Program-made: the position numbers and the translations under genes
Part shown: positions 1-64,000 of the stretch, piece after piece
Layout: each line of letters begins with the position of its first letter
Numbering within the stretch: the stretch's first letter is position 1
Notes under the pieces: model-generated
Seen by the model: only the letters and a program-made list of their open reading frames with translations
The model's database searches: none
What the model was told of the DNA's origin: nothing
Assembly (NCBI GenBank): GCA_038049695.1
Contig: CP142451.1
Location: forward strand, 45,333,001-45,397,000
Length of the DNA stretch: 64,000 nucleotides
Source: Cinnamomum chago
Taxonomy: Eukaryota; Streptophyta; Magnoliopsida; Laurales; Lauraceae
Reading direction: 5' to 3'

Positions 1-19
1 ACAAGTCCTACAAATTGAA

Positions 20-1681
20 ATGGACTACAGGGTCAAAAAATCAAATACTTCCTCAAAGGGAGAAAAGAAGAAAACTGAGGGATCAAGCATCGAATGCCTT
101 TTGGTTCAAAAAGCAGCAAGTGCAACAATTGCCTTTGATAAGGACGACCTCCTGGTAGGCGAGACAAAGCACAACCGACCCTTGTACTTCACAGGGTACG
201 TCAAAGAAATGACAATACACAGAATCCAGATTGACCTAGGTTCTGCACTCAACCTCATCTCTACTTCGGTACTCGAAGAGCTGGGCATCCCACCTAGCAA
301 GTTGAGTCACACGTCTATATCCATCTTTGGATACAATGGGAGCGCTCAAAGGCCTATCGGCAAAATCAGGTTCAAGTTGCAAATCGGTGACCTTATCTCT
401 GAAGTCACTATGTATGCAATAAGAACCCCTTCATGCTACAGCATCCTTCTTGGACGCCCCTAGATACACGAGAATGGTGTCGTCCCTTCAACTCTACATC
501 AGTGCATCAACTTCGTTGGCAACAACGGCTTAATACATCGAGTGTTTGCAGATAAAAAGCCCTTCAAAGGCAAACACGTTTATTTTGCAAATGCTCAGAT
601 GTATAAAGATGAAAAAGAAGAAAAGGAGGAAGAAATAGTACCCTCCGAAAATCTCCAGAAAGATAAGGGCAAGGCTCCTAAGCAATCATCGGAAGAAAAC
701 AAATCTTTCAGCAAATCCGAAGAGAGCATTCATTCTCCCTTCATTGCCTCTCTCAAATCTTCCAAGCCATTGGTAATCACCACCAAAGCAAAGATGACAA
801 AACAAAAGATTGGGGGCAAGTTCGTTGTCTTCTTCGTGTGTATTAAGCATGACACAGATTTGAATTCAGAGCCAGAAGATGACACATCATCAAGCCAAGC
901 TGATACTCACCAAGTTCAGCCCGCTCTCACTCCGTTGGAGACACCTGCTAACTTAGAAGACCCTACGTCTGCTTCCTTCGTTGTTCCGGCAACTTCGGCT
1001 GAAGAAAAGACGATCTTCTTCCACAGATCGGAAGCCTCTTCATCAAATTCTTTGCTTGAACCTTTCTAAAATGAAGGTATGCCTAAACTATTCTTGTATA
1101 GTCTAATGGCACAAGCTATCAGGAAGAAAATGGGCTATGATGCTCAGAATCCAATCGGTTTGGGAGGTGGCCGTGGTATTCTCACACCATTGGAACCCAC
1201 CCTGACTAAAAGTCAACTAGAGGATTGGAAACTCTATCGTCATATAGACAAGTCTTCATATGGGTTGGGGTATGATCCTGACACTCCCATGAGACAATTG
1301 ACACAAAGGCTGCAAAGTCTTTTTGCCTATCGAGCCTCAACATCTTGTGTCCATGAAGAGATTGATCTCCCTGGATATCTCTTTGAGAAGTCACCCGTCA
1401 AGGATCCAGGGAGCTCCTCCAATTGGTATGATTTCTCTAACGATGAAGAGGAATTGTCCGATGACACAGACGCGTGGTTTTCTGGGGCAGAAGAACCATC
1501 GTCTCCAAAAGAAGTACCCTACTTCGACCCAATTTCAATAGGTGATTGGGATCATCTCATTGCAAGTTTTGAGAATAGTACCGATCAAGAAGACCCATGG
1601 ACAAAAGCAAAGCCTTGGTCAGTAAATGCCTTTGGAACTCCAAAAGGTCTAGTTAAGTTGGAAGCCTCCGAAAACAATGTG
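20..1681 (+). pseudogene. Ty3/gypsy polyprotein fragment (protease + G-patch), broken
   Basis: One reading frame runs from the window edge into an LTR fragment, broken by an in-frame TAG at 461-463 and TAA at 1067-1069. The first segment carries a retropepsin-like motif, IDLGSALNLIS near residue 72, with the Asp-x-Gly expected of the catalytic aspartate, followed by a C-terminal ILLGRP that fits the flap/core end of the fold. A Lys/Glu-rich linker follows. After the second stop comes a G-patch-like stretch (KKMGYDAQNPIGLGGGRG), a combination known from some plant gypsy polyproteins. In the intact protein the protease would process the polyprotein and the G-patch would probably bind RNA. Reverse transcriptase and integrase are absent because the frame meets an LTR at 1682. 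The Met at 20 is only the first in the window, not a real start. The gypsy assignment is likely; the lineage is not determined. Confidence 0.75.
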
Positions 1682-1797
1682 TGTAAGATCCCAACCCGAG
1701 TGAACCCGATTAGTGTTAATTAAGTCGTGTGTTAGTCTTAAGCGTAATTAGTAGTCTTTGACTAAGTTGGGTTTGGAATAGCTTTTGATATAGTTTT
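1682..1797 (+). repeat. Truncated gypsy-like LTR start
   Basis: About 116 bp match the first part of the solo LTR that begins at 53218. Both start TGTAAGA and share a long near-identical run with GATTAGTGTTAATTAAG. The similarity stops at about 1797, where copia-1 leader sequence begins. There is no polypurine tract just before 1682, so this is probably a fragment joined to the gypsy coding region rather than that element's own 3' LTR. Confidence 0.7.
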
Positions 1798-1913
1798 AGC
1801 CAAACATGCACTAAAAACCATCCTAAAGGGCGCCACCATGCCCTTAATAAATCTAGGATAGATATCCACACAACATGGGATCATGATTAATCATGGTGTG
1901 GCTCTGATACCAT
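1798..1913 (-). mobile_element. Copia-1 copy B: leader end and primer-binding site
   Basis: This resembles 19982-20074, the leader end of copy A. Both have the CTAAAGGGCGCCACCATGCC block. At 1901-1912 the minus strand reads TGGTATCAGAGC, the standard plant primer-binding site complementary to initiator tRNA-Met. The site abuts the LTR at 1914, so copy B lies on the minus strand and its internal region would extend leftward. All but about 115 bp is lost at the junction near 1797 or lies outside the window. Confidence 0.8.
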
Positions 1914-2889
1914 TGAAAGAAAGTGTGATTCAAATCTGAGCTCTTAAGAACAAAAGAGATCTATGGCTGGAATTTGCAAAATTTCTAACTTGGTATGATC
2001 TGGACTGCTGAAACCAGCCATGTAAATCACACAAAACCACCGTGAAATCATGATCAACTTGTGTGTATTCAAAGAAGATACAATGGAGAAGATATACCTG
2101 ATGTTCTTGGGTTGAAAAACCTCTGGAATCTGAACTAGAAGATCAGATCTGTAGGCATCAACTTTCAGCACACCTTGCTGGAATTTCTGCAGCAGGTTTC
2201 TCTTCTAGTCTTCTCCTCTATTCCTCTTTCTCCAAATCTGATTGGCTAGTGTTGGTGGGAACTTACTAGGTTTCTCTCTTATTGTTTTTCCTTGATCTTA
2301 TGCAAAAAGATCAGATCTGATGTGGTCTTTCTTCAAGAAGAGAATGTGCAATCAGCCAGGATTTTTTCTTGTGCAAAGGACGTCCAAAGGGGGCTGGACG
2401 TTTTCTATGGGAGGCTCCTCTCTATGTTTCCAAACCCTTGCACGCCCAAGAGAGGATTTCTCTCCCTCTTTCTTTTTCTATCTGTTACACGCCCAAGGGA
2501 GGGGAGAACCATATATATAAAGGAATTCCTATTGAAGAAGTATCCTTAAAGAATTTGGAAACCATGAGGAGCTTACCAAAAATAAACCAATACTACAATG
2601 GACGTCCAACACTCCTAATTTTTAGTTTCCAAAGTTAATTAGGAAACTTCAATCTTTAGGAAAACTTGCACAAAAAGAAAATCAGCCTTCCAAGTGATAG
2701 GACCTACACAATCTTGGGACCCACACATTAGGGACCACATTGGCTAGCCCACACACACTATGGCTCATGCATCAATAATTTATCTAGAGTGGTAATTCAT
2801 GTATGCCATCATGGGCCTATTTGAATTTACACTCAAAATTATTTATCCACATTATTAAACAATTTAGGAAACCTTGCCAATCTAGGAAA
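1914..2889 (-). repeat. Copia-1 copy B 5' LTR, left half
   Basis: The left end TGAAAG sits one base from the primer-binding site. The segment ends in GGAAA (2885-2889), the target duplication of copy A, and B's LTR resumes at 22086 beyond A. It is homologous to A's LTR half at 2890-3851 but clearly diverged from it. It holds two perfect TGGACGTCCA-type palindromes (around 2388 and 2599). On the minus strand there is a TATA-like sequence at about 2510-2523, with a CTTGGGCGTG box just downstream. Confidence 0.8.
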
Positions 2890-3851
2890 TGAAAGTTAAT
2901 GCATTACAGATCTGAAATCATATCCAAGGGGACGTCCATGGCTGATCTAGTTTTAAAACTTAAAACTAAACTGATTTTCCAGCCATGAATCATGCATAAA
3001 ACTCCATGAAATCATTATCAACATGTGTCTAAATAAAAGGAGATGATAGAGGACTATTACCTTGATGATTTGAGTGCCTCTAAACTCCGAAAAGAAAGAC
3101 TTCAAAGGTCTGAAACCAGCCTGCAACCAGCAATACAGGTGCAGGAATTTGTTGCAGAATTTTTCTCCTTTTGATCTTCTCTCCTATTCCACTTCCCAAT
3201 CTAATTGGTCTTGATGGTGGGATCAAACTATGGAATCCTAAGAAGGGTTTTCTGAACTTCTCTTTGTGGAAACAACCCAGGACCTGATATCCTCTCCTAT
3301 GAAGAAGAAGAGGGCAGCAATGGGTTGGGCGTGAGTGTGCTTCACCCTTGCTCTTGGGCGGCCAATGGAACCTTGTGGTGATTCACGCCCCTAGGGTTTT
3401 TATTCCCCTTGATTTCTGATGTGTTGCACGCCCAAGGGGTCTCCCATATATTTATAATGATTAGATTCCTCTTTGGGAATCCTAATTCCAATAGGAATGT
3501 CAATCCCTAAAAAGAATAGCAACCAGCACTTTAGTTGTGCAACACTTACTAATTAAAGACACTAAAATTAGTAAGCATTAATCAATGGAATTCCTACCCA
3601 AAGAGGAGTCTTTCCTTCCAAGTAAAGATACCTAATCAAACTTGGAAACCTCACACAAGGGGCTCCACTTATGGCTGGCCCACAAGATAGCTAAACACAC
3701 CATGGCCCACTAGTCAATAATTTAGCTAGAGTTAAATTCATGTATGCCATCAAGAGCCTATTAGAATTTAAACTCAAAATTATTCTTCCACAAAATTAAT
3801 TCAACCACATATTATCTAATTAAATTAGGAAACCATGCCAATATAGGAAAG
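2890..3851 (-). repeat. Copy A 3' LTR, left half
   Basis: Nearly identical to 20075-21036 of the 5' LTR. Only scattered substitutions are visible, for example in the CTCTAAACT region near 3090. The half ends at ...GGAAAG, where the SIRE-like element entered. On the minus strand a TATA-like sequence lies at about 3444-3459, with CCCCTTGGGCGTGC (3427-3440) directly downstream. Confidence 0.9.
3427..3459 (-). promoter_or_regulatory. Probable copia-1 LTR core promoter (TATA + CTTGGGCGTGC)
   Basis: On the minus strand ATTATAAATATATGG is followed within about 10 bases by CCCCTTGGGCGTGC. The same arrangement occurs in the other LTR (about 20612-20645) and, diverged, in copy B (2489-2523). TATA function is inferred from sequence only. 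The downstream box overlaps where transcription would be expected to start. Confidence 0.5.
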
Positions 3852-4245
3852 TGTTAGGAATTTTCTAGATTGCAATTTGATGGATGCATTATCATTCAAA
3901 GCATCATTTGATTTACACACTTGCATTGGTTTTAAATAAACTTGAAATCTTGTTTTATTCATGCATTGCTTTTAAGATTTGTAAAAGTATTGATTTATGC
4001 ATGATTTGTTTTTTCATCTTGGATGCATTTGATTTAGAAAAGAGTTTTCAAGAAATCAAGCAAGCCTTTGTTTTAAAAGTTTTGAATCTTTTTAGGCTTT
4101 TTATGTCATGTTTTAAAATCCATTAGAATCTTTAAAACATGTTTTCCAAGCTTGATTTAGTGGCCAAAAGGTCCCCCAAAGAAATAACTTTGAAATGACA
4201 AAAGTTGGATTTTTTGTCAAAAGGGGGGTTGTCCCGGCAGTGTCG

Positions 4246-4377
4246 TCGGTCGACCGAGAGGCAGGTCTCGGTCGACCGAGACAACTGCAGGCAAAAATTG
4301 CCTGGGAGCACCAACGGTCAGAAATATGACCGTTGTGTGTTCTCGGTCGACCGAGGCCTGTTTCTCGGTCGACCGAG
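4246..4377 (+). repeat. Four CTCGGTCGACCGAG palindromes in the U3 region
   Basis: Perfect or near-perfect 10-14-base palindromes lie at 4246-4258, 4267-4280, 4342-4355 and 4364-4377. Between them is another inverted repeat, CAACGGTCA...TGACCGTTG (about 4312-4335). The last ends about 23 bases upstream of the TATA-like box. The 3' LTR has the same set at 9555-9686. Confidence 0.9.
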
Positions 4378-4400
4378 AACTAGCCGTTGGCCACTTTTTC

Positions 4401-4408
4401 CTATAAAT
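4401..4408 (+). promoter_or_regulatory. Probable LTR TATA box
   Basis: CTATAAAT follows the palindrome cluster after CTAGCCGTTGGCC. The same relation (palindromes, AACGGCTAG, then TATA) appears on the minus strand of the solo LTR at 13871-13914, which supports it as a conserved promoter. The copy in the 3' LTR is at 9710-9717. Confidence 0.55.
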
Positions 4409-6063
4409 ATGAGTTCTTTCCCTTGCCAAAAGTTGGGAATTTTTAACCCCTCCTTGAGAGGATTTGAGGCATATCAAAAGGGAAAAGAACCAAGGGATGA
4501 AGGGGAAGATTAGGAAAGCTAAAGCTTGGATTAATGAAGTTAAACCACCAAGTAGGCTCTTCCTTTCTTAATCATATGTTTGCATGCTTTTGTTTTATTT
4601 TTGGTAAATCATTTCTAGCATGTTAAACTATGTTTGTGTTGTGTCCTTAATATATTTTATGTTTTGAGTTGATTTATTGTTTTGGATACAACATCACATG
4701 ATTCAATCCAAGTAGTACTTAACTTTGGTAAATCTAAGTAGATCATGTTAATGAAAGAACTTTGGTAAATCATATGTAACATGATCCATATACTTGGTTG
4801 AATCTTTGATTGTTGTTTTCCATCATAAGAACATCTCTCTCAAAACTAACTTATGTTTTGGATTCAACTTCTTTACAAATCATATGTTTTCATGTTTTGT
4901 TTTATCATTGGTAAATCTTTGTAACATGTTAATATATGATATGTTGTATCCTTAGCATATTCTATATTTTGAATAGATCTATTGTTTTGGATACATCACC
5001 ATTGATTCATCAAAGTAGTACTTTATTGGTAAATCTAAGTAGATCATGTTAATGAAAGATGTAACATGATTCATATACTTTGTTGAATCTTTGGGTGTTG
5101 TTTTTTCCATCATAAGAAAATCTCCTTCAAATGTATCTTATGTTTTGGATTCAACATCATTACAAATCATATGTGTATTATTGTTTTAATGCTTCACAAC
5201 TTGCCTTACTTTGATTGGTAAATCATTTTCAAGTTGTCCTTATAATTACATATGATTTGTCCCCTCTTTTCAATCAAATCTATTTTTATGTTTTGAGCTT
5301 CATTGATGATTTGATTGACATCCCTATGCATCACATGTTTAGAGCTAATCCATTACATACAACTTGTGTAACTTTGATATCATTAACAAGTTGTTACTTT
5401 TAACATGTGATTGCATTACTTCCTCAATCATAAATGTTTTTGAGCTAAAACTTTCAAAAGCCTTAGGCATACATTTATGAGCTTTCATTTTCTAAATGAT
5501 TGAGGACCACACACACACACTTCATATGTTTTCATCTTTGCATCCATAGTGTGAGTGTGTAGTTGTTATTCACTTCCATATCCGCCTATTTAAGAGGCAA
5601 TGTAATGAGCTTAATTGAATCTCCATCAAGTGTATGATAGACACTAATTAGAGAGATAACCAACCTTGTGGTTGAAGAGGTTATTGCTTAGCCTATAAAA
5701 GCATAATGTATAGGTTGATGTTAAGCCTTGAAAAACATCATTGTAAGGTTATTGCTTAGCCTTGGAAAGCATATTGTAAAGGTTATTGCTTAGCCTATTG
5801 AAAAGCATAAATAGTGGAAATCCGGTGGGGTGTTGGATCACAAGCCGGTAGTGGATGTAGGCATTGAGGCCGAACCACTATAAATACTTGTGTGATGGTG
5901 CTTGCTTTGTGGTGATTGTTTTTATTAGCTTCCGCATATTGTTTGATAATCATCACTTATGACTAGTTTGTTTTAAAGAAGTTAAAATTGTTAAAATTGG
6001 TCATAAAAGAAGCTCACCCTATTCACCCCCCCTCTAGGGTTCGGATCCCCATGGACTTACAAG

Positions 6064-6074
6064 TGGTATCAGAG
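6064..6074 (+). other. Primer-binding site (initiator tRNA-Met)
   Basis: TGGTATCAGAG lies two bases after the 5' LTR end at 6061. It is complementary to the 3' end of plant initiator tRNA-Met, which primes minus-strand DNA synthesis. The match weakens after 11 bases (AGGG instead of CC). Confidence 0.85.
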
Positions 6075-6228
6075 AGGGTTACTCCTTTTTAGGGCTTAAC
6101 AACCCGGAGTTGATCCTTGCTAGATTTGAACCCTAGTGTTGTGTTTATTGCATATCTTTTTAAAAGATTTCCACTATGTTTGAAAATGATATTTCCCTAG
6201 CCTCTTTGCACCACTCTAAGACTTTTCT

Positions 6229-8550
6229 AAGTTATATCTTCTAGAGTTGGTGAGTCCTAATAGTGATCTCTCAAGGACACCTTTTCAAGACCTTAGGTGT
6301 ATTTTCAAAGGTAGACTATTTGAGTAACCTTAAGGCCTTGATACCCCTAGACCAACCTATGCTTTTTAGTTATATCTATTTGTTGGTCATAGTACATTTG
6401 CATTTTGTTTCCTTATAGTCACATCTTTTAAAATGCAATGTTTCTTTGTGATCATTTGATTTTGTCTTCATGAACTTTTTAAGTTATATCTCATGGTTTT
6501 CAAAATCCTTTGATTGCAATACTTTCATGATGGATTTGCATTTTGATCATATAGTTATATCTCTTGTAGTGCATATCTATTCATGATCAATTGATTGTGA
6601 TTACAAATGCTTTCATAGCTAGTTTTTCATGATCAATTGATGTTGGAAAATCATTTGATGTTTGTCATAGTTAGATCCTTTTTGGAAATCAAATGATTTG
6701 AAGCAACCTTAGTTTTCCATTGATTTACAAGTGGATATGGAAAATTTGTAAGTGTCTATTGTTTTTACAAATTGAAAACTTTACAATAGTACACTTCTTG
6801 TTTTTCAAAATCACTTGCTCTTAATTCTATAAATGATTCTTTCATAAATTGAAGTGATTTGAGAAACTTTGGAAAATGTTCTATGCTTTATTGGTTGTAT
6901 TTATTGAAGCATTTTCCTTGAATTTATTTCCTTGTGCCTAATTATGATTGTATCATTTGAAAGGAAATATTTTTTTTCAAACAATTTGCATCTTTGCTCT
7001 TTGAGTTACATTCTTTATGCAAATTGATTTTGTTGTCTTACATTGCTTGGTTGGATATGGTTTCATTGATTTGCATGTTTGTGCCTAACTTGGTATATTC
7101 TCATTAATGCATTTTGATGATTGGTTATGTGCTTTATAGTAAAATCTTTTGTTTTATTTTCATTTGAGCCTAATAAGTACATTTGTGATTTAATGTGCTA
7201 AGTTCATTTGGTATAGACCTCATATCCTTTTTCATTGCATTGTAAGCTTAGTACATTTGCTAAGAGTGGAGATGTTACATGATAGCTTAATGGATCATTT
7301 TAGATGAATTGGAATTAAACCATTATTCTTAATAGGTATATCCATTTATGTGGTCCATCTTCATCTTTATGTGATCCATGATGTCTCTCTCACTTCATAC
7401 CTTCTTGTGCTTTCTAAAGTTATATTCTTTATTGATGATTGGTATGAGTTAGATCTTGAGTGTTGATAGATCCTCTCTATGCAAATGTCAAATTGTTCTA
7501 TGTATGGTTGTGGTATTTATTCTATTTGTAGAAACCATACTAGAACTCAAATCCATCCTCTATGCCATTCTAGTCATATCTTTTTGGATGGTTATGATGT
7601 TGATTCATGCGTATTTTCTAAGTGATTTCATTCTTATACATGTTTCAACTTCATAGTAGTGTTCTTGATCATATGAAACTCTTTGAAATCTATTCCTCAT
7701 ATTTCTATATGTTTGATGGATATCTTAGATGTTGAATTCATATGATTTTGACACCTTGAAAATTGCATGCATTTCAAAGTTATATTTTTTTTGCATTGCA
7801 ATTTACCTTGTTCATCACTATGCTCAATAGTTATATCTTTAAAAGTGATGAATATGCATTTATGATGCTTGATGGAATTTTGTCACATTCTTGCTCTTTA
7901 TCATGTTATCAAATTCAATTGGATTCAATTGGTATAATGATTGATTGATTTGATTTCTTGTGAATGTGATAAACCTTGTGTGCATTGGATTGAACTTGAT
8001 AAGTAATATGGTTGTTCCATGTCACACACCATTAGCATCATTATGCTCATGTTGCCACCTCTCTTTGCTCATATAGGTATATCTCATGACCACCATGTTT
8101 ATGTGTTCATAATATTGGTTGGTTATTAGTTGAGGTTGGCTTCATGTTTGAATTTCATTTCACTCTTTCATGCACCTTAATAAGTCATATTTATTGATTG
8201 AATGAAATGATTTTCAAAATCTTACATAGCATATGATTTTCATAAGTAATATTGATTGATGCTATGTTTGAGTAAACCCCATATCATGGATAGCTCTAAT
8301 TTGGATTTTTCCTAATAGGTATATTTTTAAATCCATTTTAGAGTGATTGATTTAAATAGTCTTATCCTAAATCTCAATTGGTATTCTTTGTCTTTCCAAT
8401 TGATATCCATGATGGCTTTTCCCATAGACCTTGCTTTCTTTTGGCAATTTGATCATATGAGCTTGATAGTTAAATGAATCTAATCCTTTCTTTGAAGTTG
8501 ACCCTCACTTGGTTAAACCATCTTCTTCTTGTACCTAATAGTTAAATCTT
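6229..8550 (+). repeat. Dispersed TAGTTATATCT-like motif
   Basis: Strong copies are at 6229, 6367, 6481, 6552, 7571, 7828 and 8074; weaker ones include 6415, 6668, 7003, 7136, 7333, 7417, 7446, 7777, 8182, 8241, 8316 and 8539. The variable sites are the base after TAG (T or G) and the third triplet (TAT, CAT, AGA, AAA). Spacing is irregular, tens to a few hundred bases. All copies are on the element's sense strand. Confidence 0.7.
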
Positions 8551-8581
8551 TGTCAAAATTTTGACAAAAGAAGAGAATGGA

Positions 8582-9160
8582 TTGAGGGGGAGTGTAAACC
8601 TTCATAGGAAGTATTAGTTGTGATCAAATTGACCCTAGGATTGCCTTTGAACCCTTAGAGACTACTACCTCACATGATAGCCTGTTATGTATTTCATTTT
8701 CGATTTCATTTGTTAACAGGTGCTACTAATGGTATTTTCCTTGTTTCATGTGTGTAGGTACCTTTGCAATTTAATGGCAAAGGGGGAGAAATTATGCAAG
8801 TTCTCAAAAGGGTGAAGAGAAAGTCCAAGCTTCCAAAGGGGAGAGTTATGTATGATCTTCTACAAAGGGAGAGAATGCATACCTTGCCAAAGGGAGAAAG
8901 AGGCATGGTCAAAGGGGGAGAGCTAATAGAAGAAAGAAGCTTGGAGCTAAAGAAGATGCTTGGATAAAGAAAGAAAGAAGGAAGAAAGCTTGAAGGTTGA
9001 TCAAGCTCCAAGCATCATGAAGATTGAAGTCCAAGAGCCCAAGCTATGAGAAGAAGCATCCAAGAAGATTTCAAGCCTTGTCCAGCTGAGGGGGAGCTGA
9101 AGACTAAGTGTGTATTGTCAGTGGTGAGTGTGTTTGCCATCAAATTGCAAAGGGGGAGAT
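8582..9160 (+). repeat. Repeated polypurine tracts before the 3' LTR
   Basis: AAAGGGGGAGA-like purine runs occur near 8584, 8774, 8837, 8866, 8888, 8914, 9088 and 9149. The last (AAAGGGGGAGAT, 9149-9160) touches the LTR and is the presumed plus-strand primer. Multiple polypurine tracts are a known trait of SIRE-type copia elements. Confidence 0.8.
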
Positions 9161-11370
9161 TGTTAGGAATTTTCTAGATTGCAATTTGATGGATGCATTA
9201 TCATTCAAAGCATCATTTGATTTACACACTTGCATTGGTTTTAAATAAACTTGAAATCTTGTTTTATTCATGCATTGCTTTTAAGATTTGTAAAAGTATT
9301 GATTTATGCATGATTTGTTTTTTCATCTTGGATGCATTTGATTTAGAAAAGAGTTTTCAAGAAATCAAGCAAGCCTTTGTTTTAAAAGTTTTGAATCTTT
9401 TTAGGCTTTTTATGTCATGTTTTAAAATCCATTAGAATCTTTAAAACATGTTTTCCAAGCTTGATTTAGTGGCCAAAAGGTCCCCCAAAGAAATAACTTT
9501 GAAATGACAAAAGTTGGATTTTTTGTCAAAAGGGGGGTTGTCCCGGCAGTGTCGTCGGTCGACCGAGAGGCAGGTCTCGGTCGACCGAGACAACTGCAGG
9601 CAAAAATTGCCTGGGAGCACCAACGGTCAGAAATATGACCGTTGTGTGTTCTCGGTCGACCGAGGCCTGTTTCTCGGTCGACCGAGAACTAGCCGTTGGC
9701 CACTTTTTCCTATAAATATGAGTTCTTTCCCTTGCCAAAAGTTGGGAATTTTTAACCCCTCCTTGAGAGGATTTGAGGCATATCAAAAGGGAAAAGAACC
9801 AAGGGATGAAGGGGAAGATTAGGAAAGCTAAAGCTTGGATTAATGAAGTTAAACCACCAAGTAGGCTCTTCCTTTCTTAATCATATGTTTGCATGCTTTT
9901 GTTTTATTTTTGGTAAATCATTTCTAGCATGTTAAACTATGTTTGTGTTGTGTCCTTAACATATTTTATGTTTTGAGTTGATTTATTGTTTTGGATACAA
10001 CATCACATGATTCAATCCAAGTAGTACTTAACTTTGGTAAATCTAAGTAGATCATGTTAATGAAAGAACTTTGGTAAATCATATGTAACATGATCCATAT
10101 ACTTGGTTGAATCTTTGATTGTTGTTTTCCATCATAAGAACATCTCTCTCAAAACTAACTTATGTTTTGGATTCAACTTCTTTACAAATCATATGTTTTC
10201 ATGTTTTGTTTTATCATTGGTAAATCTTTGTAACATGTTAATATATGATATGTTGTATCCTTAGCATATTCTATATTTTGAATAGATCTATTGTTTTGGA
10301 TACATCACCATTGATTCATCAAAGTAGTACTTTATTGGTAAATCTAAGTAGATCATGTTAATGAAAGATGTAACATGATTCATATACTTTGTTGAATCTT
10401 TGGGTGTTGTTTTTTCCATCATAAGAAAATCTCCTTCAAATGTATCTTATGTTTTGGATTCAACATCATTACAAATCATATGTGTATTATTGTTTTAATG
10501 CTTCACAACTTGCCTTACTTTGATTGGTAAATCATTTTCAAGTTGTCCTTATAATTACATATGATTTGTCCCCTCTTTTCAATCAAATCTATTTTTATGT
10601 TTTGAGCTTCATTGATGATTTGATTGACATCCCTATGCATCACATGTTTAGAGCTAATCCATTACATACAACTTGTGTAACTTTGATATCATTAACAAGT
10701 TGTTACTTTTAACATGTGATTGCATTACTTCCTCAATCATAAATGTTTTTGAGCTAAAACTTTCAAAAGCCTTAGGCATACATTTATGAGCTTTCATTTT
10801 CTAAATGATTGAGGACCACACACACACACTTCATATGTTTTCATCTTTGCATCCATAGTGTGAGTGTGTAGTTGTTATTCACTTCCATATCCGCCTATTT
10901 AAGAGGCAATGTAATGAGCTTAATTGAATCTCCATCAAGTGTATGATAGACACTAATTAGAGAGATAACCAACCTTGTGGTTGAAGAGGTTATTGCTTAG
11001 CCTATAAAAGCATAATGTATAGGTTGATGTTAAGCCTTGAAAAACATCATTGTAAGGTTATTGCTTAGCCTTGGAAAGCATATTGTAAAGGTTATTGCTT
11101 AGCCTATTGAAAAGCATAAATAGTGGAAATCCGGTGGGGTGTTGGATCACAAGCCGGTAGTGGATGTAGGCATTGAGGCCGAACCACTATAAATACTTGT
11201 GTGATGGTGCTTGCTTTGTGGTGATTGTTTTTATTAGCTTCCGCATATTGTTTGATAATCATCACTTATGACTAGTTTGTTTTAAAGAAGTTAAAATTGT
11301 TAAAATTGGTCATAAAAGAAGCTCACCCTATTCACCCCCCCTCTAGGGTTCGGATCCCCATGGACTTACA
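9161..11370 (+). repeat. SIRE-like element 3' LTR
   Basis: Same length and content as the 5' LTR, offset by 5309 bases. The one difference noticed is C at 9960 where the 5' LTR has T at 4651. It is followed by the GAAAG duplication at 11371-11375 and then the rest of copy A's LTR. Confidence 0.93.
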
Positions 11371-11375
11371 GAAAG

Positions 11376-12419
11376 TGGCTAGAAGAGGGACCAAAAGACA
11401 TATTTGCCCTTGGCTCCCAAAATGACCAAAATGTCCATGCTAACCCCATAGCAACATTAAGATCATTTTAACCCTAACTCATTCCACTAGAGAGTTATGG
11501 TTGCACTCCATGGACAAATATTAAATTGCAAATAAAGCTCATCATTAATAGACGATTGTCTTTGACCTACCAAGTACAATGACCACAATGCCCCTCTATG
11601 TAACATCCATAATCAAGTAGGTTAACCGATGTACTATCTACCTTCTTGATTACATATCAACCTTAGAACTTCATACCCTTGACTTAATCATCATCCGGAT
11701 ATCATTCTCTTGATCCAGGGAGCGACCCACAAGTTCAATATCCATATGGAACATCCATATACTAAGATCTTAGATTCTGATGATTAATCGGATAATTCTA
11801 AGGGGACGATCATTCCATCACATGATGGCATAGATTCCATATTGCATTTGCACGTCCCAACTAATCAAGCCCGAGCACCCAAAACACAGAGCTGTTGACC
11901 CATGAACAGGATCTCACCCATAGTGAATTAAAGCACAAGAACTTGACTTCGTCAGTTCATCCACAAATGCTCAAGATTAAGAGCACTGGTCACTCAGTAG
12001 CTAGAGGTGATTTGATCTCTCTCTGTGATAGTACTATTTTAGAGATCACACCTACAAGTGGTCCTGTTCAATGCATGACACATGCACTAATGAGATAAAT
12101 CCGGAAAAGCCTCCCGTGACTTAGGTAAGTCACCCTGAATACAGGAGAGTATCTCATTATAACTTATACCAAGATGAAGTGCCCAACTCCATCTCTCAGT
12201 TATGAACAAGTTTATTGTTTCAAGTGTCCATGACTCAGACCTAACTGTGTGTAGCCACTACACACCTAAGTCATTACTAGAAAACAATGGGCCTTACACA
12301 ACCATACATATACACAAGTATAAAGAGAAAGAAGTCATTCCATTAAATAACCAATAAATATCCAGTTACAGAGATGTGAGTGCAGTCAGTGGGCTTTAGG
12401 GCATACACCAATCCCAACA
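11376..12419 (-). repeat. Copy A 3' LTR, right half
   Basis: Begins TGGCTAGAAG and ends CAATCCCAACA (LTR start TGTTGGGATTGG in element direction). It pairs with 21037-22080 of the 5' LTR. Differences are concentrated in its first 280 bases (to about 11660); beyond that the two appear essentially identical, which suggests a conversion or exchange boundary. It contains an open frame at 11895-12098 that recurs in every LTR copy and is not considered a gene. Confidence 0.9.
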
Positions 12420-12435
12420 ATCTCCCACTTGCACT
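12420..12435 (-). other. Copy A polypurine tract
   Basis: In element direction AAGTGGGAGAT directly precedes the 3' LTR start TGTTGGG. It would prime plus-strand synthesis. It sits immediately after the RNase H stop codon at 12434-12436. Confidence 0.8.
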
Positions 12436-13900
12436 AAAGATCGCTACGACCTAACCTAACTCCCATAGACTCAACATGTGAAGTGAACACTTTCTCAGTA
12501 AGAGTCTTAGTAAATGGGTCGGCTAAGTTATTTGCTGAGGCAATCTGCTCTACCACTATTTCTCCATCCTGGATGAATTCCCGGATCAAGTGGTACTTTC
12601 TCTGAATATGCTTGCCTTTCTTGTGATTCCTGGGCTCTTTGCAGTTAGCTACTGCACCAGTATTATCGCAGTACATGACAATCGGTTTTTGCACTGCGGG
12701 AACTACTCCCAATTCCAATAGGAATTTTCTGAGCCATACTGCTTCCTTCGCAGCTTCCGATGCCGCCACATACTCTGCCTCCATGGTAGAATCAGCAGTA
12801 CAATCTTGTGAAAGTCCACGAGGATCCTAACCCTAGAGGGGGGGGGGTGAATAGGGTGAGCTACAATTGTGACCAATAAAGACCAATTTTAATTTCTTAA
12901 CAATAACTAATCACATGTGATGATTAAACATACAATATGCGGAAGCTCAAATAAACAATCACCACAAAAGCATGCACCACAACACCAATGTTTATAGTGG
13001 TTCGGCCTCAATGCCTACATCCACTACCGGCTTGTGCATCCAACACCCCACCGGATTTCCACTATGTATGCTTTTTACTAGGCTAAGCAATAACCCTTAC
13101 AATGTTGTTTTTCTAGGCTAAACAACAACCTCTCAATGTGCTTTTATAGGCTAAGCAATAACCTTTACAAAATGCTTTTCTTAGGCTAAGCAATAACCTT
13201 ACAAGATGCTTTTCTTAGGCTAAGCAATAACCTTACAAATAGAGATTTCTCTAAGAAGGTGTCTTTCCAAAAGACCACTCTAAGAGATTACAATTTAAGC
13301 TCAAATGAATTTGCCTCTTGAATAGGCTAATATGAAAGTTTAAAACAAATAACAAACATACACTCAAATAAGTTAAAGTGTGTGCACAAGTGTATGAATG
13401 TGTTTCTTCAATCAATCTCAACAAAGAAGCTCTTAAATGAATGCATGATGCATTTTAAAATCAAAGCTTATAAAATGATGATTGAAGAGAAAACTAATCA
13501 CATGAGAAATTCAAACAACTTTAAGAAATGAACTAAACAAGTTGTATGAATGTAAAAGTCTAAGAAAGCATGTGATTTAGTTAAGAGAGTTTGCAAACTA
13601 ATCTAATTTACCAAGGATGATTTAGAGTTTGCAACACAACTCTTTAAAAGCTAGAAATCATGCAAATATGAAAATACAAAGATTTAACCATGCATTGATT
13701 CTACTTTTAATGGAAATCAAAATGATAAGTAAGGTCTACCTTTTTAAATCTCAAGCATTTGATTTCCAAATGGCCCTCTAGCCTTTCCAACTTCTTCCCC
13801 TTTCTTTGGCTCCAAAATGCTCTCAAAAGTTCATGTGTCAAGCCTTGAAAAAGGTTGGAAATGAATGGACTTTATAGCCAAAAAGTTGCCAACGGCTAGT

Positions 13901-13938
13901 CCTCGGTCGACCGGCAAAGAGGTCTCGGTCGACCGGGA
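13901..13938 (-). repeat. Two GGTCGACC palindromes in the solo LTR
   Basis: CCTCGGTCGACCGG at 13901-13914 and CTCGGTCGACCGG at 13924-13936, directly upstream (element direction) of the TATA-like box. They occupy the position of the four-copy cluster in the 3852 element. Confidence 0.85.
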
Positions 13939-13976
13939 TCACACAACGGGCAAAAAAATGACCGTTTGAAAAACTG

Positions 13977-14032
13977 CTTTTAGCGGCGGACACAGAAACC
14001 GCCGCTAAAAGTGGTTTTTCCGCCGCTAAAGG
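13977..14032. repeat. Perfect GC-rich inverted repeat (AGCGGCGG hairpin)
   Basis: CTTTTAGCGGCGG (13977-13989) and CCGCCGCTAAAAG (13999-14011) are perfect 13-base complements around a 9-base loop, and a third arm CCGCCGCTAAAGG follows at 14020-14032. It is absent from the related LTR at 3852. GCGGCGG/CCGCCGC arms of this kind also occur in terminal regions of some plant DNA transposons, so it may be a captured fragment. Confidence 0.8.
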
Positions 14033-17000
14033 TCCTGTATTCCCAAAAATGTATTTTTCTAAAGTAATTTTGGTTGGGAATTTTTTGGGCCATTAAACCA
14101 AGTTAGAATACATGTTTTAAGACATTCTAAGATGTTTAAAAACATGAAACACCCAAAGCCTAAAATGATTCAAAAGATTAAAACCAAAGGCTAGCTTGAT
14201 TTGACAAAACTCTTTTCAAATGAAAATGCATACAAAAATGACTCTTTTTGTGAAGAATGTATGCAAGGCTCAAACCTAAATTCACAAGATGATTTTCCAA
14301 ATGTAATGCACAAGGAAATAGGTTTTCAAAAGAGTTTGGGTTTCAAAACTAATGCATCCAAGTTTAAAACGAAAACATGCATAAAACAAAAGCTTTTCCA
14401 AATCTTAAAAGCTATGCATGTATAAAACTAGATTTCAAGGTTTTCTAAAACAATGCAAGTGTGAGAATTCAAATGATGCTAAAGTGCAAATGCATCCATC
14501 AAATTGCAAATACAAAATCCCTAACATCTTGCTTGACACTTCTCCATGATATAGCCCCTCCTGATAGAGTAAAGACGTATCCCGAGGTGGACTTTCTGCC
14601 ATCTACATCCGACTGGAAACCAGAGTCTGTATACGCCAGTGGCGTTAGATCATCTGCTCAGTATGTTAGCATATAATATTTCGTTCTCCGAAGATACTTG
14701 AATATATGCTTAACAGCTGTCCAGTGCATAGGTCCAGGGTTTGATTGATATCTACTAACCATGCCAACGGCAAAGCAGATATCTGGTCTAGTACACAACA
14801 TTGCATACATGAGGCTTCCAACAGCTGATGCATATGGTACTCTCCTCATGCTTTCTATCTCCTCTGGTGTCTTCGGACATTGATTTCGAGATAGTGGTAC
14901 TCCATGTCTAGAAGGTAGCAAGCCTTCTTGGAGTCATGCATGTTATACTTGACCAATATCTTCTCAATATACGAAGATTGGGATAAGGCTAACATCTTGT
15001 TCTTGCGATCTCGCAAAAGCTTGATCCCTAAGACATAGCTCGCCTCACCCAAATCCTTCATCTGAAATTGAGATGATAACCAAACCTTAGCAGACGACAA
15101 CATGCCAACATCATTTCCAATGAGTAATATGTCATCCACATATAGGACTAAAAATGCAACTGCGTTTCCACTCCCTTTCTTATACACACATGGTTCATCA
15201 ATGTTTTGATCAAAACCAAAAGATTTGACTGCCTGATTAAACTTGATGTTCCATGCCCTAGATGCTTGCTTAAGTCCATAAATAGACTTCTTAAGTTTAC
15301 AGACCATGTTCTCTTGGCCACCAGCAATGAATCCCTCTGGTTGCATCATATAGATGCATTCGTCAAGACTTCCATTTAGAAAAGCTGTCTTGACATCCAT
15401 TTGCCATATCTCGTAGTCATAATGACATGCGATGGCTAAGAGAATCCTTATGGACTTGAGCATGGCTACTGGCGAAAAAGTTTCCTCATAATCGATACCC
15501 TCTTTCTGAGTATATCCTTTCGCCACCAGTCTTGCTTTGAAGGTTTCAACCTTCCCATCCACTCCTCTCTTTCTCTTGTAGATCCACTTGCACCCTATGG
15601 GTTTGATCCCTTCAGGTGCATCCACAAGTTCCCAGACTTGATTGGAATACAGAGAATCCAATTCAGATTTCATCGCTTGCTGCCACATGTCAGCATCTAT
15701 ATCCGTTACTGCTTCATCGTAACTAGTAGGATCCTCAACCAGATCCTCGGAGTCTGTCATAAAAGACACTCCTATGTATCTATCTGGTGGTCTAGAAATT
15801 CTCCCACTACGACGAGGCTCCGGAGTGTTAAAAGGAATGTCTTGATTTTCTACAATCTCAGGATCTGGCACAGATGTTGCAGGAGTTTCTGAAAGAATCT
15901 CCTCAAGTGTTTCTTTACAACCAAGCTCTTGGTGCATCATGCAATCATCCTCCAAGTATCTAGCATGAGTGCTGATAAGCACCTTTTGCTCCTTTGGATG
16001 ATAAAAGATGCCTCCTCTCGTTCCCTTAGGATACCCAATGAAGTAGCACATTTCCGATCTGGGTTCTAGCTTGGTAGGTTTATCATTCAGTACATAAGCT
16101 GGACTACCCCAAATGTGGATATGTTTTAAACTGGGTTTTCGTCCTGTCCACATTTCTTGAGATGTCCTAGGTACTGATTTAGAAGGTACCAGATTCAAAA
16201 TGTATGCTGCTGCTTCTAGGGCATATCCCCAAAAAGATATGGGTAGGGTTGCATGACTCATCATGGACCTTACCATATCAAGAAGGGTCCGGTTTCTTCT
16301 CTCTGCTACACCATTTTGCTGGGGTGTACCTGGTGCAGACAACTGAGACACAATCCCATGTTGTGTGAGGTACTCCTTGAACTCACCCAGGAGGTATTCG
16401 CCACCTCGATCAGATCGAAGAGCTTTGATATGTTTCCCTAGTTGTAGCTCCGCCTCAGCCTTGAATTGTTTGAACTTATCAAACGCTTCAGACTTGCGTC
16501 GCATTAGGTACACATATCCATACATAGAGTAATCATCAGTGAAGGTGATGAAATACTCATAACCTCCTCTAGCTAGTTTGTTCATAGGACCACACACATC
16601 AGTGTGAACCAATTCTAACAACTCCTTTGACCTCAGTCCCTTTCCAGAGAATGACCTTTTGGTCATCTTTCCCATGAGACAAGATTCACACTGAGGAAAA
16701 GGTTCGAGATCTAATGAGCTCAGAAGCCCATCCTCTACCAACCTCTGAATCCGTTTTAGGTTAATATGACCCAAACGTAAGTGCCAAAGATAAGTGTCAT
16801 TGGCCGAAGATACCTTCCTCTTAAGGGAAGATGAGCTTTCTAGTTGTACATTATGCAGTGAGGGAGCAATAGGATATATATAAAATAAGTTATCATGCAT
16901 TCTACCGGAACATATAATATTTCCATCTCTACTGATATCAACACCAGAATGGAAAGAAACTGAATAATTAAATTCAATGAGTCTGGAAACTAAAATTAAA

Positions 17001-18088
17001 TTCTTCCTTATGTCCGGAACATAGATAACATTGTTTAAAACTAATATCCTATCATGCGGAAAATGTAAGGTAACTGCTCCCACTGCAACAGCCCATATCT
17101 TTGCTCCATTTCCAACTCTAAGGTCAAACTCCCCTTTCTCAAGCTTTTTCATTATCTGAAACCCCTGCAATGAATTGCAGATATGATTAGTGGCTCCAGA
17201 GTCTACTATCCAGGAATCAGTAGAATCAACCACATGACAGGTTTCAATGTAGTAGGAAAGAGATATACCTTTCTTATCTGAGCCTAGGAGCTTGGGACAA
17301 TCTTTCTTCCAGTGACCTTTGAGGCCGCACTTAAAGCATTTTCCTTTGGGCTTTTCACCTGTGCCTTTGTCCTTCTTCCCAGCATTGCCCTTTTTCTGTC
17401 CTTTTCCCTTACCCTACTTCTTCTTGAACTTTTTCCCTTTCAGGTTGAGTTTATAGGAAAACTGGGAAAAATGAAGTTGGCCTTTAGGCTTCATGATGGC
17501 CTCTGCCGCCTGGAGTTCTTTCATTAACTCAGAGAGAGTCATGTCCATCTTGCTCATGTTGAAGTTGAGCTTGAACTGGTTGAAAGACCCCGACAGAGTT
17601 TCGAGAATCATATCAGTCTGACTCCCTGCATCAATCTCAGCCCCTAGGATCTCAGCTTCATTGAAACAATCCATCATTTTGAGCATGTGCTCTCTGACAG
17701 GTGTTCCCTCAGCCATCCTAGAATTCATGATTGTCCTTAAAGCAGCTTGCCTAGCTGGCCTGCTTCTGTCTGCGAACATCTCAGACAAGGACAACATGAT
17801 GTCTGAAGCTGTGTCCATTTGCTCATGCTGCGTTTGCAACACGTTGGACATGGAAGCAAGCATGTAGCATTTGGCCATGCTATTCGCCTTTTTCCATTTC
17901 CTTTCAGCCTCTAGCTGGTCATCTGTAGAATAATCATCAATGGTAGGACAGGGTTCCGACAAAACATACTTGTACTTCTCAGCGGTGAGTACTATGTTAA
18001 GGTTTCTTTTCCAGTCTACGTAATTTGGGCCAGTCAATTTGTTCTCACGCAGAATACTCATCAACGGGCTAAAGGAATCCTTCCCCAT

Positions 18089-20061
18089 CTCTCTGGATAT
18101 ATATAACAGGTTATAATTAGACAGGCAGTATATATGTAACATGTATATTGTGCTTGTAATAAAAGGAAAAACATGCACAAGACTTTTTACATTATTTAAC
18201 CCTAATAATAATGTATCAGTGTCTCAACCTCCTCATAGACCCTCTATCGAAGGGATGGCCGAGCCTACAGTCACGTTGAGTTAAGGTCTGCTTATTTGGA
18301 TCATCACTGTCTGGATACGCATATCCAGTGATAGTCCAATCACTGATTGGTTTGGCCTCATATGACAAACAACTCTAACTCCTAGGGAGAGGTCATTACC
18401 GTCTTATGTCAAGTGTATTACCATCTTTTATGAACGTTCCCAGAATGTCTATGACTTAAGTCCTCCGAAGGGAAGTGACTCCAATCAACCCTTGAAGTGA
18501 ACCTTAGTAAAGAGCTCCACCGAAAGGATGGCCGCTCCCACCAACACTTCATTGACATTCTATAGAAGTGATCTTTAGTAAAGAACTCCATCGAAAGGAT
18601 GGCCGCTCCCACTAACACCTCATTACGAATATTCACATTAGTTCACCCACTAACCCATCGAAGCGATCTTTAGTAAAGAACTCCACCGAAGGGATGGCCG
18701 CTCCCACTAACACTCTAATGAGATAGCATGAACCTAAAATGGAAGGCCGTGGGGTTTTTCCAAACCCCTCTCCCACTTGATTATTTAACACTAGGGTTTT
18801 GAAAAACACTTTTGATCGTTACTCAAACCTTGTTTAAATCTAGCAAACTTGGTTAACAATTTTCATGACTCAATTGCTTAAGTCATCTCAAAAAAATAAC
18901 CTTTGCTTTAAAACATATTGAGTAAAGATCTTGGGACTTGTGGGTTATGGGCCCACTAGGGTATCAACATATTAGATTTTAGTTTGGCCTCTATTGGAAA
19001 CTTAGGGTACCAAGGTAAACTAAACCCTATCCAATTTTAAACCTTAGACAAATAGAAGGTGCTGGTCTAAGATCCGTTTAAAACAATTTGCCAAACAAAA
19101 ACAATCCAATATAGAAAGATGCCAATTTTAAGAACCTAGTGGTGGCCATGTTACTAGGTGATAAACATAGCAATTATATAAAGCATTCAACCATGCATTC
19201 CATATATAAAAGCAAATTAAAGAATGCAATCCTTGATGGCTCCCTGCTATTTCGGACTTCAAATCCTTTTCCAACTAGGAAACTTGGTAAAGAGTCCTTC
19301 TTGCGCTAGGAAACCTCCGTTGCCTCCGTCACCATGGGACCCGGTTTGTTGCAACCTTCCTCGCTTGTAACTTTCCTTTTCTTACTTGTTACAATAAATC
19401 AAATTTATACAAGCAAACCATTGAAAAACAAAAACCCAAAATTACATTGGAGATCCCTATGCTTTTCAAGAAAGCTTACATCAAGACTAGTTGAAATATA
19501 AACAAGGAAATAATTACAACTTCCTATGATTGCTAACCGCGCAATCGTACACTTTCCAACTAATTAAAAACATCCAAATCCACACACATACATGCGAACC
19601 ATCAAGGATGCAATTATATGGCTGCAAACAAAGAGGTTAGTGCATTCAAAGTGCTATGTACAGCACTATGTAGTGATCTGAAATTATTCCAGCACCCTGG
19701 AAAAATTCCTGCACTACAAACATATAGAAAACAGCATTCTGGAATTGTTCCAGCAGCATGAAAAAATTCCTGCACTTCATACATGTAGTAATCAGCGTTC
19801 TGGAATTGTTCCAGCAGCATGAAAAAATTCCTGCACTTCATACATGTAGTAATCAGCGTTCTGGAATTGTTCCAGCAGCATGAAAAAATTCCTGCACTTC
19901 ATACATGCAGTAATCAGCGTTCTGGAATTGTTCCAGCAGCATGGGAAAAATTCCTGCACCATATTTATGCAGTAAACAACAATCTAAAGGGCGCCACCAT
20001 GCCCTTAATTAAGCTAGGATTGAAAACCACACAACATGGGATCATGATTTCACATGGAGTG
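18089..20061 (-). other. Copy A untranslated leader
   Basis: About 2 kb between the primer-binding site and gag with no coding signal. Near 18240-18740 a motif around CGAAAGGATGGCCGCTCCCA recurs four times with AGTAAAGA(A/G)CTCCA before it. Around 19680-19980 is a 60-bp tandem array. A related leader with similar short recurrent blocks lies in copia-2 (about 30920-31330), so the layout is a feature of these families. Confidence 0.7.
19676..19980 (-). repeat. 60-bp tandem repeat in the copia-1 leader
   Basis: About five copies of a unit containing GGAATTGTTCCAGCAGCATG and AAAAATTCCTGCAC. The inner three are nearly identical and the outer ones diverged. Each unit includes the short inverted repeat GGAATTGTTCC. 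Open frames over it (19614-19841, 19819-20100) are products of the repeat. Confidence 0.88.
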
Positions 20062-20073
20062 GCTCTGATACCA
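20062..20073 (-). other. Copy A primer-binding site
   Basis: The minus strand reads TGGTATCAGAGC followed by CAC, an exact match to the plant initiator tRNA-Met site, one base from the LTR end at 20075. It fixes the minus orientation of the element and its true LTR boundary. Confidence 0.9.
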
Positions 20074-20074
20074 T

Positions 20075-22080
20075 TGAAAGTTAATGCATTACAGATCTGA
20101 AATCATATCCAAGGGGACGTCCATGGCTGATCTAGTTTTAAAACTTAAAACTAAACTGATTTTCCAGCCATGAATCATGCATAAAACTCCATGAAATCAT
20201 TATCAACATGTGTCTAAATAAAAGGAGATGATAGAGGACTATTACCTTGATGATTTGAGTGCCTCTAAACTCTGAAAAGAAAGACTTCAAAGGTCTGAAA
20301 CCAGCCTGCAACCAGCAATACAGGTGCAGGAATTTGTTGCAGAATTTTTCTCCTTTTGATCTTCTCTCCTATTCCACTTCCCAATCTAATTGGTCTTGAT
20401 GGTGGGATCAAACTATGGAATCCCAAGAAGGGTTTTCTGAACTTCTCTTTGTGGAAACAACCCAGGACCTGATATCCTCTCCTATGAAGAAGAAGAGGGC
20501 AGCAATGGGTTGGGCGTGAGTGTGCTTCACCCTTGCTCTTGGGCGGCCAATGGAACCTTGTGGTGATTCACGCCCCTAGGGTTTTTATTCCCCTTGATTT
20601 CTGATGTGTTGCACGCCCAAGGGGTCTCCCATATATTTATAATGATTAGATTCCTCTTTGGGAATCCTAATTCCAATAGGAATGTCAATCCCTAAAAAGA
20701 ATAGCAACCAGCACTTTAGTTGTGCAACACTTACTAATTAAAGACACTAAAATTAGTAAGCATTAATCAATGGAATTCCTACCCAAAGAGGAGTCTTTCC
20801 TTCCAAGTAAAGATACCTAATCAAACTTGGAAACCTCACACAAGGGGCTCCACTTATGGCTGGCCCACAAGATAGCTAAACACACCATGGCCCACTAGTC
20901 AATAATTTAGCTAGAGTTAAATTCATGTATGCCATCAAGAGCCTATTAGAATTTAAACTCAAAATTATTCTTCCACAAAATTAATTCAACCACATATTAT
21001 CTAATTAAATTAGGAAACCATGCCAATATAGGAAAGTGGCTAGAAGAGGGACCAAAAGACATATTTGCCCTTGGCTTCCAAAATGACCAAAATGTCCATG
21101 CTAACCCCATAGCAACACTAGGATCATTTTAACCTTAACTCATTCCACTAGAGAGTTATGGTTGCACTCCAGGGACAAATATTAAATTGCAAATTAAGCT
21201 CATCATAAACTGACGATTGTCTTTGACCTACCAAGTACAATGACCACAATGCCCCTCTATGTAACATCCATAATCAAGTAGGTTAACTGATGTACTATCT
21301 ACCTTCTTGATTACATCTTATCCTTAGAACTTCATACCCTTGACTTAATCATCATCCGGATATCATTCTCTTGATCCAGGGAGCGACCCACAAGTTCAAT
21401 ATCCATATGGAACATCCATATACTAAGATCTTAGATTCTGATGATTAATCGGATAATTCTAAGGGGACGATCATTCCATCACATGATGGCATAGATTCCA
21501 TATTGCATTTGCACGTCCCAACTAATCAAGCCCGAGCACCCAAAACACAGAGTTGTTGACCCATGAACAGGATCTCACCCATAGTGAATTAAAGCACAAG
21601 AACTTGACTTCGTCAGTTCATCCACAAATGCTCAAGATTAAGAGCACTGGTCACTCAGTAGCTAGAGGTGATTTGATCTCTCTCTGTGATAGTACTATTT
21701 TAGAGATCACACCTACAAGTGGTCCTGTTCAATGCATGACACATGCACTAATGAGATAAATCCGGAAAAGCCTCCCGTGACTTAGGTAAGTCACCCTGAA
21801 TACAGGAGAGTATCTCATTATAACTTATACCAAGATGAAGTGCCCAACTCCATCTCTCAGTTATGAACAAGTTTATTGTTTCAAGTGTCCATGACTCAGA
21901 CCTAACTGTGTGTAGCCACTACACACCTAAGTCATTACTAGAAAACAATGGGCCTTACACAACCATACATATACACAAGTATAAAGAGAAAGAAGTCATT
22001 CCATTAAATAACCAATAAATATCCAGTTACAGAGATGTGAGTGCAGTCAGTGGGCTTTAGGGCATACACCAATCCCAACA
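20075..22080 (-). repeat. Copy A 5' LTR, intact
   Basis: An uninterrupted 2006-bp LTR, TGAAAG... to ...CCCAACA on the plus strand. It shows the undisturbed sequence ATATAGGAAAGTGGCTAG at 21027-21044, which is where the 3' LTR was entered by the SIRE-like element. Its right 1044 bp is the first unit of the tandem array that continues to 24181. Confidence 0.92.
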
Positions 22081-22085
22081 GGAAA

Positions 22086-24181
22086 GTGGCTAGAGAAGGG
22101 ACCAAAAGACATATTTGCCCTTGGCTTCCAAAATGACCAAAATGTCCATGCTAACCCCATAGCAACACTAGGATCATTTTAACCTTAACTCATTCCACTA
22201 GAGAGTTATGGTTGCACTCCAGGGACAAATATTAAATTGCAAATTAAGCTCATCATAAACTGACGATTGTCTTTGACCTACCAAGTACAATGACCACAAT
22301 GCCCCTCTATGTAACATCCATAATCAAGTAGGTTAACTGATGTACTATCTACCTTCTTGATTACATCTTATCCTTAGAACTTCATACCCTTGACTTAATC
22401 ATCATCCGGATATCATTCTCTTGATCCAGGGAGCGACCCACAAGTTCAATATCCATATGGAACATCCATATACTAAGATCTTAGATTCTGATGATTAATC
22501 GGATAATTCTAAGGGGACGATCATTCCATCACATGATGGCATAGATTCCATATTGCATTTGCACGTCCCAACTAATCAAGACCGAGCACCCAAAACACAG
22601 AGCTGTTGACCCATGAACAGGATCTCACCCATAGTGAATTAAAGCACAAGAACTTGACTTCGTCAGTTCATCCACAAATGCTCAAGATTAAGAGCACTGG
22701 TCACTCAGTAGCTAGATGTGATTTGATCTCTCTCTGTGATAGTACTATTTTAGAGATCACACCTACAAGTGGTCCTGTTCAATGCATGACACATGCACTA
22801 ATGAGATAAATCCGGAAAAGCCTCCCGTGACTTAGGTAAGTCACCCTGAATACAGGAGAGTATCTCATTATAACTTATACCAAGATGAAGTGCCCAACTC
22901 CATCTCTCAGTTATGAACAAGTTTATTGTTTCAAGTGTCCATGACTCAGACCTAACTGTGTGTAGCCACTACACACCTAAGTCATTACTAGAAAACAATG
23001 GGCCTTACACAACCATACATATACACAAGTATAAAGAGAAAGAAGTCATTCCATTAAATAACCAATAAATATCCAGTTACAGAGATGTGAGTGCAGTCAG
23101 TGGGCTTTAGGGCATACACCAATCCCAACAGGAAAGTGGCTAGAGAAGGGACCAAAAGACATATTTGCCCTTGGCTTCCAAAATGACCAAAATGTCCATG
23201 CTAACCCCATAGCAACACTAGGATCATTTTAACCTTAACTCATTCCACTAGAGAGTTATGGTTGCACTCCAGGGACAAATATTAAATTGCAAATTAAGCT
23301 CATCATAAACTGACGATTGTCTTTGACCTACCAAGTACAATGACCACAATGCCCCTCTATGTAACATCCATAATCAAGTAGGTTAACTGATGTACTATCT
23401 ACCTTCTTGATTACATCTTATCCTTAGAACTTCATACCCTTGACTTAATCATCATCCGGATATCATTCTCTTGATCCAGGGAGCGACCCACAAGTTCAAT
23501 ATCCATATGGAACATCCATATACTAAGATCTTAGATTCTGATGATTAATCGGATAATTCTAAGGGGACGATCATTCCATCACACGATGGCATAGATTCCA
23601 TATTGCATTTGCACGTCTCAACTAATCAAGCCCGAGCACCCAAAACACAGAGCTATTGACCCATGAACAGGATCTCACCCATAGTGAATTAAAGTACAAG
23701 AACTCGACTTCGTCAGTTCATCCACATATGCTTAAGATTAAGAGCACTGGTCACTCAGTAGCATAAGGTGACTTGATCTCTCTCAGTGATAGTACTATTT
23801 TAGAGATCACACCTTTAATGGTCCTGTTCAATGCATGACACATGCACTAATGAGATATATCCTGGAAAGACCTCCCGTGACTAAAGTAAGTCACCCTGAA
23901 CACAGGAGAGTTTCTCACTATAACTTATACCAAGATGAAGTGCCCAACTCCACCTTTCAGTTATGAACAAATTAGTTATTTCCAGTGTCCATGACTTAGA
24001 CCTTTCTGTGTGCAGTCACTACACACCCAAGTCATTTACTGGAAAACAATGGGCCTTACACAACCATACATATACACAAGTAATAAGAGAAAGATGTCAT
24101 TCTATTAAATAACCAATAAATATCCAGTAACAGAGATGTGAGTGCAGTCAGTGGGCTTTAGGGCATACACCAATCCCAACA
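22086..24181 (-). repeat. Copy B LTR right half, tandemly duplicated
   Basis: Two more copies of the 1044-1045-bp LTR half (22087-23130 and 23137-24181), each preceded by GGAAAG, so the repeat unit is 1050 bp. The middle copy shares TAGAGAAGGG at its start with the third copy but follows the first copy (21037-22080) over its second half, where the third copy diverges (for example TACAAGAACTCG and TGCTTAAG after 23690). That makes the middle copy a hybrid of the outer two, as unequal crossing-over between A's and B's LTR halves would produce. The right end CCCAACA at 24181 is B's LTR end. Confidence 0.85.
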
Positions 24182-25325
24182 GAGATGAACCGGAGTCCAT
24201 GAGTATACTAGATGTAATACATGTGTATGGATGAGATCCACATACAGGAGATATGTATTGCAAATCATATACTTAAATATCTTCACAACCAGTGATGAGA
24301 TTGGGCATCTCATCTGACAAGGCTGCAGTACTTTGATCACTATGAGATAGTGTGATTTGTCTCGATCATCGGAATGTAAGATTCTGGATCATGGTGCTGG
24401 TACATTGGATGTATTGAAGGACCATGAGAAGCACCTTATATACATTGTCTTTACTTTAAGGTCTGCTCTCATAATTCCCTAGCAACAGGCTCACAATCCT
24501 GAGACATTAATGAACTCAAGTTTCTATCTATTCATTTGCTTTGAGTCACCAATGAGTGAGGCTAATTGTAGGTCAATACCTCGGTGATTTGGGTACGTGG
24601 TAGTAGAGGTATGGGAACATTCAATGGTCAAGATGGAATCTATCTTTAATATCCCCTTGTGCCAATTAATAGATTTATCATTGGTAAGTGCGCACCCATT
24701 CCAATTAAGAGTTAATTGGATCGGTACCAAATGATCACTATAATTAAAAGGGGCTCAAGGATAATAAGATATGGATCTAATTTGGTGGACAGGTCCATTT
24801 GATCCATGGATATAGATGGAGGGGCCTACTTGTGGTACTGAGGAAATTTAGGGTCTTCATTGTAATTTATTCCTAAGACTGGAGTGCAATTGCATTTATA
24901 TAGTGGAGTTATTTGCAATTAACCGTGGACCTGGATTGCACATGAGATGTGGGGTCGCGTGTCCCAGTTGGAGCCAGCTTTCTAAGGAATCCCTAGTGGT
25001 CCCCACGCTAGCCCAAATTATTAGAAATATACTAATTCTACTTGAACTCTAATAGGAAGGTTACTATTTCTATTTGAAGTGAGACTTCTAATAGTGGTAA
25101 TGATAAGCTACTAATTATTAATAGAAGTAGGATTTCTATTTTAATTAGAAAGGAGAAAGCTACTAATAGTTGTGGAAGTGAGACTTCTATGGCAATTAGC
25201 AAGGGAGATGTTTACTAATTTGTAATGGGAGTTAAACTTCTATTTCAAATAGGAAAAGAGGTGGATTGGAGGGCTATAAAAAGAGGAACTAACCCCTCTT
25301 GGTCGTACATCAATCATAGAGAAAC
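24182..25325 (+). repeat. Copia-2 copy D 5' LTR, first part (plus strand)
   Basis: The reverse complement of this stretch matches E's LTR at about 25890-26940 (for example GAACCGGAGTCCA and ATTGGAATGGGTGCGCAC on opposite strands). The first ~150 bases of D's LTR are missing at the junction with copy B; the GAGAT at 24182 may be B's target site. A TATA-like CTATAAAAA (25274-25282) is followed by CTTGGTCGTAC (25298-25308). The LTR is then cut by copy E and resumes at 46089. Confidence 0.82.
25274..25308 (+). promoter_or_regulatory. Probable copia-2 (copy D) LTR core promoter
   Basis: CTATAAAAA at 25274-25282, then CTTGGTCGTAC at 25298-25308. In E's LTR the same pair reads GCTATAAAA then CTTGGACGTCC on the minus strand (25831-25839 and 25808-25818). 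Inferred from position and conservation only. Confidence 0.5.
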
Positions 25326-27077
25326 TGTTGGAAACTAGGTGGGCCTTCCAGACAGGTTTCAAAAACTTTTGACCCACTTGATGTAGGGATCAATTATCTA
25401 GAAGGCAATAAACTCAATCCAGGATGCAATCCCTCAATCTCATAAACCATGTACAGCAACATAACCTATCTAGAAGATAGAAAATAGCACATAAACATGC
25501 AACCACGAAATCTACAGCATACAAGGATGTAGATATACCTTTGGAGCTTTGTAGTGCTCCAATGGAGAAGTTGAATTCTTTCTTTGATGATGAACACCTT
25601 CACTAATCAAACTAGAATCTCCAACACCTTTTGATCTTCCACGCTGACCCGTATCAGATTCTCTTTTCTCAAGAAGATGGTGGAATCTCCAAGAGAAAGA
25701 CCCTAAAGGAAACTAGAAGAGAAACTAGAAGAGGGAGAGGAAGAGAGATGTGCAACTTTTTCACACTTGAGTGGAATGGGCGTGAATCACTATTAGAATT
25801 AAGTGTTGGACGTCCAAGCCCCTTTTCCTCTTTTATAGCACTTAAGCAACCTCCTCTAATTGAAATAGAAGTCTTATTTCCACAACAATTAGTTGCTTAC
25901 TAAATGACTATTAGAAATCTTACTTCAAATATGATTAGTAACTTTCTCCTTTTCTAATTAAAATAGAAGTCCTACTTCTATTAATAATTAGCAACTTACT
26001 ATTACCACTATTAGAAGTCTCACTTCAAATAGAAATAGTAACTTTCTATTTCCTTTTAGAGTTATACCATAATTAGTATCTTTCTAATATCTTGGGCTAG
26101 CGTGGGGACCACTAGGGATTCCTTAGAAAGCTGGCTCCAACTGGGACATGCGACCCCACATCTCATGTGCAAACCGGGCCCATAGTTAATTGCAAATAAC
26201 TCCACTATATAAATGCAATTGCACTCCAGTCTTAGGAATAAATTACAATGAAGACCCTAAACTTCCCAATTACCACAAGTAGGCCCCTCCATCTATATCC
26301 ATGGATCAATTGGACCTGTCCACCAAAATAGATCCATATCTTATTATCCTTGAGCCCCAATTAATTATAGTGATCATTTGGTACCGATCCAATTAACTCT
26401 TAATTGGAATGGGTGCGCACTTACCAATGATAAATCCATTAATTGGCACAAGGGGATATTAAAGATAGATTCCATCTTGACCATTGAATGTTCCCACAGC
26501 TCTACTACCACGTACCCAAATCACCGAGGTATTGACCTACAATTGGCCTCACTCATTGGTGACTCAAAGCAAATGAATAGATAGAAACTTGAGTTCATTA
26601 ATGTCTCAGGATTATGAGCCTATTGCTAGGGAATTATGAGAGCAGACCTTAAAGTAAAGACAGTGTATATAAGGTGCTTCTCATGGTCATTCAATACATA
26701 CAATGTACCAGCACCATGATCCAGAATCTTACATTTCGATGATCGAGACAAATCACACTATCTCATAGTGATCAAAGTACTGCAACCTTGTCAGATGAGA
26801 TGCCCAATCTCATCACTGGTTGTGAAGATATTTAAGTATATGATTTGCAATACATATCTCCTGTATGTGGATCTCATCCACACACATGTATTACATCCAG
26901 TATACTTGTGGACTCCGGTTCATCTCATGAACCATTATGTCATTTGTATTAGTTATGTGCAAACAAGTAATAAAACACCATTCATCTCATGAAAGGAAAG
27001 CAACAATATGTATTGATAAATAAAGAAATTAGTCAATCTATTCATCATATACTGGTATTGAGACCATAAAACTAACA
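25326..27077 (-). repeat. Copy E 3' LTR
   Basis: Starts TGTTGGAAACTAGG and ends ATAAAACTAACA, next to the polypurine tract AAGTGGGAGAT (minus). It contains the perfect palindrome TTGGACGTCCAA at 25806-25817, just downstream of a minus-strand GCTATAAAA (25831-25839). The part at 25890-26940 forms an inverted repeat with 24182-25250. Confidence 0.9.
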
Positions 27078-27089
27078 ATCTCCCACTTG

Positions 27090-30000
27090 GGCTCAATGTC
27101 AGTCAGGGTTGCATCTCATGCAGATCCCATCTACTTACTGCCCAAAGACTTTGGTACTCAAAAGGCTTAGTAAAGGGATCTCCCAGATTGTCTGTAGAGT
27201 CTATCTAGGTGATAGCAGTATCACCTCTCTTGCCCAATCTCTCTGAGCATTTGTTATAACCTCTGTATATGCTTTTGGCTCTTGGGTTACTTGGACTTAT
27301 CGACTGCCCTGCTGTTATCACAGTAAACTGTGAACGGCTGTCCTGCCAAAAGTACCACTCCAAGTTCCATAAGGAATCTCTTGAGCCAATATGATTCTTT
27401 AGTTGCTTCTCAAGCAGCTATAGCATAAACACATACCCATAAGTTGATATCTTGGAATCCTTATCTGACATGAATTCAGAATATGTGTAACTGACTGGAA
27501 TCAACTCATTATTGCCATAAAACAACATGTAATCTCTAGTCCTTCTCAAGGCTTTGAGAACACATCTTACAGCAGTCCAATGGTTAGGACCTGGGTTAGA
27601 CTGATATCTGCTGACTAAGCCTAATGCATAACAGATATCCGGTATAGTATATAGCATAGCATACATGAGGCTACCAACACCCGAAGAGTTTGGTATCGAC
27701 CTCATCTGATCCCTTTCCTCAGGTGTCTTGGGACACTGATCCTTGAAAGGTGCACTCCATGCCTGAAAGGTGTAATACCCTTCTTGGAGTCTTGCATAGC
27801 AAACCGTACTAGTACCTTATCTATGTATGCATATTTGGATAAGCCTATCATCCTATTCATCCGGTCTCAATGGAGTTTGATCCCTAGGATGCGACTGGCT
27901 TCTCCTAAGTCCTTCATATCAAAAGTCCTAGCCAACTAAATCTTTTACTGTTAACAACATCCATATACCACTCTCTAGGAGAATGATGTCGTCGACTAGA
28001 AAAATTACCCTGCCTCCTTTACTTTTCATGTACACCCATGACTTATCCGGATTTTGACAAAATCAACTGACTTGATTGCTTAGTCAAAACGAATGTTCTA
28101 GGTTCGGGATACCTGCTTCAGTCCATAAATGGACTTCTGCAGCTCACAAACTCTTTGCTTTTGGTTGTTTAGCTATAAAACAGTCTGGCTGCATCATATA
28201 GATGTCTTCCTCAAGATGGCCGTTGAGAAATGCCGTCTTGACATCCATTTTCCAAATCTCATGATCGAGATGAGCCGCAATGGATAAGAGTATCCTGATA
28301 GACTTGAGCATGGCTACCGGCGAGAAGGTTTCCTCATAATCGATATCTTCTTTCTGAGTATATCCTTTCGCAACAAGCTTGACCTTAAAGGTCTCAACTC
28401 TTCCATCTGGTCCTTTCTTTTCTCTTATAGACTCACTTGCACCCAATAGGTTAGATATTGGCAGGCAAGTCCACAAGTGTCCGACCTGATTAGAGTACAT
28501 AGACTCCATCTCAGCTTTCATAGCATCTTGCCAACGTCCCGAATCTATGTCATTAATTGCTTTATCATAGTTACAGGGATCTTGTTCCGGTTCTTCCGGG
28601 ACTGCCTCGTAACACTCTCCCAAGAACGAGAACCTGTCAGGGGGCCTGACTATGCTCCCACTATGACAAGGCACTGGTGTAATTACTGGGTTAGGTAAGG
28701 GCGCTTCTTCCTTAGGTTCAGTCATACTAGGATTTGGAATTGTTTGCTTTTGAATTTCTTCCAAGATCACCTTTTTCTAAAGGTTTCCGGTCTATCATAT
28801 AATCTTCTTCCAGAAAAACCGCATTAGTGCTCACCATCACTTTCTGCTCTCTGGGATTATAGAATAACCATCCTTTAGTTCATTTAGGATATCTTACAAA
28901 CGTGCATACTTCCGACTTCGCTTCCAACTGATCCGTCTTAACCTTTAGCACAAGTGCCGAACAACCCCAAATGTGTAAATGTTGTAGACTAGGCTTTCGC
29001 CCGGACCATAACTCTCGGGGAGTCTTAGGTATAGACTTAGATGGTACGAGGTTTAGTATGTACATCGCAATATCCAAGGCGTATCCATAAAAGGATATAG
29101 GTAATCCTCAGAAACTCAGTATAGACCTGATCATATCTAAAAGAGTCTGGTTCCTACTTTCTGCTGCTCCATTCTGTTGAGGCGTACTAGGTGCAGACAA
29201 CTGGGATAAAATCCCATTTCTAATAAGTATCCCATAAAATCAGCGAAGAGATATCCTCCTCTGGCCCTGATATTAATGGGTCCACACACATCAGTATACA
29301 CTAATTCCAACAAATCTTTGGCCCTATTGCCCTTTGATGAAAAAAGGGCCTTTTGGTCATTTTACCTTCCAGACAGGACTCGCAAACAGGCATTGGTTCT
29401 ACCACCAATGAAGGCAAGATACCATCTTTCACTAGCCTGTTAATCCTATTTAGGTTTATATGACCTAGCCTCAAGTGCCAAAGTTTTGTTGGATCAGATG
29501 AAGGTGATTTCCTCTTTAATAATGGTTTATTAATTGGTTCAGTATCATGTATCTCATACATTGTGGGATTAACAAATAAATTTCATTGATTACCTTGTCA
29601 GAATACATAAAAATACCGTATCTCTTTATGACAATTTCAGTACCAAGAGTAATAGAATAACTCTTATTCACCATACTAGAAACTGAAATTGAATTCCGCC
29701 GTAAAGACGGTACATATAACGTGTCTGACAAAACCAATATATCATTTGAAAAACATAATGTAATAACTCCCACTGAAACAACCTCTGCCTTAGCATCAGA
29801 TCCTAGGTTGACAATGATTTCTCCGTCACTGAACCTCTTGGTTTCCCTGAACCCCTGCAACGAATTACATATGTGATCAATTGCCCTGGAGTCCATACAC
29901 CAAGATTCTGAAGTACCAGTTGCAAAACTAACTTCAGAAACAAGTGACTCAATCATACCTGAGGTCTTCTTCTTAGACAGATATTCTGGACAATTCCTTT

Positions 30001-30790
30001 TCCAATGTCCTGTCTTACCATAATGGAAACACTTTCCTTTTACTCCCGTACCCTTAGCCTTGGCCATACTACAAGTAGAACCATTCTCCACCTTAGGACC
30101 CTTGATGACTGATTTCTTCTCGCTATCTTGGTCTTTGCCTTTCGGCTTGGTCCTAGCAAATGACTTTTCCGTCATGAGGGAATTTTTCTTTTTCTTCATG
30201 ATTTCCTCAGTCACTACCAGCTGGCGAGACAACTCAGCTATAGTCATTTCCAATTTATTATAATTGATCTCGAAATGATTTAAAGAATCCAATAGTGATT
30301 GAAGGATCATGTCGATCTGCGATTCTTTATCAATCGAAACACCCAGTGCATCTAACTCATTTAGTGCGAGACTCATTTTCAACAAATGTTTCTGTACTGG
30401 GGTTCCCTCAGTCATCTTAGTGTTTATCAACACCTTCATAGTAGCTTGCCTAGCAGGTCTAACCTGGTCCGCAAACATCTCCTTTAAGTTCGATATAATA
30501 TCGTATGTTGACTTATAGGATTGATGTTGGTGTTGTAAAACACTAGACATGGATGCCTGTATAAAACATCTGGCTACCTCATTGTCTTTTGTCCATTCGG
30601 TGTAAAGGTCCTTTTCATACTGAGGTGCATGAAGCTCAGGCTCAGGAAGAGGGGGTATGGTAAGGACATATCTGCATCATGAAGCTGTCAGGATAATATC
30701 CAGGGTTCTTTTCCAGTCTATAAAGTTGGATTCCATCAACTTATTCTGGTTGAGGATGGTCGCAAGTGGATTGAAAGTATTTGAATTCAT
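27090..30790 (-). pseudogene. Copia-2 copy E gag-pol polyprotein, decayed
   Basis: Gag starts at MNSNTFNPLA (30790), in frame with the segment at 30550-29516 but with a TGA about 36 codons in. The zinc knuckle has lost its second cysteine (CFHYGKTGHWKRNC). The protease motif is degraded (MDSRAIDHIC for the usual DSGATNH), so it would be inactive. The integrase zinc finger (WHLRLGH...CESC) survives at 29561-29301. The core is deleted from ARGGY directly to the region after the second catalytic Asp (about 29260). Reverse transcriptase fragments follow (28770-28144, with MDVKTAF), then an LVDD in place of YVDD near 28000, and an RNase H piece (27705-27418) with another stop. Domain order is copia. 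Much older or less constrained than copy A. Confidence 0.88.
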
Positions 30791-32540
30791 GCTTAAAAAA
30801 CTGTAGCACATAACCATACATTCAATTAATGAATTTAAATGACATTAGGGTTTAGTATTCTACCAAATTTATGTGGAGTCCTCATAACCACTAAATTCAG
30901 AATACATCGGAATCCCAATCCCCGGGGTATGCCTCCTTGGGGAGTGCGAATACCACCTAGATTGGTGCGGATCAAAGTTGGTCATAATTAGGATTAAGAC
31001 TAACTTTCCATGATCCCCTTGATTCATTATTATCTAGGTATCTCATACCAAATAATGAATGACTCCCGATTAGCTTCGGTTTCTAAAATACATGAGGCAA
31101 ATCCTTGGGGATACTACATCATTATTTTAGTTAAGTGTGACCCACCAACTAGCATTGCATGACAACCGTTGCGAGCAGCTCCTCCTTGGGGAGTGGGCCC
31201 CCGCCCCGTCTCACCAACACTATCCATAGGAGATCCATATCTAGTAACCAGACAAGTAAAAGCCCTCCGTGGGGAACGGCCATTCTCAAGATGGCGCGAG
31301 GCTAATACTTTCCTTACAATGGACCTATGGTGGAAAACCATGGGGATTTCTAAATATAAATGCCCCTCCCACTTAATATTTTAGAATTGAGGATTTCTTT
31401 GTAAGATATTAGGGCCCACATGTATACATATGAACATCAAATCATCTCATGATATGATCTAAGATTGGTTCCAAGTCAAGTTATTTTAAGGAAAGTCCAG
31501 TTTCTAAATTAGTGTTACCAATGTGTCCATCTCATGGGTCATCAACACTAATTAGAACTCTTTCCAAAAATTAATTTGATTTGACCAATTTTAGTAACTT
31601 GCGATGTTTGGATCAGATTTGAAAATATTCTAAATTAAGCATGCATCCATAAATAGAAAGTGCTAAAATTAGAAACTAGTCCTCTCATCCACATGGCCCT
31701 AGCGGAATAGACTTCTTGGACTTCTAGACTTTCCAAAACTTCTAGAGTTCATCAAACTCTTTGGGCAACTCCAAAACACTTTTGGTAATCTTCAAACTCT
31801 TTGATTAGGATTCCAACATCGCTTTCCTTCTTCGTCTCGGACATCGCCAGAATTTACAAATTTATAAAAATTACATAAATTCCTATACCTCGATGATGAG
31901 ACTTACATGGTAATCTAAACATGGAAATAAAAAGGCTATAGGGAAATTCATCATGCCTTGCCCTTTCACGGGAAACCAAGGAAACCATGATGCCCTTTAC
32001 ATTTAGCCTTAAATAAACCAATCACCATAAATAGAAATCAAAAGACTTGTGGGCCATATGGAGAGGACATTATCATCTACAAGTTAGTATCTCATACAAC
32101 CATACAAATCACAGAAATAGGCTGCCAAATAATGCTGGAAAAATAGGATGTAAGAAAAGACCCGAAACTGAAAAATCAGGTTTCTGCAACATGTTGCGCA
32201 GTTGGCCCGGTCGACCGGCCAAGGGGCTCGGTCGACAGGCCTCCAAGTCAGCCGGTTGACCGAGCACTAGCCAGGTCGACCAGATTGAAGAAATTCTGCA
32301 ACTTGGGTTTTCTGTTTCGTGTCCATTCTTCCCCAAACCACTTCCAAAGTGTCCCAATGGCTTCCTATGATCCTTCCATCATTATTAAACCCTTTTGTGA
32401 CTATCTAAACATGAATCTACTATCAAACCAAGTAAATTCATCAAAATTGATCCTTACATAGCCCTTGCTTCATCTTCTTCACATCTCATGCAAAGATTGG
32501 AGCAAGCTTGCTGATCTAACATGATCAGAGATGAGGTATG
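30791..32540 (-). other. Copy E untranslated leader
   Basis: About 1.75 kb without coding signal between gag and the primer-binding site. Three blocks with CTTGGGGAGTG or CGTGGGGAACG recur at about 30930-31290. The part near the primer-binding site (32010-32540) is repeated in copy D at 46560-47111 and holds the GGTCGACC palindromes. Confidence 0.75.
32206..32283 (-). repeat. GGTCGACC palindrome cluster in copia-2 leader
   Basis: CCCGGTCGACCGG (32206-32218), CTCGGTCGACAGG (32227-32239), CCGGTTGACCGAG (32252-32264) and CAGGTCGACCAG (32272-32283), the first perfect and the others degenerate. Copy D has its own set at 46831-46887. They lie 260-340 bases inside the element from the primer-binding site, so they are transcribed leader, not U3. 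Confidence 0.85.
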
Positions 32541-32553
32541 GCTCTGATAACAA
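32541..32553 (-). other. Copy E primer-binding site
   Basis: The minus strand reads TTGTTATCAGAGC beside the LTR end at 32555, one base different from the usual TGGTATCAGAGC. Copy D has the same variant at 46561-46573, so it is a family trait and not a decay mutation. Confidence 0.82.
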
Positions 32554-32554
32554 T

Positions 32555-32877
32555 TGTTGGAAACTAGGTGGGCCTTCCAGACAGGTTTCGAAAACTTTTG
32601 ACCCACTTGATGCAGGGATCAATTGTCTAGAAGGCAACAAACCCAATCCAGGATGCAATCCCTCAAACTCATAAACCATGTACAGCAACATAACCTATCT
32701 AGAAGATAGAAAATAGCACATAAACATGCAACCACGAAATCTACAGCATACAACGATGTAGATATACCTTTGGAGCTTTGTAGTGCTCTAATGGAGAAGT
32801 TGAATTCTTTCTTTGATGATGAACACCTTCACTAATCAAACTAGAATCCCCAACACCTTTTGATCTTCCACGCTATG
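32555..32877 (-). repeat. Copy E 5' LTR, first part
   Basis: Matches 25326-25648 of the 3' LTR with few differences, then is cut by a gypsy-like LTR at 32878. The last bases CTATG (32873-32877) are the likely left target duplication; the right one has been lost. Confidence 0.88.
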
Positions 32878-34551
32878 TGTGAGAACCCGACCCCTGATCT
32901 CTGGGATTAGTGTTGCTTTATTTGTGGATTAGTTCTTTTAGCGGGATTAGTGGTTGTTGGGTTGAGTTTGTGAGCTAGAATGGTTTTCTTCTAGTTTTGG
33001 GCTTTTGAGTGCTTTGGTAGCTTGTGGGGCCCTTTGGGGGTTCCCTTTTCGGCTTTGTATTTACTTGTGAGATTTTCCCGATTTGTTTCGTATTGTGTTT
33101 TTGGCCCGTTGCATTCATCTTGAGGAATCCTACAACTTTCATGTTGATCTCGTATCCATTTGAGAACCCAAAACCCGATTTCTTGGCCTTGAGGGCAAAA
33201 CAGTCATTTCACACCAAATCTGTACCCAAATCTCGATATTCCCGAAACCCGCGAAACATATACTTTTTGGAAACTAGATATTTCGACGATCATTTCTTCC
33301 TTCTTCGTCGAATCCATCCGAGGTACCGAATTGGATGATTTCAGCCACCCAAGTTCTTTAAGTTGTGGGACCCAAACCTCACTTGCTTATAAGAGAAACC
33401 CATCCCCTTCATTTCATTCCATTCCATTCCTCATTTTCCAGCACAAACCAGCAACCTAGGGCTTTCCTTGCCTTTCTCTTCTTCTTCTTGCTTCTTCATC
33501 TCCAAGCCACACCAAGAGTTCATCAATCAAGCAATGGAGATCACCAACCTCTTCCTCATCTTGAAAGCTTTCCATTGATACCATTTGTGAAGAGAACCCT
33601 CCATCACAAGACTTCCCTTGAGCTTACCTTGTCCATTAGAGGACCTTGCAAGTAAGTGTTCTTCTTCATCTTCTAGATTTGTAATCTTCTAGCCTTGGAG
33701 AAGTTCCACCTTGATTATTGAAAGGTTCCCTTGTCATTTCATTGTTTAACCCATTTTAGGGTTTGTTTTGGGGGTTTTTGTAGAAATTGTGGATCTTGAG
33801 CTTGAGAGGTGATTAGGAGCTTGATTTACTAGATTGGAACCCAAGGCAAGTGGATAAATGGATGGTTTTAATGTTATCAAAGTTTTATGAGAAAACCCTA
33901 AGTTTATTTCTTGTTCTTGATCATTGAATACATGCTTGCACATATGCTCCTTGTCACTTATATATGGATTTCGAAATTTGCATATTAATGGTTGTTTCTA
34001 TCTTGTTAATCTCTTGGAGAGGTATGCATTTCATTTGGTCAAGTTTGCTCATATGGTTTTATAAGGAATAGGATTGGTTTGGCCATCCATGGTTGTGTTT
34101 ATTAGTTACATTGACTTGAAGTTGATGCTCATTTAATGAGTTTTGCTAAATCATCTATTGTTATGGAAATGTGATCAGTAGTCCTTGTTTATCCCCAGAT
34201 TTTTGGCTACCTTGGACATAAGGCAAGTGAATGATTGGTGTATTTTGGGTTTTAAATAGTTGGTGAAACATTAATGACGTATTTATGATCATAGAGAAGT
34301 GACAATTCATAGCAATAAATGTTTCCTTGTGTTGCCTTGAATATGCCTATTATGTGAAATGGTTCTCTCCTCTCTTTGCTTGTATAGAATGTGATATAGA
34401 TGGAGGAGAATGGGATGGTTGTGGTTGGAGATTTGAGGTTATTTGAATGGAGATTTGTACTCCTCATTTGATGTATGAAAGTGGTTAAGAAAGGGTTGTA
34501 AAAAGGAAGAGTTGTGTGGAGCTGAACTGGTCCGAACTCAGGTTCTGGACA

Positions 34552-34802
34552 GTTCGCTCGAGCGACCTATCCAGAGAAGGGTTCGGAGCATTCCAGCAGC
34601 TTAGTCGCTCGAGCAAACCCCCTGGTCGCTCGAGCGGACATCCCAGAACTCATTCCAGAGAGTTGTTCGTTCGAACGCATTTAAATATTCGTTTGACCCA
34701 ATGAGTTCGTTCGAGCGACTTCAAATTCGCTCGAGCGGACCCACCCAGACACCCATTCCAGCGAGCGACTCGCTCGAGCGACCCTACAGTTCGCTCGAGC
34801 GG
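34552..34802 (+). repeat. TCGCTCGAGCGA palindrome cluster, F LTR1
   Basis: About nine copies, perfect or one to two bases off, start near 34554, 34603, 34626, 34665, 34687, 34706, 34727, 34770 and 34790. Variants include TCGTTCGAACG and TCGTTCGAGCGA. Most spacings are close to 20 or 40 bases. LTR2 (about 40116-40390) has one extra copy from a 22-bp duplication. The cluster is about 1.1 kb downstream of the TATA-like box, so it would be transcribed. Confidence 0.9.
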
Positions 34803-35339
34803 TGCGGGTCGTCTGGCATAGGCTGCGTTTGGGAAAATGTTCAACTGTTCTAATGATTGGGTCTATTCTCTGGAAACCCCTCTATATCAAGGAGATTTAT
34901 TAAGCATTGTATGAGGCCATTGGAGGAAGAAACCATCTCACAAAGATTGCATTCGAAGTTTTGAAACTTCAAAGTGCATAAGGAGCCCGGAATGTCTTCA
35001 AACTCAAGAAGTACCAAGTATTGATTATAATCGACATACGGGACCCCCATTCACTTAAATAAATCTTGAAACCGATATTTTTACCCGAAATTGTTATAGT
35101 TCATTGTTTCACCTCATTTTCTCGATATTTGCATCACATGACTTGTTTTCCCGAAAACATTGAAGTTACACTAGTAACAGTTATTTCTCCCGAAATGTAT
35201 TGCCCGATATGAAGTGACAGTGTGCCCTTGAGCACCCCCGTTTTACCCATTTATTTATTGTACTTGATTTACTTGCATATATCCCGATTTCTTATTCTCC
35301 AATGTAAATCCAGTTATTATTATATTGTCTTCTGTTCTT

Positions 35340-35990
35340 TGTACACGCTCACGTTTTAAATGAATGCCGGTTGGGCGAATACCCATGCTTTTACATATGT
35401 TTCAAACGATCGATGGTTTTACTAGATTTATGTGATTACACATGTTTTAAATGAATACCCGAATTGTTAAATATCCGTGCTTTGTTTTAAATGACATTTG
35501 GCTTGTGAGATTCCTATGTTTATACCGTTTTAAATAATTACCCGATTTGTCAAATATCCATGCTTTGAAATATGTTTCAAATGACACTTGTTTGCCAGAT
35601 CCCTACGTTTATACCTGTTTTAAACGATACCCGGTTCGTTAAATATCCATGCGTTGAAATATGTTTAAATGAACACTAGTTTTGTCAGATTTCTTTGGTT
35701 ACACCTGTTTAAATGAACACCCGGTTTGTTAAATATCCGTATTTTCACATATGTTTCAAATGGACATTTGTTTTGCCAGACTGCTATGAATACCTGGTTT
35801 GTTGTATCCTTATGTTTTTACCTAAGTTTCAAATGAACGTTGTTTTTCCATACCGCTATATTTATACATGTTTTAGACGAACACCCGATTGTCAAATATC
35901 TATGATTATAGATGATGTAAATGAACACAGGTTATTAGATATTCATGTTTTACCCATGCTTGAAATGAATACAGGTTTTTCCCGAGATTC
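35340..35990 (+). repeat. Degenerate 60/120-bp tandem repeats in F LTR
   Basis: Repeated blocks alternate between AAATGAA(C/T)ACCCG.TTGTTAAATATCC and TTTCAAATGACA(C/T)TTG....CCAGAT, each with a TTTTAAATG or ATGTTT linker. Five to six composite units are visible. The same array is in LTR2 (about 41330-41980). The related solo LTR at 53218 retains almost none of it. Confidence 0.78.
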
Positions 35991-36615
35991 CCGACTTTGC
36001 ACCCGTTTAATTATATGCAGCATTTGATCGAATAGCATGATTTATCTTATGTTTTATTCTTCAGTATATTTGTTATCTTTTCATCCACCTGCCAGACCGT
36101 CGTGTCTGACCCACTACTTTTGGTACTCAGGTTCAGATTTCTTCGCCCCGAGTTGAGTGCTTTTGTTGGCTGTATAGCCATCCTTTGCAGGTTAGTTTGT
36201 CGGCTATGTCATGTAGACATTGAGCTTGACATCGGAGCTACGTCACATTTGGGTAGTAGTTTATAGCTTATTGTTGTATGGCTTTTATTAGCCTTTTCTT
36301 GGGATTCTTAATTAATGTACATTGATAATTGTAACTTGAACATATTTGGGAATGTAATATCCTGTTACCGTCAGCTCGGTAATTTATTGTGATGGTTACT
36401 CCAGTCTGATATGATTCTTGATATAATAGCTATGTGCTAAAGGTTAAGTGCGACGCGGAATCCGATGGCCACGGACTTCGGGTCGCAACGCCACAAATGC
36501 TTCCGCAAAATATTCAGAATGTGTTGTCTTCACACACGCGGATCCTGGGAGAAGTAAAATACATTTATGCTTAATCCCATTCCCGCCCCCGAGGTTCTGT
36601 TTCGGGGGCGTGACA

Positions 36616-38443
36616 GACTGGTATCAGAGCGGGCAGGTTTCTAGGAAATAAAACACTCTAGGAACCTTAAGTCGTGTGGTGAGGACTCGTTTTCTTTTCT
36701 TTAGTTTTTGTTTTTGTGAGTTTGTGCCTGTTTTTCTTCTAGTGGGGGAGACTATCTTCGTCTCCTTTTCTTGTTCTTGTTGTTAGTGAATTTGGGGGAC
36801 CAAATTCTTTTCTAGTGGGGGAGAATTTAGTGTCTCCGCACCCACATTTAGTTCCTTTGCCTTGTTTTCGCGCCAGAGAGTCAGAGTTTTGTGGACTTAG
36901 CATGTGTTTCTCGAAGGGCTTTGGCAGAATTTTCAGCTTTTGGATGTCACAGATGGAGCTTTAGGAGGAATTTGCGACCAATTGTTCGTCAGTAAGGAAT
37001 GTGAGCAGCATATGGAGACCCGATTACAGTTGATCATGTATCGTCAGAGGATTCATCAGGCAAGTAAGTGTGGATTTTTGGATAAACTTGGATTATTTTC
37101 CTAAGTCAGAAGACTCCATAGGCCGGATAAGTGGTGGACTTTATGAGATCTGAGGTGACTTTCAGTGGTGCAGCTTCAAAAGATGTGAAAAGTTAGAAAT
37201 TTCTTGAGCATTGATGAGCTTGTGACAGGGAATTGTTGGAGGAGGTTTAACAGTTGCAGTTATGATGGTGAGTCAGCTCAGCAGGATGTATCATTGGATG
37301 ATTAAAAGCATAGGAAATTAGTTTTATGCAGCAGTGTAGAGAGTTACATGTGGAATTGGTTGTTACTTGATCACATGATGAGAAGATTTAGTGGACTTTA
37401 CCGACTTGTAGAACATCAGTTTGGGGCAGAGTACAGATACAAGCAGGAGAATCATCACCTATGGACAATGACAGTTGAAAGATTCAGGGAAGAACGAATT
37501 TGACAGAAGCACGCCTCACGAAGCTTGGACAAGTGGAGTAGCATGATAGTTAAAGTTAGAGTTGGAAACTTACAGAGCTGTGAACATTGTGTTTTCAACG
37601 AGCAGATAAAGATGATTGAAGTGTTCAGAGGACCGTTCAAATATTTGATTGAATCAGCTTGGTATATGAAGGAGTGACAGATTTCCAAGTCATTCACCTC
37701 GAAGATTGCGCATTGGCAGGAGGCCTAATTTCGACAAGTTTGACAGAGACGACAGAAGAGTACAGAGGACTGGACGACATTGCCTAAAGTAAGAGATATC
37801 TGGTAGTACTAAACGTCACCAATTTTCCGAAGTCAGGGCAGAAAGAAGAATAAGACAATATTTCAAGGTAAAGGCATGTCCAAGACTGGCAGAGACCGAC
37901 TGTTGTGCAGTGGATCAAGAGCAATGGACAGAAACAGTTAGAGCTTCAAATGTTGAAGAATGGTGAAAGGACAAGCATGATTGTGTCAGAGACTGATTGC
38001 TGTGCAATGGATCAAAAGTACCGAGCAGAAATAGTTAGTACCAGCAAGAGTTAACATTGAAGATTGTGCAATTGACATGAGACCCTAGCTTTGACAGTGG
38101 TGATGAAGTCGACAGAATTGTTCCAAGAATTTTCTACATCAGGATGGCTAGAAGCGAGAGACTTGGTGGAACTTAGAAGGAGTCAGAGATAGCAAATTCC
38201 TTGAGCAGTCAGATTGGTAGAGCAGTAACAGATTTGAGCCAGTGGTGGAATGTCTGACAACTGTTGATGGTTGACCGAGGAGTTCTACAGCGAGGATGAC
38301 CCAGCGAGTCCAGTGCTTCCGAGAGGACCAGTTGGAGTAGTCGTTTGAGGTTTTCTTTTCGAAGTGTGGGATTAATGTCCCCGCTTGTTTTTGAGTTTGT
38401 TTAGTTCATTTGGAGGACCAAATGTTCTAAGGGGGGGGGAGGA
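36616..38443 (+). mobile_element. F internal region 1, non-coding
   Basis: Begins GAC then TGGTATCAGAGC (36619-36630) and ends with a polypurine tract at 38429-38443. Two CTAGTGGGGGAGA blocks lie near 36740 and 36815. No frame exceeds 100 codons and none resembles a retroelement protein. Internal 2 is nearly identical. Confidence 0.82.
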
Positions 38444-41400
38444 TGTGAGAACCCGACCCCTGATCTCTTGGATTAGTGCTGTTTTATTTGTGGATTAGTT
38501 CTTTTAGCGGGATTAGTGGTTGTTGGGTTGAGTTTGTGAGCTAGAATGGTTTTCTTCTAGTTTTGGGCTTTTGAGTGCTTTGGTAGCTTGTGGGGCCCTT
38601 TGGGGGTTCCCTTTTCGGCTTTGTATTTACTTGTGAGATTTTTCCGATTTGTTTCGTATTGTGTTTTTGGCCCGTTGCATTCATCTTGAGGAATCCTACA
38701 ACTTTCATGTTGATCTCGTATCCATTTGAGAACCCAAAACCCGATTTCTTGGCCTTGAGGGCAAAACAGTCATTTCACACCAAATCTGTACCCAAATCTC
38801 GATATTCCCGAAACCCGCGAAACATATACTTTTTGGAAACTAGATATTTCGACGATCATTTCTTCCTTCTTCGTCGAATCCATCCGAGGTCCCGAATTAG
38901 ATGATTTCAGCCACCCAAGTTCTTTAAGTTGTGGGACCCAAACCTCACTTGCTTATAAGAGAAACCCATCCCCTTCATTTCATTCCATTCCATTCCTCAT
39001 TTTCCAGCACAAACCAGCAACCTAGGGCTTTCCTTGCCTTTCTCTTCTTCTTCTTGCTTCTTCATCTCCAAGCCACACCAAGAGTTCATCAATCAAGCAA
39101 TGGAGATCACCAACCTCTTCCTCATCTTGCAAGCTTTCCATTGATACCATTTGTGAAGAGAACCCTCCATCACAAGACTTCCCTTGAGCTTACCTTGTCC
39201 ATTAGAGGACCTTGCAAGTAAGTGTTCTTCTTCATCTTCTAGATTTGTAATCTTCTAGCCTTGGAGAAGCTCCACCTTGATTATTGAAAGGTTCCCTTGT
39301 CATTTCATTGTTTAACCCATTTTAGGGTTTGTTTTGGGGGTTTTTGTAGAAATTGTGGATCTTGAGCTTGAGAGGTGATTAGGAGCTTGATTTGCTAGAT
39401 TGGAACCCAAGGCAAGTGGATAAATGGATGGTTTTAATGTTATCAAAGTTTTATGAGAAAACCCTAAGTTTATTTCTTGTTCTTGATCATTGAATACATG
39501 CTTGCACATATGCTCCTTGTCACTTATATATGGATTTCGAAATTTGCATATTAATGGTTGTTTCTATCTTGTTAATCTCTTGGAGAGGTATGCATTTCAT
39601 TTGGTCAAGTTTGCTCATATGGTTTTATAAGGAATAGGATTGGTTTGGCCATCCATGGTTGTGTTTATTAGTTACATTGACTTGAAGTTGATGCTCATTT
39701 AATGAGTTTTGCTAAATCATCTATTGTTATGGAAATGTGATCAGTAGTCCTTGTTTATCCCCAGATTTTTGGCTACCTTGGACATAAGGCAAGTGAATGA
39801 TTGGTGTATTTTGGGTTTTAAATAGTTGGTGAAACATTAATGACGTATTTATGATCATAGAGAAGTGACAATTCATAGCAATAAATGTTTCCTTGTGTTG
39901 CCTTGAATATGCCTATTATGTGAAATGGTTCTCTCCTCTCTTTGCTTGTATAGAATGTGATATAGATGGAGGAGAATGGGATGGTTGTGGTTGGAGATTT
40001 GAGGTTATTTGAATGGAGATTTGTACTCCTCATTTGATGTATGAAAGTGGTTAAGAAAGGGTTGTAAAAAGGAAGAGTTGTGTGGAGCTGAACTGGTCCG
40101 AACTCAGGTTCTGGACAGTTCGCTCGAGCGACCGTGACAGTTCGCTCGAGCGACCTATCCAGAGAAGGGTTCGGAGCATTCCAGCAGCTTAGTCGCTCGA
40201 GCGAACCCCCTGGTCGCTCGAGCGGACATCCCAGAACTCATTCCAGAGAGTTGTTCGTTCGAACGCATTTAAATATTCGTTCGACCCAATGAGTTCGTTC
40301 GAGCGACTTCAAATTCGCTCGAGCGGACCCACCCAGACACCCATTCCAGCGAGCGACTCGCTCGAGCGACCCTACAGTTCGCTCGAGCGGTGCGGGTCGT
40401 CTGGCATAGGCTGCGTTTGGGAAAATGTTCAACTGTTCTAATGATTGGGTCTATTCTCTGGAAACCCCTCTATATCAAGGAGATTTATTAAGCATTGTAT
40501 GAGGCCATTGGAGTAAGAAACCATCTCACAAAGATTGCATTCGAAGTTTTGAAACTTCAAAGTGCATAAGGAGCCCGGAATGTCTTCAAACTCAAGAAGT
40601 ACCAAGTATTGATTATAATCGACATACGGGACCCCTATTCACTTAAATAAATCTTGAAACCGATATTTTTACCCGAAATTGTTATAGTTCATTGTTTCAC
40701 CTCATTTTCCCGATATTTGCATCACATGACTTGTTTTCCCGAAAACATTGAAGTTACACTAGTAACAGTTATTTCTCCCGAAATGTATTGCCCGATATGA
40801 AGTGACAGTGTGCCCTTGAGCACCCCCGTTTTACCCGTTTATTTATTGTACTTGATTTACTTGCATATATCCCGATTTGTTATTCGATCTATGAGTCGGC
40901 ATCACTAAGCTTGGATACCTTGTCGGTTTGATCCACCGACTTGGAAATCCCTCTCCCGTCCCGCCAGCTGCAGTTTGGATCCCGATACCCGGTTATTGCC
41001 GTGGTCCCGTCCCGATACCCGGTTCGCTACCGTGGTCCCGTTCTCGTATATTTATATTGTATATATGATTAGCGATGATTCTCCTCACCTGGTGTGACTG
41101 AGATCAACGTCCCGTTATACTCTTGTCAGTTCGGTGATAGAGGACTTAGCTTCTTGTGATTGCCATCTTGCCAGTTCCCGATTCCTTGGATACCCGACAT
41201 GTTTTATATTGCTTACTTGCTTTCCGATAAATGATTCGTTTCCTTTATGAAAGTTGTTATTTAAACAAGTGTTCATATTCTCCAATGTAAATCCAGTTAT
41301 TATTATATTGTCTTCTGTTCTTTGTACACGCACACGTTTTAAATGAATGCCGGTTGGGCGAATACCCATGCTTTTACATATGTTTCAAACGATAGATGGT

Positions 41401-42598
41401 TTTACTAGATTTATGTGATTACACATGTTTTAAATGAATACCCGAATTGTTAAATATCCGTGCTTTGTTTTAAATGGCATTTGGCTTGTGAGATTCCTAT
41501 GTTTATACCGTTTTAAATAATTACCCGATTTGTCAAATATCCATGCTTTGAAATATGTTTCAAATGACACTTGTTTGCCAGATCCCTACGTTTATACCTG
41601 TTTTAAACGATACCCGGTTCGTTAAATATCCATGCGTTGAAATATGTTTAAATGAACACTAGTTTTGTCAGATTTCTTTGGTTACACCTGTTTAAATGAA
41701 CACCCGGTTTGTTAAATATCCGTATTTTCACATATGTTTCAAATGGACATTTGTTTTGCCAGACTGCTATGAATACCTGGTTTGTTGTATCCTTATGTTT
41801 TTACCTAAGTTTCAAATGAACGTTGTTTTTCCATACCGCTATATTTATACATGTTTTAGACGAACACCCGATTGTCAAATATCTATGATTATAGATGATG
41901 TAAATGAACACAGGTTATTAGATATTCATGTTTTACCCATGCTTGAAATGAATACAGGTTTTTCCCGAGATTCCCGACTTTGCACCCGTTTAATTATATG
42001 CAGCATTTGATCGAATAGCATGATTTATCTTATGTTTTATTCTTCAGTATATTTGTTATCTTTTCATCCACCTGCCAGACCGTCGTGTCTGACCCACTAC
42101 TTTTGGTACTCAGGTTCAGATTTCTTCGCCCCGAGTTGAGTGCTTTTGTTGGCTGTATAGCCATGCTTTGCAGGTTAGTTTGTCGGCTATGTCATGTAGA
42201 CATTGAGCTTGACATCGGAGCTACGTCACATTTGGGTAGTAGTTTATAGCTTATTGTTGTATGGCTTTTATTAGCCTTTTCTTGGGATTCTTAATTAATG
42301 TACATTGATAATTGTAACTTGAACATATTTGGGAATGTAATATCCTGTTACCGTCAGCTCGGTAATTTATTGTGATGGTTACTCCAGTCTGATATGATTC
42401 TTGATATAATAGCTATGTGCTAAAGGTTAAGTGCGACGCGGAATCCGATGGCCACGGACTTCGGGTCGCAACGCCACAAATGCTTCCGCAAAATATTCAG
42501 AATGTGTTGTCTTCACACACGCGGATCCTGGGAGAAGTAAAATACATTTATGCTTAATCCCATTCCCGCCCCCGAGGTTCTGTTTCGGGGGCGTGACA
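38444..42598 (+). repeat. F LTR2 (4155 bp), shared by two elements
   Basis: The polypurine tract ends immediately before it (38443) and a primer-binding site follows it (42602-42613), so it is both a 3' and a 5' LTR. TATA-like TTATAAG is at 38953-38959. It is longer than LTR1 because it keeps the 395-bp block and has an extra palindrome. Otherwise very similar, with scattered substitutions. Confidence 0.88.
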
Positions 42599-44424
42599 GA
42601 CTGGTATCAGAGCGGGCAGGTTTCTAGGAAATAAAACACTCTAGGAACCTTAAGTCGTGTGGTGAGGACTCGTTTTCTTTTCTTTAGTTTTTGTTTTTGT
42701 GAGTTTGTGCCTGTTTTTCTTCTAGTGGGGGAGACTATCTTCGTCTCCTTTTCTTGTTCTTGTTGTTAGTGAATTTGGGGGACCAAATTCTTTTCTAGTG
42801 GGGGAGAATTTAGTGTCTCCGCACCCACATTTAGTTCCTTTGCCTTGTTTTCGCGCCAGAGAGTCAGAGTTTTGTGGACTTAGCATGTGTTTCTCGAAGG
42901 GCTTTGGCAGAATTTTCAGCTTTTGGATGTCACAGATGGAGCTTTAGGAGGAATTTGCGACCAATTGTTCGTCAGTAAGGAATGTGAGCAGCATATGGAG
43001 ACCCGATTACAGTTGATCATGTATCGTCAGAGGATTCATCAGGCAAGTAAGTGTGGATTTTTGGATAAACTTGGATTATTTTCCTAAGTCAGAAGACTCC
43101 ATAGGCCGGATAAGTGGTGGACTTTATGAGATCTGAGGTGACTTTCAGTGGTGCAGCTTCAAAAGATGTGAAAAGTTAGAAATTTCTTGAGCATTGATGA
43201 GCTTGTGACAGGGAATTGTTGGAGGAGGTTTAACAGTTGCAGTTATGATGGTGAGTCAGCTCAGCAGGATGTATCATTGGATGATTAAAAGCATAGGAAA
43301 TTAGTTTTATGCAGCAGTGTAGAGAGTTACATGTGGAATTGGTTGTTACTTGATCACATGATGAGAAGATTTAGTGGACTTTACCGACTTGTAGAACATC
43401 AGTTTGGGGCAGAGTACAGATACAAGCAGGAGAATCATCACCTATGGACAATGACAGTTGAAAGATTCAGGGAAGAACGAATTTGACAGAAGCACGCCTC
43501 ACGAAGCTTGGACAAGTGGAGTAGCATGATAGTTAAAGTTAGAGTTGGAAACTTACAGAGCTGTGAACATTGTGTTTTCAACGAGCAGATAAAGATGAGT
43601 GAAGTGTTCAGAGGACCGTTCAAATATTTGATTGAATCAGCTTGGTATATGAAGGAGTGACAGATTTCCAAGTCATTCACCTCGAAGATTGCGCATTGGC
43701 AGGAGACCTAATTTCGACAAGTTTGACAGAGACGACAGAAGAGTACAGAGGACTGGACGACATTGCCTAAAGTAAGAGATATCTGGTAGTACTAAACGTC
43801 ACCAATTTTCCGAAGTCAGGGCAGAAAGAAGAATAAGACAATATTTCAAGGTAAAGGCATGTCCAAGACTGGCAGAGACCGACTGTTGTGCAGTGGATCA
43901 AGAGCAATGGACAGAAACAGTTAGAGCTTCAAATGTTGAAGAATGGTGAAAGGACAAGCATGATTGTGTCAGAGACTGATTGCTGTGCAATGGATCAAAA
44001 GTACCGAGCAGAAATAGTTAGAGCCAGCAAGAGTTAACATTGAAGATTGTGCAATTGACATGAGACCCTAGCTTTGACAGTGGTGATGAAGTCGACAGAA
44101 TTGTTCCAAGAATTTTCTACATCAGGATGGCTAGAAGCGAGAGACTTGGTGGAACTTAGAAGGAGTCAGAGATAGCAAATTCCTTGAGCAGTCAGATTGG
44201 TAGAGCAGTAACAGATTTGAGCCAGTGGTGGAATGTCTGACAACTGTTGATGGTTGACCGAGGAGTTCTACAGCGAGGATGACCCAGCGAGTCCAGTGCT
44301 TCCGAGAGGACCAGTTGGAGTAGTCGTTTGAGGTTTTCTTCTCGAAGTGTGGGATTAATGTCCCCGCTTGTTTTTGAGTTTGTTTAGTTCATTTGGAGGA
44401 CCAAATGTTCTAAGGGGGGGAGGA
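42599..44424 (+). mobile_element. F internal region 2, non-coding
   Basis: Primer-binding site at 42602-42613 and polypurine tract at 44412-44424. Nearly the same length and sequence as internal 1 (1826 against 1828 bp), so the two tandem units derive from a recent common copy. Confidence 0.82.
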
Positions 44425-44899
44425 TGTGAGAACCCGACCCCTGATCTCTTGGATTAGTGTTGTTTTATTTGTGGATTAGTTCTTTTAGTGGGATTAGTGG
44501 TTGTTGGGTTGAGTTTGTGAGCTAGAATGGTTTTCTTCTAGTTTTGGGCTTTTGAGTGCTTTGGTAGCTTGTGGGGCCCTTTGGGGGTTCCCTTTTCGGC
44601 TTTGTATTTACTTGTGAGATTTTTCCGATTTGTTTCGTATTGTTTTTTTGGCCCGTTGCATTCATCTTGAGGAATCCTACAACTTTCATGTTGATCTCGT
44701 ATCCATTTGAGAACCCAAAACCCGATTTCTTGGCCTTCAGGGCAAAACAGTCATTTCACACCAAATCTGTACCCAAATCTCGATATTCCCGAAACCCGCG
44801 AAACATATACTTTTTGGAAACTAGATATTTCGACGATCATTTCTTCCTTCTTCGTCGAATCCATCCGAGGTCCCGAATTAGATGATTTCAGCCACCCAA
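44425..44899 (+). repeat. F LTR3, truncated
   Basis: The first 475 bp of the LTR, to GATTTCAGCCACCCAA, then an abrupt switch into copia-2 LTR sequence. CAA is shared at the joint. The deletion removed the rest of LTR3 and about 240 bp of E's 5' LTR. Confidence 0.88.
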
Positions 44900-46088
44900 T
44901 TAGTTGCTTACTAAATGACTATTAGAAGTCTTACTTCAAATATGATTAGTAACTTTCTCCTTTTCTAATTAAAATAGAAGTCCTACTTCTATTAATAATT
45001 AGCAACTTACTATTACAACTATTAGAAGTCTCACTTCAAATAGAAATAGTAACTTTCTATTTCCTTTTAGAGTTATACTATAATTAGTATCTTTCTAATA
45101 TCTTTGGCTAGCATGGGGACCACTAGGGATTCCTTAGAAAACTGGCTCCAACTGGGACATGCGACCCCACATCTCATGTGTAAACCGGGCCCACAGTTAA
45201 TTGCAAATAACTCCACTATATAAATGCAATTGGACTCCAGTCTTAGGAATAAATTATAATGAAGACCCTAAACTTCCCAATTACCACAAGTAGGCCCCTC
45301 CATCTATATCCATGGATCAATTGGACCTGTCCACCAAAATAGATCCATATCTTATTATCATTGAGCCCCAATTAATTATAGTGATCATTTGGTACCGATC
45401 CAATTAACTCTTAATTGGAATGGGTGCGCACTTACCAATGATAAATCCATTAATTGGCACAAGGGGATATTAAAGATAGATTCCATCTTGACCATTGAAT
45501 GTTCCCACAGCTCTACTACCACGTACCCAAATCACCGAGGTATTGACCTACAATTGGCCTCACTCATTGGTGACTCAAAGCAAATGAATAGATAGAAACT
45601 TGAGTTCATTAATGTCTCAGGATTGTGAGCCTATTGCTAGGGAATTATGAGAGCAGACCTTAAAGTAAAGATAGTGTATGTAAGGTACTTCTCATGGTCG
45701 TTCAATACATTCAATGTACCAGCACCATGATCAAGAATCTTACATTTCGATGATCGAGACAAATCACACTATCCCATAGTGATCAAAGTACTGCAACCTT
45801 ATCAGATGAGATGCCCAATCTCATCACTGGTTGTGACGATATTTAAGTATCAGATCTGCAATACATATCTCCTATATGTGGATCTCATCCACACACATGT
45901 ATTACATCTAGTATACTTGTGGACTCCGGTTCATCTCATGAACCATTATGTCATTTGTATTAGTTATGTGCAAACAAGTAATAAAACACCATTCATCTCA
46001 TGAAAGGAAAGCAATAATATGTATTGATAAATAAAGAAATTAATCAATCTATTCATCATATACTGGTATTGAGACCATAAAACTAACA
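44900..46088 (-). repeat. Copy E 5' LTR, second part
   Basis: Corresponds to about 25889-27077 of the 3' LTR with few differences and ends ATAAAACTAACA. Its U3 end now abuts the tail of copy D's LTR, which runs the other way. The stretch holding the promoter (equivalent to 25650-25885) has been deleted, so this LTR is probably silent. Confidence 0.88.
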
Positions 46089-46559
46089 ACAACTTCAGCC
46101 CCTTTGTGCAAGTGTTGCACAAGTCCTCTTCCTCTCTAAGTTCTCCTCTCTTTCACCTTTAGTTCCTTAGAGTTACTAGTTAAGTTTTCTCTTGAAGATT
46201 CCACCATCTTCTTAAGAAAAGAGATCTAATACGGGTCATAGCGTGGAAGATCAAAAGGTGTTGGAGATTCTGAATTGGATAGTGAAGGTGTTCATCATCA
46301 AAGTAAAGAACTCAAATTCTCCATTAGAGCACAACAAAGCTCCAAAGGTATATCTACATCCTTGTATGCTGTAGATTTCGTGGTTGCATGTTTATGTGCT
46401 ATTTTCTATCTTGTAGATAGTATATGTTGTTGTACATGACTATGAGTTTGAGGGATTGCATCCTGGATTGGGTTTGTTGCCTTCTAGACAATTGATCCCT
46501 GCATCAAGTGGGTCAAAAGTTTTCGAAACCTGTCTGGAAGGCCCACCTAGTTTCCAACA
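46089..46559 (+). repeat. Copy D 5' LTR, tail
   Basis: Plus-strand copia-2 LTR end. It is the complement of 32555-32877 and 25326-25800, ending GTTTCCAACA. It continues the LTR interrupted at 25325. Confidence 0.85.
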
Positions 46560-47111
46560 ATTGTTATCAGAGCCATACCTCATCTCTAATCATGTTAGAC
46601 GAGCAAGCTTGCTCCAATCTTTGCATGAGATGCGAAGAAGATGAAGCAAGGGCTATGTAAGGATCAATTTTGATGGATTTGCTTGGTTTGATAGTAGATT
46701 CATGTTTGGATAGTCACAAAAGAGTTTAATAATGATGGAAGGATGGTAGGAAGCCATTGGAACACTTTGGAAGTGATTTGGGGAAGAATGAACACGAAAC
46801 AGAAAACCCATGTTGCAGGTTTTTGTCAGTCCGGTCGACTTGGCCCGTGCTAGGTCGACCGGCTGACTTGCAGGTCGGTCGACCGAGCCCCCTGGCCGGT
46901 CCACCGAGCCTTCTGTGCAGAATGCTGCAGAAACTAATTCTTCCAGTTTCGGGTCTTCTTTTACTTCCTGTTTTTCCAGCATTATTTGGCAGTCTATTTT
47001 GTGATTTGTATGGTTGTATGAGATACTAACTTGCAGATGATTATGTCCTCTCCATATGGCCCACAAGTCTTTTGCTTTCTTTTTATGGTGATTGGTTTAT
47101 TTAAGGCTAAA
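46560..47111 (+). mobile_element. Copy D primer-binding site and leader, truncated
   Basis: TTGTTATCAGAGC at 46561-46573, then leader homologous to the complement of 32010-32540, with GGTCGACC palindromes at 46831-46887. Homology stops at GGCTAAA (47111). Nothing of D's gag-pol is present to the right. Confidence 0.85.
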
Positions 47112-48370
47112 ACCACAGGAGTACTTTTCCACTGGGTGGCCCGTTTTCCGACTGTTTTCGCATTTCAGGAATTTCAGCCCCTGTAGTTTTCCGAAAATCC
47201 GATTCTTGATGCTTGAAATCGATTGATCTTCATCAACATTTCGGATCAGCAGTCAAGAGCATGAAATCATCATTGATCGCTCCAAGATCGCCAACCGGTT
47301 GACAAAAAAAGTACACTTTATGTCCGACCAATCGAGAAATTGACAAGACAGATGTCACCGGCCCACTGGCACCGATCAATGTTTGAATTTGTATCGCCAT
47401 CTGACATCAAACAACATGTGGATCCATCGGCGATCGCAACAAGAAGAATTCCAAAAGACGCAGCATGGCCCGCGACTCTTCAATTGCCCTGGCAACCACT
47501 TAATGCAGTTAATTGACCCATTTTATGACAAATTACTGCGGTCATTAACCCATTATTTTGGACGGCCCAATCAGATTCAAGGATAAAGGAGTTACAAGTC
47601 CAAGTAATCATGATATTAAAACCATGAAACTCCTCTCATCATGGAGAATAAGGGCGATTAAATGCCCATCATTCTCCATCGGCCAATCATATTCAAGGAA
47701 AAAGGAGTTACAAAATCAAAGAATTAAAACTTGTAACTCCTCTCATCATGGAGCATCAATGCCATCAATGCTCATAAACCCACCTTATGGCCACCAAAAG
47801 CCTATAAAAAGGGGGTCATTCCAAGAAGAAAGGGTCCAGAAAAATCAAAGAAAAATCCCAAAGAATTCTCGAAGAAATATATGCACAAACAAGCTCTCCT
47901 TCTTCGAAGGAACTCTGCTACAAGAAACACCACAAGGTGATCGAAGTCCCTCGGGGAGCCATCCCCCCAAGATCCCCTCTCCTTCTGTCCAACACGGCCT
48001 AAACGCGGCTTTTCATCCCGTTACTCGGTTTTTTATTGGATATAGGACCTCCCATCAGTCTTTATCCTCTAAAAAGTTGAGGACCAAGCCAAGCCAAAGA
48101 ACCAAAGCATCATGTGTTCTCATCTGAAGGACGATGAAGAAGTCCATACATGACTTGCGACCATCGATCTGAACGAGTCCCCGCAATCTCGTGAGAAGTT
48201 AGATTCTTTTTTTCACTTTTGTATTCTTTGAAAAGAGACAAAAAATTCACATTTCTTGTCTTTCATTATTGATGAGATTTGTAAATCGCCTTTCACGGCA
48301 AACAAAATGAAACCGCCTCTCACGGCAGTAAAAAAAAATTTTGTTTCGAAAATGACTATTTTGGTTTTGC
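47112..48370 (+). repeat. LTR-like promoter region, family not assigned
   Basis: A CTATAAAAAGG box at 47802-47812 precedes a Lys/Ser-codon-rich stretch and a T-rich region ending near 48260, an arrangement that suggests the U3-R-U5 of an LTR whose 5' end is lost at the junction with copy D. Upstream, a block of about 75-80 bp (CGGCCCAATCA...CTCATCATGGAG, 47563-47645 and 47681-47755) occurs twice. CGCCTTTCACGGCA-like blocks repeat at 48288-48330. No primer-binding site was recognised. The 189-codon frame at 47558-48127 has no domain I can name. Confidence 0.45.
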
Positions 48371-48750
48371 CGAAAATTGTGTTTTGAAAATGACCCTTTC
48401 GAAAAAATTGCCTTTCACATCATTTACCAACCCTTTCGGCGGAAATCCGGCGACCCGGATTTCCAGGGTCGCCGGCTACCATGCACCCATGGTCGCCAGC
48501 GACCATGGGCCGGGGTTGCCGCCAGTGACCATGGGTTCTTTCCCCCTTTTTTGGTCACCGTCTTTCGGCCGTTTTTTTTTATCTTTTTCGATCCTTTTTT
48601 CTCCTGTATTTTCTTGATATTTTTCCTCGTTTATTGGCTTCATTCTCCAAAAGAAAACCTACCGAGAAGCCTTGCAAATCGGAGCACAAAGTTTCCGATC
48701 TTTCGAGAAAGCCGAAGACTTTGTCGCCTATTTTCCGTCAGAAGTCGAAA
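48371..48750. other. No gene seen; GC-rich stretch
   Basis: Contains CCGGCGACCCGG and several ACCATGGG repeats (48470-48535) followed by a T-rich run. Open frames on the plus strand here lack any recognisable domain. Confidence 0.5.
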
Positions 48751-49580
48751 CTAGGTCAAACGATATCGGAATGACCTGAAATTTGAGGAGAATCCTCCTA
48801 AGCATTAGATAGGACCAACCATGGGCTTTTCCTTGAGTTTCGGAGTCGTGTGGGGTCCTATCGCCAATAGACTTGATTTTCTTACGAGGGAGATACCACG
48901 CTTTGATGTGTGGTCAACCGATGTCCGATTGACTTGAAATTTGACGGGGAGCCTATTGAAGTCATTTTGAGATGACCCATTAGCTCTGATTTAGATGTCA
49001 TAGTCCCGAGAAGCTCCGTCGCTGGGGGCCTTGATTTTGTTTCCGAGCATCAAAGTAGGATGAAACGTCGTCGGAATGACTTGAAATTTGACGTGCAGCC
49101 CTTTGGGAGCACGTTGAAGCCACCCATGTGCTCGGTTTGATGAGTGATGGCCTCGGTGGTTCTCTCCTCCGAGAGGCTTGATTTTACTACTCGAGGGTTG
49201 ATGGAGGGTCAAACGTTGTCGGTTTGACTTGAAATTTGACACGGAGCCTTTTGGAGGTATTTTGAGACCAACCATATGCTCGGATCAAAGTTTTTATGTC
49301 TTCGACACTGTCGTCGCTAGGAGCGCCTGTTCAGCTACCGGAGGACTGAAGTTAGACCAAATGATGCTGGAATGGTCTGAAACTTTACATGGAGCCTCCT
49401 AGTGGCATTTTGAGGTCAGTTGTGTGCTCTGTTTTGTGTGTTAGGATCTTTGGCTTCACCTCCGCCGAGAGCTCCTACTCAGCTGCTGGAGGAGTGAAGT
49501 TAGGCCAAATGATGTTGAAATGGCCTGAAACTTCAGATGCACCTCTCTTTTAGTTGTCTTGAAGATCTTGCAGTTTTTGT
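48750..49580 (+). repeat. Degenerate ~150-bp tandem repeat, about six units
   Basis: The phrase (A/T)TGACTTGAAATTTGAC recurs at about 48770, 48928, 49076, 49225, 49375 and 49523, each time followed by GGAGCC and then TTTTGAG or similar and an ACCAACCAT-like block. Units are only roughly 60-75 percent alike by eye, so the array is old. Such arrays are common in 5' untranslated regions of plant gypsy elements; which element owned this one is not clear. Confidence 0.8.
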
Positions 49581-49702
49581 TTGGTTCTGGCAAGATTTGA
49601 CGCTTGAAGTGGCATTGCCTGTTTGTGGTAGGATGCAGCTTCATGTAGCTTTCGATGTTGAAGAGGCAAAGTGACATTTTTTGGTGTCAACATTGTACGG
49701 TT

Positions 49703-50209
49703 TCTGGAGTCTTCTAACTTAAGAAAATAATCCAAGTTTATCAAGAAATTGCCTAACACACCGTCTGACAGTCCACAATCAACTGTAATTGGATCTCGAT
49801 ATGCTATTTACATAACTTACTGATTAACAGCTGCTCACATATTCCCTTATTAACTCCCCATCTGCGACATCGAAAAGCTGAAAATCCTGCCAAAGTCCTT
49901 TGAGAACCACATGCTAAGCCCACAAAACTCTGACTCTCTAGCGTGAAAACAAGCAAACAATACAAAATATGTACAGAGACATTAAATTCTCCCCCACTAG
50001 AAAAGAATTTTGTCCTCCAAACTCCCTAACAACACGGACAAGAATACGAGACAAAAATGGTCTCTCCCACTAAAGCAAAAACAAACCCGAACTCACAGAA
50101 ACGATGGCCAACATAAACAAAATCCACACGGTCTAAGGAGTCCTCACCACACGTCTTAAGGTTCCTAGAGTGTTTTATTTCCTAGAAACTTGCCGCTCTA
50201 ATACCAGTC
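49703..50209 (-). mobile_element. Gypsy-like element G: internal 5' end
   Basis: The minus strand matches F's internal start (36616-37118), including the CCCCCACTAGAAAAGAATT complement. It holds a mutated primer-binding site at 50197-50208 (minus strand TGGTATTAGAGC). It ends at about 49703, where the unrelated tandem repeats begin. No coding sequence. Confidence 0.8.
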
Positions 50210-52661
50210 TGTCACGACCCCAAAACCGAACTCCTATAGCAGTCCAATCTTGGGGGGCATGATTTTTTGGAATAATTAAAATTTTTGTTTTCCCCAAGAT
50301 CCGCGGGTGAGTAAGAAAAAATTTCCAAACACATCAAGAACATTTCGGAGAAGCTTATGTGGCATTGCGATCCGGAGTCCGTGGCCATCGGATTCTGCAT
50401 CGCACCCAACCTATCAACGTAAAGCTATCATAGCAATGCTCAAACTTAAACTAGAACAAACCAAGATAGTAACATGGACACAGCTGACAGTAACAGGTTA
50501 ATCATTACCCAAGCATATTCATGTTATAAATTAACAAGTTCATTAATTACAATCCCAAAGAAAAAGGCTAACAAAAGTCGTACAAAATAACCAGCTAAGA
50601 ACAAATGCTACCCAAGTGTGTAATGTAACTCCGGAGACAAGCACAATGTTTATATATATGACATCACTGACACAACAAACTTGCAAAACTCGTGGCTTCA
50701 CAGCCACCTGCACATGTACTAGCTTAAGACGAGAACCTGCTACCTAAGGCACCAAAGTATAGTATATCAGACACGACGGTCTAACAGGTGATCAATTTAG
50801 GCAAGAACATAAACAAAATTAAAGTTTAAAAGAAACAATATTTGAAACAATTTACTGAATTTAAAAAAAATACATGACTAAGATACATTTCGAAGAAATG
50901 AAAGTCCATGAACCATATACAAAATGAAACTAGCATGAATACATATAATATCATGATTAGTAAAACCATTTTTCAATACCAAAGCACATTTGAAAGTCCC
51001 CGAGAAATCATACAAAGTTTGGAAGTTAAGAACATTGAAATCAATGTACAAGATAGAAACCATGGGAATAAAACTGATTGAGCGGATGGCAACCACATGA
51101 AGCTATATTCTCTGTCACCGAAGTGACGAGAGCACTCACGATAATAACTCTCTGTCACATAAAGTGAAGGGAGACACAATCATATAATTATAGTAACCCA
51201 GTATAGCTGGGCATCACACACAAGTCCCGCCACAGAACGGGCTGAATAACACTCGTGATATTCCAAGCTGCAGGTAGGCACGAAGATTTAAGGACCCAAG
51301 GCGGTTGATCAAACCAGCAAGGTCGTCTAAGCTGAGTGGTGCTGACATGAAAATCCACACGAAAATCCATGCGAAGCTTTACAAATCACAACTATATTCC
51401 TGAATTGATAAGGGATTACTCTGCACACTAGAAATAGCCACACATGTGCGAAAAATGATATGAGTAGCCCTATCAAAAAGCACACACGACGTGGCAAGCC
51501 ACACGAAATCCACAACTGTCACTAAGTCAAAACCTTTACAATTCTGAATTATTACAAACCAATGCCTTCTCAAGTCAAAACCTTTACAATTCCAAATTAT
51601 TGCAAACCAATGCCTTTTCAAGTCAAAACCTTGGAAACATTCTTTTCAAGATGATACAAATTGCAAAGTGAGAGTTTGGTTTAAAAATCACGAATCCATA
51701 TCACACATCCTCATCAATACCTTGGGACTGTAACCGCTGAGTTAGTATACACTTTGAGATCCCATGTCGTTCATTTGTTTAGATAGTGCCCATTTTTCAA
51801 TGACATTAAAGATACCAAGATGTACACATCGACCAAGAAGGGTCCAAAGGTGATTGGGATAGAAAACCCTGCCTTTCTCTTCATTTCTAAAAATCTGGGT
51901 AAAATTCGGTCACTTATCGGTTGGTCGGTTGGCTGTCAGTTAGCTGACAAGGGTCAAGTCAGTGAGCCGACAGTTAACCGACAGCTAGCCGACCCATTAA
52001 GAACAGGGAAATCAGCTTACTGGAATTGGAGTTTAGTGAGGTTTTTAGAGAGAAAATGAGCAAGGAGGAGAGGAAGGAACTCAGCTCTGTAGCTACTGAA
52101 ACCCAGCTGAGAAAAACATTGGAAATGAGGAAGAAAGAGGATGGGCGGTTTATATACAAAGTCATGAGTGGGGCCCCCAACTATTAGTTCTTCATGGGCT
52201 CGGAACTGGGCTTTCTGGGCCTTAGATGAAATCGATGAAGAAGACTAAAATGATCCTCATAAAATCTAGTTTTCAAAAAAGTATGTTTTTGACATGGTTT
52301 AGGAATTTCGAAATTTGGGCTTAAATTTCAATGTGAAAAGGCTGTTTTGCCCCTAGGGCTTTGATTTTCTAAGTTTCGAATCGGATCGGGCTAAACACAA
52401 AAGTTGTTGGGGCTAATTTGACCTATCAAAGGAAACCAAAATTGAAAATTTTCAAAATCAAGAACAATCCCCTCACGCTGACACGTGCAACCTAAGGCAT
52501 CCCCAGGTTGCCAGACTGGGTCCAACAGCTCTCAAAATTCCCAAAAGCTTTAGAAAACTATTCTAAACCACAAACCAACTCGATTATGCTCAAAACTCAC
52601 TGTAAGAACTAACCCACAGCTAAACACACACTATCACAAAATTAGGGGTCGAGGTCTTACA
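50210..52661 (-). repeat. Element G 5' LTR (2452 bp)
   Basis: Plus-strand bounds are TGTCACGACC and GGTCTTACA; in element direction it runs TGTAAGACC to GTCGTGACA. It is related to the F and 53218 LTRs at its ends only. A TATA-like sequence lies at 52149-52161 (minus). A 48-bp tandem repeat with AAGTCAAAACCTTTACAATT occurs at 51524-51633. A cluster of CGGTTGG, GTCAGTTAGCTGAC and CCGACAGTTAACCGAC elements lies at 51915-51995. CAAGT at 52662 may be its target site. Confidence 0.8.
51915..51995 (-). repeat. GTCAGTTAGCTGAC / CCGACAG near-palindromes in G LTR
   Basis: TGTCAGTTAGCTGACA (51936-51951) is a near-perfect 16-base palindrome. It is flanked by ATCGGTTGGTCGGTT on the left and AACCGACAGCTAGCCGAC on the right, which are largely complementary to each other. 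In the transcribed direction this could fold into a long hairpin. Confidence 0.7.
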
Positions 52662-53217
52662 CAAGTGTAAACAAATTAATACTAAGATCGATTGACTGAA
52701 CATGCAATTAATACCCCACCTAAAAGTTTAATTCAGGTCCGAGATTTCCATTGACATGCTAAGACATTACGAAATGCCTTTATGTGCATTTAAGGCTCGG
52801 ATGTCGGGTGTAAGATGATATTAGTGCTCCTGAAGATGTTGAGATCTGTAAGCCTTAATGGATCATATATTTGGCTCAATAATGTCTCAAGCATGCCTCT
52901 GAAACTCCAAGGGGTGTTACACAACTGAAACTACTCCATTTTGTAGTCCGAGGATCAAGGTCATGTGAGTCCAAGTTACAAGGCCAATTCCTAAGTCTAA
53001 GGTACTAGGTTCAAGCTTGAAGAATCATGATTAGTTTTTATCTAATTGTCCACTAGAGGGGGGAAAACAATGTCCCTAAATATGGTGCACAAGCCCCAAG
53101 AATATGTTGGAAGAGAGTGGAAGAAAAGGGTCTTAAATAGTCCAAGACCAAGGCCCCAAATAGGGCCAACACTTTACATAAAATGTGAGCCACTCTGACC
53201 AACTGAGTGTAAGACCT
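52662..53217. other. Unassigned sequence
   Basis: AT-rich; no reading frame, LTR or repeat recognised. It continues at 56340-56360 and 59444-60578 when the two solo LTRs and their duplications are removed, so these three pieces are one ancient locus. Confidence 0.5.
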
Positions 53218-56200
53218 TGACCCAAGAGAACTCGATTAGTGTTAATTAAGTCGTGTGTTAGTCTGAAGCGTGATTAGTAGTCTTTGACTAAGTTGGGTTT
53301 GGAATATCTTTTGATATAGTTTTGGGGAATTTTGAGTGCTTTGGTGACTAGTGGGGCCCTTTGGGGGTTCCTTTTATGCCTTTGCGTTTACTAGGGAATT
53401 TATCGGAGATTCTTGTATTAATTTTTTTAATCCCGTTTTGTTTATCTTGTTAATCCTTACAACTTTTATGTTGATCCTGTGCTCGTCCGAGATCCCGAAA
53501 CCCGATTTCCTAGCCTTGAGGGCAAAACAGTCTTTTTACACTGAATCTACCCAAAACTTGATATCCCCGAAACCCGCAAAACATATACTTTTTGGAAACT
53601 AGATATTTCGACGATCACTTTTCTCTTCTTTGTCGAATTTATCCGAAGTCTCGAAAACCATGATTTCAGCCCAATGAGATTATTAATAATGGAGCCCACT
53701 CCCCACTTGTTTATAAAGAAACCCTTCTCCCTCATTTCCCTTTTTTCCAGCCCAAACCAAACACCAAGCTAGGGTCTCCCTTCCTTATTCTTCTTATTGT
53801 TTCTCCATCCTCAATCCACTCCCAAACTTGTACCAATATGAGATTTGAGGCCATCATCTTCTTCATCTCTTTGAGAGCTCTCTCTTAATAGCATTTGTAG
53901 AGGAAACCACCTACTCCAAGACCTCCTTTGGTACTAACCTAGCATTTTGAAGAACTCTCATGTAAGTAATCCTTCCCCTCTTTTGATATTGTTTTCTCCT
54001 AGCCTAAGAGAATCTCCATTTCCATTGTAGACGCTTCTTCCTCCCCATTCCATGTTTTGACTCTTATAGGGTTTTGTTTTGGGGGTTTTTGCTTATAGCT
54101 TGGACCATTGACTTGGAAAGCTTGATTTGAGCTTGGATTGCTTATTAGAGACTATAAGGCAAGTGGATGAATTGATTTTTATGACCTTTCAATGATTTTA
54201 TAAGGAATGTGATTTATTGTATTGTTTTCCACTCATGCCCATTTAATGCATTGACTTGAAATAAATGTTCATGAAAGAGCCTCGATAGTGTATTTATTGT
54301 CATGGAAATGCTTTGATTTATAGCATTCAATGTTATCTTGTTCTATCTCAAACGTACTCTTGTGTGTAGTGCTTTTCTTTCCTCTTTTCCTTGTATTTGG
54401 ATGTGATATTGTTGGAGGAGGTTAGAATGAATGTTGTTGAAAATTTGATATTGATTTGGATGAAATTTTGAATTCATCATTTGGTGTATTCAAGGGGCTA
54501 AAAAGGAGATTTTAGAAGGAGGAGAAATGTCCCGGAACCAGTTTCTGGACAGTTCGCTCGAACGAACATGACACATCACTCGAGCAAAGTATCCAGAAAA
54601 GGGTTCGTGCCATTCCAGTGGACAGTTCGCTCGAGCGGACCCTTCACCGCTCGAGCGAACCCTCCCAGAACTCGTTCCAGAGAGTAGTTAGTTCGAGCGA
54701 ACCGAATCTTCGCTCGAGCCAACCACCTACTGGATGAGTTCGCTCAAGCGACCTCAACTTCGCTCGAGCAAACCCACCCAGACAATCATTCCAGAGAGTT
54801 CACCGCTCAAGCGAACCTCCAGTCCTCTCAAGCGATGGGTACTGTTCACCTGGGACTGTTTTGGGAGCACTAATGAAATGTCTAAATGTTTGAGAAAGGT
54901 CTGTTGAGAGCCCTATTGTAATGAGAAGAACCGTTCTTATGATTGAACATCCATTCGTGAAGAAAACCACATCACAAAGAATCTGTTTGAAGTCTTGAAA
55001 ATCCGAAGTGTATAAGGACCCCGAAATGTTCCCAAACTCAAGGAGTACCAAGTTTCTATCGATTTAGACATACGGGATCCCTATTCACTTCGAACAAAAC
55101 TTGAGCCTGAAACTTCGATTGTTTATTGTACCTTACCGTTCCCGAGATTTATACTACACGGCTTGTTTTCCCGAAAGCATCGAAATTACACTTGTAACAG
55201 TTACTCATCTTGAAGTGCATTGCCCCACATGAAATGACAGTTGTGCCTTTGAGCACCCCCGTCCTGCCCGTTTATTTACTTGTACTTAATTTATTTACAC
55301 ATGTCTCGATTTGTTATTTGACCTATGAGTCGGCACCACTAAGCTTGGATAACCTTGTCGGTCTGATTCACTTATTTGGAGATCCCCTTTCGTCCCGCCA
55401 GCTGCAGTTTGGATCCCGGTACCTGGTTATTACCGTGGTCTTGTCCCGATTCCGCAGATTGCTACTGTGGTTCGCGATGCCCGGCTCGTTACCGTGGTCA
55501 TGTATAGTATATTATATATATATATGTATATTTCATTGTACCTCCTCACTATGGTGACTGAGGTCAACGCCTTGATCTTGCTATGTCACTTTGGTGATAG
55601 AGGATTTAGCTATGTGTGGTTGCCTTCTTGCTTGTTTCCCGACTTCCTTGGATACCCATACATGTTTTACATTGTACTTATGCTTTCATTAAATGATTTG
55701 ATTCTTTTATGAAGTTATTGATCGAACAGGTTTAAATGCTTTTAAAGGTAAATGTATTTATTATTGAATTGTTATGTCTTTTCACCCATTTGCCAAACCG
55801 TCGTGTTTGACCCACTCTTTGGTACTCAGGTCCCGTTGTCGGTTACCTCGAGGAGGAGCCAGAGGAGGCGGTTGGTGAACCGCAACGCTTAGTTGAGTGG
55901 CGTGCTGATGATGTCGTGTAGACATTCGATTGCTATGAGAGACATAATATTTTGGGAACGTTTAACCATTCTTTGGAAATTGGTATTTTGTTTATATTGG
56001 CTTTTGTTGGCCTCTATTTTTGGGAATGTAATTAAATGATCTCTTGTATAAACTTTAACTTACTTTTGGGAAACATGCTAATGATCATTGCTCATTCTGA
56101 TACAGTATTATACTTGTGTTATTCTCCTTATGACTAGAGATGGTTTGAATATTTGATTTGCTACATGCTTCCGCACTTAAAAGAAATGTTCATATATGGT

Positions 56201-56334
56201 TGTGATATCCTCACCGCGGACACCTGTGGGAAATTAAATAAATGTGCACACCTTACACTCATCACCTAACACCAATCTCACCAATTAGTCCCGATCCCGG
56301 ATTAGTTCGATAGACCTGGTCCGGGGTCGCGACA
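53218..56334 (+). mobile_element. Solo gypsy-like LTR (3117 bp)
   Basis: TGTAAGACC... to ...GTCGCGACA with perfect CTGAG duplications at 53213-53217 and 56335-56339 and no internal region, so it arose by recombination between the two LTRs of one element. It is a diverged relative of F LTRs, sharing GGGGCCCTTTGGGGGTTCC, TCGACGATCA and the block equivalent to 40880-41280. A TATA-like TTTATAAAG is at 53710-53718. The LTR fragment at 1682-1797 belongs to this family. Confidence 0.92.
54550..54837 (+). repeat. CTCGAGCG palindrome cluster in solo LTR
   Basis: About ten degenerate TCGCTCGAGCGA copies (for example near 54552, 54577, 54625, 54648, 54690, 54709, 54739, 54760, 54803). The position relative to TATA is like F's, but many copies carry one or two changes (CTCAAGCG, CTCGAGCA), consistent with greater age. 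Confidence 0.85.
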
Positions 56335-56360
56335 CTGAGCATACCATGAGTCTTGTTAAG
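56335..56360. other. Spacer between two solo LTRs
   Basis: CTGAG (56335-56339, right duplication of the left LTR), 16 bases, then TTAAG (56356-56360, left duplication of the right LTR). Two separate insertions thus fell 21 bases apart. Confidence 0.88.
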
Positions 56361-59300
56361 TGTCACACCCCCCAAACCTGATTAGAGAATAAACCGGATC
56401 CGGGGAGTGAGATTTTGGGCTAATTAAATTTTTTGCCCTTTTTGCCAACAGATCATAAGTCCTTTGTAAGGATATTTCACTTGAAACTTCATTAAATATA
56501 GGAATTGCAAAACTTATCATAAATCAAGTCATATTTAATATCAAAGCAAGGAAATACTCAATCTCATTAACAATTAAAGTTGAATCAAAGAACAAGTAAA
56601 ACTAAACAAAGACAATTAGATTATTAACAAATGGTCATCCCAATATCCTAGACCATTTAAAGAACCATAAAGTCAATAATGAGAAAGATCCAACAAGAAA
56701 TAATAAATGATTAATAATAAATCTAAAGGAAGTCCTATGAAGCTCTCTAGTGCTGGGTAAGATGACGCTACTGTACGTCATGATCACGCTACTCTCGCTC
56801 CTCCTCCGCCGCCGGTTGGAGATCCTCTAGGATCTCCTCATCTGCTGGCTCCTCGTAGTACTCACATGTGTTGTCTGCACACTAAGAAACAGAGTCAACG
56901 ATATATTGAGCAATAGATAAGCAAAGTATAAATAAATATAGACTGTCTCAAATATCATAATAAAGACAAGTATATAATCATGTGAATTCAAGGAAGATAA
57001 ACTCGACATAAAAGCATGAATAATAATCACAAGAGTCAATATCAAGATATCCTAGCATCAACTAGCAATAACCACCTTTCACACATTGCAAATGCAAGAA
57101 TTAAGAAGAGAGACTCTGAGGGTGTCCAAGCCACCTCCCGGGGTATCAGTAACAATCCTGTCCATACTACTGATACCAAAGTCTTGCTCCAAAGGGATCC
57201 AAATTCCCAGTCCTAGGAATAGCAGCACGGTCCAAGCCCGCTCCCAGCTATTCTATGCCATGGACACTGTCCAAACCGACTACCCATCCCGATGTCCGAG
57301 TAATCGGCCCATCTCTAAACCCCCAAACTACAACTGGTCATGGCATGCAATCCTTCCCACAGTGGACCCTACCGTGGTCGGATAAAAATAGTGAGTTAGT
57401 GTTTGACGCGAGAATCAAGACAAGTTAGCATAGGGATTATCTCATTTGAGGCAAGTTACAAGACAAGTCCAAACCACCAAATAATCCCTTACATTCTAAC
57501 CACACATGTTTATCAAGTAAATGACACAGGGTGCTAGGGTACACTCTAAGTACAGTCCAAGTCCTAATTCTACAAGGATTTATATTTCATAATTAATTAG
57601 GTATTTTATGCTAGGTGAGTGTACAAAGAAACATCATTAACGGATATGATCATAAGTCACGGAGGAAGTTACAATCCAAACCTAGGCAAGTGTTGTCATC
57701 CATGTACCATACATGATCTAACAGAGTGTGTGGAAATTGGATCAACGATGCATCCATGAAGAATCCTTGGCGTACAATCATGTTAGGCATCAATTGAATC
57801 AATTCCATACGCATTCGGTTAAACCATGCATAATACACGATTACCTAGATGACCATCAAAGCACACCTAGCTTTGATTTCATTCCCATTAATGGTCATGT
57901 GAGAGTAGGTTCAAGGGATCCAATATCTAAGGCCCAAACTTATGTTAAGAGTCTCTTTTCCCAAAAGACAGGGTTTGAATCATTAATCTACATGTCTAAC
58001 TTATTTCTCCATCTCTGAACGTTATGAAACCTGAGCCATTGGATTCTACATCTCGAGGTCTTTCCATGGATAAATAAAACATAGAAATCCAACGGTCAGA
58101 TTAAAAGTTATGGTTGTCCGAAGTTGTCAAATTCTACCACAGTATTCAATCGATCAGACAGGAGGTCCGATCAATCCAACAGGAGTCATTCGATCAATCG
58201 GACAGGAAGTCTGATCAGATCTTGGACACCTCCCAATTAGCTGCAGTTGTCCTCTATCCTATCGATCGGATCTGTCCGATCGATCGGACAGCGGACGACT
58301 CACAGTTAAGGGATATTGTTCCATGTCTGATCGATCCCACAATTTGTCCGATCGATCCGACAATGAACAGTAACCCTTGAATTGGGTTTTCGCCCTCTTC
58401 TTCCTCCAACCATTCCAATGGTTAATCATTCATAAACTGAGCCTCCATGCTCCCCCAACAATCACATTTATTCACAGTAACATGTTATCTAACAATTAAA
58501 CTAATTAAACAATTAGGTCAAACCAACCAAATCCTAACCTAACATGTTAATACCAAATCAATACAAGAAACAAGCTTGGAATTTGGGTATTCTAGCATAT
58601 AATCATCATCAATCAATACAATGCATATCTACTTGCCTCAACCAAGAAGAAGAAGAAATTGGGGAAAACTAGAGGAGAATAACCCTTCTACACAAAATGC
58701 TACCAATCTACACACAAAAGCTTTCAAACAAAACCTAGAACGCGAAGGAAAAGAAAGAGCAAGGGAAGAATCTTGTACAAGCTTAAATCTAAGCAGAAGG
58801 AAGAAAGATTAGGAAATATGATGGTAGGAAAAGCTTACAAACTTAGATCAATGGAGAGAGACGATCGAAAGGAAGAAGATAGGCGGTTTGGATTGTTGAG
58901 TTGGGCTTCCTTTGACTGGTAACCAAGCTTGAGAAGATGAAGAAGGAGGAGAATGTTGCTAGCTTCTTTTCGGTTACAAAGAATGAAAGTACGAAAAGAT
59001 TAGGGTAATTGTAGGTTAAAGAAGATGGGAAAGGGGAAATGACAAGTTTACCTTAAATAAGTGGGTCCGGGAAGAAAAGGATTATTTGAGGGGTTTCTGG
59101 TCATCGGATCGTGACAAGCCAAGAGATAAGCATGATCTACACAAGGAGACCTTTCCAATGATCCCAAAATCACAGAGATTGAAACTTTTTGGAAAAAGAC
59201 CCAATTTTTCCCTAAATTACAAATTACACCCCCCCCCCCCCCCCCCGCGCTAAGGTTAAACATGCTCAGAATCGTACGTAACTCCGCGGACACAATTCTA

Positions 59301-59438
59301 ATAAATAAAGAAACTCACTCATGGTCTAAACCCACCTAAATATCTAACAATATAATTAATTATAATGATAACAGAATAAACGGGCCTATTAATGGGCTTA
59401 ACTAACCCAGTAAGGTCGGGGACCTCGAGGACCTTACA
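56361..59438 (-). mobile_element. Solo gypsy-like LTR (3078 bp)
   Basis: Plus-strand bounds are TGTCACACCC and GACCTTACA, with perfect TTAAG duplications at 56356-56360 and 59439-59443 and no internal region. It is the same family as the LTR starting at 60579. In the transcribed direction it carries the block near 56790-56870 that reads in frame as EEILEDLQP-like residues and resembles one at 60990-61080. A C18-type homopolymer lies at about 59229-59246. A TATA-like TTATTTAAGG complement lies near 59053. Confidence 0.92.
58148..58365 (-). repeat. CGATCGATCGGACA palindrome cluster
   Basis: TCGATCGGATCTGTCCGATCG and its neighbours form seven to eight perfect or degenerate copies of TGTCCGATCGATCGGACA between 58148 and 58365 (the best at 58262-58290 and 58345-58361). 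The cluster lies roughly 700 bases downstream of the presumed TATA box. Confidence 0.88.
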
Positions 59439-60578
59439 TTAAGTCCATAAGCAAATAAAAAACATGCGAATGTGCACTAAGCCATAAGACTGGCTCAATT
59501 AGAACATTTTAGACTCCTCGATATTACTCGAGATTAGCAAGGAATAGAGGTTTCACTCATGGGTCTTTATTTCCAAGAATTGTGTTTTGGCCCTTGGTGA
59601 TACTTGTTTATCCTCTAGCGAATCCATAACCACAGGAGGATATCAATATACCTCAAATGGAAGTCTCTTAAGTCCATTTATATCAATGATGCAGAATACA
59701 TAATAAGTAATGCATGATAATATACTCTGCCGATCTTAAGAATAGGGTTGACATTCGTATGTGGATACAAGGCCATCCGTCCCCATGTAGCCATGGGATC
59801 TTAGTTATCATAGATTGTTGTCTTGGGACTACAAAGGTGGTTGACAACCAAGGTCTCATGCTTGCATACCATGACGTAGCATTGTACCAAACATGCATTT
59901 GAACAACTCATAATACAGTTCGCTCAATACTACTTACTCTTGGTCATACTTAGTTTTACCGGTGAGTCTGAGGGTTTATGTCCACATCCTAACATAAGTC
60001 TAGTACCTACTTGTGATAAATCATAGCGGTACGCAGGTCAACAACATAAAGTCTAAGGCAAAGTAAAAAACCATAGAAAAGAGAGGTTTCGCAGGTCAGT
60101 CAGCAGTCTGACACGCCAAGCTGCCGAGTGATACTATGGTGAACCGCCGAATGGCTTTGGTAGTTCAAATTTCAGGGATTTCTCTTCTTTGCCACATATT
60201 CAATTTTCATGGTTTAACGTGCAATTGAAGATAAAAAAACACTCTAACATGTATAATAACCAAAATCAAGTTACCGAACATGCATGGACTTGAATTCATG
60301 AATTGTTAGTTGCCTCATTCCTTTAAAATCACCGCAATTACCCTCTGAAAGATGAGTTACAACTGAGATCTCCTTCCCCGAAAAAGACCCGAAAATTCAA
60401 GCTTAGAGTACTACCAAAAATGGAAGACAAAGAAGGGATTGGCCTATCATCATGCATGTTGAGAATTAGGTTGAAAATAGGGTCCTAAACTCAAATCAAG
60501 AAGATGGAAGGGGGATCTTGCCTATTCATGCCCTAATGAAGAAGAGATTGTCACCAATGGAGGTCATCATGTATTGAT
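59439..60578. other. Unassigned sequence
   Basis: After the TTAAG duplication, about 1.1 kb with no reading frame, LTR or repeat I can support. It ends where a third LTR of the 56361 family begins. Confidence 0.45.
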
Positions 60579-61126
60579 TGTCATGTCCCCTGAACCCAAT
60601 TAGAGAATAAACCGAATCCGATGAGTGAATTTAACGGCTAATTAAAAAATTTCACCCTTTTTGTCAAAGGATCATAAGTCCGTTGTGATGATGATATGTT
60701 TGAAACCTCATTTAATAATACGGCATGCGGGACTGGATATAAATAAAAAAAAATTCCAAATAAATATCAACCAAAGCAATGGTGGCATTTATCCTCATTA
60801 ATATTAAAGTTAAATCAATGAACAATTAAAATTAATAAAAAGATAATTAAATATTAAAAAATGGCCATCCCAAAGTCCTAGGCCATTTAAAGAATATGAG
60901 AGTCAATAATAGAAAAGGTCCAGCAATGAATAATAAAAAAGATAATAGGAATCCCATGTAGCTCTCTCTTGTGTCGGGTCAAATGACGCTACTCTATATC
61001 ATTGGCACACCACTCTCGCTCCTCCGCCGGTTGGAGATCCTCTGGGATCTCCTCACCTACTGGCTCGTCGTAGTACTCACATGTGGTATCTGCACACCAA
61101 GGAACAAAAGTCAACGACATATTGAG

Positions 61127-61264
61127 CGAAAGATAAGTAATGTATAAATTAGCCAAATGAGATGTAAAGACAAGTGCAAGATCATATGATAGCAATGTGA
61201 AGAAAGCTAGGCATAAAAGCATGAATAAGAATAATAACATGAATCAATAACAAGCTGTCCTAGG
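61127..61264 (-). repeat. ~140-bp direct repeat flanking a copia-2 LTR, left copy
   Basis: AAGATAAGTAATGTATAAAT... to ...TGTCCTAGG. A very similar copy is at about 62939-63090 on the other side of the copia-2 LTR, with a short extra piece (ATCATGTATACATGAGTC). The related LTR at 56361 has only one copy of this region (about 56900-57055). Confidence 0.8.
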
Positions 61265-62930
61265 TGTTGGAAGTAGGTGGGCCTCGTGGATAGATTTTCA
61301 AAACTTTTGACCCAGTTAACTCAGGGATCAAGTATCCAGAAGGCCATAAACCACATCCAGGATGCAATCCCTCTTTCTCATCAATCATGTACAACAATAA
61401 AACCTATCTAGAAGATAGAAATCAGCAACTACATGCAACAAAATAATCTACAACAAGTAAAGAAGCAGATTATACCTTTGGAGCCCGGTAATGCTCTAAT
61501 CGAGGAGAAGACAACCAACTAGAACAAGAACTCTTCTTGAAGCAATTAGAGATCTCCAAGACCTTGTTGCCTTCCACGCTATGACCCTCTATCAAATCTC
61601 TTTTCTCAAGAAGATGTGTGGGATCTTCAAGAGAAAACCGTACTAGAAACTCTAAGAAACTAGAAGGTAACTAGAAGAGAGAAGAGGAGAAGAAGAGTTG
61701 TGTAACAATTGCACTAGAAACTCTTGGGCGTGGGTATTATGTCATGGACGTCCAAGGGGTGCATTCCCCTTTAAATAGCCCTCAAGTCTCCTCTCTTATC
61801 TCTCTTACTAATTTGTATTAGAAGTCACACTTCCACACAAATCAGTAGCTTACTATTACCACTATTAGAAGTCCCACTTCAAATAGAAATAGTAACTTTC
61901 TAATTCCTTCCTTTTAGAGTTTACGTAAGAATAGAATCTTTCTAATACTTGGGCTAGCGTGGGGACCACTAGGGATTCCTTAGAAAGCTCGCTCCAACTG
62001 GGACACGCGACCCCACATCTCATGTGTAATTCGGGCCCACAGTTAATTGCAAATAACATCACTATATAAATGCAATTGCACTCCAATCTTAGGAATAAAT
62101 TACAATGAAGACCCTAAACTTCCCAATTACCACAAGTAGGCCCTTCTATCATTATCCATGGATCAATTGGAATAAATCTGTCACATCCAATCTTAGATCC
62201 ACATCTTATTATCCTTGAGCCCCAATTAACTACAGTGATCATCAGTACCATCCAATTAACTCTTAATCGAGATGGGTGCGCACTTACTAATGATAAATCC
62301 ATTAATTGCCACAAGGGGATAATGTAGATAGATTCCATATTGACCATTGGATGTTCCCACAGTCCTACTACCACGTACCCAAGACACCGAGGTGTTGACC
62401 TACAGTTGGCCTCAATCATTGGTGACTCAAAGCAAATGAATAGACAAAAACTTGAGTTCATCAATGTCTCAGGATTGAGAGCCTATTGCTAGGGAATTAT
62501 GAGTGCAATCCTTAAATAGAGACAGTATTTCATAAGGTGCTTCTCATGGTCCTTCAATACATCCAATGTACCAGCACTATGATCCGGAATTTTACATTCT
62601 GATGATCGAGACAAATCACAATATCTCATAGTAATCAAAGTGCTGCAACCTTATCAGATGAGATGCCCAATCTCATCACTGGTTGTGAAAATATTTTAAG
62701 TATAAGATTTGTGACACATGTCTCCCGTATGTGGATCTCATCCATATACATATATCACATCTAATATACTAATGGGACCCGGTTCATCTCATGAACCATT
62801 ATGTCATATGTATTGGTCATGTGCATTAAGTAATAAACACCATTCATCTCATGAAAGGAAAGCATGATTTTATTGATAAATAAAGAAATTAATCAATTTA
62901 TTACATCAATTGATGGATTGAGACCACACA
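61265..62930 (-). mobile_element. Solo copia-2 LTR, diverged
   Basis: TGTTGGAAGTAGG... to ...GAGACCACACA, about 1666 bp, a diverged relative of E's LTRs (for example ATGGGTGCGCACTTAC near 62271). The perfect palindrome TGGACGTCCA (61745-61754) sits just downstream of a minus-strand TATTTAAAGG, and CTTGGGCGTG lies further downstream. No 5-bp target duplication; instead ~140-bp repeats flank it. Confidence 0.82.
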
Positions 62931-62938
62931 ATGGATTG

Positions 62939-63090
62939 AAAGATAAGCAATGTATAAATATCATGTATACATGAGTCAAATGAGATGTAAAGACAAGTGC
63001 AAGATCATATGATAGCAATGTGAAGAAAGCTAGGCATAAAAGCATGAATAAGAATAATAACATGAATTAATAACAAGATGTCCTAGGTTC
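62939..63090 (-). repeat. ~140-bp direct repeat flanking a copia-2 LTR, right copy
   Basis: Right partner of 61127-61264, ending TGTCCTAGG and then continuing with TTCCTAGCATCAACTAGC as the uninterrupted LTR family does at 57050. Near-identity of the two copies indicates a recent duplication. Confidence 0.8.
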
Positions 63091-64000
63091 CTAGCATCAA
63101 CTAGCATTAAACATCATCCACACAATGCAAATGCAAGAATCAAGAAAGGGAGACTCCGAGGGTGTCCAAGCCACCTCCCGGGGTATTATTAACAGCCCTA
63201 TTCGAATAACTGATATCAAAGTCCGGTTCCAGGGGGATCCAAGCTCCCAGTCCTATGAATAGCAGCACAGTTCAAGCCCGCTCCAAACTATTCTACGTCA
63301 TGGATGCCGTCCAAACTAACTGCCCATCACAATGTCCGAGTAACCAGCCCATCTATAAACCCCAAACTACAGATGGTCATGACATACAATCCTCCCCATA
63401 ATGGATCCTACTGTGGTCGAATAAGAGTAGTGAAGTGGTGCATGACACGAGAATCAAGACAAGCATATCAGGCTAGTTCAATATACAAGACTGTAATATA
63501 AGGACTTCTCGAATCGAACTAAGTTACGAAACATGTCCATTGATCCCATCAAGTAATCCTCTAACAATCTAGCCACGCGTGTTTATCAAGTACAAGATAA
63601 CAAGGTCCTAGGGTACACTCTAAGTCTGGTCTAAGTCCTAATTCTACAAGGGTTTATGTTTCATAATTAATTAAGTATTTTATGCCAAGAGAGTGTACAA
63701 GGAGACGATATCGACATATACAATTCATAATTCAAGGAGGAAGTTACAATCCAAACCTACGCAAGTGTTGTCATCTATGTATCGTACATGATCTAATGGA
63801 GTACGTGTGGAAATTGAGTCAATGATGCTTCTAATAAAGAACCATTGGTGTACAATCATGTCGGGCATCAATTGATCAGTTCCATATGTATTAGGTTAAA
63901 CCATGTGTAATACACGGACACCTAGACAACCATCGAAGCATATCAAGGGATCCAACATATAAGGCCCAAACCTAGGTTAAGAGTCTCTTTTCCCAAAAGA

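Follow-up and report, generated by a model that had tools for sequence, protein, structure and literature searches.

Why do different families of LTR retrotransposons each carry clusters of short, CpG-centred palindromes? In the window, the whole stretch of 64,000 nucleotides of Cinnamomum chago DNA that was analysed, such arrays are common to Sirevirus-type, non-Sirevirus copia and Ty3/gypsy LTR elements (Table 1). The palindrome GGTCGACC occurs 14 times, with a shuffled mean of 0.23 and none of 100 shuffles reaching 14, and GCTCGAGC occurs 17 times against 0.11 expected from shuffles. Perfect CG-centred palindromes of at least 10 bp number 37, whereas dinucleotide shuffling yields 5.05; for GC-centred palindromes the count matches chance (9 versus 11.95). 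The clusters listed in the preliminary description are therefore real, correctly placed and enriched over shuffled sequence, apart from that of CGATCGATCG, which comprises a single exact copy among degenerate sites. The length given there, 10–16 bases, was too narrow, as perfect palindromes extend to 20 bp. Each palindrome has three CpGs, one every 4 bp, and these CpG-dense sites stand in CpG-poor surroundings (window CpG o/e 0.49).

Elements that carry the arrays

Table 1. Positions of the palindrome arrays in the window and of the elements that contain them.
Feature	Position	Strand	Details
5' LTR, Sirevirus-type element	3852–6061	+	pair 3846–6061 / 9155–11370, 99.87% identical
Array of four GGTCGACC	4246–4379	.	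copies 4248–4374; start-to-start 22, 75, 22
Second LTR, Sirevirus-type element	about 9161–11370	.	second of the pair above
Same four-copy GGTCGACC array, second LTR	9555–9688	.	copies 9557–9683
Two CGGTCGACCG, 22 bp apart, diverged SIRE-like solo LTR	13904–13935	LTR on minus	GGTCGACC core at 13905–13934
Copia-2 LTR, bounds approximate	25326–27077	-	read directly
Copia-2 reading-frame pieces	27418–30676	-	Pfam: gag 29516–30676, RVT_2 28144–28776
Copia-2 leader array, GGTCGACC sites	32206–32283	-	32209–32281: 2 exact plus degenerate
Gypsy C LTR	32878–36616	+	3' end set by PBS at 36619
GCTCGAGC array, gypsy C	34552–34802	.	6 exact copies, 34556–34800
GCTCGAGC array, second gypsy C LTR	40116–40390	.	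7 exact copies, 40122–40388
Same leader array, second copia-2 copy	46831–46890	+	2 GGTCGACC at 46853–46884
Gypsy D solo LTR	53208–56334	+	target duplication CTGAG (by eye)
GCTCGAGC array, gypsy D	54550–54837	.	nine sites intact or degenerate; 4 exact at 54629–54769
Degenerate CGATCGATCG array, gypsy-like E LTR	58148–58365	-	1 exact copy, 58277–58286

The Sirevirus-type element (3852–11370) has a 5-bp target duplication, GAAAG, found by eye, a PBS (TGGTATCA) at 6064 and the multiple PPT of Sireviruses, with copies of AGGGGGAG at 8585, 8781, 8913, 9089 and 9151. Two further Sirevirus features are an inverted repeat round the junction of the last PPT and the 3' LTR (CCATCAAATTGCAA before, TTGCAATTTGATGG after) and an array that, like the Sirevirus RM cluster, sits upstream of a TATA box, here near 4411. 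No reading frame of at least 130 amino acids was found between the LTRs, and the element looks non-autonomous. The diverged solo LTR is kin of the SIRE LTR, and its cluster groups with SIRE after palindrome masking.

Pfam matches to an RVT_2 reverse transcriptase and a copia-type gag place copia-2 in Ty1/copia, and the piece at 27418–27816 gave no Pfam match. The order of the pieces suggests that they belong to the same element as the leader array. A single PPT of classic type is present (GTGGGAG, then AT before TGTTAG), and the octamer AGGGGGAG of the multiple Sirevirus PPT is absent on the minus strand near 27077, so that copia-2 falls outside the Sireviruses. Its cluster lies not in the LTR but 3' of it, in the leader downstream of both LTR and PBS, where alignment with 20 further copies gave spacings of 20, 24 and 21 between sites.

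Gypsy C is a tandem of the form LTR-internal-LTR-internal-LTR, with further LTRs starting at 38444 and 44425, and a TATA-like TATAAGA near 33389 precedes its array at 34552–34802 by about 1.2–1.4 kb. At two genomic places (L047 and L048), sequences matching D occur on the same strand at distances of 9.3 and 11.0 kb, and from this spacing we infer that they are the LTR pairs of elements; RVT_1 and RNase H lie between them at both places and RVP_2 in L047, as in Ty3/gypsy. The gypsy C LTR, 74% similar to that of D over 322 bp, is probably Ty3/gypsy on the strength of this likeness. The families had been called unrelated, which holds for SIRE, copia-2 and gypsy but not for C and D, whose LTRs are kin.

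Common frame and spacing, and probable convergence

Across the C. chago assembly, the frame CG-N-TCGA-N'-CG has 116,278 matches, 103,963 of them (89%) self-complementary, and among the first 100 matches listed the halves agree in 94, against 41.6 expected under independence. The middle base N of the self-complementary matches is G in 48,732, C in 35,424, A in 18,040 and T in only 1,767; with N = T so scarce, symmetry alone is not what is conserved. Beyond the 8-base core, extra pairing was seen at offsets 1–4 for GGTCGACC, at offset 1 for GCTCGAGC and at offsets 3 and 6 for GATCGATC, with nothing consistent farther from these three cores. That every family has a palindrome of its own is only partly correct, as SIRE and copia-2 use a common one. 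The CGATCGATCG-type core forms a perfect four-copy array at L011, which matches the gypsy C leader over two short stretches. A DNA-transposon home was considered for two clusters, L010 and L013, with MULE or SWIM pieces nearby; the cluster of L013 proved SIRE-like instead.

A spacing near 21 bp, or two helical turns, was seen in 16 of 22 sequence groups. Among neighbour gaps of up to 200 bp, those of 19–23 bp make up 32 of 65, 17 of 39 and 14 of 24 for the three cores, counts that are not independent among related sequences, and CGATCGATCG additionally shows five gaps of 41–42 and two of 62–63 bp. Over all pairs, the three cores gave no single best-fitting period but values of 11.0, 10.25 and 20.75 bp.

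Sequences were grouped with the palindromes masked; unmasked grouping linked families via the palindromes themselves. Since masking leaves no alignment at E 1e-3 between the window's clusters of SIRE, of copia-2 and of gypsy, a single shared insert is unlikely, and one ancestral insert behind all clusters was rejected for the window families. This lack of alignment, together with the recurrence of the frame and of spacings near 21 bp, supports the proposal that independent families converged on one architecture.

Paired changes and constraint

Evidence for paired changes differs within and between loci. At L169 two GATCGATC lie 21 bp apart, and at L170 GGTCGACC sites lie 22 bp apart, with a third that has no counterpart; with palindromes masked, the two loci align on both sides of the sites (E 2e-13 to 7e-7). 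Likewise, L171 has two GATCGATC and L172 one GCTCGAGC, aligned on one side (E 8e-19). Both homologous pairs show different cores at matching places, with both halves altered. Within families, however, paired changes do not exceed independence (D: 10 observed, 7.6 expected; C: 0 observed, 0.24 expected), and 9 of the 10 double changes in D combine a C-to-T with a G-to-A. The compensatory changes proposed earlier as a test are found between the two pairs of homologous loci and not within families.

Copy divergence at non-CpG palindrome positions was lower than in the spacers in D (0.051 versus 0.111; a value this low arose in 2 of 2000 column permutations) and in copia-2 (0.021 versus 0.066; 61 of 2000), and the difference in C was not significant (0.033 versus 0.060; 256 of 2000). 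The palindrome CpGs of D decay like those of its spacers (0.196 versus 0.198).

Candidate functions and known systems

We suggest, with a probability of about one half, that the clusters are cis-regulatory arrays for a dimeric host DNA-binding protein, or a small family of such proteins, through which transcription would be affected. A dimeric protein site, one of the roles put forward in the preliminary description, fits best because of the spacing, the non-CpG constraint in two of three families and the near-exclusion of N = T. The protein would recognise CGVTC (V = A, C or G) as its half-site on each strand of CG-V-TCGA-B-CG, and sites about two helical turns apart would bring bound dimers onto one face of the helix, where they could act together. 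Unrelated LTR retrotransposons would have gained or multiplied the arrays independently, Sireviruses 5' of the TATA box, gypsy elements in what is presumably the transcribed portion of the LTR and a copia element in its leader. Related sequences have switched the middle base pair array-wide, perhaps tracking a shift in the binding protein. Several observations count against this account: array position relative to the TATA box varies by family, with some arrays more than 1 kb downstream; AT- and TA-centred palindromes are likewise in excess in a genome sample; and the L022 array, built of GGGCGCCC, lies outside the single frame. To these are added the lack of excess paired changes within families, the spacing counts and periods described above, the spacer-like decay of palindrome CpGs in D and the strong RNA folding of the clusters. 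Only tentatively do we propose the fuller version, in which Sirevirus, other copia and gypsy elements converged on one grammar, CG-V-TCGA-B-CG phased at about two helical turns, and the shifting preference of a dimeric protein family drove the concerted middle-pair switches.

The chief rival, though a rather improbable one, is that adjacent copies form transcript hairpins (or DNA cruciforms) from which small-RNA silencing would be supplied, a mechanism proposed for maize Sireviruses. Each copy can pair with any other, and the RNA of all five clusters folded folds far better than shuffles (z of -14.7, -8.1, -11.3, -3.5 and -5.9), leaving room for a structural role; moreover, small-RNA hotspots are described in the palindrome-rich LTR regions of Sireviruses (Bousios et al., 2016, cited in passages of PMC5311732 and PMC10760457). 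A hairpin requires complementary arms and a loop, but neither a fixed CGVTC half-site, near-exclusion of N = T nor steps near 21, 42 and 63 bp, and G-U-tolerant decay is not favoured, with 91 TG and 119 CA on the sense strand among 1,728 palindrome CpG cells of three families. The same counts tell against RNA dimerisation or kissing-loop packaging signals, also suggested at the outset. Self-complementary sites, and arrays that follow the presumed transcription start in gypsy and copia-2, would suit such signals, but in the Sirevirus the arrays precede the TATA box and elements have several sites rather than one loop, so that we consider this role very improbable.

Methylation control, in which a host methyl-reader or an element-encoded, VANC-like anti-silencing protein with family-specific targets would read the sites, would account for CpG-dense sites in CpG-poor DNA, and the whole-array switch resembles VANC target evolution (PMC5735166). 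We regard it as unlikely: VANC21 motifs share one orientation, and their motif YAGTATTAY is not self-complementary by its letters; SIRE and copia-2 have one palindrome in common despite being unrelated; and the SIRE internal region, with no frame of at least 130 amino acids, means that a factor of its own must come in trans. Somewhat less likely still is a mutational by-product without selection, whereby slippage makes the copies and template switching during reverse transcription perfects near-palindromes. Copy number does differ between arrays, and one D copy (L029) has GGTCGACC where the window copy has GCTCGAGC, a two-sided change. Such a process leaves unexplained why unrelated families have one frame in common, why its centre is CpG, and why N = T is scarce and non-CpG sites are constrained, and the double changes in D, near their expected number, are mostly the C-to-T with G-to-A type.

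The Sirevirus part of the finding is already published. The repeated motifs (RM boxes) of Bousios et al. (2010; PMC2829016) are CpG-rich palindromes in multiple copies that cluster 5' of the TATA box. Their grapevine (Vitis) motif, CGGTCGACCG, is identical to that of the SIRE-like LTR here, which has four exact copies against at least eight in all in the published elements, and the Tnd-1 motif, ACAATCGATTGT, also has a TCGA centre. That paper regards the motif as specific to Sireviruses and reports none in the classic copia elements that it compared, whereas the present design also occurs in non-Sirevirus copia and gypsy LTR elements and 3' of the TATA box, its sites about 21 bp apart and its cores switched. 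The maize Sirevirus palindrome, CACCGGAC...GTCCGGTG, likewise belongs to a regulatory part of the LTR that is rich in palindromes and can fold into hairpins, but differs from those here, and the LTR elements named with it are Sireviruses, with Helitrons added in one account (passages of PMC5311732 and PMC10760457). VANC targets of Arabidopsis VANDAL elements are likewise short noncoding motifs multiplied and changing together between families; unlike the present arrays, they are not self-complementary, share one orientation and belong to DNA transposons that encode the protein (PMC5735166). No paper was found on GTCGAC and palindromic LTRs, CGGTCGACCG was present only in PMC2829016 among the literature compared, and a plant LTR/machine-learning paper (PMC11656987) does not mention palindromes. 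What appears to be new is the occurrence of this design outside the Sireviruses, in gypsy and further copia elements, together with its spacing.

The finding extends the Sirevirus signature to further families and suggests a shared protein-binding code. The protein-site reading predicts binding to CGGTCGACCG, CGCTCGAGCG and CGATCGATCG but not to CGTTCGAACG, and the 21-bp spacing and switched cores foretell which reporter or probe changes matter. If one protein binds the array in unrelated elements, it would be a common activator or silencer of retrotransposons very abundant in this genome, and would help to explain the upkeep of Sirevirus palindromes, known since 2010.

Palindrome excess in the window and the genome

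CG-centred perfect palindromes of at least 10 bp were found 37 times in the window against 5.05 expected, and GC-centred palindromes lay at chance level (9 against 11.95). With 14 copies of GGTCGACC (0.23 in shuffles) and 17 of GCTCGAGC (0.11), the clusters are a real enrichment over shuffled sequence, as the preliminary description had supposed. Its third cluster, of CGATCGATCG, stands only in part: perfect arrays exist outside the window, for example in the fetched genomic stretch L011, but the window itself holds a single exact copy.

The genome was also sampled in 18 segments of 10 kb each, placed at round coordinates across 12 contigs. There, CG-centred palindromes of at least 10 bp were again in excess (54 against 18.4 expected), as were AT-centred (159 against 79.7) and TA-centred ones (129 against 63.6), with no excess of GC-centred ones (37 against 35.5). 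The genome comprises 1.06 Gb, with 12 large contigs and a further two of only 707,525 and 152,753 bases, which are probably the mitochondrion and plastid. Counted genome-wide against the same letters in reverse reading order, GGTCGACC gave 97,078 vs 12,208, GCTCGAGC 52,107 vs 10,501, CGGTCGACCG 48,732 vs 368, CGCTCGAGCG 35,424 vs 75, CGATCGATCG 18,040 vs 470 and CGTTCGAACG 1,767 vs 852.

The three cores are variants of one frame, CG-N-TCGA-N'-CG (CGNTCGANCG), whose 116,278 genomic sites (7,173 in the reversed control) take in many copies of the same families. Self-complementary sites make up 103,963 of these (89.4%), and 94 of the first 100 listed, where independent halves would give 41.6. Since N = T is rare in frame sites throughout the genome, what has been preserved is not mere symmetry but a symmetric site in which certain letters are preferred.

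Host elements and their probable independent origin

Positions of the elements and arrays
Feature	Positions	Description
SIRE-like element	3852-11370	Array in each LTR
LTR pieces adjoining another copia element	21030-24182	Near-identical 1,050-bp tandem repeats (95-98%)
copia-2 leader array	32206-32283	Minus-strand copy
copia-2 leader array, second copy	46831-46890	
Gypsy C	32878-44899	One tandem chain: three LTRs (last truncated), two short interiors
Gypsy D	53208-56334	Solo LTR
Gypsy-like E array	58148-58365	
Array in L010 (outside window)	3640-4120	Large GGTCGACC array; same family in L024, L133, L139, L141, L145
Array in L022 (outside window)	8284-9364	Different palindrome, GGGCGCCC, within seven perfect palindromes of at least 10 bp, six being TGGGCGCCCA

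The SIRE-like element carries the marks of a Sirevirus, namely five AGGGGGAG polypurine tracts (PPT), the last flanked by an inverted repeat, the primer site TGGTATCAGAG and a TATA box directly downstream of the array; its interior has no reading frame of at least 130 aa. It forms tandem LTR-internal-LTR chains in which the array repeats at constant steps (on contig 1, for example, four matches at steps of 5,256 and another four at steps of 5,345). Of the 2,914 candidate copies of a 281-base piece, 40 were scored; 24 of these, including both window copies, tie at the top score with full identity.

Copia-2 contains RVT_2 and copia gag domains and one PPT of the classic type, and its array lies in the leader, 3' of the LTR. 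Some gypsy D matches are paired at distances of 9.3 and 11.0 kb, with RVT_1 and RNase H between them; gypsy C is related to D, and in both a TATA-like box precedes the array by ~0.8-1.4 kb. The gypsy-like E may tentatively be placed with gypsy elements, as L011, which has the same core, weakly resembles the leader of C. In the family tabulated with L010, exact GGTCGACC copies reach a maximum of nine, in L133, and several L010 sites are flanked by GTGTGCTCGG...CCGAGTACAC.

After masking of every site that differed from the frame at no more than two positions, a comparison among 71 sequences at E 1e-3 did not join the SIRE group, copia-2 or the gypsy C/D pair to one another, consistent with the independent families proposed earlier.

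Spacing and change of the palindromes

The first listed matches all lie within the initial 5.5 Mb of contig 1, some of them being tandem duplicates. Counting gaps no longer than 200 bp, neighbours among them were 19-23 bp apart in 32/65 (GGTCGACC), 17/39 (GCTCGAGC) and 14/24 (CGATCGATCG) cases; CGATCGATCG showed further gaps at 41-42 bp (five) and 62-63 bp (two). Across all pairs up to 130 bp, the best-fitting periods were 11.0, 10.25 and 20.75 bp, respectively. Of 22 sequence groups, 16 contained a gap of 19-23 bp at least once, certain single-member groups being possible remote kin of larger ones. The window copy of copia-2 scored as a miss in this count; aligned with 20 other copies, its family has spacings of 20, 24 and 21.

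Compensatory change in both halves, the check proposed earlier, was seen between loci but not above chance within families. Paired changes did not exceed independence in gypsy D (10 against 7.6 expected, 36 copies) or gypsy C (0 against 0.24, 21 copies), so that post-insertion decay dominates there. C-to-T is combined with G-to-A in nine of the ten D double changes; the remaining one, found in L029, alters both halves, GCTCGAGC to GGTCGACC. Different cores were found in two pairs of homologous loci. In the first pair, L169 and L170, both flanks of the array are alignable (70-73% identity, E 2e-13 to 7e-7); L169 carries two GATCGATC with a 21-bp spacing, and at the corresponding position L170 carries GGTCGACC with a 22-bp spacing, as well as a third copy that has no equivalent in L169. 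In the second pair, L171 (two GATCGATC) and L172 (one GCTCGAGC), only one flank aligns (77%, E 8e-19).

Non-CpG palindrome positions were less variable than spacers in gypsy D and copia-2, the difference not being significant in gypsy C; palindrome CpGs in gypsy D were no better preserved than spacer CpGs.

Possible mechanism and relation to known motifs

A dimeric protein binding CGVTC half-sites (V = A, C or G) would account for the symmetry, letter preference, constraint and spacing together, and this reading requires no set position relative to the start site. Pairing of the palindromes in RNA would explain the strong folds of five clusters, but it leaves letter preference and spacing unaccounted for, and sense-strand decay is not skewed towards G-U-tolerant changes (TG 91, CA 119 in 1,728 cells).

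A 2010 paper (PMC2829016) describes CpG-rich palindromes that lie upstream of the TATA box in Sireviruses, with CGGTCGACCG as the grapevine motif, and states that the classic elements it compared lack them; the Sirevirus part is thus already known. In the passages of open-licence papers that were covered, gypsy elements with this design were not reported, so that its extension to other groups, the spacing and the core switches between homologous loci appear to be the new part.
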